The notes beneath the pieces were generated by a model that ran no database searches, had not been told where the DNA came from, and was given only the letters and a program-made list of their open reading frames with translations. A stretch of DNA of 37,583 nt from Prevotella sp. (GTDB taxonomy: Bacteria; Bacteroidota; Bacteroidia; Bacteroidales; Bacteroidaceae), in NCBI GenBank assembly GCA_017645905.1, contig JAGCNO010000006.1:1-37583 (forward strand). The letters run 5' to 3'. The number at the start of each line of letters is the position of its first letter. The stretch's first letter is position 1. The translations under genes were made by a program, and so were the position numbers. Below are positions 1-37,583 of this stretch, one piece after another.

Positions 1-734
1 GCTTCCTGCACCTCCTTGGTGTACTCGATGAAGAAGCGGAAGGTGAAGATGAAAAAGAGGCAGAAACCGAAGTAGAAGCCTGTGCCGACGCGCTGCGGGT
101 ATTTCTTGTAGAGCACGATGCAGAGCACGAAATAAATGGCGTAGGCGATGGCTTCGTAGAGCTGTCCGGGATGGCGTGGCAGCTGGTCGACGCGCTCGAA
201 GACGAAGGCCCAGGGCACGTCGGTGACGCGGCCTATGATTTCGGAGTTCATGAGGTTTCCCATCCGGATGAAACAGGCGGTGGTGCCTGTGGCGATGGCG
301 ATGTTGTCGAGAACCTGCCACATTGGCATCTTCAGCCGCCGGCAGTAGAGCAGCAGGGCGAGGATGAGGCCCAGCGTGCCGCCGTGCGATGCCAGTCCCT
401 GATAGCCCACGATATGCCACGAGCCGTCTTGGGCAAAGTGTATGGGCAGGAACATCTCGATGAAGCCTCGGCCGGAGGTGAGGAAATAGTCGGGCTGGTA
501 GAAGATGCAATGGCCCAGGCGCGCGCCGATGAGGATGCCGAGGAAGCAGTAGATGAACAGCGGGTCGAACTTCTCCTGCGGCACTTTCTGGTCTTTATAC
601 AGCCAGCGCACCACGAAGTAGGCCACGAGAAGGCCGATGAGCCAGCAGAGGGAGTACCAGCGGACACTGAACGAGCCGATTTGGAACGCCGTGAGGTCGG
701 GGTTCCATATAATATATAATAATGTGTTAATCAT
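1..734 (-). CDS. lgt: Prolipoprotein diacylglyceryl transferase, C-terminus cut by window edge
   Basis: Inner-membrane enzyme that moves diacylglycerol from phosphatidylglycerol onto the lipobox cysteine of prolipoproteins. The frame opens at the ATG at 734 ([17 protein letters not shown]...) and runs off the window after about 244 residues. Visible family motifs are [10 protein letters not shown] with the conserved His near residue 117, the Lgt signature [12 protein letters not shown] at about 157-168 with its Arg and Glu, and RHPGQLYEA further on. Several hydrophobic segments fit a polytopic membrane protein. It lies downstream of rpmH on the same strand, but a strong hairpin separates the two, so it probably has its own promoter at 735-789, although I see no clear TAnnTTTG box there. 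A long reading frame on the opposite strand is a shadow. Confidence 0.93.
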
Positions 735-789
735 AATTATTTTAGGTTTTTGAGTTTAGAGTTAAGAGCTGTCGGCTGTGCTGATTAAC

Positions 790-838
790 AAAAAGCGGGA
801 TAGAAGCACCTCATTGTGGTTCTCCATCCCGGTTTTTC
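790..838 (-). terminator. Intrinsic terminator after rpmH
   Basis: Inverted repeat CGGGAT (796-801) / ATCCCG (826-831), extended inside by AGAA/TTCT after a two-base bulge, flanked by A-runs on one side and a T-run on the other. It could work in both directions. It lies 19 bases past the rpmH stop and before lgt. Confidence 0.75.
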
Positions 839-856
839 TTCTTGCGCTGTGAGCGA

Positions 857-1012
857 TTACTTTCCGTGGTGCTCGTCAGAAACGGTAAGCTTCTTGCGGC
901 CCTTGGCACGGCGTGAAGCCAGCACGCGGCGGCCGTTCTTCGTGGCCATGCGCTCGCGGAAACCATGCTTGTTCACGCGGCGGCGATTGTGGGGCTGAAA
1001 TGTTCTTTTCAT
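857..1012 (-). CDS. rpmH: 50S ribosomal protein L34
   Basis: A complete 51-residue protein starting [18 protein letters not shown] and continuing with [22 protein letters not shown], the standard L34 sequence; the length is normal for the family. It is very basic, as expected of a protein that binds 23S rRNA in the large subunit. The C-terminus [11 protein letters not shown] is a short acidic/histidine extension of the kind seen in Bacteroidota. The ATG at 1012 is preceded by a Bacteroidota promoter and the gene is followed by a hairpin terminator, so it is probably monocistronic. rpmH often marks the replication-origin region in other phyla, but no dnaA or rnpA is visible here. Confidence 0.97.
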
Positions 1013-1047
1013 TGCTGTATTCTTTTGATTTATTTAATTTCGGGCTG

Positions 1048-1078
1048 CAAAGGTACGCTTTTCTTTTTAATTACGCAA
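1048..1078 (-). promoter_or_regulatory. Promoter of rpmH
   Basis: Read on the minus strand: TTG at 1078-1076, a 20-base spacer, then TACCTTTG at 1055-1048, matching the Bacteroidota -33/-7 consensus. It lies 36 bases upstream of the rpmH ATG. Confidence 0.7.
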
Positions 1079-1159
1079 GAAAACTGCGAATAATTTATTA
1101 ATTTTCACTATTTTATGGCCGTTATGCTCGTTTTTTGTCTCCTTTTTCCATAACTGTTC

Positions 1160-1269
1160 TTCTGGAAAAAGCCGTTCTTTCTTCTGGAAAAAGCCGTTCT
1201 TTCAATTCGAATAAGCCGTTCTTTCGATGGGAATAAGCCGTTCTTTCGATTCGAATAAGCCGTTCTTTC
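1160..1269 (-). repeat. 22-bp repeat cluster A (five units)
   Basis: Five head-to-tail 22-bp units on the minus strand, each with the 17-base core GAAAGAACGGCTTWTTC followed by five variable bases (in order GAATC, CCATC, GAATT, CAGAA, CAGAA). The first three units have A at the W position, the last two T. It follows the stop codon of the cytidylate-kinase-like gene in the same orientation. Unlike clusters B-F it lacks the usual closing unit. A degenerate half-unit continues to about 1140. Confidence 0.95.
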
Positions 1270-1277
1270 TTTCTGAG

Positions 1278-1305
1278 CGGAATCAGACAAGCGAGATTCC
1301 CTACT
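1278..1305. repeat. 28-bp flank repeat, copy 1
   Basis: Identical to 17842-17869 except for one base (C versus T at the seventh position). It abuts repeat cluster A and overlaps the stop codon of the cytidylate-kinase-like gene. The other copy abuts cluster C, on the opposite side of that cluster. Confidence 0.85.
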
Positions 1306-1927
1306 TTGGTGCGGAATTGCGCTGCTCGATGAACTGTGTGACGAACCGTGCAGTTTCCTCTATGCCGAGCATGGAGGAGTCGATGCAGAGGTGGTACGCG
1401 CTGGCTTGTCCCCAGTGCTTGCCGGTGTAGTAGTTGTAGTAGGCGGCGCGTCGGCTCTCGCCTTTCTCTATGATGTGGCGTGCCTCCTCGGGCGTACACT
1501 CGTGCTGTTGTGCCACGCGGTCGATGCGGAAGGGCAGCGGGGCGGTGACGAAGATGTTGACGCAGGTGGGGATATCGCGCAAAACGTAGTCGGCGCAGCG
1601 GCCCACGAACACACAGGGACCCTCTTCGGCGGCATGACGTATGGCGTCGCTCTGCAGCTGGAAGAAGCTGTCTTGAGAAAAACCTTGGCGAGAGGTGACG
1701 CCCATGGTCGAGGCCAGTCCGCCGGGGATGTGGAGGAACGTGCGGAAGAAGCTCTTGCTCTCGTCGTTCTGCTCTAAGAACCGCTCAGAGAGGCCGCTCT
1801 CACGTGCCGCCAGGTTGAGTATCTCGCGGTCGAAGTACCGGGCGTGGAAATGCTCGGCCAGCAGGTGGCCAATGTCGTGACCGCCAGAGCCGAGCTGGCG
1901 GCCGATGTTGATGATGAGATGGTTCAT
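1301..1927 (-). CDS. Cytidylate-kinase-like family protein (P-loop kinase)
   Basis: A 208-residue protein with an N-terminal P-loop of the cytidylate kinase 2 type (INIGRQLGSGGHDIGHLLAE, residues about 6-25), where a canonical GxxGxGK is replaced by GRQLGSGG. It then shows YFDREIL, and EGPCVFVGRCADYVL and NIFVTAPLPFRIDRV in the core. This family resembles bacterial CMP/dCMP kinases but is annotated only as kinase-like; substrate and role are not established. It is the last gene of the long minus-strand run, 12 bases after the glutamine synthetase stop. Its C-terminal codons and stop lie inside a dispersed 28-bp repeat, so the last few residues may be repeat-derived. The ATG start gives a normal P-loop spacing. 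Confidence 0.8.
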   Translation of the reverse strand: MNHLIINIGRQLGSGGHDIGHLLAEHFHARYFDREILNLAARESGLSERFLEQNDESKSFFRTFLHIPGGLASTMGVTSRQGFSQDSFFQLQSDAIRHAAEEGPCVFVGRCADYVLRDIPTCVNIFVTAPLPFRIDRVAQQHECTPEEARHIIEKGESRRAAYYNYYTGKHWGQASAYHLCIDSSMLGIEETARFVTQFIEQRNSAPK

Positions 1928-1939
1928 GTTCGCGATGAT

Positions 1940-3454
1940 TTATCCACAGTGGAAGTACTTGTTGACCAGCTTCTGAATTTCCTCGTGGAAGTTCTCGATG
2001 TTCTTGCGCAGTGAGGCATCGTCGAAGGCACGCAGCTGTGCAATGATGCCGTCAATCATGGCGGGCGAGAAGACGCCGTGCTCTTCGAAGACCTTGCGCT
2101 GGCGGTCGAGGCAGTCGGCCGACGCCACGCACGAGTCGGGCAGCTGTGCCAGCGTGTCCAGACGGTCGGCGTTCTCGGCAGCATGGATGTTCACGTTGAC
2201 GTAGGTCTTCTCGGCCACCTCCAGGGCATCCTCCATTTCGAAGCCGTGACGACAGGCCACGCACAGACCAGCCAACAGCTGGTAGAGGTCGGCCGAGCCG
2301 TCGGGCGAGCGCATCTCCACGGTCTGCTTCTCGGAAGTGAGGGGCGAGGGGTGTGTGGTGAGAGAGGTGTCCTGCGGGTTTGCCTTAGCGCACATGTTGG
2401 CATCGGCGGCCCATCCAAGCGGTACACGTACGAGCACGGAGCGGTTGCGGTCGCCCCAGCACACATTTGTCGGGGCCTCCTGATGAGGCACGAGACGGAA
2501 GTAGGACATGGGGTTCTTGTTGCCGAAGGCGGTGATGGCAGGGGCGAGGTCCATCATGCCGGCTATCATGCGGCGGGCGCTCTCCGAGAGCACTCCCCCG
2601 TCGAGCATCTGGTTGCGGCCGTCCTTCACCATGCGCATGTGGATGTGCAGGCCGGAGCCAGCCTTGCCGGTAGTGATTTTCGGAGCGAAGGTGATGTCGT
2701 AGCCCAGCTGGTAGCCCAGGTTGCGAATGACCCACTTGGCAATCATCAGCTGGTCGGCGGCCTGCTCCACAGGGACGGGGAGGAACTCTATCTCGTTCTG
2801 CTCGTAGTTGCGCCCGTCGAGGGTGAAGTTGCCTACCTCAGAGTGGCCGTACTTTATCTGTCCGCCAGCCTGGGCGATGTACTTCATGCATTGTGTGCGG
2901 AAGTCGCCACCCTTGGCATAGGGAGCCGACTCATGGTAGCCGCGCTGGTCTTCGGCAGGATAATAGCCCTCGTCGTCGCTGATGACGTAGTACTCCAGCT
3001 CACCCATGGCCTGAAACTCCATGCCGGTTGTCTCGCGAAAGGCCTTGGCGGCCTTGTGGAGGGTGTATTCAGGCGATGACTGCAGCGGCTGGCCGTCTTT
3101 GTCGAAGAAGGAGCAGAGCATGGTCAGCGTGGGGAGTTCGGCGAAGGGGTCTACGAAAGCGGTGCGGAAGCGGGGCAGCACGTAGAGGTCGCTGCTGCCG
3201 GCCTGGATGAAAGAGAAGAGGCTGGAACCGTCGACGCGCTCGCCCAGGGTGAGGATGGTGTCAAGGTAGGCCATGTCGTTCACCACGAAGTTGAGCGTCT
3301 TCAGACGGCCGTCACCGCCGGGATACATGAAGTTCACCATGCGGATGTCGTTCTCTACCATGTAGCGGATAATGTCGGCTTTTGTAAACTCGGCCGAGGG
3401 CTTCTGGAGGAACGCTACGATAGGATTAGCATTTAATGAATAGTTATCTGTCAT
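1940..3454 (-). CDS. glnA: Glutamine synthetase, type I-like
   Basis: A 504-residue ATP-dependent enzyme that makes glutamine from glutamate and ammonia. The N-terminal beta-grasp part is MVNFMYPGGDGRLKTLNFVV (about 39-58). Catalytic-domain motifs are MGELEYYV (150-157, metal-binding Glu), GSGLHIHMRM (267-276, catalytic His), NPMSYFRLVPHQEAPTNVCW (314-333), NRSVLVRVP (337-345) and VEMRSPDGSADLYQ (379-392). I chose the ATG at 3454 because a longer frame would run back through the upstream glycosylase gene, which ends 7 bases before. A variable loop at about 363-376 reads DTSLTTHPSPLTSE and is encoded by a C-rich 7-bp tandem repeat also found in proA and the GH97 at 15861. The gene continues the rmlB run and may also be expressed from elsewhere. 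Confidence 0.92.
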   Translation of the reverse strand: MTDNYSLNANPIVAFLQKPSAEFTKADIIRYMVENDIRMVNFMYPGGDGRLKTLNFVVNDMAYLDTILTLGERVDGSSLFSFIQAGSSDLYVLPRFRTAFVDPFAELPTLTMLCSFFDKDGQPLQSSPEYTLHKAAKAFRETTGMEFQAMGELEYYVISDDEGYYPAEDQRGYHESAPYAKGGDFRTQCMKYIAQAGGQIKYGHSEVGNFTLDGRNYEQNEIEFLPVPVEQAADQLMIAKWVIRNLGYQLGYDITFAPKITTGKAGSGLHIHMRMVKDGRNQMLDGGVLSESARRMIAGMMDLAPAITAFGNKNPMSYFRLVPHQEAPTNVCWGDRNRSVLVRVPLGWAADANMCAKANPQDTSLTTHPSPLTSEKQTVEMRSPDGSADLYQLLAGLCVACRHGFEMEDALEVAEKTYVNVNIHAAENADRLDTLAQLPDSCVASADCLDRQRKVFEEHGVFSPAMIDGIIAQLRAFDDASLRKNIENFHEEIQKLVNKYFHCG

Positions 3455-3461
3455 AAATGTA

Positions 3462-4088
3462 TTATATAATAGTTGTATTGAACATACGTCGGTAGGCCTC
3501 GGCTTTCTTTTCCAGCGACAGCGGATAGGCGCGAGAGGAGGAAGGCAGGCGGTAGAGCGTAATCTGTTCGCCGTCTTTATTGTAGATGCCGGGGATGGGT
3601 ACGGAGGTGCCGGTCTTTGGCGTTTCGGCAATGCCGAGTGTGGCGCAGATGGTGGCGGTGGCTTTCTCACCCGTGGTGGCGATGGCTCGCAGGTGAGGTA
3701 GCTGGCTTAGCAGGGCGGCGATGTCGGTGGGTTCGATCACCTCGAGGAACTTGTCGGAGGCATTGTCCTTTAGGCGGCGTATGGCCGTGGCGGTGTCATA
3801 GAAGGCAATACCCTTCTCCCGGCAGAAGGTTTCGATGTCGTCTTTTCTGAAGCGGCGTGCCGTCTGGTCTACGAAGTGCATAGGGTCGCCGAAGAACACC
3901 AGGCCCTCAATTCGCCAATGGTCGTTGGTGAAGTTGGGGTAGTAGAAGTCTATGCACCAGCGTTTCCGTTGTGGCGGGAAACTGCCCAGGAAGAGCACAC
4001 GGGCATTCTCGGGCAGGAAGGGACGTAGCGGGTGCCACTCCACTTCGTCGGTGCTGCGTGCGATATGCTCTGTGTGCAGGTAGTCCAT
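3462..4088 (-). CDS. Uracil-DNA-glycosylase superfamily protein
   Basis: A 208-residue protein with the fold signature of the UDG superfamily: RVLFLGSFPPQ (about 30-40) as the active-site loop, YYPNFTNDHW (49-58), and a late RAIATTGEKATATI strand-helix with the closing LPSSSRAYPLS loop. The GSFPP form resembles the family sometimes called hypoxanthine-DNA glycosylase (family 6) more than classical Ung, so the substrate (uracil, hypoxanthine or a mismatch) is open. It would remove a damaged base in base-excision repair in the cytoplasm. It sits 6 bases after the transferase gene and 7 before glutamine synthetase, so it is probably co-transcribed, although no functional link to those neighbours is obvious. 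Confidence 0.75.
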   Translation of the reverse strand: MDYLHTEHIARSTDEVEWHPLRPFLPENARVLFLGSFPPQRKRWCIDFYYPNFTNDHWRIEGLVFFGDPMHFVDQTARRFRKDDIETFCREKGIAFYDTATAIRRLKDNASDKFLEVIEPTDIAALLSQLPHLRAIATTGEKATATICATLGIAETPKTGTSVPIPGIYNKDGEQITLYRLPSSSRAYPLSLEKKAEAYRRMFNTTII

Positions 4089-4094
4089 GACGTC

Positions 4095-5045
4095 CTAAAT
4101 GTTGGTGTCAATCTGCCATTCGTAAGTGTCGTACATCACAGTACGCCCACCGTAGCCCTCCTTGTGGGCGATGAGCCCCTCGTTGAGGATGAGGCCGCCT
4201 TCCTCATTGCTGGTACCGAAGTCCAGATAGCGGATGTCTTTGAAGTCGCGGTACATCACCTGGTCGTAGATGGCCTCCATGGCGCCGAGCTGCTTGCCTG
4301 CATCGTTGGTGCCGCTGTACTGTCCGTGGAGCACGTGACCCATGACGTAGAAGGTAATGCCGCCTACAAGCTCGTCGCCAAGCCAGGCATTGTACTGGAT
4401 GATTTCGTTGGGGAATCGGCTCTTCAGCAGGAGGATCTCGTCGAGTGTATGCACGGAGTGGGCACCGAACTTCTGCTGCAGGTTGTCGTTCATCAGGGGC
4501 CAGAACGCCTCCAAACTGCCGTTGCGCTCCACACAGATACCGGCCTCCTGTGCCTGTTTAAGCCGTCGCCGGTGGTCTTTGCGCCAGCGCAGTCCGGCAT
4601 CCATGAAGATGACCGTTCCCGACATGCGCTGCTGTAGCCTTGCGCCGCACTTCCAGAACATGGCGTAGAGGTCTTCTTCTGCGGGCAGGCTGTGATAGAC
4701 CCAGGGGATGGCACGGTAAACCACCTTGCAGATGCCCTGCTTGCTAAGCCAGGCGTTCAGTTCTTCGAAAAGCACGAGCACGTCCGCCGTGCAGACCTCC
4801 TTGTCCATTATCAGACCGCCGTAGGTGAGGCCGTGATGCGAGAAAAGTGTGTTGCCCTCGATATTCGCCGGGAGCAGGGCGTAGAGCCTGCTACCCTTGA
4901 AGAAGAGCAGCGAGTAGTCGGCAAAGCGTTCGCTGTGGTAATCCATATAGTCGCGTCGGAAGAGGAACGTAGCGTTCTTAGACTTGGCGACGTAGAGGTC
5001 CCAGATGCGCTTGTCGGCAGGGGTGTAACGGCGGATTTCAAACAT
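4095..5045 (-). CDS. FemAB/GNAT-like acyltransferase
   Basis: A 316-residue protein with two GNAT-like halves, as in FemAB-type or Acetyltransf_6 proteins. The first half has FEIRRYTPADKRIWDLYVAK and a long insertion of substrate-binding type (SHHGLTYGGLIMD). The second half has AWLGDELVGGITFYVMGHVLHGQYSGTND and the characteristic tail YLDFGTSNEEGGLILNEGL with GLIAHKEGYGG. Family members transfer an acyl or aminoacyl group to amino sugars or peptidoglycan precursors. Two bases upstream is a dTDP-sugar ketoisomerase and then rmlB, so acylation of a dTDP-amino-sugar, or of a glycan containing it, is a reasonable inference; no aminotransferase is present to complete such a pathway here. Confidence 0.7.
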   Translation of the reverse strand: MFEIRRYTPADKRIWDLYVAKSKNATFLFRRDYMDYHSERFADYSLLFFKGSRLYALLPANIEGNTLFSHHGLTYGGLIMDKEVCTADVLVLFEELNAWLSKQGICKVVYRAIPWVYHSLPAEEDLYAMFWKCGARLQQRMSGTVIFMDAGLRWRKDHRRRLKQAQEAGICVERNGSLEAFWPLMNDNLQQKFGAHSVHTLDEILLLKSRFPNEIIQYNAWLGDELVGGITFYVMGHVLHGQYSGTNDAGKQLGAMEAIYDQVMYRDFKDIRYLDFGTSNEEGGLILNEGLIAHKEGYGGRTVMYDTYEWQIDTNI

Positions 5046-5047
5046 TA

Positions 5048-5452
5048 TTATGATGCTTTACTGCAGATTTGCAGGAACTCGTCGTAATCGTAAATATACT
5101 CCTGTTCGTCGAAGAACTCCGAGGCAAGGACGAGACAGACAGCACCAGAGGAGAAGTCCTCCAGCGTGCGCCAAACGTTAGTGCCTACGTAGAGGCCCTG
5201 ATAGGGGTGGTTCAGATGGAACGTCTGCCGCTCCTTTCCGTCGAAGACTTCCACATCGAAAGAGCCACTCACGGCGATGATAATCTCCTCGCAGGTGCGG
5301 TGGGCATGGCCGCCGCGCCGCTCGCCGCCCGGCACGTCATAGGTCCAGTAGACGCGGGCGATGTCGAAGGGGATGTTCTTCATCTGCTCCGCCACGGTGA
5401 GGTTGCCGCGTGGGTCAACGATTTTGGGGAGGTCAATCAGTGCATAGTTCAT
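5048..5452 (-). CDS. fdtA: dTDP-4-oxo-6-deoxyhexose 3,4-ketoisomerase (FdtA/WxcM-like cupin)
   Basis: A compact 134-residue cupin of the sugar-nucleotide 3,4-ketoisomerase family. Family marks are DPRGNLTVAEQ (13-23), RVYWTYDVPGGERRGGHAHR (33-52) with the two catalytic histidines at about 49 and 51, and YVGTNVWRTLEDFSSGAVCLVLAS near the C-terminus. FdtA, QdtA and TylM3-type enzymes convert dTDP-4-keto-6-deoxyglucose, the product of RmlB, into the 3-keto sugar that is then aminated. rmlB lies directly upstream (46 bases), which fits. Which epimer is made (FdtA versus QdtA) cannot be told from this reading, and no aminotransferase follows, so the pathway must be completed elsewhere. Confidence 0.82.
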   Translation of the reverse strand: MNYALIDLPKIVDPRGNLTVAEQMKNIPFDIARVYWTYDVPGGERRGGHAHRTCEEIIIAVSGSFDVEVFDGKERQTFHLNHPYQGLYVGTNVWRTLEDFSSGAVCLVLASEFFDEQEYIYDYDEFLQICSKAS

Positions 5453-5464
5453 AGTTCATGGATT

Positions 5465-5497
5465 GTTGCGATGGAATCGCAACTTAAAAGACGGGAC
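5465..5497. repeat. REP-like palindrome, copy 1 (intergenic, variant stem)
   Basis: GTTGCGAT (5465-5472), loop GGA, ATCGCAAC (5476-5483), spacer TTAAAA, box GACGGGAC (5490-5497). It has the same 8-3-8-6-8 layout as the copies at 17364 and 36201 but a completely different, still perfectly paired stem. It fills the gap between rmlB and the ketoisomerase gene. With no T-run it is not a normal terminator. Confidence 0.8.
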
Positions 5498-5498
5498 G

Positions 5499-6632
5499 TT
5501 AGCGGTTCTTGTACATATTGTCGTAGTACTTCTGGTAGTCGCCGGAGGTGACGTTGTCGAGCCATTCCTGGTTGTCGAGATACCAGCGGACGGTCTTCTC
5601 GATGCCCTCCTCGAACTGGAGGGAGGGTTCCCAGCCGAGCTCTTTCTGGAGCTTGGTGCTGTCGATGGCGTAGCGAAGGTCGTGGCCGGCACGGTCGGTG
5701 ACGAAGGTGATGAGGTCCATATCCTCGCCTTCCTTACGACCCAGGAGACGGTCGACGGTATTGATAAGCACGCGGATGATGTCGATGTTCTTCCACTCGT
5801 TGAAGCCGCCGATGTTATAGGTCTCGGCGATGAGTCCCTGGTGGAAGATAAGGTCGATGGCTCGGGCGTGGTCTTCCACATAGAGCCAGTCGCGCACGTT
5901 CTCGCCCTTGCCATAGACGGGCAGCGGCTTGCGGTGGCGTATATTATTAATAAAAAGAGGTATAAGCTTCTCCGGGAACTGGAAGGGACCGTAGTTGTTC
6001 GAGCAGTTGGTCACGATGACGGGCATGCCGTAGGTGTCGTGGTAGGCCCGGACGAAGTGGTCTGACGAGGCCTTGGCGGCTGAGTAGGGTGAGTGAGGAT
6101 TGTACTTCGTGGTCTCGAGGAAGAACTTATCGCCGTAGGCCAGGTGATGCTCTGCCGACGAGGCAGTCGTAGTGAACGGCGGTTCGATACCTTCGGGATG
6201 CGTCAGCTCCAATGCTCCATACACCTCATCGGTAGAGATGTGGTAGAAACGTTTGCCCTCATAGCGCTCCGACAGCGACTCCCAGTAGAGCTTCGCGGCC
6301 TGTAGCAGGCTGAGCGTGCCCATGACGTTGGTCTTGGCGAAGGTAAACGGGTCCTTGATCGAGCGGTCCACGTGGCTCTCGGCAGCCAGGTGGATGATGC
6401 CGTCCACCTTCTTCTCCTGCATGAGCTTATAGAACGCATCGAAGTCGCAGATGTCCATCTTCACAAACTCGTAGTTGGGCTTGTCCTCGATGTCCTTCAG
6501 GTTGGCCAGGTTGCCGGCGTAGGTCAGCTTGTCAAGGTTGATAATGTGATACTCGGGATACTTGTTCACGAACAGGCGAACCACATGGCTGCCAATGAAT
6601 CCGGCTCCGCCGGTGATAACGATAGTCCTCAT
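5499..6632 (-). CDS. rmlB: dTDP-glucose 4,6-dehydratase
   Basis: A 377-residue short-chain dehydrogenase-type enzyme that turns dTDP-glucose into dTDP-4-keto-6-deoxyglucose using bound NAD. It has the Rossmann motif GGAGFIGSHV (8-17), HLAAESHVDRSI (81-92), the catalytic STDEVYG triad region (T134, D135, E136) and the YSAAK pair (Y183, K187). The conserved NNYGPFQFPEKLIP and RDWLYVEDHARAI follow. It is a little longer than many RmlB proteins because of a segment at about 145-175 seen in Bacteroidota forms. It feeds the ketoisomerase gene downstream. The stop codon touches a REP-like palindrome. No rmlA, C or D is in the window. Confidence 0.95.
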   Translation of the reverse strand: MRTIVITGGAGFIGSHVVRLFVNKYPEYHIINLDKLTYAGNLANLKDIEDKPNYEFVKMDICDFDAFYKLMQEKKVDGIIHLAAESHVDRSIKDPFTFAKTNVMGTLSLLQAAKLYWESLSERYEGKRFYHISTDEVYGALELTHPEGIEPPFTTTASSAEHHLAYGDKFFLETTKYNPHSPYSAAKASSDHFVRAYHDTYGMPVIVTNCSNNYGPFQFPEKLIPLFINNIRHRKPLPVYGKGENVRDWLYVEDHARAIDLIFHQGLIAETYNIGGFNEWKNIDIIRVLINTVDRLLGRKEGEDMDLITFVTDRAGHDLRYAIDSTKLQKELGWEPSLQFEEGIEKTVRWYLDNQEWLDNVTSGDYQKYYDNMYKNR

Positions 6633-6672
6633 ATTATTTTCGATTTACAAATTTTCGATTTACGATTTGTTA
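6632..6672. repeat. A/T-rich degenerate heptamer repeat
   Basis: The 37-base gap between rmlB and the 60-aa gene consists of roughly 7-bp repeats of the type CAAATCG, TAAATCG, GTAAATC (minus-strand reading). Similar runs occur at 13512-13556, 19645-19682 and 23464-23505. Confidence 0.6.
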
Positions 6673-6852
6673 GTTTTGCTCTTTCTTCTTCAGTCGGTTC
6701 CAAATTCCCAGGACGAACATCACAAGGAAGCACGTGCCGAAAGTAGTGGCGGCATCCTGTGTGGTTTTGTCCATGCCAATGATATAGAATAATAACGTGA
6801 CAACGGCCGAAACTATTGTGCAAATGGCGATTTCTACGAGGTATTGTTTCAT
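6670..6852 (-). CDS. Small two-helix membrane protein
   Basis: A 60-residue protein, MKQYLVEIAICTIVSAVVTL and onward, with two hydrophobic segments (about residues 5-26 and 37-53) separated by GMDKTTQDAATTFG and ending in a basic tail NRLKKKEQN. I placed the start at 6852 because this ATG overlaps the TGA stop of the upstream phosphoesterase in an ATGA junction, a sign of translational coupling; the longer frame would lie inside that gene. Small inner-membrane proteins of this kind are found in Bacteroidales but I do not recognise a named family, and no function is proposed. Confidence 0.75.
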   Translation of the reverse strand: MKQYLVEIAICTIVSAVVTLLFYIIGMDKTTQDAATTFGTCFLVMFVLGIWNRLKKKEQN

Positions 6853-7340
6853 TTTCCGAGTGTGATTACTTCGAGGTCTTTGAAGGTGGCTCCGTCGATG
6901 ACCAGCCGCATCAGCGTGCGCTCCTTCTGCCAACCCTGCAGTCCGGCGGCACCGGGGTTCAGGTGGAGCAGGTCGAGGGTCTTGTCGTACTTCACTTTGA
7001 GGATGTGTGAGTGGCCGGCGATGAAAAGCTTCGGCGGGTTGGCGAAGAGCGTGTGTCGCACGCTGGGGTCATAGTTGCCGGGGTAGCCGCCGATGTGCTT
7101 GATGAGTACGTCGATGTCTTCGCACTTGAATCGGTTCAGCTCGCGGTACATCAGTCGCAGGTCGCCGCCGTCGCAGTTGCCGCAGACCGCCCTCAGCGGC
7201 CGGAACGCCGCCAGCCGCTCTGCCACCTCCACCGAGCCGATGTCGCCGGCGTGCCAAATCTCGTCGCACGGCTCAAAGTAGTGCAGGTATTTTTCATCCC
7301 AGTAGCTGTGCGTGTCGCTGATGATGCCTATTCTCTTCAT
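6849..7340 (-). CDS. YfcE/MJ0936-family metallophosphoesterase
   Basis: A 163-residue calcineurin-like phosphoesterase. The metal-binding set is complete: SDTH (D9, H11), GDIG (D33), GNCDG (N55, D57) and AGHSHILK (H110, H112). The small size and motif spacing match the YfcE/MJ0936 family, phosphodiesterases with poorly defined natural substrates. I use the ATG at 7340 (MKRIGIISDTH). A longer frame would begin at 7361, inside the -7 box of the likely promoter, and so could not be transcribed from it. This is the first gene of the long minus-strand run and overlaps the next gene by four bases. Confidence 0.85.
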   Translation of the reverse strand: MKRIGIISDTHSYWDEKYLHYFEPCDEIWHAGDIGSVEVAERLAAFRPLRAVCGNCDGGDLRLMYRELNRFKCEDIDVLIKHIGGYPGNYDPSVRHTLFANPPKLFIAGHSHILKVKYDKTLDLLHLNPGAAGLQGWQKERTLMRLVIDGATFKDLEVITLGK

Positions 7341-7360
7341 GCTTGTTGTCTTTGCGGCCA

Positions 7361-7368
7361 CAAAGGTA
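7361..7368 (-). promoter_or_regulatory. -7 box upstream of the YfcE-like gene
   Basis: TACCTTTG on the minus strand, 20 bases upstream of the chosen ATG. A TTTG-like -33 element lies at 7385-7388 with a spacer shorter than usual (16 bases), so the upstream half is uncertain. Confidence 0.5.
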
Positions 7369-7434
7369 CAAAGAAATTATGAAACAAAAGCAGAATTACG
7401 TGCAAAACTTCATTTCTCCATTTAAACCTCTGGA

Positions 7435-7527
7435 GAAAGAACGGCTTTTTCCCATCGAAAGAACGGCTTATTCCCATCGAAAGAACGGCTTTTTCTTATG
7501 GAAAGAACGGCTTTTTCTCCGAGGGGG
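7435..7527 (+). repeat. 22-bp repeat cluster B
   Basis: Three full 22-bp units plus a closing unit on the plus strand. Variable bases after the core GAAAGAACGGCTTWTTC are CCATC, CCATC and TTATG, then the closing TCCGAGGGGG. The second unit has A at the W position. The cluster lies between divergent promoters (YfcE-like gene and sulP), so unlike the others it does not follow a gene on its own strand. The bases TGGA precede the first unit, as in clusters C and D. Confidence 0.95.
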
Positions 7528-7592
7528 TATCTGAAACGATATAGAAATACATCAAATAAAGGGGCATAAATCGGCGTAACCGGCTCGTTTCC

Positions 7593-7623
7593 TTGGTGGA
7601 GTGGGGCAGAAGCAGTACCTTTG
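7593..7623 (+). promoter_or_regulatory. Promoter of the SulP gene
   Basis: TTG at 7593-7595, a 20-base spacer and TACCTTTG at 7616-7623, 28 bases upstream of the ATG. It matches the Bacteroidota consensus. Confidence 0.7.
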
Positions 7624-7651
7624 CTGCCGTTTTCAATAGGGTAACAACAAT

Positions 7652-9328
7652 ATGGATAAAAGATTGGATTTCCGGCCGAAGATGTTTTCGGCCCTCCGCA
7701 ACTACAACAAACAGACGTTCATGGCCGACCTTATGGCCGGCGTCATTGTGGGCATCGTAGCCCTTCCACTGGCCATCGCCTTCGGTATCGCCAGCGGTGT
7801 ATCGCCCGAAAAGGGCATTATCACGGCCATCGTGGCCGGATTCATCATCTCCGCCCTCGGCGGCAGCAAGGTGCAGATAGGCGGCCCTACGGGAGCCTTT
7901 ATCGTCATCGTTGCCGGCATCATCGGCCAGTACGGCATGACGGGCCTCACCATTGCCACACTCATGGCCGGCGTGTTCCTCATCCTTTTCGGACTGCTTC
8001 GCTTAGGCACCATCATCAAGTACATTCCCTATCCCATCATCGTGGGCTTCACCAGCGGTATCGCCGTCACCATTTTCACTACTCAGGTGAAAGACCTGCT
8101 CGGCATGACGATGGCCGATGCCCCCAGCGATTTCATAGAACGGTGGATAGCCTACTTCCAGAACCTCGGAAGCATCGACCCGTGGAGCGCCGCTGTGGGC
8201 CTCATTAGCGTGGCCATTATCGCTACGGCTCCGAAGCTGAGCAAGCGTGTGCCTGGCTCTTTGATAGCCATTATAGTGATGACCGTCGTCGCTCTGTTGC
8301 TGAAAAACTATGCCGGTGTTACCAGTATCGAGACCATTGGCGACCGTTTCAGCATCTCTTCTCAGCTGCCCGGTGCCGTGGTGCCCGAGCTTACTTGGGA
8401 GACCATCAAGGGCCTTGTCGCTCCGGCCTTGACCATCGCCGTGTTGGGAGCTATCGAGAGCCTGCTGTCGGCAACGGTGGCCGACGGTGTCATCGGCGAC
8501 CATCACAACTCAAACACCGAACTCATCGGCCAGGGTGTGGCTAACCTCGTCACGCCGATCTTCGGAGGTATCCCCGCCACAGGAGCCATTGCCCGTACGA
8601 TGACCAATATTAATAATGGTGGACGCTCGCCCATTGCCGGTATCGTTCATGCCGTTGTGCTGCTGCTCATCTTCCTCTTCCTCATGCCTTTGGCACAGTA
8701 TATCCCGATGGCCTGCCTGGCCGGAGTGCTCGTCGTCGTTAGTTATGGCATGAGCGGTTGGCGCTCGTTCCGGGCCCTGATGCGCAATCCGAAGAGCGAC
8801 ATCACCGTGCTGCTGCTCACTTTCTTCCTCACCATCATCTTCGACCTCACCGTTGCCATCGAGGTGGGACTTATCTGTGCCTGTCTGCTCTTCATGCGCC
8901 GCATGAGCGAGACTACCGATGTGCGTGCCGTCTACGACGAGATCGACCTCAACGAGGATGCCGATATGCAGGCCGGCAACCTGGAGCACCTCACCATTCC
9001 GAAGGGCGTGGAGGTCTACGAAATCAATGGCCCGTACTTCTTCGGTGCCGGTAACCGCTTTGAGGACCTTATGGGTCGCTACGGAAAACGTCCGAAGGTG
9101 CGCATCATCCGTATGCGTAAGGTGCCATTCATCGACAGCACCGGCCTCCACAACCTGGAGAACCTCTGCCTGATGAGCCAGAAAGAAGGCATCACCATCG
9201 TCCTTTCGGGTGTGAACAAGAAGGTGGAGGATGTCCTTGTCCGCAACGGTTTCAACCAGCTTCTCGGCGAGGAAAACATCTGCAACCACATCGACCTTGC
9301 CCTCGAAAGAGCCCGCCAGCTGGTTTAG
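7652..9328 (+). CDS. SulP-family inorganic anion transporter with STAS domain
   Basis: A 558-residue inner-membrane transporter. About ten or more hydrophobic segments fill residues 25-430, beginning with DLMAGVIVGIVALPLAIAFG, the SulP signature region, then GPTGAFIVIVAGIIGQYG and GGIPATGAIARTMTNINNGG. A cytoplasmic STAS domain follows at about 445-555 with VEVYEINGPYFFGAG and the conserved FIDSTG (D near 495). The family carries sulfate, bicarbonate or dicarboxylates, usually by proton or sodium coupling; the substrate here is not decided. No carbonic anhydrase is next to it. It is probably a single-gene unit with its own promoter, and a large palindrome lies 41 bases past its stop. Confidence 0.92.
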   Translation: MDKRLDFRPKMFSALRNYNKQTFMADLMAGVIVGIVALPLAIAFGIASGVSPEKGIITAIVAGFIISALGGSKVQIGGPTGAFIVIVAGIIGQYGMTGLTIATLMAGVFLILFGLLRLGTIIKYIPYPIIVGFTSGIAVTIFTTQVKDLLGMTMADAPSDFIERWIAYFQNLGSIDPWSAAVGLISVAIIATAPKLSKRVPGSLIAIIVMTVVALLLKNYAGVTSIETIGDRFSISSQLPGAVVPELTWETIKGLVAPALTIAVLGAIESLLSATVADGVIGDHHNSNTELIGQGVANLVTPIFGGIPATGAIARTMTNINNGGRSPIAGIVHAVVLLLIFLFLMPLAQYIPMACLAGVLVVVSYGMSGWRSFRALMRNPKSDITVLLLTFFLTIIFDLTVAIEVGLICACLLFMRRMSETTDVRAVYDEIDLNEDADMQAGNLEHLTIPKGVEVYEINGPYFFGAGNRFEDLMGRYGKRPKVRIIRMRKVPFIDSTGLHNLENLCLMSQKEGITIVLSGVNKKVEDVLVRNGFNQLLGEENICNHIDLALERARQLV

Positions 9329-9368
9329 TTAATCTATCATAATCACTTGGCTGTTCCGTCCTTTCTTT

Positions 9369-9398
9369 GTAACTTTGCGACTTAAGTCGCGAAGTTAC
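9369..9398. promoter_or_regulatory. 30-bp near-perfect palindrome before proA
   Basis: Two 15-base arms meet with no loop at 9383/9384 (centre GACTTAAGTC) with a single mismatched pair. The left arm contains TAACTTTG (9370-9377), a -7-like box. The shape suggests an operator for a dimeric regulator or a cruciform rather than a normal terminator, because there is no loop and no T-run. Confidence 0.55.
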
Positions 9399-9427
9399 TC
9401 CGTCTCGGCATAAAAAAGATTAAAATC

Positions 9428-9459
9428 TTTTGTTCTACTCTCAACTTTTCGTAACTTTG
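9428..9459 (+). promoter_or_regulatory. Promoter of proA
   Basis: TTTTG at 9428-9432, 19-base spacer, TAACTTTG at 9452-9459, then the ATG eight bases later at 9468, implying a very short 5' leader. Confidence 0.65.
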
Positions 9460-9467
9460 CCGCCACT

Positions 9468-10730
9468 ATGGAGATGAAAGAATTATTTGAACGGGTGAAG
9501 CGTGCCAGCCGCAGCCTGGCCTTGCTCACCGATGAAGAACGTAACCGCGTGCTGCTTGATGTTGCCGAGGCCATCGTGGCTAAGCAGGAAAAGATTCTTG
9601 AGGCCAATGCCGACGACCTCTCACGTATGGACAGGGACAACCCTCTCTACGACCGCCTGCAGCTTACGCCGGCCCGTTTAGAGGCTATCGCCCAGGACAT
9701 GCGCAATGTGGCCACTTTGCCTTCGCCGTTAGGTCATGTGACAAAGCAGAAGACGCTGGCCAACGGTCTGCGGCTCTGTCGCGTGAGCGTGCCCTTCGGC
9801 GTGATAGGCATGATTTACGAGGCTCGGCCCAACGTTACTTTCGACGTGTTCTCTCTATGTTTCAAGAGCGGAAACGCCTGTGCGCTGAAAGGCGGGAAGG
9901 ATGCTGACAGCAGCAACCGGGCTGCTGTGGAGCTTATCCACGATGTGCTGCGCCAGCATGACGTTAATCCCGATGTGGTCACCCTGCTCCCTGCCACCCA
10001 TGAGGCTACGGGCGCCATGCTCGGGGCCGTAGGCTACATAGACCTGTGCATACCGCGCGGCGGACGGCGACTGATAGACTTTGTTCGCGACAATGCCCGA
10101 GTGCCTGTCATTGAGACGGGTGCCGGTGTGGTGAACACTTACTTTGACAAGGATGGCGATCTCGATATGGGCGTTAAAATCGTTTGTAACGCCAAGACGC
10201 GTCGCGTTAGTGTCTGCAACGCCCTCGACTGCCTCATTATTCACCGTGACCGCCTGGCCGACCTCCCCGCAATCGCTGAGCCGCTGCTCACCCACAAGAT
10301 TCCCGTGACACTCTATTGCGACGAGGAATCATACAATGTTTTGGTAACCTCTCACCCCTCACCCCTCACCTCTCACATCCAAAAGGCCACTCCCGACAGC
10401 TTCGGCACGGAGTTCATGGACTACAAGATGGCTATTAAGACTGTTGCCTCGCTCGACGAGGCCCTCGACCACATCGACCGCTACGGCTCCGGCCATAGCG
10501 AGGCCATCATTACGGCCAATGAGCAGACAGCCCGCCGCTTCCAGCAGCACGTCGATGCCGCCTGTGTCTACTGGAACGCACCTACCAGCTTCACCGACGG
10601 AGCACAATTTGGCCTTGGCGCAGAGATTGGTATCTCGACCCAGAAACTTGGTCCCCGCGGTCCCATGGCCCTTGAGGAAATCACCACCTACAAGTGGCTC
10701 ATAGAGGGCGAAGGACAGACAAGGCCATAA
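9468..10730 (+). CDS. proA: Glutamate-5-semialdehyde dehydrogenase
   Basis: A 420-residue NADPH-dependent enzyme reducing gamma-glutamyl phosphate to glutamate-5-semialdehyde in proline synthesis. Family motifs are [18 protein letters not shown] (109-126), [10 protein letters not shown] (141-150), [14 protein letters not shown] (193-206) and the catalytic cysteine in [10 protein letters not shown] (C250), with [15 protein letters not shown] at the end. An oddity is residues 293-304, [12 protein letters not shown], placed after SYNVL. They are encoded by a C-rich 7-bp tandem repeat and replace or extend a surface loop without breaking the frame. proB is not adjacent. The last codons run into an A-rich heptamer repeat and a terminator. 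Confidence 0.95.
10346..10378. repeat. C-rich heptamer repeat inside proA
   Basis: Tandem 7-bp units of the form TCACCCC (with TCACCTC variants) on the plus strand, in frame within proA, giving [10 protein letters not shown]. Related stretches occur in the minus-strand genes at 2335-2372 and 15903-15945. Confidence 0.8.
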
Positions 10731-10766
10731 ACAATAAACAGTAAACAATAAACAATAAACCATAAA
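10728..10766. repeat. A-rich heptamer repeat after proA
   Basis: Five to six tandem copies of a 7-bp unit AAACAAT (variants AAACAGT and AAACCAT), beginning at the proA stop codon. A shorter run of the same unit ends the SGNH esterase gene at 31636-31656. Confidence 0.8.
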
Positions 10767-10769
10767 CAT

Positions 10770-10813
10770 ATAAGGCTCATGAGACCGAGGTCGCATGAGC
10801 CTTATAAGTTTTT
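10770..10813. terminator. Bidirectional terminator between proA and gpsA
   Basis: A perfect 12-bp stem ATAAGGCTCATG (10770-10781) / CATGAGCCTTAT (10794-10805) followed by AAGTTTTTT. It lies between convergent proA and gpsA and can serve both. Confidence 0.9.
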
Positions 10814-10817
10814 TCGT

Positions 10818-11813
10818 TTACCGGAAAGAGTCGGTGAGTAACTTAATTTCTATCTGTGGGGAGATGCGCTCGTAGAGAATGTTGTAGACGGCATCGAGGA
10901 TGGGCATGTTCACGTGCCAGTGGCGGTTAATTTCCTTCATGCACTTCGTGCCATAATAACCTTCGGCAATCATTTCCATCTCCATCTGGGCACTCTTCAC
11001 GGAGTAGCCCTTGCCAATCATTGTACCGAAGACGCGGTTACGGGAGAAGTTCGAATAGCCGGTGACAAGAAGGTCGCCCAGATAGACGCTGTCGTAGACG
11101 TTACGCTCCAAAGGATACACAGCCTGGAGGAAACGGCTCATCTCCTGTACGGCATTGGCCATGAGGACGGCCTGGAAATTGTCGCCGAACTTCAGGCCAG
11201 AGCAGATGCCGGCGGCGATGGCGTAGACATTCTTCAGAACGGAAGAATACTCTATGCCCACGACGTCGGTCGAGGTCTTGGTCTTGATGAACTGGCTGTT
11301 GAGGACATCGGCAAACTGCTGCGCCTTCTCCATGTCGGAGCAACCTACGGTGAGGTAGCTCAGGCGCTCCAGTGCCACCTCCTCAGCATGTGAAGGACCG
11401 CCCAGACAAGCGAGGTTGTCATAAGGAACATCGAAGGCCTGATGGAAGTATTCAGAGCAGATGAGGTTCTCGTCGGGCACGATACCCTTGATGGCCGTCA
11501 CGATAAACTTGTCCTTCAGACGGGCCTTCAATTTGCGCAGGTGATTCTTCAGGTAGGGCGAGGGCACGACAAAGACAAGCGTGTCGTAGGCCTCTACGAT
11601 GCGGCTGAGGTCGCTGTCAAAGTGTATCTCACTAAGGTTGAAGTGCACGCTGGTAAGATACGACGGGTTGTGACCCAGACGACGGAAGTCCTCTATCTGG
11701 TCGTCACGGCGCATGTACCAACCGATGTGGTGCGTGTGCTGCACCACAATCTTGGCTATGGCCGTAGCCCATGAGCCGCCTCCGATAATGGCTATTCTAC
11801 CGCAGTTATCCAT
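10818..11813 (-). CDS. gpsA: NAD(P)H-dependent glycerol-3-phosphate dehydrogenase
   Basis: A 331-residue cytoplasmic enzyme making sn-glycerol-3-phosphate from dihydroxyacetone phosphate for phospholipid synthesis. The N-terminal nucleotide-binding motif is [12 protein letters not shown] (11-22), followed by [12 protein letters not shown], the conserved AIKGIVP and [11 protein letters not shown], and the C-terminal helical domain with [19 protein letters not shown] carrying the catalytic Lys, then GNFSRNR-like [11 protein letters not shown]. Its ATG lies 22 bases inside the lysS reading frame in another frame, so the two are co-transcribed and probably translationally coupled. Confidence 0.94.
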
Positions 11814-13507
11814 GCTTGTACTTCTTCTACGCTGGGTTTTTGGAGGTCAAGCTTGTATTTCTTTACTATATCGCCTATCTTCTGCTGCAGTCCCTGTGCC
11901 TTCTCGTCCTTGATGTCGGAGAGCAGGTAGAAGCCGGCCTTGCGGAGCACATACACCCAGTCCTCGGGAACACCGATGGCGGCCCATTCCTGGATAGAGG
12001 ATTGCGGGGCTTTCTTCTCGGGCTTCATCTGGGGGAAGAAGAGCACCTCCTGGATGTAGGTCTTGCCCGTCATGAGCATGACGAGACGGTCGATGCCGAT
12101 GCCGATACCCGAGGTAGGCGGCATGCCGTACTGCAAAGCGCGGAGGAAGTCCTGGTCGATGATCATCGCCTCGTCGTCGCCCTTATCAGCTAAGCGCATC
12201 TGCTCCTTGAAACGCTCCTCCTGGTCGATGGGGTCGTTGAGTTCGGAGTAGGCGTTAGCCAGCTCCTTGCCGTTGACCATCAGTTCAAAGCGCTCGGTAA
12301 GGCCGGGCTTTGAGCGGTGCATCTTCGTCAGGGGCGACATCTCGACGGGGTAGTCGGTGATGAAGGTGGGCTGTATGAATGTTCCCTCGCAGAACTCTCC
12401 GAAGAGCTCGTCAATGAGTTTTCCCTTGCCCATGGTCTCGTCAACCTCCATACCCTTCGACAGGCAGAAGGCGCGGATTTCCTCCTCCGTCTTGCCGTCG
12501 CAGTCGAAGCCGGTCTTTTCCTTGATGGCGTCGAGGATAGGCAGACGACGGTAGGGAGCCTTGAATGAGACTATCTGTCCGTCAATCTCCCTTTCGGGTT
12601 TGCCGTTGACGGCGATGCAAACAGTTTCCAGGAGCTTCTCGGTGAACGACATCATCCAGTTGTAATCCTTATACTGCACGTAGAGCTCCATGCAGGTGAA
12701 CTCCGGGTTATGGTTGCGGTCCATGCCCTCGTTGCGGAAGTTCTTGCCAATCTCGTAGACACCCTCGAAGCCGCCCACGATGAGGCGCTTGAGGTATAGC
12801 TCGGTGGCGATACGCATGTACATATCCTGGTCAAGGGCATTGAAGTGTGTGATGAACGGACGGGCCGTTGCGCCGCCTGCAATTATCTGCAGGGTTGGGG
12901 TCTCCACCTCAGTGTAACCGGCCTCGTCGAGCACCTTTCTTATTGTGCGGATGACGGTAGCTCGCTGCAGGAACGTATCCTTCACACCCTCGTTGACCAC
13001 GAGGTCGACATAGCGCTGGCGGTAGCGCAGCTCGGGGTCGTCGAACTTGTCGTAGGCCACGCCGTCCTTGTACTTCACGATGGGCAGGGGTTTTAAGCTC
13101 TTCGAGAGTAGGGTGAGCTCCTCGGCGTGCACAGAGATTTCGCCCGTCTGTGTGCGGAACACGAAGCCGCGGACACCTACGAAGTCGCCGATGTCGAGCA
13201 GTTTCTTGAATACATTATTATAAAAATCGCCCTCTAAGCTGTCGCGGGTGACATACACCTGTATGCGGCCCTTGGAGTCCTGCAGTTCCATGAAGCTGGC
13301 CTTGCCCATGACGCGGCGGCTCATCATTCGGCCTGCTATGCATACTTGGCGTGGAGCCTCGTCATCCTTGAAAGAGGCGATAATCTCGGTGGAAAAAGCA
13401 TTGGTGGGGTACTCGGCTGCGGGATAGGGGTTAATGCCCTGGCGGCGCAGCTCTTCGAGCGACTGACGACGCAGTATCTCTTGCTCGCTCAGTTCTAGAA
13501 TATTCAT
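11792..13507 (-). CDS. lysS: Lysyl-tRNA synthetase (class II)
   Basis: A 571-residue class II synthetase that charges tRNA-Lys. The N-terminal OB-fold anticodon-binding domain (about 55-165) includes [21 protein letters not shown]. The catalytic domain has motif 2 around [21 protein letters not shown] and motif 3 [15 protein letters not shown]. About 70 extra C-terminal residues (about 500-571: [21 protein letters not shown] and on) form a helical extension characteristic of Bacteroidetes LysS and absent from E. coli LysS. The ATG at 13507 follows a clear promoter. The stop overlaps the start of gpsA. Confidence 0.96.
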
Positions 13508-13511
13508 CTTG

Positions 13512-13556
13512 GTAATTTACGATTTACTTATTTTCGATTTACTATTTAAGATTTTC
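13512..13556. repeat. A/T-rich heptamer repeat upstream of lysS
   Basis: On the minus strand, degenerate 7- to 8-bp units related to GTAAATC and GAAAATA fill the untranslated leader between the lysS promoter and its start codon. Confidence 0.55.
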
Positions 13557-13560
13557 GGCG

Positions 13561-13592
13561 CAAAAGTACAAAGAAAAACTCAGACGGCCAAA
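13561..13592 (-). promoter_or_regulatory. Promoter of lysS-gpsA
   Basis: Minus strand: TTTG at 13592-13589, exactly 20 bases, then TACTTTTG at 13568-13561. The implied leader of about 50 bases contains the heptamer repeat. Confidence 0.75.
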
Positions 13593-13609
13593 GGATTACG
13601 GAAGAAATT

Positions 13610-15394
13610 TTAATCCTCGCTCATGTCGGCCACCATCTTGCGGTATTGCGTGAGCACCCTTTCGCGGGAGATATAACCACGGAGATGGCCCTCATGGTCG
13701 AGAACGGGTAGCCACTCGGCATGGGTGGCGTCGAAGGTCTTCATCACTTCGGCCATGGGCAGCGAGTCGGCCAGTGTGGCAGGGGGTGCTTGCATAAGCT
13801 GGGTGGCGGTGAAATGGTGGTAAAGCTCTATGCGGAACACGATGTTCCGTATCTTCTTGATGTCTATCTCGCCCAGCAGTCCTCCGGCGGCATCGGTCAC
13901 GGGGATGACACTGTGATGCGACTGGCTGATGCGTCGAACAATCTGTCCCAGGTCGGTGTCGGGAGCCACGGCCAGGAAGTCGCGGTCGATGACCGAGTCG
14001 AGCTGCATAAGTGTCAGCACGGCGTGGTCGGTGTGGTGGGTGATGAGCTTGCCCTCCTTGGCCAGCCGCCAACTGTAGATGCTGTGGGGTTCGAAGAGTA
14101 TGATGGTGAGGTAGCTGGCGGTGGAGACAATCATCAGCGGCAGGAAGAGGCTGTAGCCGCCGGTCAGCTCGGCGATGAGGAAGATGCCGGTCAGCGGGGC
14201 GTGCATCACGCCCGACATCACGCCGGCCATGCCCATCAGGGCGAAGTTCTTCTCCGGCACGTAGACGCCCATCTGGTGGATGTTCCACAGATGAGAGAAG
14301 AGAAATCCGGCGAAGCAGCCGATGAAGAGCGACGGGGCAAACGTACCGCCGCAGCCGCCGCCACCGTTGGTGGCCGACGTGGCGAACACTTTCGTGACGA
14401 GCACTAAGGCCACGTAGGGCACGAGCATCGTGATGTCGCCGGCGAAGAGCGAGTTGTTGAGCAGCGGCTCCCAGTCGGCATTGCCGTTGCCGTTGAGCAG
14501 CAGGTTGATGGCTCCGTAGCCTTCACCATAGAGCGAGGGGAAGAGGTAGATGAGCAGGCTCAGCGCCGACCCGCCGAGGGCGAGCCTGACGTAAGGTTTG
14601 TCGCGGAAGCGTGCGAAGATGTCCTCGCACCAGCCCATGGCGCGGATGAAGTAGAGGCTCACCAGTCCGCAGAACACACCCAACAGAATGCACGGCGGTA
14701 TGCGCTCCACTGTCCACTGGTTGTCCAGATGGAAGGAGAAAAGGGCGGTGTCGCCACTAAAGATATAGGTGAAGCAGGTGGCCGTGACGCAGCTAACGAG
14801 GATAGGCATAAGCGAGGCCATGGTGAGGTCGATCATCAGCACCTCGAGCGTGAATACCAGTCCGGCGATGGGTGCCTTGAAGATGCCGGCGATGGCGCCT
14901 GCGGCTCCGCAGCCCATGAGGAGCATCAGCGTGTGGCTGTCCATGCGGAAGAGTTTGCCCAGGTTCGACCCTATGGCCGAGCCGGTAAGCACGATGGGTG
15001 CCTCGGCACCGACGCTACCGCCAAAGCCGATGGTGATGGCCGAAGCCACCACGCTCGACCACGTGTTGTGTGACTTCAGCCGTGAGCGGTTCTGGCTGAT
15101 GGCATAGAGGATGCGGGTGATGCCGTGGCTGATGTTGTCCTTCACCACGCGGCGCACAAAGACCGACGTGAGGAAGATGCCCACCACGGGGTAGACAAGA
15201 TAGAGCCAGTTAGACGACGTCGCGTCGAACCTGTGGGTGAGCAGATAGACAATCTGGTTGATGATCCAGTGGAGCACGAAGGCCGCCACGGCAGCAAGCA
15301 GACCCACGATGAAGGCGAGGATGAGCACGAACATGCGCTCGCCTATGTGGGTCTTGCGCCAGACGTCGAGTCTGTCGAAAAGGGAGATGCTCAT
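13610..15394 (-). CDS. ClC-family chloride channel/transporter with two CBS domains
   Basis: A 594-residue membrane protein. The N-terminal two thirds (about 20-430) hold the ClC core, with GFGGSVGAEAPIVLTGSAIG (the GREGP-like selectivity region with its Glu) and GGGGCGGTFAPSLFIG (the GGxFxP motif), then GVMSGVMHAPLTGIFLIAELTGGY. The C-terminal part (about 455-590) carries a CBS pair with DSVIDRDFLAVAPDTDLGQ and HSVIPVTDAAGGLLGEIDI. ClC proteins are chloride channels or chloride/proton exchangers; the gating-type Glu in GAEAP is present, but channel versus exchanger cannot be decided. It lies 3 bases after the 147-aa gene and is the last of that run. Confidence 0.93.
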   Translation of the reverse strand: MSISLFDRLDVWRKTHIGERMFVLILAFIVGLLAAVAAFVLHWIINQIVYLLTHRFDATSSNWLYLVYPVVGIFLTSVFVRRVVKDNISHGITRILYAISQNRSRLKSHNTWSSVVASAITIGFGGSVGAEAPIVLTGSAIGSNLGKLFRMDSHTLMLLMGCGAAGAIAGIFKAPIAGLVFTLEVLMIDLTMASLMPILVSCVTATCFTYIFSGDTALFSFHLDNQWTVERIPPCILLGVFCGLVSLYFIRAMGWCEDIFARFRDKPYVRLALGGSALSLLIYLFPSLYGEGYGAINLLLNGNGNADWEPLLNNSLFAGDITMLVPYVALVLVTKVFATSATNGGGGCGGTFAPSLFIGCFAGFLFSHLWNIHQMGVYVPEKNFALMGMAGVMSGVMHAPLTGIFLIAELTGGYSLFLPLMIVSTASYLTIILFEPHSIYSWRLAKEGKLITHHTDHAVLTLMQLDSVIDRDFLAVAPDTDLGQIVRRISQSHHSVIPVTDAAGGLLGEIDIKKIRNIVFRIELYHHFTATQLMQAPPATLADSLPMAEVMKTFDATHAEWLPVLDHEGHLRGYISRERVLTQYRKMVADMSED

Positions 15395-15397
15395 TGG

Positions 15398-15841
15398 CTA
15401 TTCCTTCAGCAGGTTGTCGAAGAAGGTGTCGAGGTCCTTGTCCAGGCCGGCCATCAGCTCGGTGTCGATGATGACGGTGTCTTCGTCGTCGACCACGAAC
15501 AGCTCGGCCTTCGAGTTGTTGTCGTCGTCTTCAAGGACGAAGGCGTAGGGCTTCAGCACAGAGAGGTTCTCCAAGAGTTTCTTCTGCTTGTTGATGCACT
15601 TGCGCAGCGTGGCGGCGACATGGTCGTAGAAGTTGTCGTCCTTGTTGTCAATCCACTGCTCTACGACGCAGCGTGTGAGCTCCTTGTCGTCATCGTCGAA
15701 GGCCATCAGCTCGCCCGTCTCCTGGGTTACGCGGATGTGGATGTCGGTGAGCATCGATGCATCTTTGTCTTCGGGAAACTTCTCGGCCACCTTGCGCAGT
15801 GCGCGCTCAATCTGCTGTAGTGTCTGTTCGGTTGCTTTCAT
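15398..15841 (-). CDS. Unrecognised 147-residue acidic protein
   Basis: MKATEQTLQQIERALRKVAE begins a predicted helix, followed by a strand-rich middle (TDIHIRVTQETGELMAFDDD) and an acidic C-terminus with VLEDDDNNSKAELFVVDDED. It has no signal peptide and no membrane segment. It resembles conserved Bacteroidales proteins without a name, and I cannot assign a function. It lies 19 bases after the GH97 stop and 3 bases before the ClC start, so it is probably co-transcribed with the channel. The ATG at 15841 is the only reasonable start. Confidence 0.8.
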   Translation of the reverse strand: MKATEQTLQQIERALRKVAEKFPEDKDASMLTDIHIRVTQETGELMAFDDDDKELTRCVVEQWIDNKDDNFYDHVAATLRKCINKQKKLLENLSVLKPYAFVLEDDDNNSKAELFVVDDEDTVIIDTELMAGLDKDLDTFFDNLLKE

Positions 15842-15845
15842 AAAT

Positions 15846-15880
15846 ATTAGGTTATTACTCTTAATTCTTAATTACCATTA
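15846..15880. repeat. A/T-rich heptamer repeat at the GH97 3' end
   Basis: Minus strand: units like AATTAAG in tandem, covering the last GH97 codons (VIKN stop) and the gap to the 147-aa gene. Confidence 0.5.
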
Positions 15881-17801
15881 GGAACCCTCCCATGGGCAGA
15901 CAGCTGACGGTGAGGGGTGCGGGGTGAGTGGTGAGGGGTGAGTGGCTGATAGCGATGTCGCTGGCTTCTTTGCCGTCGGTGAAGGATGTCATGGTGTGGC
16001 TCTTCTTGCCGAGGAAGCTGGTGTCCACGGTCATGTCGCACGTCTCATTGGTTCCGTTTAGTCCGGCCACATACCAGGTGCTGCCGCTGCGGCGGGCCAC
16101 GACGAACGATTTGCCGGGATAGCCACTGACGAAGCGGGTCTCGTCCCACACCACGGGCACCTGCTTCATGTGCTCGCGGGCCTCTTCGGGCAGCTGTCGG
16201 AAACCTTCAGGACGGTCGGCCCAGTGCTGCAATCCACTCTCGAAGGCCACGCTGAGTGCCAGCTCGTGGGTATAGGTGGTGCGGTGAGGATGCTGCGAGT
16301 TGGTGAAAGCCACGGGCGTATAGTCCATCGGTCCCACGACGTTGCGGGTGTAGGGCAGGAGACAGTTGATGCGTGCTCCGTTATCGGTCATATAAGGCGC
16401 ATTGTTATACTGCTCGGCACCAAAGACGGCCTCCTGCGACATGAGGTGGGGATAAGTGTGACTCCAGCCACGGGGCACGGTGCAGCCGTGGAAGTTGACC
16501 ATCATGTTGAACTTCGCGGCGTCTTCAAGGATGTCGAGGTAGTAGTTCACGATGTTCTGCTTGTCGCTCTCGAAGAAGTCGACCTTTACGCCGACGATGC
16601 CAAGTCCCTTCAGCCAGGTGAACTCTGCCACGCGGTTCTCGTGAGTGAGCATACGGTCAAGCGGCGTGGCACGGACCCAGGTGTGGTCGCCTCCGGAATT
16701 ATACCATATCCAGGGCTTCACGCCTTTGGAGAGGGCGTAGGCCACGGCATCCTCCAGCTTGCCGCCGTTGGTCATGGCGTCCCACTCCCAGTCGAAGAGT
16801 ACGTATTCCCAACCCATCTCTGCGGCCAGGTCGACGTAGGCGCAGCAGGTCTTGAAGTCCCTCGTACCGTGGTTGTAGGCCCAATAGACCCAAGCGGCGC
16901 GTCCGGGCTTTACCCAGGTGTCCGGGGATTGCAAATCCCCTTGAACAGTTGGGGTGGAGGGGTCGCTCACGTCGTCGACGAGTGTCGACTCTACGATTTC
17001 CTTCAGTCCACCGGCGATGACTACACGCCAAGGCGATGCCCAGCTACCTGTCCATGAAGGGGTGACGCTGCCCTGCTCGCGGCCTTCCCAGGCGAAGGGG
17101 AAGCTCACCTTGTACTGGTTGGCATTGTCCGAGTTGTCGAGGTGGGTGGTGCAGTACATGCGGGTGGCGTTGGCCTCGGTGATGAGCATAAACGTGCCGT
17201 CAGGGTTCTCAAAGAGGGCAGGGTAGCCCCATGCGCCCGTCTGTCCGGCTTCGGCCTGATAGGGGAAGTCGCCCTCGTAGCTGGTGACGTACTTCTGCAG
17301 CCAGCGGTGGCTCCCTTGTGGTATGGTGTAGGTGGTCAGCTCGTTGGTGAACGTCCGTTCTGTCGGGGATTGCAAATCCCCGGTAACAGACGGGACGGCG
17401 GCAGCCAGCAGGTAGCGGAAGGCCATGCCGTCGTTCATCAGGCGCAGCTCCACGTCCATCTGCTCGCCCTTGGCGTTCTGAAGGGTCACTGTGGACTGGC
17501 GGCAGGGCTTTTTCACTACGCGCTGCTTGCCGTGAATGTTGGTGTACTGCGTGGTGAGCTTTTTAGCCTTTGTCTGTCCCGCCACGGTGAGTGCTCCGCT
17601 GAAGTCCTCGGTGTTCGTGCTGAGTCCTATCTGTACGCGAGTCAGCTCTTGACCCATTTTATTTTCCATCACGAGAAACGTCTTGTCCGACGTCTGCTCT
17701 ACTCGTGCCGACAGCTGTCCGTCAGGGCTTGTTATACGTTTCGTAGCCCCCATCGACATCAGCGGCAGGAGAATAAACAACAGGAATGACAGTCTTTTCA
17801 T
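15861..17801 (-). CDS. GH97 glycoside hydrolase (probable retaining type)
   Basis: A 646-residue secreted enzyme. A signal peptide MKRLSFLLFILLPLMSMGA is followed by the N-terminal GH97 beta-sandwich (ITSPDGQLSARVEQ) and the (beta/alpha)8 domain with VKPGRAAWVYWAYNHG (297-312), YVLFDWEWD and GIVGVKVDFFESDKQ. Asp408 in KVDFF sits where retaining GH97 alpha-galactosidases have their nucleophile, so alpha-galactosidase activity is more likely than SusB-type inverting alpha-glucosidase. Three low-complexity inserts stand out: GDLQSP at about 141-146 and again at 288-293, each from a REP-like palindrome, and SHSPLTTHPAPLT at about 621-633 from a C-rich heptamer repeat. All keep the frame. The upstream leader carries 22-bp cluster C. 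Confidence 0.92.
   Translation of the reverse strand: MKRLSFLLFILLPLMSMGATKRITSPDGQLSARVEQTSDKTFLVMENKMGQELTRVQIGLSTNTEDFSGALTVAGQTKAKKLTTQYTNIHGKQRVVKKPCRQSTVTLQNAKGEQMDVELRLMNDGMAFRYLLAAAVPSVTGDLQSPTERTFTNELTTYTIPQGSHRWLQKYVTSYEGDFPYQAEAGQTGAWGYPALFENPDGTFMLITEANATRMYCTTHLDNSDNANQYKVSFPFAWEGREQGSVTPSWTGSWASPWRVVIAGGLKEIVESTLVDDVSDPSTPTVQGDLQSPDTWVKPGRAAWVYWAYNHGTRDFKTCCAYVDLAAEMGWEYVLFDWEWDAMTNGGKLEDAVAYALSKGVKPWIWYNSGGDHTWVRATPLDRMLTHENRVAEFTWLKGLGIVGVKVDFFESDKQNIVNYYLDILEDAAKFNMMVNFHGCTVPRGWSHTYPHLMSQEAVFGAEQYNNAPYMTDNGARINCLLPYTRNVVGPMDYTPVAFTNSQHPHRTTYTHELALSVAFESGLQHWADRPEGFRQLPEEAREHMKQVPVVWDETRFVSGYPGKSFVVARRSGSTWYVAGLNGTNETCDMTVDTSFLGKKSHTMTSFTDGKEASDIAISHSPLTTHPAPLTVSCLPMGGFLMVIKN
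15903..15945. repeat. C-rich heptamer repeat inside GH97
   Basis: Units like TCACCCC on the minus strand, in frame near the GH97 C-terminus, giving SHSPLTTHPAPLT. Same family as the stretches in proA and glnA. Confidence 0.75.
16923..16955. repeat. REP-like palindrome, copy 2 (inside GH97, diverged)
   Basis: CGGGGATT, loop GCA, AATCCCCT, spacer TGAACA, then GTTGGGGT in place of GACGGGAC. One stem pair and the box have drifted. It encodes QGDLQSP on the minus strand. Confidence 0.7.
17364..17396. repeat. REP-like palindrome, copy 3 (inside GH97)
   Basis: CGGGGATT (17364-17371), GCA, AATCCCCG (17375-17382), spacer GTAACA, GACGGGAC (17389-17396). It is in frame in GH97, encoding TGDLQSP on the minus strand. 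Stem and box match the copy in the phosphopantetheinyl transferase gene. Confidence 0.85.
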
Positions 17802-17841
17802 TTATGGCGTGTTTATCTGGTTTATATACCCGTTTGAAGGA

Positions 17842-17869
17842 CGGAATTAGACAAGCGAGATTCCCTACT
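17842..17869. repeat. 28-bp flank repeat, copy 2
   Basis: Matches 1278-1305 at 27 of 28 positions and directly abuts the closing unit of cluster C. It occupies the GH97 5' leader. Confidence 0.85.
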
Positions 17870-17871
17870 GA

Positions 17872-17954
17872 GAAAAAGCCGTTCTTTCGACTCGAAAAAG
17901 CCGTTCTTTCGATTTGAATAAGCCGTTCTTTCGATGGGAAAAAGCCGTTCTTTC
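17872..17954 (-). repeat. 22-bp repeat cluster C
   Basis: Minus-strand units in order: T-type with CCATC, A-type with AAATC, T-type with GAGTC, then the closing core followed by TCAGTAGGG. The bases TGGA precede the first unit. It lies after the ECF-fusion terminator and before GH97, on the same strand as both. Confidence 0.95.
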
Positions 17955-18002
17955 TCCAGGCCTGCATTTTCCGTTTGTCGGATAATCGGCGACAAAGTTA
18001 AA

Positions 18003-18041
18003 TAAAAAAGCCGAAAGCGCAAAACTTTCGGCTGTTTTTTT
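18003..18041. terminator. Terminator after the ECF-fusion gene
   Basis: AGCCGAAAG (18009-18017) / CTTTCGGCT (18025-18033), a perfect 9-bp stem with A- and T-runs on both sides, five bases past the gene's stop codon. Confidence 0.9.
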
Positions 18042-18045
18042 GAGA

Positions 18046-19584
18046 TTAGAAAGTGATTCGCAGTCCAAGGGGTAGATTGAAATCAAGGGGATGCTCCGTC
18101 CTCCATGTCTTCACGTTGTCCTTGCTGCCGTTGAAGTGATAGTGCAGTCCCGGCTCTGCGAAGACACCCACGTGGGGTGTCAGGTCGTATTGCAGGCCGA
18201 GCCCTAAGCCCGTTGACCATTGTACTGTCGGGTGGAGACGTTCTGTGGCAGGCTCGTATGACTGGCTGTCGATGATATATACGCTCTCGAGGGTGGAGCG
18301 CAGGGGCAGGCTGACAGCGGTTGAAAGCGAGAGGTAGGTGCTGAAGCGGCGGCCCAGCGGACAGTGCCACGAGAGGCTGACGGGCAGGCCGACGTACTGC
18401 ACCACCTGGTGCTGCGACAGCGTGACGTAGGTGTTGCCCGACAGTATGTCGCTGGTCATTCGCTGGTAGTTCAATCCAGCACCCAACATCCAATGCCCGT
18501 CACCCAACCTGCGGTTCAGCATGAGGGCGACGGTGAGCGGACGGTGGTGATGGGCCACGGAGTCGTAAACCACAGGGTTCGTCTCGGCGTCGGCGTAAGG
18601 CAGCCGCATGTCCCGGCTATTGCCCATCCCGCTATAGGTCACGGCGAGCAGCCAGCCGTTGCCGTCGCTCCTCCTCATAGGGATATGTTTTTGAAGTTGT
18701 CTGCCGCTGCCGTTCCTCCTCGTAGGAACATATTCTTGTATTTGTCCGCAGGTGTCAGCAGGAACACTTGTCGATTGGCGCTCACCTTCAGACGATTGCT
18801 GCTCACCCTCGGTCGATTGCTGTTTACCCTCGGACAATTGGCGCTCACCATCGTCATGTGTCTGTCTGCAAATGTCGGTTGGTGGCGGACATACACAAGA
18901 ATCTGTTCCTGCAAGTGTTGGTTTATTGCTGCTGCTGTTACTGTGGCCCTCTGCGATAGTAGCCGTCATTTCCCCTTTTCTTCCTACAGAGCCGTGCCAA
19001 TACCAGACACCCACCGGCAGCGCCACGGCCAGCAGCAACAGCGCCATTGGGCGCAGCCATCGGCGCAGCAGGGCCTTGGCATGGAAGAGCTGTGAGGCCG
19101 AGCTGTGGGGGTCGATGTGCAGCAGGGCAGCAATCTCCTGGTGCGTCATGTCTTCCAGCACGAAGAGCCGGAACACACGGCGGTAGCCCTCGGGCAGGGC
19201 ATCGACAGCGGCGAGAATCTCCTGCATGCCGAGCGACGCTTCCGCAGGGTTTCCCACGGCGAGGGACTGCTGGGCCGTAGCGACACTGGCCGACAAGGGC
19301 TCCTGGCGACGCTGTCTCTGTCGGCGCAGGTAGAGCAACGACACGCGGCGCGTCAGCATCGTCATCCACGCCTCAGCACGGGCGGTGTCCTTCAGCTGGC
19401 CTATCTGAAGGAAGATGAGCAGGAAGGCATCGTGCAGCAGGTCGTCGGCCACGTCCTCATTGTGTACATAGCCCAGGCAGACGGTGCGCAGCGGCTGGCG
19501 CATGGCGGTGTAGAGCAGGGCGAAGGCCTCACGGTCGCCCTGCTGACAACGTTCTGCTATTTGCTGCAACTGTTTCTTGCCCAC
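18046..19584 (-). CDS. ECF sigma factor fused to a membrane segment and a beta-rich outer-membrane-like domain
   Basis: A 512-residue single frame. Residues 1-178 are an ECF-type sigma-70 factor: region 2 (about 20-90, with HNEDVADDLLHDAFLLIF) and region 4 (about 120-175, ALPEGYRRVFRLFVLEDMTH then QEIAALL). A hydrophobic segment follows directly (MALLLLAVALPVGVWYW, 180-196). Next is a repetitive linker (about 205-310) with four heptads like QSTEGEQ, several Cys residues and two 15-residue repeats like QIQEYVPTRR. Residues 311-512 alternate like a small beta-barrel and end in LPLGLRITF, an aromatic C-terminus typical of such domains. The start is GTG at 19584, preceded by AGGAAA, because region 2 needs the full N-terminus. 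It lies 10 bases after the secreted-protein gene. Bacteroidota usually encode such sigma and barrel parts separately. Confidence 0.85.
   Translation of the reverse strand: MGKKQLQQIAERCQQGDREAFALLYTAMRQPLRTVCLGYVHNEDVADDLLHDAFLLIFLQIGQLKDTARAEAWMTMLTRRVSLLYLRRQRQRRQEPLSASVATAQQSLAVGNPAEASLGMQEILAAVDALPEGYRRVFRLFVLEDMTHQEIAALLHIDPHSSASQLFHAKALLRRWLRPMALLLLAVALPVGVWYWHGSVGRKGEMTATIAEGHSNSSSNKPTLAGTDSCVCPPPTDICRQTHDDGERQLSEGKQQSTEGEQQSSEGERQSTSVPADTCGQIQEYVPTRRNGSGRQLQKHIPMRRSDGNGWLLAVTYSGMGNSRDMRLPYADAETNPVVYDSVAHHHRPLTVALMLNRRLGDGHWMLGAGLNYQRMTSDILSGNTYVTLSQHQVVQYVGLPVSLSWHCPLGRRFSTYLSLSTAVSLPLRSTLESVYIIDSQSYEPATERLHPTVQWSTGLGLGLQYDLTPHVGVFAEPGLHYHFNGSKDNVKTWRTEHPLDFNLPLGLRITF
18676..18765. 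repeat. 45-bp tandem pair in the ECF-fusion linker
   Basis: Two imperfect 45-bp copies (starting at 18676 and 18721) encode QLQKHIPMRRSDGNG and QIQEYVPTRRNGSGR. Confidence 0.7.
18725..18909. repeat. Inverted repeat bracketing the heptad linker
   Basis: The 25-base arms at 18725-18749 and 18885-18909 pair at about 21 of 25 positions. Between them lie about three 21-bp tandem repeats (roughly 18777-18845) encoding the heptads QLSEGKQ, QSTEGEQ, QSSEGER. Confidence 0.65.
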
Positions 19585-19594
19585 TTTCCTGTGT

Positions 19595-21367
19595 TTATTT
19601 CACAACGACCTTGCGGCCGCCGGTGATGTAAATCCCTTTGTGTAATCGGCAATTGACAGTTGATGATTGACGATTTACAATTCTGCGCCCCTGCAGGTCG
19701 CTGACGCCATTATTTCCCCATCGTGAATCGGTAAACTGAAGATTGTCATGCTGCACGTCGTCAATTGCCGTGGCGTCGCCGGGCTTCCCCTTGTCTCCCC
19801 AGACGTACCTGGAGATGTCCAGATGGCTGTGGCTCTTTCCGTCGGCGGCATACAGACAGGCACGAAACGGGGCAATCACGTCGTCGGCATCGCCTTGGCG
19901 GAAAGTGTAGTCGGCAGGTGAGTAGACGTAATATTCAGGCGAGAGGCGCAGTCCTACGGTGGTTCCCACGAAGTCGATGCTCCCACCACGCACGATGGCA
20001 TTGCCCGTAATGGGCACGCTGGTGTTCTCGCCTGTGAACAGCAGCCTGGAGCCGACATAGACCCCAAGGATATAGGGTTTGTAGGCTTCCATCTGCGACA
20101 GCGAGCTCAGTTCTGCTACGTTGAGCGTGTCTGCCTCGTAGCCATAGTAGCGTAGCACCTTCAGCATGTTGGCATGGAGCGCCTCTGTCTGGCCGTTCAC
20201 ATCGTAGAGGTTGATGTGGGTGGGCCGGAAGGGCAGGACGATGGTCTCTGAATATCCTCGTCCGCGAGCCTCATCGATGGGATTGTCGTAGGAGGGCGTC
20301 ATCAGGTAGCTGACGAGCTGTGCACGGAAGGCCAGCGGACAGTAGTAGTCATGGCCCTCGGTCAGGCTGATGGTCTCGGCCTGTAGTCCGCGCACCAGGT
20401 TGAGGCTCTCGTCCAGACCCTGCGGAACGTCGCCTGACGGGTCGAGATAATAGAGGCAGTTGGGGTTGGCCTGAGAGACATCGATGGGCTGTGATGGCCA
20501 ATCGCCTTCAGCAGAAGAAAGGCTGCGCAGGTCCACGGCGACGGCGTCGGCGGGCACCACCCGATGGCCTTCGCCTGACAGGGGCAGCGGGAGCACCTGA
20601 CCCTTGGCCGTCCAGTAAGTGTTGGTGCCGGTGTGGGTGGTAAAGCAGAGTGAGTCGATGGCCTCCAGACCGTAGGGCATGCCATATCCAGCCTTCAGCG
20701 CATAGCGGGCACCGTCGCGGAACACGGCATCGTAGGCGAAGGTCGTCTCCACGCTGCCGTAGGGTTGCAGCATGTTGGCGGCATGCTTGGTGAACAGCCG
20801 CTCGCCGCTGTCGCTGTCCTCCACCCAGACCACGATGCCGTCGTCAGCGCCCTTGCCGCCACGGGCACCATAGTAGAGTCCGTCGTGATTCACCACACGT
20901 GCCAAGCCCTTGATGCGGCTGCCGTAGAGCACCGCCTCGTCGCTCAGCATTTCGAGCGAGAACGACGCCTTCATGTCGAGCTTGCGCAGGGGCTGGATAG
21001 TGACATCGCAGGTAGCAGCAGATTTCTGACCGTCGGCATCGGTGGCCAGGCGCAGCTGCAGCTTGCCCTCGGGAAGGACGGTGTGTAGAATCAGCTGGCG
21101 TGAACTGCGACTCTTGATAGTGATGAGGGTGTCCAGACAAGGAGTGAGGCTGTCATCGGCCTTGTTGACGGCCATCAGCCAGAGACGGCCTTCGAAATCC
21201 TCAGCCGCGTTGTTGCGCAGGCTGACGTCTACTTGATGTGTAAGCTGTGCCAGCCGAGGGCCGTATACCACCATGGAGTCTGTCCTGAGCGCACTGGCGT
21301 CACCCGAGGCAGCGCTTGCTGTCATCGTGAACAGCAGGGCGAAGAGGGAAAGAGTCAGTTTATTCAT
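19595..21367 (-). CDS. Large secreted protein with Por-type C-terminal tail, function unknown
   Basis: A 590-residue protein with signal peptide MNKLTLSLFALLFTMTASAA, chosen from the ATG at 21367; a TTG three codons upstream is less likely. The body is beta-rich with Ig-like stretches (VDVSLRNNAAEDFEGRLWLM, LILHTVLPEGKLQLRL) and a later part with leucine-rich-repeat-like YDVNGQTEALHANMLKVLRY and VGTTVGLRLSPEYYVYSPAD. It ends DLQGRRIVNRQSSTVNCRLH then KGIYITGGRKVVVK, the short secretion-tail type also found on the big GH29. I do not recognise the family. The tail's linker is encoded by an A/T heptamer repeat. It lies between the C13 peptidase gene (66 bases) and the ECF-fusion gene (10 bases). 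Confidence 0.8.
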   Translation of the reverse strand: MNKLTLSLFALLFTMTASAASGDASALRTDSMVVYGPRLAQLTHQVDVSLRNNAAEDFEGRLWLMAVNKADDSLTPCLDTLITIKSRSSRQLILHTVLPEGKLQLRLATDADGQKSAATCDVTIQPLRKLDMKASFSLEMLSDEAVLYGSRIKGLARVVNHDGLYYGARGGKGADDGIVVWVEDSDSGERLFTKHAANMLQPYGSVETTFAYDAVFRDGARYALKAGYGMPYGLEAIDSLCFTTHTGTNTYWTAKGQVLPLPLSGEGHRVVPADAVAVDLRSLSSAEGDWPSQPIDVSQANPNCLYYLDPSGDVPQGLDESLNLVRGLQAETISLTEGHDYYCPLAFRAQLVSYLMTPSYDNPIDEARGRGYSETIVLPFRPTHINLYDVNGQTEALHANMLKVLRYYGYEADTLNVAELSSLSQMEAYKPYILGVYVGSRLLFTGENTSVPITGNAIVRGGSIDFVGTTVGLRLSPEYYVYSPADYTFRQGDADDVIAPFRACLYAADGKSHSHLDISRYVWGDKGKPGDATAIDDVQHDNLQFTDSRWGNNGVSDLQGRRIVNRQSSTVNCRLHKGIYITGGRKVVVK

Positions 21368-21433
21368 ACTATTCAAGTTTATGTAGTTGTAATTACCACA
21401 GATTTTGAGCCGTCCTAACCTTGAGGCCTCTTT

Positions 21434-22360
21434 TTACCTCTTTCGACCTTGCAGGTCGTAGACTTGAGAGGTGGCAGTTGAGAAGGGCTCAGCAGGGGGT
21501 GCTTCGATGCCATTGTCTATCCCCTCTCTGCCGAACGACCACTGTCTGGCTATTGCGGCAGGATAGGCGGTGAGGCTGGGTGTCTCAGGTCGTCGGTCGT
21601 GCTGGCGGGCATAGTAGTAGGCCTCCTGCATGGTGACGCAGCCGTCGCCGTCGGTATCAGAGTGGACGGGCAGCCCCTGCTCGTCGTGCTGTGCGACGGC
21701 GCAGGTCCAGTGGTAGACGAACTCATCGTAGGGACGGTCCTTGCACGACCAAGACAGCTGGCTGGCGGCACAGGCGGCGGTGATGATGTGCCCCTGTAGG
21801 GAATTTAGCTTGTCTAATTCCTCGACAAATGCTCCGGCATAGCACTGCCCCAGCAGGATGTTCATCGTGGCAGGGCGGCACTGGCCCATCAACTCAGCCA
21901 GCTGGCCGGGGTTCATGGTCTCGCCGTCCCACAGCCAAAGGTGGACGCAGCCGTCGGCATCGCGCTCGCCGTGGTCGGTGATGAAGACAAAGAGATGGTC
22001 GCAGGACGTTAGTGAGATTGACAGCTTGTTGAAGGTGTCGTCGAGGTTCTGTCGGGTGGCAGCAAACATAAGGTCGGGCTCGCCGTCGCCGTCAAGGTCG
22101 GTGGGCGACGAGGCAAAGCCCTTGGCACCATCGCGCAGCATGTCGTTGGCAGGATTGTCGCCGTCGGCCATCAGCAGCGTTATATGCTCCTTGGGAAGGT
22201 GGTAGTCCTGCCGCAACGTGCGGTAGAGGAAGGCGCAGTCGTTCCAGTAGCGTTCGTGGTTGTACATCTTGTTGCGCCCGCCGCTAATGATGACGGCGTA
22301 GGTCTCGCCTGCACACCCAAGCGTCCAGCCGAGAAGAGCCAATAAGAGAAGATGTCGCAT
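21434..22360 (-). CDS. C13-family (legumain/caspase-like) cysteine peptidase, secreted
   Basis: A 308-residue protein starting MRHLLLLALLGWTLGCAGET; the signal is either lipoprotein-like (Cys16) or a normal cleavage after CAG. The catalytic pair is visible: HLFVFITDHG (H130) and NILLGQCYAGAF (C173), in the caspase-hemoglobinase fold order, so an Asn- or Asp-directed endopeptidase is expected. DLDGDGEPD (88-96) and DTDGDGCVTMQEA later look like EF-hand or dockerin-type calcium loops. The C-terminus stops at SQVYDLQGRKR, which is only the first half of the DLQGR...GIYI tail, so the tail is truncated. I used the ATG at 22360; the longer frame precedes the signal peptide. First gene of the apparent unit with the secreted protein and the ECF fusion. 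Confidence 0.85.
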   Translation of the reverse strand: MRHLLLLALLGWTLGCAGETYAVIISGGRNKMYNHERYWNDCAFLYRTLRQDYHLPKEHITLLMADGDNPANDMLRDGAKGFASSPTDLDGDGEPDLMFAATRQNLDDTFNKLSISLTSCDHLFVFITDHGERDADGCVHLWLWDGETMNPGQLAELMGQCRPATMNILLGQCYAGAFVEELDKLNSLQGHIITAACAASQLSWSCKDRPYDEFVYHWTCAVAQHDEQGLPVHSDTDGDGCVTMQEAYYYARQHDRRPETPSLTAYPAAIARQWSFGREGIDNGIEAPPAEPFSTATSQVYDLQGRKR

Positions 22361-22475
22361 GGTATTCACAGTGTAAAGGTACAAAGAATGGCCAAAAGAC
22401 TGCATGGGTACCCTACTTTTTATCACAATTTAACAGACAGGGTTAAAGATTGTTTGCCCGAGCAGTATTCTGGCC

Positions 22476-23156
22476 GTGAAAAGCATCATAAGCAATATGC
22501 AGACAGAACAGAAAGTTGTCGATGTCGCCGTGCTCATCATCTTCTCCACCCGCACGGAAATGCTCCGCAGCACCTTCGAGGCCGTCAGGAAGGCGCGGCC
22601 CGCTCATCTCTTATTATATCAGACCGGTCCTCACGCCTCTGCCTACGATGCCGTTCGGCGGGCCTTCTCCCTCTACGACAAATGTATTGTCCTCGAGGAG
22701 GACAGCCTGCCCTCGCCCTCGTTCATCCCCTTCTGCAAGGAACTGCTCGACCGTTACGAAAACGACTTGCGCGTCGGCATGATAGCGGGCTTCAATCCCG
22801 AGGGGCGGACAGAATCGCCCTATGAATATCTGTTCACCAGGATGATTCCCCGCTATGGCTGGGCTTCGTGGCGGCGCGTGATAGACGGCTGGGACAGCAC
22901 CTACTCCGTGGTTGACGACGAATATAACATGCACCAACTGGAGGCCTTGAGCCGGCGTGTGAAGGGATGGGAGAAGATGCCGGACCTGATGCGCCGCCAC
23001 AAACGCCAGGGCCAGCCTGTCTGCGAGACGGTGATGTGGTCGTACCTCGCGCTCCAATCCTGCCTCACCATCGTACCCACACGCAACATGCTTCAGGACA
23101 GGGGAACGCCCGTCTACGACGTGATTTTTCCCCTACGCCATCCCCTGTCTCCATGA
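22476..23156 (+). CDS. Shortened glycosyltransferase-like protein
   Basis: About 219-226 residues. It resembles Bacteroidales nucleotide-diphospho-sugar transferases sometimes named hemolysin HlpA-like: LIIFSTRTEMLRSTFEAVRKARP, YDKCIVLEEDSLPSPSFIPF, FCKELLDRYENDLRVGMIAG, YGWASWRRVIDGWDSTYSVV, and ALQSCLTIVPTRN near the end. Compared with my memory of the roughly 300-residue family, the stretch between the first strand (LLLYQTGPHASAYDAVRRAF) and LEEDSLPSPSF is much shortened and the C-terminus is brief, so it may be a compact variant or a decaying copy. The start is GTG at 22476 or ATG at 22497; neither has a clear ribosome site. It is isolated on the plus strand among minus-strand genes. Confidence 0.65.
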   Translation: MKSIISNMQTEQKVVDVAVLIIFSTRTEMLRSTFEAVRKARPAHLLLYQTGPHASAYDAVRRAFSLYDKCIVLEEDSLPSPSFIPFCKELLDRYENDLRVGMIAGFNPEGRTESPYEYLFTRMIPRYGWASWRRVIDGWDSTYSVVDDEYNMHQLEALSRRVKGWEKMPDLMRRHKRQGQPVCETVMWSYLALQSCLTIVPTRNMLQDRGTPVYDVIFPLRHPLSP

Positions 23157-23165
23157 CCCTTCAGA

Positions 23166-23270
23166 GAATAAGCCGTTCTTTCCATTCGAAAAAGCCGTTC
23201 TTTCGATTTGAATAAGCCGTTCTTTCGATGGGAAAAAGCCGTTCTTTCGATTTGAATAAACCGTTCTTGC
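23166..23270 (-). repeat. 22-bp repeat cluster D
   Basis: Minus-strand units in order: a degenerate A-type with AAATC, T-type with CCATC, A-type with AAATC, T-type with GAATG, then an A-type closing core followed by TCTGAAGGG. A remnant (TTATTCAAATCGAAAG) remains at 23310-23325. It lies between convergent genes, past the GH29 terminator in the GH29 direction. Confidence 0.95.
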
Positions 23271-23360
23271 TCCATTTCATTACGCAAGCGTCTCCTTCGT
23301 CGCCGAGCGCTTTCGATTTGAATAATGACCTTTTTGGTTTTATTCCTTATTGTATGTACA

Positions 23361-23394
23361 AAAGAGGGTGTGCCAATTATGACACGCCCTCTTT
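23361..23394. terminator. Terminator between the convergent glycosyltransferase and GH29 genes
   Basis: AAAGAGGGTGTG (23361-23372) pairs with CACGCCCTCTTT (23383-23394) apart from one T-G position. It lies 24 bases past the GH29 stop codon; the flanking T-runs are short. Confidence 0.75.
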
Positions 23395-23417
23395 AACTAT
23401 TTCTGGTTGGAATGGCC

Positions 23418-26400
23418 TTATTTTACGATGACCTTCCGGCCGTTGAGGATATAGATTCCCCTTGATAATTTATGATTTACTGATTTTCGATTTTCGATTT
23501 GTCGTCCTTGTAGGTCGTAGGTTTTGAGGTCTGAGGTTTTGGTGGTTTGAGTTTTGAAGTCGCTGACGGCGTTAGTGGTGTAATCGCCGAGGTATTCGAT
23601 GGTGAAGTGGTCGAACTTGCAGTCGTTGCTCGTGTAGTTCTTCAGCTCTACGCCGAGTGTGAGGTTGCCGTCGGTGATGTCGGTCTCTACGCTGGCGGTG
23701 TTGTCTGTGAGCTGGGTCATGTCGGCCTTCTGGTCGTTGGCGAAGAGGGATGCTCCCTGATGGATGACGCTGCTGCTGGTGCGTACGCTGATGCGGTATT
23801 TGCCGTTTGGCAGTCCTGTGACTTGCTGGCTGATGGAGCGGTCTGTGAGGTTGCCTGAGCCCTGCCACTTGTTGAAGTAGCTGGCGCCGACCTTGGCGGG
23901 AAGATAGTTGGCGTACTCACACTCGAAGGCATCGTCGCGCGAGAGCGTCCAGCCCACGGGCTGCTTGGCGTGGAAGTTGTTGTAGCGGGTGCCGTCGGCG
24001 TTGGTGATGACGTAGGAGATATCGACGGGGTTTTCTTCGCTGGCCTTCTCGAGGTTCTCTACGGCAGCGGCGTAGTTGCCTCGGAGGATGGCGTAGATGT
24101 CGTAGCGGCCTATGTTGTCGGTAGTGGCATCGGCGGTAATCTCGTCGGTACCGTCGTAGCGTCCCAGCGTTCCGCCCTTGTTGTTGGTCAGGGTCCAGTA
24201 ACCCGACGGAGATACGTCGGGCACGGTGGCGTAGGCGGCGCTGACATAGGCACGGTCTGTCCAGCCTTCGCCGTTGTTCTGGGTGCGGTAGTTCCAGTTG
24301 TTGGGGCTGTCGTTAGACTGCAGGCAGATGTCGGGGCTGCCGGCACAGGTGATGACGATCCACTTGGCGGCATTGCCCTTGGCGCCGGAGTAGTTGCTGG
24401 TGTTAAAGGCGTCGAAGGTCCACAGGGCGTCCTTGTTGCCCTCGGGATAGACATCGGCCTCATACCACATGGTTTTGTAGGCGGTACCCTGCTTATTGCC
24501 GGTGCCGAGGACGAGGCCGTTGTCCGTTCCGTGGTCGTAGATGGCGAAGAAGTACTGGCTAACATCTTCGGGCATGGCATCGATGAGCTGCCAGCCGTTG
24601 GCTTCGGGATGGCGCTCGCCGACCTCCTTCGGGGTATAGAGGGCCACTCGTTCGGCACGGAACTCCTGGGTGGCAGAGCCGTTAAGCAGGTTAGCCTGGA
24701 AGCCGATGTAGACCTCGGTCTCCTCGTCGAGCTGGAAGTAGAGGCCCAGAAGTTTCATGTCGCCAGTACAGCTGCTGATGGGATAGTAGGCAATGGCCTC
24801 GCTGGGGATGTCGGCGGTCTCGCTGAGCTGTGTGCTGACGAACATATAGGCCTGCTGGTTTATATTGTAGGTTGTGTTGTAGGCTGCTCCGAAGTAGTAC
24901 TTGCCGGCGGGCATCGTCACCTTGCGGTAGATGCGGGCGTTAGTGAGGCTTCCGTTGGTGTTTTGGCCTGCATCGTTCCACACGCCGAGCATCAGTGCCT
25001 CGTTGCCGCTGTACTTGTCCAGTCCATGCTTGGTGCCGTCGCCGCCGTTGGGGATGTTGAAGTTCTCCACCGTCCAGTAGGCAGGAACACCGAAGCGGCT
25101 GCTGCCACCGGCTGAGCGGGTGAAATTGCTGGCCTCAATAAGATACTGTGTGGTGAGGTTCTCGTCGATGACGCCGTTGAAGGCGCCACCCTTGTTCACG
25201 CCGTCGGCCTCAAAAGATTTATAGGCCTCGGCAAGCTTCTGACGGGCAGCGGTGACCTCCTCGTCGGTGGCGGTGGCGGGCACGGCCTTAGCCTTTTCGA
25301 TGGCGGCGCGCAGCTGGTCGAGCTTGCTGCTGTTAATCTTGCCGGTGTTGTAAGGATGGGTCATGGTGGCGAGGATGTCGGCGGTCTCTTCCATCTCGGT
25401 AATCATGTCCTGAAGCAGTTCGTAGGCGCTGCGGGTCTCGGCCATGAAGGTTATCTTAAACACGGGAGCGATGGCGTTGGGCTTTGTCGAGGGGACGGTG
25501 ACGCACAGACCCTGGAGGTCCTGTTCGAAGTCGATGTCGCCGTCGTAACCGAGCAGCTCGACCTTCTCCACGTCGCCGCTATAGGAATCCTCGGCCATGC
25601 CGAAAGCCTTGAAGGTGAACTCGCCGGCTGCCGGCCATGCCATGATGGTTGCGTAGACCGCGTCGTCCTTTGTGACATAGCGCACGTCCTGTGCCGAGTA
25701 GGCCTGTCCCTCGTTGAAGCCCTGAGCGTTCATGGGGTTGGCAGCCTCGGCCAGCGGACCTTCGCCGAAAGTCTTCCACACCCTTGTTCCGTAAATACTT
25801 TCGCTGTTAATATCGAGCCAGGCCTTGATGTCGGCCAGCACCTGGCGCTCACGATTGTCAATGGTACCGTTGCCCTTCACGGGGATGGAGACCAGCAGGT
25901 TTCCGTTCTTCGACACCACGTCGATGAGCATGCGGATGACGGTAGCGCCGCTCTTATAACCATTATTATTATAGACGTTCTGGTCGTAGTGCCACTGGCC
26001 GATGCAGGTGCAGGTCTGCCAGTAGTTCTCCTGCGGACGGTCGGGGATGCCGCGCTCCACGTCCCACAGCATGTAACCCTTCTGCTGGTCGTTGAGCTGC
26101 TTGCCCGTGACCACCACCTGCTGTTGGCCGCCGTGATTGGCAGCACTGTGGTTGTAATAGTGCTGCAGGATGTTCTTTCCGATATTGTCGTCGCAGCCAT
26201 AGAACGGCATGGCGGTGTCGTCAAAATAAATCATGTCGGGGTCATAGTCGTTGATGAGTTCCAGCACACGATTCTGGAACTTCTGCTTGTAGGCCGTCGA
26301 GGGCAGGCTGGCGCCGTTGCCCCAGTCCCACTGACTGTGGATGGTGCCGCTGCTCTCCCAGCCCGTCGAATGGGTGTGGTTCTGAGCATACAGCTCCTGC

Positions 26401-27026
26401 GGATCCATTCCTTCCCACCACTTGCCGGTACCGTCTTCTTTTGTCAGGTTGCCATCAAACTTCTGCGAGGGCTCCAGCCATGTCCAGGCATGCGAGGCGT
26501 GGATGGAGACACCAAGGGGCAGCCCCTCCTTCTTGCAAGCCTCGGCCCAGCCACCGATGAGGTCCTTCTTCGGTCCTACGTTCACGGAGTTCCACTCCTG
26601 ATAGGGCGAGTTCCAGTTGTCGAAGTTGTCGTGGTGGTTGCCCAGGGCCATGAAGTAGCGGGCACCCACGCTCTTGTAGAGGCTCACCAGTTCCTCGGGA
26701 TTCCACTTGTCGGCCTTCCAGGCGTTGCAGAGGTCTTTCAGTCCGAAGGTGCTGGGATTGCCGAAATGGCTCACGTGATAGTTGTACTGTCCGCTGCCCT
26801 CATAATACATGAAGCGGGCGTACCAGTCACCGTCTTCGGCCTGGCACTGCGGGCCCCAGTGTGCCCAGATGCCGAACTTTGCGTCCTTGAACCACTCGGG
26901 GCACTCCCACTGGCTGAGTGACTCCCAGTCATTACCAAACGTGCCCGTCTCAACGGCCACATTCTCTGTCTGTGCGCTGACCGACATTGTAAATGCCGTC
27001 ATCAGCAAGGTAAAAAGCTTTTTCAT
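23418..27026 (-). CDS. Multidomain secreted GH29 alpha-L-fucosidase
   Basis: A 1202-residue exported enzyme expected to release L-fucose from glycans. Signal peptide MKKLFTLLMTAFTMSVSAQ. The GH29 domain spans about 35-450: WFKDAKFGIWAHWGPQCQ, YFMALGNHHDNFDNWNS and NDYDPDMIYFDD, where Asp269 is the likely nucleophile. A helical FIVAR-like segment (about 540-620), a carbohydrate-binding-like beta domain (about 635-800), a ricin- or lectin-like region (about 815-1000) and a second binding-like beta domain (about 1020-1150) follow. The end has DLQGRQIENRKSVNHKLS then RGIYILNGRKVIVK, a Por-type sorting tail whose linker comes from an A/T heptamer repeat. It is divergent from the AraC gene. Two long frames on the opposite strand are shadows. 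Confidence 0.92.
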   Translation of the reverse strand: MKKLFTLLMTAFTMSVSAQTENVAVETGTFGNDWESLSQWECPEWFKDAKFGIWAHWGPQCQAEDGDWYARFMYYEGSGQYNYHVSHFGNPSTFGLKDLCNAWKADKWNPEELVSLYKSVGARYFMALGNHHDNFDNWNSPYQEWNSVNVGPKKDLIGGWAEACKKEGLPLGVSIHASHAWTWLEPSQKFDGNLTKEDGTGKWWEGMDPQELYAQNHTHSTGWESSGTIHSQWDWGNGASLPSTAYKQKFQNRVLELINDYDPDMIYFDDTAMPFYGCDDNIGKNILQHYYNHSAANHGGQQQVVVTGKQLNDQQKGYMLWDVERGIPDRPQENYWQTCTCIGQWHYDQNVYNNNGYKSGATVIRMLIDVVSKNGNLLVSIPVKGNGTIDNRERQVLADIKAWLDINSESIYGTRVWKTFGEGPLAEAANPMNAQGFNEGQAYSAQDVRYVTKDDAVYATIMAWPAAGEFTFKAFGMAEDSYSGDVEKVELLGYDGDIDFEQDLQGLCVTVPSTKPNAIAPVFKITFMAETRSAYELLQDMITEMEETADILATMTHPYNTGKINSSKLDQLRAAIEKAKAVPATATDEEVTAARQKLAEAYKSFEADGVNKGGAFNGVIDENLTTQYLIEASNFTRSAGGSSRFGVPAYWTVENFNIPNGGDGTKHGLDKYSGNEALMLGVWNDAGQNTNGSLTNARIYRKVTMPAGKYYFGAAYNTTYNINQQAYMFVSTQLSETADIPSEAIAYYPISSCTGDMKLLGLYFQLDEETEVYIGFQANLLNGSATQEFRAERVALYTPKEVGERHPEANGWQLIDAMPEDVSQYFFAIYDHGTDNGLVLGTGNKQGTAYKTMWYEADVYPEGNKDALWTFDAFNTSNYSGAKGNAAKWIVITCAGSPDICLQSNDSPNNWNYRTQNNGEGWTDRAYVSAAYATVPDVSPSGYWTLTNNKGGTLGRYDGTDEITADATTDNIGRYDIYAILRGNYAAAVENLEKASEENPVDISYVITNADGTRYNNFHAKQPVGWTLSRDDAFECEYANYLPAKVGASYFNKWQGSGNLTDRSISQQVTGLPNGKYRISVRTSSSVIHQGASLFANDQKADMTQLTDNTASVETDITDGNLTLGVELKNYTSNDCKFDHFTIEYLGDYTTNAVSDFKTQTTKTSDLKTYDLQGRQIENRKSVNHKLSRGIYILNGRKVIVK

Positions 27027-27054
27027 GTTGGATATTAGTTATTGATTGCGGGTG

Positions 27055-27062
27055 CAAAGGTA
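27055..27062 (-). promoter_or_regulatory. -7 box of the large GH29 gene
   Basis: TACCTTTG on the minus strand, 28 bases upstream of the ATG. No clear TTTG at the -33 position, which may fit a promoter that needs an activator such as the adjacent AraC protein. Confidence 0.55.
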
Positions 27063-27177
27063 CGGCGTTATTTTCTTTTCATGCTGTATAATAATACTGA
27101 AGAATAGCACAATATTGACATCCTTGGTAGTTCTTCGGGGTTCTGTGAGCAGGGGGCGAAATAAAAACGCAGGAAAG

Positions 27178-27209
27178 TTTGTGAGTATCAAATAATTTGT
27201 CTACCTTTG
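27178..27209 (+). promoter_or_regulatory. Promoter of the AraC-family gene
   Basis: TTTG at 27178-27181, exactly 20 bases, TACCTTTG at 27202-27209. The first ATG follows only seven bases later. Confidence 0.75.
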
Positions 27210-27216
27210 CCGGGCA

Positions 27217-28080
27217 ATGATACAGATACCCATAGAGTCGATGAACTTGATGCTGCTGAACGTTGGACGTGCACAGCACAATGCTGACTGGAACTGGCAG
27301 AACGTTAGCTCTCCTTTCATCCGTATCTTCTACGTGACAGAGGGCGAGGCCATGTTTCACCTGCCCAGGATGGACGTGACCCTGCGGCCTGGCCATTTGT
27401 ACATGATTCCTGCCTACACCGTCCACTCGTATGAGTGCCATGGTCGGTTTACACATTATTATCTTCACATGTACGAGGGCTTCCGCAACGAGATGAGCCT
27501 GCAAGAGGTCTACGAGCTGCCCACGGAGGTGGAGGGAAGAGAGGCAACGGAGCAGGTCTTTGAATATCTGTGTAACCATCTGCCCGACGCCCGTTTGCCG
27601 GAGAGCGACCCTCGTAGTTACGACACATCGGCTCAGATGTCGGAATACGTGGCACGATACCGCGACATGGAGCTGTGGGAGAAGATGGTGCTGCGTGGTG
27701 CCATGCTGATGATTATGTCACACTTTATCCGTGAGGCTCGTCCCCGTGTGTGGACTAACGACGAACGGATGAAACGGGTGCAGGCACACATCCGCACACA
27801 CATCACCGACAGCATCGGCGTGGAAGAACTGGCTGCCGTGGCCAGTGTCACCAAGCCCTACTTTATCCGGCTGTTCAGCCACGAATTTGGCACATCGCCT
27901 ATACAATATATTAATAGAAAAAAGGTGGAGCGGGCCCAGCTGCTGCTCTACACCACCGACAAGGCGGTGAAGGAGGTGGCCTATACCCTTGGCTTCAGCG
28001 ACCAGAACTATTTCATTCGCCTGTTTCGTAAGGTGACAGGCAACACGCCACAGGAATACCGCCGAAGGATGAAAAACTGA
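27217..28080 (+). CDS. AraC-family transcription regulator
   Basis: A 287-residue cytoplasmic regulator. The N-terminal cupin-type sensing domain (about 15-110) includes [20 protein letters not shown] and [20 protein letters not shown]. The C-terminal domain (about 185-285) has two helix-turn-helix units, [20 protein letters not shown] and [20 protein letters not shown], with the closing [12 protein letters not shown] signature. The effector is probably fucose or a fucosylated sugar, judging from the GH29 genes on both sides and the mutarotase. The ATG at 27217 lies only seven bases past the -7 box, so the message is nearly leaderless, or translation starts at the in-frame ATG at 27241 (MNLMLLNVG). 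Confidence 0.9.
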
Positions 28081-28120
28081 CAAAAAAGTGAAAATATTTT
28101 TCCCGCTCATAACTTTTCAT

Positions 28121-28128
28121 TAACTTTG
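28121..28128 (+). promoter_or_regulatory. -7 box of the mutarotase-GH29 pair
   Basis: TAACTTTG, 19 bases upstream of the mutarotase ATG. The -33 region is a T-run without a clear TTTG. Confidence 0.55.
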
Positions 28129-28147
28129 CACGCAAAAGACTTTTACG

Positions 28148-28522
28148 ATGGAAGGATACATTCAGACGCTGTCGGGTGGTAAGGTGAAGCGCTATGTGCA
28201 GACGCTCGACATCAGCAACGACCCGCAGCTCATAGCCGAGTACCGCAAATGGCACAGCGAGGAGTACAACTGGCCAGAGATTCGCGAAGGCATACGCCAG
28301 GTGGGCATACTTGAGATGGAAATATACATACGGGGCAACCACTTGGTGATGATTGTTGATGCACCCGCCGATTTCGACTGGCAGGAGGCTATGGACCGTT
28401 TGGCCACGCTGCCGCGACAGGCGGAGTGGGAGGCTTTCGTCGCTCGCTTCCAGGGCTGCAGTGCCGATGCACGAAGCGACGAGAAGTGGCAACCCATGGA
28501 AAGGGTGTTCAGACTATACTAA
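28148..28522 (+). CDS. L-rhamnose/L-fucose mutarotase (RhaM family)
   Basis: A 124-residue member of the dimeric alpha-beta-barrel mutarotase family, which interconverts the anomers of L-rhamnose or L-fucose. Visible marks are VKRYVQTLDISNDPQLIAEY, RKWHSEEYNWPEIREGIRQV with the family's conserved His, GILEMEIYIRGNHLVMIVD and the closing W-x-P-M-E-R-V-F-R-L. Because it sits 18 bases upstream of a GH29 fucosidase and after the AraC gene, L-fucose is the likely substrate; the family alone would allow rhamnose. It is probably co-transcribed with the fucosidase and supplies the anomer needed by a downstream isomerase that is not in this window. Confidence 0.85.
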   Translation: MEGYIQTLSGGKVKRYVQTLDISNDPQLIAEYRKWHSEEYNWPEIREGIRQVGILEMEIYIRGNHLVMIVDAPADFDWQEAMDRLATLPRQAEWEAFVARFQGCSADARSDEKWQPMERVFRLY

Positions 28523-28540
28523 CTATTTATATCCAACACT

Positions 28541-30160
28541 ATGAAGAAGACAATTTTATCATTGCTTTGCCTGGCCACGTTGAGTGCTATGGCTCAGCCG
28601 GAGCGTTACCCTATTCCCGTGAGCGAAGTGCACGAAAAGATGCAGACGGGGCAGTATGAACCGACGTGGCAGTCGCTACAGACGCACCAGACACCGGAGT
28701 GGTTCCGCAATGCGAAGTTCGGCATCTGGGCCCACTGGGGTGCACAATGCGTGGAAGGCTCGGGCGACTGGATGGCCCGCGAGCTCTATATGGAGGGCAA
28801 CGGCAAGTACAAGTACCACGTGGAGCATTACGGCCACCCCTCGGAGTTTGGCTACAAGGACGTGCTACCGCTCTTTAAGGCCGAGAAGTGGAATCCCGAA
28901 GCCCTTGTAGAGCGTTACAAACGTTGCGGCGCACAGTATTTCTTCGTGCTCGGTAACCACCATGACAACTACGACCTCTGGGACTCGAAGTACCAGGAGT
29001 GGAACTCCATGCGTATCGGCCCGAAGCGCGATATCCTGAAAGAGTGGGCGGCTGCGGCGAAGAAGGCCGGGCTGCCGTTAGGTATCTCGTTCCACGCCGA
29101 CCATGCCTGGACGTGGTTCGAGCCCTCACGGCGCTACGACCTGGAAGGAGAGAAGGCCGGCATCTGGTATGACGGCAACCTCACGAAGGAGGACGGTAAG
29201 GGGAAGTGGTGGGAAGGCCTTGACCCACAGAACCTCTACCAGCAGCGACACCCCATGAGCAAAGGCTCGTGGGACAACAGGGCCATACACGGACAGTGGG
29301 ACTGGAGCCACGGCGCTTGTAGGCCCACGCAGGAGTTTGTCACCAACTTCTACGACCGTACGCTCGATGCTATCAACCGCTACGAGCCCGACCTCATCTA
29401 CTTCGATGTTACCGTGCTTCCCTTCTATCCTATCAGCGACTGCGGCCTGAAGATTGCCACCCACATGTACAATAAAAACCCGCGAGGCGTGGTCTTCGGA
29501 AAGATTCTCAACGACGAGCAGAAGAAAGCACTCACTTGGGACGTGGAGCGCGGTGCTCCCAACGAGAAGGTGGAGCAGCCTTGGCAGACGTGCAACTGCA
29601 TCGGCGACTGGCACTACAACACCAGCGTCTATAAGAATAACCGCTATAAGACGGCTACCTTCGTAGTCCGTGAGCTGGTCGACGTGGTGTCGAAGAACGG
29701 CAACCTGCTGCTGAACATCCCCCTGCGTGCCGACGGTACCTATGACGAGAAGGCCTCTGCCTTCCTCGACGAGCTGGAGGCATGGATGACGCAGAACGGC
29801 GAGAGCATTTTTGGCACGCGGCCGTGGGTGAAGTTTGGTGAAGGACCGGTGTCCGACAGTGACATCAAAATCAATGCACAGGGATTCAACGACGGCATGT
29901 ATAACAACATGACAGCGGAGGACATACGTTTCAACCAGACGAAGAAACACCTCTACGTCACCGCCATGGCCTGGCCCGCCGACGGCCGTCTCGTCGTGAA
30001 GTCGCTGGCAAAGGGCAGCAAGGACTTCCCCAAGAGCATCTCCTCTGTCTATCTCCTTGGCTACGGAAAGCTCAAGGCCCGCCAGACCACCGACGGCTTA
30101 GAGGTGCAGTTGCCTAAGCCTTGCAACGCCATTGCTCCCGTACTGAGGATAAACCGATAG
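28541..30160 (+). CDS. GH29 alpha-L-fucosidase (single domain)
   Basis: A 539-residue secreted enzyme with signal peptide MKKTILSLLCLATLSAMAQ. The GH29 domain begins near residue 50 with TPEWFRNAKFGIWAHWGAQC and FFVLGNHHDNYDLWDSKYQE; RYEPDLIYFDVT carries Asp289 as the likely nucleophile. It is closely related to the catalytic half of the large GH29 at 23418 but lacks the FIVAR, binding and tail regions, so it is probably periplasmic rather than surface-sorted. The N-terminal HEKMQTGQYEPTWQSLQTH extension is also seen in Bacteroidetes GH29 proteins. It is in one operon with the mutarotase. It ends before a weak hairpin and 22-bp cluster E. Confidence 0.93.
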   Translation: MKKTILSLLCLATLSAMAQPERYPIPVSEVHEKMQTGQYEPTWQSLQTHQTPEWFRNAKFGIWAHWGAQCVEGSGDWMARELYMEGNGKYKYHVEHYGHPSEFGYKDVLPLFKAEKWNPEALVERYKRCGAQYFFVLGNHHDNYDLWDSKYQEWNSMRIGPKRDILKEWAAAAKKAGLPLGISFHADHAWTWFEPSRRYDLEGEKAGIWYDGNLTKEDGKGKWWEGLDPQNLYQQRHPMSKGSWDNRAIHGQWDWSHGACRPTQEFVTNFYDRTLDAINRYEPDLIYFDVTVLPFYPISDCGLKIATHMYNKNPRGVVFGKILNDEQKKALTWDVERGAPNEKVEQPWQTCNCIGDWHYNTSVYKNNRYKTATFVVRELVDVVSKNGNLLLNIPLRADGTYDEKASAFLDELEAWMTQNGESIFGTRPWVKFGEGPVSDSDIKINAQGFNDGMYNNMTAEDIRFNQTKKHLYVTAMAWPADGRLVVKSLAKGSKDFPKSISSVYLLGYGKLKARQTTDGLEVQLPKPCNAIAPVLRINR

Positions 30161-30166
30161 GCTCAG

Positions 30167-30193
30167 TTTACCCTTAAAACAACAAGGGTTAAA
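30167..30193 (+). terminator. Possible terminator after the small GH29
   Basis: TTTACCCTT (30167-30175) pairs with AAGGGTTAAA (30184-30193) with one bulged base. There is only a short T-run, so it is weak. Confidence 0.4.
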
Positions 30194-30197
30194 GTTT

Positions 30198-30309
30198 GAA
30201 CGGCTTTCTCTCATAGAAAGAACGGCTTTTTCGGGTGGAAAGAACGGCTTATTCAAATCGAAAGAACGGCTTTTTCTGGTCGAAAGAACGGCTTTTTCTC
30301 CGAGAGGGG
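30198..30309 (+). repeat. 22-bp repeat cluster E
   Basis: A degenerate opening unit (ends CTCTCATA), then T-type with GGGTG, A-type with AAATC, T-type with TGGTC and the closing core followed by TCCGAGAGGGG. It lies downstream of the GH29 gene, same strand. Confidence 0.95.
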
Positions 30310-30366
30310 CTAAATGCAGCCCAACGGCAAGTCTGCAGAAGCCACTGAAAGAAGAGCGATTTATTT

Positions 30367-30424
30367 CTCCCACGTTTCACAACCTTCTTGTTTTGTTGCA
30401 ACTGAAGAAAGTGAAACGTGGGAG
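30367..30424. repeat. 14-bp perfect inverted repeat upstream of the esterase
   Basis: CTCCCACGTTTCAC (30367-30380) and GTGAAACGTGGGAG (30411-30424) with a 30-base loop that itself contains TTCTT and AAGAA. It ends 24 bases before the -7 box of the esterase gene, so it is upstream of the transcript and more likely an operator or a repeat element than an RNA structure. Confidence 0.7.
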
Positions 30425-30448
30425 GTCTATATTTATATAGGTTTAAAG

Positions 30449-30456
30449 TATCTTTG
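30449..30456 (+). promoter_or_regulatory. -7 box of the xylan cluster
   Basis: TATCTTTG, 17 bases upstream of the ATG at 30473, without a clear -33 element; the inverted repeat at 30367-30424 covers the place where one would be. Confidence 0.5.
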
Positions 30457-30472
30457 TCGGAAAAATGAAAGA

Positions 30473-31651
30473 ATGATGATAAGGAAGTGTACTGTTCTGT
30501 GTGCTGCTATCATGGCAGCCACTATAAGCCTGAACGCACAGGAGGTCAATGACTTTACCGGCACTTGGGCCGCTGCGGCAGAGTGGACGGGAAAGGGCGA
30601 CATGCCGCGTATGAGCCTCAGCGAGACCACGCTGCGGGAAATCATACAGGTGAGCATCGGCGGCGAGGAGCTGCAGCTGCAGCTGTCTAACGAGTTCAGC
30701 AAGGAGCCGGTGGAGATCAAGAGCATCTACGTGGCCGATGCCCTCGATTCCTGCGACATCGACCGTAAGACGGTGAAGGAGCTGAAGTTCGGCGGGCAGA
30801 AGAGCGTGACCATCGCCCCGGGCGAGACGGCCATGAGCGACGTTTTCGCCTACAAGCTGAAACCCCGTCAGCGGCTGGCCGTCACTATCTGCTATGGGTC
30901 GGTGCCTGTGAATATGACATCACACCGTGGTTCGCGCACCACGAGCTTCATTGCCAAGGGTCTGGTTGCTCCGAAGAAGAAATTCGTGACGGCAGAGAAG
31001 GTTGACCATTGGTACAGCATCGCCCAGCTGAATGTTCGTACTGGTGGCAGCGTGAAGGCCGTAGCCGTGCTGGGCAACAGCATCACCGACGGGCGTGGCA
31101 GCACCACCAACCTGCAGAACCGCTGGCCCGACATGATGGCGGCTAAGCTGGACTGCGGCGTGCTGAACCTGGGCATCGGCGGCAACTGCGTCGTACGTGG
31201 CGGACTTTCAGAGCCGGCCATGAAGCGATTCGACCGTGACATCCTCGGGCAGAAGGGCGTCGAGGCGCTCATCATCTTCCAGGGAACCAACGATATCGGC
31301 ACGTCGCCCCACGCCGAGAATACGGCTAAGGAACTAAAGGAAGCCTACAAGACACTCATCAAGAAGGCTCACGAGGCTGGCATCAAGAAGGTCTACGGAG
31401 CCACCATCACCGCCTTTAAGGGCAATGGCTGGTATTCGCCCTACCACGAGGCTGCCCGCCAGGATGTGAACGAATGGATTCGCAACAGCGGAGCCTTCGA
31501 CGGCGTCATCGACTTTGACAAGCTGACCCGTGATTCCTCAGACCCGGAAAAGCTGAAGAAAGAACTCAGTGAAGACTGGCTCCACCTGAACCCCGAGGGC
31601 TACCGCGTCATGGGAGAATACGCCGCAGAAACAATAAACAATAAACAATAA
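30473..31651 (+). CDS. xynE: SGNH/GDSL esterase, probable xylan acetylesterase
   Basis: About 392 residues with signal peptide MMIRKCTVLCAAIMAATISL ending NAQ. An N-terminal beta domain leads to the SGNH hydrolase part with VLGNSITDG (block I, catalytic Ser), NLGIGGN (block II), IIFQGTNDIG (block III) and EDWLHLNPEGY (Asp and His). By position it corresponds to the acylhydrolase gene xynE of the Prevotella bryantii xylanase cluster, as I recall it; deacetylation of xylan is inferred. I start at 30473 (or 30476): a longer frame would cross the inverted repeat and -7 box and lose the signal peptide. The last residues, TINNKQ, are encoded by an A-rich heptamer repeat. Confidence 0.85.
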   Translation: MMIRKCTVLCAAIMAATISLNAQEVNDFTGTWAAAAEWTGKGDMPRMSLSETTLREIIQVSIGGEELQLQLSNEFSKEPVEIKSIYVADALDSCDIDRKTVKELKFGGQKSVTIAPGETAMSDVFAYKLKPRQRLAVTICYGSVPVNMTSHRGSRTTSFIAKGLVAPKKKFVTAEKVDHWYSIAQLNVRTGGSVKAVAVLGNSITDGRGSTTNLQNRWPDMMAAKLDCGVLNLGIGGNCVVRGGLSEPAMKRFDRDILGQKGVEALIIFQGTNDIGTSPHAENTAKELKEAYKTLIKKAHEAGIKKVYGATITAFKGNGWYSPYHEAARQDVNEWIRNSGAFDGVIDFDKLTRDSSDPEKLKKELSEDWLHLNPEGYRVMGEYAAETINNKQ

Positions 31652-31656
31652 ATCTA
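31636..31656. repeat. A-rich heptamer repeat at the esterase 3' end
   Basis: About three copies of AAACAAT, supplying the final codons and stop of the esterase gene. Same unit as at 10728-10766. Confidence 0.7.
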
Positions 31657-31662
31657 AATTAT

Positions 31663-33078
31663 ATGAACAACAATCAAGAAAAAGGCTTTTACAAGCTGTC
31701 GTGGGTGCAGCGCATCGGCTTTGGTGCCGGCGACCTGGCCCAGAATCTGATTTATCAGACCATCTGTATGTATCTGCTGTTCTTCTACACCGATGTCTAT
31801 GTGCTCGGTGGCGATGCAGCAAAGTCCGCCGGACTGGCCGGAACGATGTTCCTTGTCGTCCGTCTCGTCGACGTGCTCTGGGATCCCCTCGTGGGCACCT
31901 TCGTCGACAAGCATAATCCCAGCCTGGGTAAGTACCGCAGCTATCTGATTACTGGCGGTATTCCCCTCACCATCCTGGCCATTCTCTGCTTTTGGGATGG
32001 CTTTGCACCTTCGATTATCTATGCCTACCTGACCTACGTGGGCATGTCGATGCTCTACACGCTGATTAACGTGCCCTACGGTGCCCTGAACTCCTCGCTG
32101 ACCCGTGACACGGACGAAATCACCATCCTGACTTCCGTCCGTATGTTCATGGCCAACGTCGGCGGTCTGGCCGTGTCGGCCGGTGTGCCCATCCTCGTGG
32201 CTATCTTCGCCTCGTCAGAGACACTGCCTATCGAGATGGCCCTGTTCATGGGTCTCGGCTCGCTGCCCTCGTTCATCTTCATGCCGCTGGTACCTGCCAT
32301 CAAGAAGAAGGTGGGCAAGAAGAATATGTTCTACATCTTCCTTACCGTCGCCATCATCGGCATGGCCCTGCTCTATGTCATTAGTAAGATGGGCACGGTG
32401 AAGGAGAACATCACACTGGTCTACATTGCACAGTTCATCAAGTCGACAGGTGTCATCGTTGCCACGGGTTACATGTGGGCACTCATTCCCGAGGTTATCT
32501 CCTACGCCGAGTACACCACGGGCCGCCGCATCGCCGGTATCGTGAACGCCCTGACGGGTATCTTCTTCAAGGCCGGTATGGCCCTGGGCGGTGTTGTTCC
32601 CGGACTGGTGCTGGCTATGACCAACTATGTGCCTGCCGAGGAGGCTACTACGCTGCCGAAGGACTCTGGAGCCTGGTTCACCACCATGCTCATCTACTCG
32701 CTTATCGGTCTCGCCCTGCTCATCTTCTGCTTCTCGCAGACCAAGGAGCGCGTCGTCATGGACCAGTCGGAGTCGGCCAACGTGAAGGTCAGCGACCTTT
32801 GGATGGAGTTCATGCGTAACCGTCCGTTGCGCATCATCGCCCTCTTCTTCATTACGGCCTTCGCCATGATGAGTGTGGGTAATGCCGCCGGTGCTTACTT
32901 CATGAACGACCTTGAGCTGCAGGATCCTCTCGCACAGGAGGGCATCCGCTGGCTCGTCTGTGTCATCCCCGCCATCCTCCTCGTAGTCGCCATGTTCATC
33001 ATTTCTAAGTATGAACTGACTGATGAGAAGATCGATAAGATTAACAAGGAAATCGAGGCACGCTCAGCCGCTGAGTAA
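31663..33078 (+). CDS. xynD: GPH-family sodium:glycoside symporter (MFS)
   Basis: A 471-residue inner-membrane transporter with about 12 hydrophobic segments. The N-terminus LSWVQRIGFGAGDLAQNLIY is characteristic of the glycoside-pentoside-hexuronide:cation symporters (MelB, XylP, XynB transporters), with RLVDVLWDPLVGTFVDKHNP and NVPYGALNSSLTRD as the family motifs. Position between a xylan esterase and a GH10/GH43 pair points to xylosides or xylo-oligosaccharides, as for XynD of P. bryantii. Its ATG is 11 bases past the esterase stop, so the two are one operon. The C-terminus is followed by the left inverted repeat of the GxxExxY cassette. Confidence 0.9.
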   Translation: MNNNQEKGFYKLSWVQRIGFGAGDLAQNLIYQTICMYLLFFYTDVYVLGGDAAKSAGLAGTMFLVVRLVDVLWDPLVGTFVDKHNPSLGKYRSYLITGGIPLTILAILCFWDGFAPSIIYAYLTYVGMSMLYTLINVPYGALNSSLTRDTDEITILTSVRMFMANVGGLAVSAGVPILVAIFASSETLPIEMALFMGLGSLPSFIFMPLVPAIKKKVGKKNMFYIFLTVAIIGMALLYVISKMGTVKENITLVYIAQFIKSTGVIVATGYMWALIPEVISYAEYTTGRRIAGIVNALTGIFFKAGMALGGVVPGLVLAMTNYVPAEEATTLPKDSGAWFTTMLIYSLIGLALLIFCFSQTKERVVMDQSESANVKVSDLWMEFMRNRPLRIIALFFITAFAMMSVGNAAGAYFMNDLELQDPLAQEGIRWLVCVIPAILLVVAMFIISKYELTDEKIDKINKEIEARSAAE

Positions 33079-33097
33079 TTGACTGAGACACGGATTG

Positions 33098-33141
33098 TTT
33101 TTTGGACACTGATTGGACTGATTTAACTGATTGGACTGATT
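33098..33141 (+). repeat. Left inverted repeat of the GxxExxY cassette
   Basis: A T-run, then GACACTGATTGGACTGATT, continuing as a 9-bp periodic array of ACTGATTGG-type units (four units). Its first 19 bases are the exact reverse complement of the outer part of 33540-33582. Confidence 0.9.
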
Positions 33142-33147
33142 AATGGT

Positions 33148-33549
33148 ATGGAATACCTGTATTCTCAGGAAACGGGCGAGATTCTTAAGGCATTTTACGA
33201 TGTCTATAACGAATTGGGATATGGGTTCCTTGAAAGGGTATACAAGAATGCGCTATATAAGGAGTTGAAAAAGCGAGGCTTTAACTGTAGCACAGAACAC
33301 CACATACCTGTCTATTATAAGGGAGAAATGGTCGGTGACTTCTATGCAGACATCATCATCGACGATAAGATTGTTTTAGAGTTGAAGGCTGTTAAAACCA
33401 TAGCTCCTGAGCATGAGGCACAATTGATGAACTATCTTCGTGCCACAGATGCCGAAGTTGGTCTGCTATTGAACTTTGGTCCTGAACCTCAGCAACGTCG
33501 TATCGTATTCACCAACGACCGTAAGAAAAACCATTTCAAAAATCAGTAA
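33148..33549 (+). CDS. GxxExxY protein, PD-(D/E)XK_3 nuclease-like
   Basis: A 133-residue protein. The naming motif is GFLERVY (26-32). The PD-(D/E)XK core reads GDFYADIIIDDKIVLELKAV, with Asp68, Glu78 and Lys80 as the likely metal and catalytic residues, and QLMNY (92-96) matches the QxxxY motif of RecB-like nucleases. Family members are common and often multicopy in Bacteroidota, but their role is unknown. GC is about 40-42% on the lines I counted, versus about 58-63% in the flanking symporter and xylanase genes, a clear sign of separate origin. The last codons (KNQ stop) lie in the right inverted repeat. No promoter is evident; it may be read through from the xylan operon. Confidence 0.88.
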   Translation: MEYLYSQETGEILKAFYDVYNELGYGFLERVYKNALYKELKKRGFNCSTEHHIPVYYKGEMVGDFYADIIIDDKIVLELKAVKTIAPEHEAQLMNYLRATDAEVGLLLNFGPEPQQRRIVFTNDRKKNHFKNQ

Positions 33550-33582
33550 AATCAGTCCAATCAGTCCAATCAGTGTCAAAAA
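33540..33582 (-). repeat. Right inverted repeat of the GxxExxY cassette
   Basis: Reverse complement reads GACACTGATTGGACTGATT then further ACTGATT units. It overlaps the stop codon of the GxxExxY gene and ends 27 bases before the xylanase ATG. Confidence 0.9.
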
Positions 33583-33609
33583 GAAGAAATAATCATCATT
33601 GCTAAAATC

Positions 33610-34725
33610 ATGAAGAATAGATTATTATCAGTGGCAGCGGTCCTTATGGGTGTCCTGCTTATGAGTACTACAACAGTGGCTCAGGGGTTGAAAGACGCCA
33701 TCGGTAAGTACTGCCTCATCGGTGCGGCCATTAACCAGTGGCAGAGCGACGGACAGGTGCCCGAGGCCGATGCGGTGATGGACAAGCACTTTAACTGTGC
33801 CGTGGCCGAGAACTGCATGAAGCCGGAGTCACTGGCTCCCGCAGAGGGCATCTTCGATTTCCGTGTGGCCGACAAGTTCGTTGCTTACTGCCAGCAACAT
33901 AACCTGAAAGCGCTGGGCCATTGCCTTGTATGGCACTCACAGGCTCCCGACTGGTGGTTCACCAACGGCTATACGGCCAGTCCCGCCTCGAAGGAAGTGC
34001 TGCGCGAGCGGCTCATCAAGCACATCAAGACCGTCGTGGGCCACTATAAAGGGCAGGTGCATGGCTGGGACGTGGTGAACGAGGCTATCAACGACGACGG
34101 TTCCTTCCGCCAGTCGCCTTACTACAAGCTGCTGGGCGAGGAGTTCTTCGAGATAGCTTTCCGTACTGCTCATGAGGCCGACCCCGATGCCGAGCTCTAC
34201 TACAACGATTACTCCATGGCCGGCGAGAAGAAGCGCGAGGCTGTTTGCCGACTGGTGAAGAACCTCAAGGCGAAGGGTCTGCGCATCGACGGCGTGGGTA
34301 TGCAGAGCCACAACGGCCTGGACTATCCAAACCTTGCGGAGTACGAGAAAAGCATCGACGCCTTCGCTGCCTGTGGCGTGAAGGTGATGATTACCGAGCT
34401 GGATATCAATGTCCTACCCAACCCCGAGGGTTTCAGTGGTGCCGACATCGCCCAGAACTTCGAACTGCAGCAGAAGTTTAACCCCTACATCGCCGGTCTC
34501 CCCGTAGCCAAGCAGAAGGCACTGGACGACCGATGGCTCGCTCTCTTCAATATCTACTATAAGCACCGTTCGCAGATATCCCGAATCAACCTCTGGGGAG
34601 TCAGCGACGGCGGTTCTTGGCTCAACGGCTGGCCCATCAAGGGACGTACCAACTATCCCCTGCTCTTCGATCGCCAGTACAAGGCCAAGCCCGTAGTCGA
34701 CAAAATAATCAACCTCTACCAATAA
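33610..34725 (+). CDS. xynA: GH10 endo-1,4-beta-xylanase
   Basis: A 371-residue exported enzyme with signal peptide MKNRLLSVAAVLMGVLLMST ending TTVAQ. A single GH10 barrel: LGHCLVWHSQAPDWWF (102-117), the acid/base in WDVVNEAIND (Glu158) and the nucleophile in VMITELDINV (Glu263), with the closing NLWGVSDGGSWLNGWPI. It cuts internal xylosidic bonds in xylan by a retaining mechanism. It corresponds in position to xynA in Prevotella xylanase clusters. It is separated from the symporter only by the GxxExxY cassette, which probably interrupts an ancestral symporter-xylanase operon. It is followed by a promoter and a strong hairpin. Confidence 0.95.
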   Translation: MKNRLLSVAAVLMGVLLMSTTTVAQGLKDAIGKYCLIGAAINQWQSDGQVPEADAVMDKHFNCAVAENCMKPESLAPAEGIFDFRVADKFVAYCQQHNLKALGHCLVWHSQAPDWWFTNGYTASPASKEVLRERLIKHIKTVVGHYKGQVHGWDVVNEAINDDGSFRQSPYYKLLGEEFFEIAFRTAHEADPDAELYYNDYSMAGEKKREAVCRLVKNLKAKGLRIDGVGMQSHNGLDYPNLAEYEKSIDAFAACGVKVMITELDINVLPNPEGFSGADIAQNFELQQKFNPYIAGLPVAKQKALDDRWLALFNIYYKHRSQISRINLWGVSDGGSWLNGWPIKGRTNYPLLFDRQYKAKPVVDKIINLYQ

Positions 34726-34776
34726 CCATTCGAAGGCCAAACGAAATCTGTTGATTCCAAAAAAACGATGATTTTG

Positions 34777-34808
34777 TTTGGCGGTTACAGAAATTATCCG
34801 TAACTTTG
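34777..34808 (+). promoter_or_regulatory. Promoter upstream of the GH43 gene
   Basis: TTTG at 34777-34780, exactly 20 bases, TAACTTTG at 34801-34808, an ideal Bacteroidota promoter. The hairpin at 34810 begins immediately after it. Confidence 0.75.
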
Positions 34809-34809
34809 C

Positions 34810-34843
34810 ACCTGCGCCAATAAACCAGTGGCGCAGGTTTTTT
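34810..34843 (+). terminator. Strong hairpin with T-run directly after the promoter
   Basis: ACCTGCGCCA (34810-34819) / TGGCGCAGGT (34829-34838), a perfect 10-bp stem followed by TTTTTT. It can end transcripts of the xylanase gene, or act on transcripts from the promoter just upstream. The GH43 ATG is about 80 bases further on. Confidence 0.85.
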
Positions 34844-34921
34844 CAATAAGGCCGGATACAAACCGGCAGAAGTGACGGAACGATTGTGAAATATTTATTA
34901 ATACTTTAATTCTTAAGAACT

Positions 34922-35953
34922 ATGAAACCAAGGTATTTATTCCCGAGTGATTACATGGCCGACCCTGCGGCCCACGTGTTTAATGGCAAGCTCTACATCT
35001 ATCCGAGCCATGACCGCGAGTGCGAGAATGTGTTCGACGATGACGGCGGCCATTTCCAGATGCGTGATTACCATGTGCTCTCCTTTGACGATGTGGAGAA
35101 CGGCCCCGTGACTGACCACGGTGTCATTCTTGATCAAGACCAGGTGGCCTGGGTGCAGAACCAGATGTGGGACAGTGACGTGGTGGAGAAGGACGGCAAG
35201 TATTACCTTGTCTTCTCGGCCAAAGACTACAACGGAGAGTTCCATCTCGGTGTGGCCATCGCCGATAAGCCCGAAGGCCCGTTCGTCCCGCAGGAGCATC
35301 CCATCCGCGGTGCCTACAGCATCGACCCTTGCATGTTCAAGGACGACGATGGTAAGATTTACTGCTACTACGGAGGACTGTGGGGCGGACAGCTGCAGTG
35401 GCACGTGCCTCTGAGCGTGAATCCTGTGATGCAACCCGACACCGAGGCTGCTCCCGCCGGCTATGTCGACATAGGCCATGCCTCTGACAAGAAGACCGAG
35501 CTGTGGGCTCCCGCTGACGTTCCTGCTTTGTCGAGCTATGTTGCCAAGATGAGCGACGACGTGCTGCAGTTCACCGAGGCCCCGCGCCCAGTGGTCATTA
35601 TCGACAAGGACGGCCTGCCGCTGAAGGCCGGTGACCCGCATCGCTTCTTCGAGGCCTCGTGGATGCACAAGTACAACGGCAAGTACTACTTCTCTTACTC
35701 GACCGGCGACAGCCACTTCCTCTGCTATGCCACGGGCGACAACCCCTACGGCCCGTTCACCTATCAGGGCGTGTTGCTCGACCCCGTCGTGGGCTGGACG
35801 ACGCACCACTGCATCGTGGAGTTCAAGGGCCAGTGGTACCTGCTCTATCACGACTGCGTGCCCTCAAACGACGTGACCCACCTGCGCTCGCTGAAGGTGC
35901 AGCGCCTGTTCTACCGCGAGGACGGAACGATAGAGAAGGTAGTAAACGAATAA
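34922..35953 (+). CDS. xynB: GH43 beta-xylosidase / alpha-L-arabinofuranosidase
   Basis: A 343-residue five-bladed beta-propeller enzyme without a signal peptide, so cytoplasmic, acting on imported xylo-oligosaccharides. The three carboxylates of GH43 are visible: Asp14 in YMADPAAHVF (base), Asp135 in YSIDPCMFKDDDGK (pKa modulator) and Glu244 in RFFEASWMHKYNGKYYF (acid). The symporter upstream would supply its substrate, and this matches XynB of the P. bryantii cluster. Whether it prefers xylose or arabinose cannot be read. It is served by its own promoter at 34777 plus possible read-through. The next gene starts 7 bases after it. Confidence 0.93.
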   Translation: MKPRYLFPSDYMADPAAHVFNGKLYIYPSHDRECENVFDDDGGHFQMRDYHVLSFDDVENGPVTDHGVILDQDQVAWVQNQMWDSDVVEKDGKYYLVFSAKDYNGEFHLGVAIADKPEGPFVPQEHPIRGAYSIDPCMFKDDDGKIYCYYGGLWGGQLQWHVPLSVNPVMQPDTEAAPAGYVDIGHASDKKTELWAPADVPALSSYVAKMSDDVLQFTEAPRPVVIIDKDGLPLKAGDPHRFFEASWMHKYNGKYYFSYSTGDSHFLCYATGDNPYGPFTYQGVLLDPVVGWTTHHCIVEFKGQWYLLYHDCVPSNDVTHLRSLKVQRLFYREDGTIEKVVNE

Positions 35954-35960
35954 CAAGAGA

Positions 35961-36599
35961 ATGGCGCTGATCAGTATTGAGGAAGTGTGCGAGGGCGTTC
36001 GTTTGGGTCTTTGGCGTATGGACGAAGAGCCAGAGGAACTGCTCGCACACTTCCCCTATCTGCGCTGTTTCGAGTGCCCCTATAAACATTCGGCCCGGCG
36101 TAAGGAGTTCTACAGTGTGCGAGCCCTGCTGATAGCGATGACCAGCGACCCGGAGCTGTGCATAGACCACGTGGAGAGCGGGCGGCCCGTCGTATCAGGG
36201 CGGGGATTAGAAATCCCCGAGAAAAGACGGGACACCGGGGCCGGCTGGCAGGTGAGCATCAGCCACACGAAGGGCTATGCCGCGCTCATGCTTTCTCGCG
36301 ACAAGGCCGTAGGGGTGGACATTGAGTACCGCTCAGACCGGGTGGCAAAGATTGCCGCGCACTATATCCGCCCAGATGAAAAGGCCGGGACCGTAGAGCA
36401 GATGCTTGTGCTGTGGTGTGCCAAGGAAACACTCTACAAGCTCCACTCCGACGACCGTCTGGATTATTTCGAGATGCGCGCCGTAGCCCCTCCCAACGGG
36501 AACGAGCTGATGCTGGAAAACATAAAGCGCGGCCAGCAAGTGAAAGTACACGTCATACCAGCCCCAGACTATGTGCTCACCTGGGCTGTGGACTTTTAA
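35961..36599 (+). CDS. 4'-phosphopantetheinyl transferase superfamily protein
   Basis: A 212-residue enzyme of the Sfp/AcpS-like superfamily, which loads the phosphopantetheine arm of CoA onto carrier proteins. The motifs are present: GVDIEYRSDRV (118-128, with Asp120 and Glu122 for magnesium) and LWCAKETLYK (151-160), plus VSISHTKGYAALML (98-111). Between GRPVVSG and WQVSISHTK lies a 13- to 15-residue insert RGLEIPEKRRDTGAG (81-95) that comes from a REP-like palindrome at 36201-36236; it keeps the frame. It lies 7 bases after the GH43 gene, probably by co-transcription without functional relation. Its stop codon overlaps the degenerate opening unit of cluster F. Confidence 0.88.
   Translation: MALISIEEVCEGVRLGLWRMDEEPEELLAHFPYLRCFECPYKHSARRKEFYSVRALLIAMTSDPELCIDHVESGRPVVSGRGLEIPEKRRDTGAGWQVSISHTKGYAALMLSRDKAVGVDIEYRSDRVAKIAAHYIRPDEKAGTVEQMLVLWCAKETLYKLHSDDRLDYFEMRAVAPPNGNELMLENIKRGQQVKVHVIPAPDYVLTWAVDF
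36201..36233. repeat. REP-like palindrome, copy 4 (inside the PPTase gene)
   Basis: CGGGGATT (36201-36208), loop AGA, AATCCCCG (36212-36219), spacer AGAAAA, GACGGGAC (36226-36233). It is in frame, sense orientation, adding RGLEIPEKRRDTG to the protein. Same stem as copy 3, different loop and spacer. Confidence 0.85.
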
Positions 36600-36705
36600 C
36601 GGTTTCCTCTCATCGAAAGAACGGCTTTTTCCCATGGAAAGAACGGCTTATTCAAATCGAAAGAACGGCTTTTTCGAATCGAAAGAACGGCTTTTTCTCT
36701 GAGAG
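36598..36705 (+). repeat. 22-bp repeat cluster F
   Basis: A degenerate opening unit ending CTCTCATC, then T-type with CCATG, A-type with AAATC, T-type with GAATC and the closing core followed by TCTGAGAG. The unit order matches clusters C and E. It starts at the stop codon of the PPTase gene and lies in the leader of the GH97 gene. Confidence 0.95.
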
Positions 36706-36738
36706 TATTCTTCAATGACATAAAAACTAATTTAGCAA

Positions 36739-37583
36739 ATGAAAAAATACGACCGTAGAAACTATGCGGGTGGCAGTCTGCTCGCAAGAGTTGTTTTAGT
36801 ATGTTCAGTGCTGATTGGCAGCCTTGCCACCGCCAGTGCCAGTAGGCAGATTACCAGTCCCGACGGGAATGTCATCGTCGAAGTTGACGACCGCGACGGG
36901 TTGCCCACCTACCAGGTGAGCCTCGACGGTGTGACCGTCATCGAGCGTTCGCCGCTCGGTTTGAAGACCAACTTCGAGGACCTCACGCAGGGCCTCACGC
37001 TGAAGGATTGCGAGGTCAGAACCTTCAGCGACGAGTACTGGCTGAAGACATGGAAGCAAAGCCACGTGAAGTACGATGCCACCGAGGCCGTCTGCCATTT
37101 CTATACAGCTGGCACAGAACGCCAACCTTCCGGTCGCCTGGCACTTGACGTCATCTTCCGCGTGACGGGGCGCGACGTGGCTTTCCGCTACAAGATTTAT
37201 CCCCGACGGGGACGTGGCGGCGAGACGCTGGCTGCCGTTGTCGAGAGTGAGGCTACCGGCTTCTCCCTCCCCGAGGGCACCACCACATTCCTCTGTCCGC
37301 AGATGAGACCCATGACTGGCTTCGCCCGCACAGCCCCCAGCTACGAGACTGGCTACACCCTCGACGACCAGACTGGCAAGAACGGATGGGGTGGGGGATA
37401 TACATTCCCGTGCCTGTTTAACCTGAAAAGGGAGGCTTGGGTGCTCATTTCTGAGACAGGCACAGACGGCGGTTATGTGGGCTGTCGGCTGATGAACGAT
37501 GGCGGGTCTCTCTACCGCATCGGCTTCCCCCAGGAGGGCGAGATGAACGGCCATGGCTCGACGACGGCCGCCGTAAGTCTGCC
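36739..37583 (+). CDS. GH97 glycoside hydrolase, N-terminal part (cut by window edge)
   Basis: Open from the ATG at 36739 to the window end, 281 codons. An N-terminal signal region (about 1-35: MKKYDRRNYAGGSLLARVVL, then VCSVLIGSLATASA) leads to RQITSPDGNVIVEVDDRDGLP and YQVSLDGVTVIERSPLGLKT, the GH97 N-terminal beta-sandwich, then FRVTGRDVAFRYKIYP and PEGTTTFLCPQM. The catalytic barrel lies beyond the window, so inverting versus retaining type is unknown. It differs clearly from the GH97 at 15861, so it is not a recent copy. No promoter box is evident; the leader between the PPTase gene and this one is mostly cluster F. Confidence 0.9.
   Translation, partial: MKKYDRRNYAGGSLLARVVLVCSVLIGSLATASASRQITSPDGNVIVEVDDRDGLPTYQVSLDGVTVIERSPLGLKTNFEDLTQGLTLKDCEVRTFSDEYWLKTWKQSHVKYDATEAVCHFYTAGTERQPSGRLALDVIFRVTGRDVAFRYKIYPRRGRGGETLAAVVESEATGFSLPEGTTTFLCPQMRPMTGFARTAPSYETGYTLDDQTGKNGWGGGYTFPCLFNLKREAWVLISETGTDGGYVGCRLMNDGGSLYRIGFPQEGEMNGHGSTTAAVSL

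Follow-up and report, generated by a model that had tools for sequence, protein, structure and literature searches.

The 37,583-bp stretch of DNA that we analyzed (the window) contains six arrays of a 22-bp unit, members of a family that is present throughout its source genome, G000, and is specific to that species. Within this family the spacing of the units is kept where their sequence is not, and related species carry arrays of the same 22-bp pitch made from other sequences. We read the element as a mosaic repeat of the MITE, BIME or BOX kind. Our preferred interpretation, to which we give a little less than even weight, is that it is a dispersed, non-autonomous intergenic repeat of a single Prevotella-type species from the rumen that acts as DNA, one of a class in which each species has its own sequence.

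A genome-wide and species-specific array family

The window is part of contig C95 of G000, a draft genome of 3.40 Mb in 181 contigs. We call the organism Prevotella-type because the best relatives of the protein encoded at positions 23418-27026 of the window are Prevotella and Prevotellaceae records, mostly from rumen metagenome assemblies. The unit of 22 bp comprises a 17-bp core, GAAAGAACGGCTTWTTC, and a variable 5-bp linker. A search of the window allowing up to 3 mismatches found 26 cores, 25 of them exact and one with 2 mismatches, in the same six clusters that a sequence-only reading of the window had pointed out, and Tandem Repeats Finder identifies all six as 22-bp arrays. By the core search, three of them are on the minus strand: array A (five units, 1165..1269), array C (four units, 17872..17954) and array D (five units, 23166..23270), whose first unit is the degenerate one with 2 mismatches. 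On the plus strand are array B (four units, 7435..7517), which gene calls place in the gap between two divergent genes, array E (30194..30298), with four exact units after a degenerate first unit, and array F (four units, 36615..36697), which has CTCTCATC ahead of it.

With up to 2 mismatches allowed, the whole G000 genome contains 1001 cores, compared to 16 matches to a reversed control pattern; with up to 1 mismatch the counts are 912 and 0, so the abundance of the core is not due to chance. Double units number 659, against 0 for the control. This confirms the earlier proposal that the element is dispersed genome-wide, and excludes that it is confined to this region. At 4.1 cores per array, the 1001 cores correspond to an estimated 240 arrays or so, which averages to one array in every 14 kb or so of the genome; the density of one per 6 kb put forward by the sequence-only reading is too high.

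Our searches found no second strain of the species. Outside G000, none of 392 other genomes from the order contains the double unit, and among 39 relatives (23 of them in the same genus) only one holds a core, a single one with 1 mismatch. Array F has no match among 72,556 plasmid records and 50,697 phage records, and in viral contigs 21 stretches each contain a lone core and no stretch contains two, which we take to be chance matches. On these grounds we rejected a plasmid or phage origin.

A rigid pitch with modules in register

We assembled a sample of 41 stretches of G000 totaling 582 kb and including the window, of which the first 20 were picked at contigs with matches and 20 further ones mostly blind. 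This sample contains 55 arrays, with 228 units. Arrays have 2 to 7 units, and 33 of the 55 have four. We measured the pitch without assuming a register, using cores with up to 3 mismatches that lie less than 70 bp apart: 149 of the 160 spacings between neighboring cores are exactly 22 bp, and the others are 43 bp (three), 44 bp (four) or 66 bp (four). When up to 4 mismatches are allowed, 2 of 176 spacings (50 and 69 bp) fall off this ladder. All 167 simple linkers, from a list made by joining units less than 120 bp apart, are 5 bp long, yet they differ on average at 2.9 of the 5 bases, while the cores differ from their consensus by 4.7%. Length is kept where sequence is not, and we conclude with confidence that the pitch is the conserved feature.

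The same register extends to other modules beside the arrays. A palindrome, P (AAATTCTCKAGAGAATT), occurs eight times in the sample (a tally of 16, as each is seen on both strands), always within 60 bp of an array and always in the 22-bp register. A 44-bp module, Q, has 12 copies, 11 of them within 60 bp of an array; nine of these 11 are in register, and the two out-of-register copies lie behind another inserted repeat. In the window, Q abuts array D at 23271..23314 on the minus strand and fills two 22-bp slots in register. P and Q belong to the array element. A third module, R (AGACAAGCGAGATTCCCTA), has five of its 10 sample copies within 60 bp of an array; in the window it adjoins array A (1285..1303) and array C (17849..17867), on the plus strand in both cases. 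In the slot next to the arrays (slot -1), the palindrome score is higher in phase, at 2.98 compared to about 2, a figure that includes degenerate U units (U being the unit of these arrays), and the number of non-U palindromes in register was 0 at phase 0 under a filter that also drops U-like palindromes.

Unit order, linkers and ends

The sequence-only reading had described a fixed order of units and had taken it to mean that the whole element was dispersed. The order is real in the window, where T-A-T is present in five of the six arrays and an A unit followed by AAATC in four of the six, but it does not hold genome-wide. Among 32 clean four-unit arrays the pattern is TTTT in nine and TATT in five, three of these five being inside the window, and the rest show eleven other patterns; outside the window, T-A-T is present in 11 of the 46 arrays with at least three units. 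The order is a local trait of the window, and the unrelated orders found across the genome count against the interpretation that was built on it. The six window arrays are more alike than six random arrays (P = 0.008). Near neighbors are not more alike in general: 47 near pairs give P = 0.108, and without the window their likeness is 0.525, compared to 0.539 for far pairs.

Dispersal of whole elements survives in part. As had been noted, opening and closing sequences recur: CTCRGA ahead of the array and TCYGAG behind it are each present, at up to 1 mismatch, in 16 of the 55 arrays, against an expected rate of about 0.8% each by hand calculation. Given these recurrent ends and the preferred size of four units, some copying of whole elements is likely. 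Local processes must be added to it, because the linkers of one array are more alike than expected by chance (in 2000 shuffles, similarities as high as those observed for linkers L1/L2, L1/L3 and L2/L3 came up 12, 20 and 0 times), which indicates that units are also gained or homogenized locally. Likeness among the linkers of an array is also what neutral minisatellites grown in place by slippage would show, but we consider such an origin highly improbable for a single family at some 240 dispersed sites, with a preferred size of four (33/55), linkers free of length drift and the same pitch in relatives.

The recurrent ends also bear on a further alternative, a model put forward for the BrickBuilt element: the repeat would be a MITE whose inverted ends are acted on by the transposase of an ordinary IS, and the tandem units would simply be carried along. 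The frequency of each end (16/55 compared to about 0.8%) favors this idea, as do the other recurrent inverted flanks that are visible by eye in the related genomes G010 and G004. We nevertheless regard it as quite unlikely, because the two ends occur together in only 4 of the 55 arrays, no target-site duplication was seen by eye, and the rigid 22-bp pitch would be left unexplained.

Neither the two flanks of an array nor linkers 1 and 3 show covariation, and we accordingly rejected a single large hairpin formed by paired flanks or by linkers 1 and 3. Several linkers are matched by their reverse complements–TCATA (26) and TATGA (8), CCATC (17) and GATGG (6), AAATC (11) and GATTT (6), as plain counts–and others have no such partner (TGGTA 6 and TACCA 0; TTATA 4 and TATAA 0). 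Within 200 bp of an array, at the distances sampled, flanking sequence is repeated elsewhere for at most 10 (upstream) or 12 (downstream) of the 55 arrays.

Arrays are intergenic and have no strand preference

By gene calls from our own open-reading-frame scorer, which found 419 genes, 51 of the 55 arrays in the G000 sample are intergenic. The sequence-only reading had noticed that arrays tend to follow a gene in the same orientation. This is correct for the window, where five of the six arrays are on the strand of the preceding gene, but not for the genome sample, where the upstream gene is on the strand of the array in 23 of the 50 cases in which an upstream gene is in view. We therefore rejected attachment to mRNA 3' ends. 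Array-bearing gaps are divergent in 14 and convergent in 5 of 52 cases, compared to 35 and 16 of 154 background gaps of at least 120 bp, so divergent, convergent and tandem gaps are used roughly as they occur. The lack of strand preference, together with the use of gap types as available, suggests that it is as DNA, and not as RNA, that the arrays have a role or are tolerated. We also rejected a conserved position: of 31 loci compared, only three (the window's own, L001 and L002) have a 22-bp array in the gap that follows the gene corresponding to 23418-27026, with a different sequence in each.

Sister families with the same pitch in related species

In 45 stretches taken blind from congeners (796 kb), 11 of the 27 tandem events with periods of 14 to 33 have period 22. 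Eight genomes contribute to these 11, whose sequences are different, and the second most frequent period is 21, with five events. A wider set, which shares some of these stretches, peaks at the same period: among its 49 events with periods of 10 to 60, period 22 occurs 10 times and period 44 seven times. A 100-kb sample of three genomes from family-level relatives had no event of 22 bp, but it is too small to exclude such arrays there.

Whole-genome searches showed the individual families to be dispersed, with 194 double units in G010, 26 double units in G004 and 188 units in G416, each against 0 for its control, and a count of 16 in G417. In G006 the signal is weak (13 compared to 5 for the control). 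The patterns for G010, G004 and G006 are palindromic and were counted on one strand. The stretches of G010, G004, G006 and G416 used for closer study had been picked around matches, so their arrays are a non-random sample. Spacings are 22 bp in 81 of 82 cases in G010 and 52 of 53 in G416; in G004 they are 22 bp in 43 of 52, 44 bp in eight and 23 bp in one, with one of its 23 distinct arrays counted twice here and in the symmetry analysis because stretches L140 and L198 overlap. These three sister families are as rigid in pitch as that of G000. The 28 arrays of G010 have 3 to 5 units, and the units of G004 are mostly in inverted pairs.

By eye, the cores of G000 (read on the other strand), G004, G010 and L001 look related, and that of G416 does not. 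This pattern, as judged by eye, would be expected if an old family had evolved in concert. A broader possibility, which we rate as distinctly less than probable, is that the arrays may form a genus-wide architectural system of the Prevotella type, in which a factor measuring two helical turns would maintain hundreds of arrays of 22-bp pitch while the site sequence turns over by species, by analogy with eukaryotic satellite DNA and its binding proteins.

Symmetry, A-tracts and predicted folding

Neighboring cores match each other as reverse complements beyond chance in G004 (z = 4.0) and G010 (z = 2.6), and the cores of both are dyad-symmetric. In G000 the dyad is imperfect (P = 0.24 and 0.58 in whole-unit tests; 5 of 26 hand-picked units have P ≤ 0.05), and the test in G416 gives P = 0.98, so we claim dyad symmetry only in part. 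A-tracts recur every 11 bp in G000 (power 0.197, compared to 0.031 when shuffled), G010 (0.331) and G004 (0.356), a phasing that is partly forced by the period since 11 bp is a harmonic of 22. The arrays of G416 have no A-tracts.

Predicted RNA folding, compared to shuffled sequences, gives mean z-scores on the two strands of -5.0 and -5.4 for G010 arrays and of -4.6 and -5.1 for G004 arrays. Folding well beyond that of shuffles might suggest that the arrays act as RNA, as hairpins in 3' untranslated regions or as small RNAs. We think this improbable: the two strands fold equally well, a property of palindromes in general, the folding of G000 arrays is weak (-1.7 and -2.6 for the first 40 of the 55), there is no strand preference, and the window has no Rfam match. 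The last result also led us to reject a known RNA family.

HUH proteins related to RAYT transposases

G000 encodes proteins of the HUH (Y1) type that resemble RAYT transposases and extend at the C terminus into a long tail of about 130 residues. An HUH protein (L098:987-1724) matches REP_Tyr_transpos with an E-value of 9.4e-12, at 45 of the 80 bits of the curated cut-off and so below it, and the DHxH motif and the tyrosine are invariant in 12 aligned HUH proteins. A U array lies next to two of the four HUH loci seen in G000: at L091 it is some 116 bp upstream, and at L090 it adjoins the 3' end. In other genomes, the surroundings of 34 HUH loci contain seven events of period 22-23 where 2.05 are expected (P = 0.005, post hoc); one of the seven, at L219, looks like low-complexity sequence. 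Subclass 2.6 of the superfamily of these proteins, which is mostly from Bacteroidetes, is reported to have atypical secondary structures on its flanks (PMC6006769).

These findings would suit a REP-like element that owes its spread to a RAYT-type tyrosine transposase. We judge that reading unlikely, because the HUH family (profile A1) was not found in 8 of the 18 genomes searched, and five of these eight carry 22-bp arrays (G003, G004, G010, G416 and G422), the core has no GTAG tag, the other two G000 loci (C40 and L266) have no core, and the seven events include the low-complexity one. The family may have founded the repeats, but, as it was not found in these five array-bearing relatives, it is probably not needed for keeping them.

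A possible mechanism

A length of 22 bp is two turns of the DNA helix. If the element is, as we prefer, a non-autonomous repeat acting as DNA, it would consist of an array, most often of four units, with recurrent inverted ends and sometimes P and Q in the 22-bp register, and its units would offer a recognizing protein a row of sites that all face the same side of the DNA, at intervals of exactly two helical turns. Candidates for this protein would be a transposase, making the element selfish, or a nucleoid-type protein, giving it a function for the host. Copies would have spread as whole elements, units would afterwards have been gained, lost and homogenized locally, and the family would drift species by species as the pitch stays. 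In this picture the copy number, the species specificity, the intergenic placement, the lack of strand preference, the rigid pitch and the sister families are observed, and we infer the recognizing protein, the mobility and any benefit to the cell.

Sequence is the usual basis for defining dispersed bacterial repeats. In the present case, what several species of one genus have in common is the spacing and the array size and not the sequence, which suggests either that geometry is under selection or that the arrays are made by a mechanism with a ruler of its own. The function of REP-like repeats thereby becomes a testable question, and the arrays are ready species markers for rumen metagenomes.

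Comparison with known repeat systems

Our searches of open papers found no report of these arrays, so their absence from the literature is weakly supported. The nearest known system is BrickBuilt, a MITE of Porphyromonas gingivalis described as having 19 copies, 23-nt units in up to 22.8 repeats, a long leader and tail, and ends like those of IS5-family elements (PMC4596501). The same source also refers to older accounts of 22-nt repeats in strain W83, with no places given. Like BrickBuilt as described there, ours is an intergenic, dispersed, species-limited element of the Bacteroidales, with inverted ends and tandem units that have a conserved and a variable part; 51 of the 55 arrays are intergenic and 0 of 392 other genomes share the family. 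It differs in sequence and in pitch (22 bp in 149 of 160 spacings, compared to 23 nt), in having some 240 copies, usually of four units and with short ends, and in lacking a long shared leader or tail (flank repeats reach at most 10 and 12 of the 55 arrays).

The 22-bp units are half as long as boxB. Like the BOX element of Streptococcus pneumoniae, as described in PMC3049150, the arrays are dispersed and modular, with internal tandem modules that vary in number between end modules; unlike it, they have no fixed end modules of BOX size, and they occur in another phylum. With REP/BIME sequences, as presented in PMC3733652 and PMC6006769, they share short, intergenic, species-specific palindromic units, mosaics, hundreds of copies and, in G004, inverted pairs. 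They depart from these in that the core, as read from its sequence, contains neither a GTAG nor a CGTC tag nor the complement of either, in that G000 units are head-to-tail and not alternating, and in that the HUH gene was not found in five array-bearing relatives. CRISPR arrays, with repeats of 24-48 bp and long unique spacers (PMC3733652), differ from the many arrays of 17-bp cores and 5-bp linkers seen here. The mosaic plan itself is shared with BOX and REP/BIME; what is new, as far as open-paper searches reach, is a pitch shared across species whose arrays have different sequences.

The 3' gap that holds array D in the window, downstream of the gene at 23418-27026, contains a 22-bp array in 3 of the 31 loci examined, its own included. 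The arrays found in this gap in relatives, at L001:11815-11890 and L002:10154-10287, differ from array D and from each other in sequence.

Cores of opposite orientation occur within a single array at L089:1985, L158:2140 and L159:9411. The opposed cores are joined directly in the first of these (22 bp), and are linked by the palindromic module P in the other two (43 bp).

Some 22-bp arrays are followed directly by CGCTCCGCTAAATGA and then by GAGAAAT repeats, as in those starting at L092:8567, L095:3576 and L097:14516; three of the six CGCTCCGCTAAATGA copies in the sample lie beside arrays. A further dispersed repeat, AGACAAGCGAGATTCCCTA (module R), sits inside a GGAAT/ATTCC inverted repeat and is present in the window at 1285-1303 and 17849-17867. 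The 582-kb sample contains 10 copies, and five of these lie no more than 60 bp from a 22-bp array.

HUH (Y1) proteins of this Prevotella sp. (L098:987-1724, minus strand; L091:19003-19998 and L090:15284-16312, both plus strand; and one in L266) are extended at the C-terminus by a tail of roughly 130 residues, with GAVLVSPAISKGE-like and GRLLILAP-like motifs; most of the tail is missing from the L098 copy. This tail may resemble DprA/Rossmann proteins.
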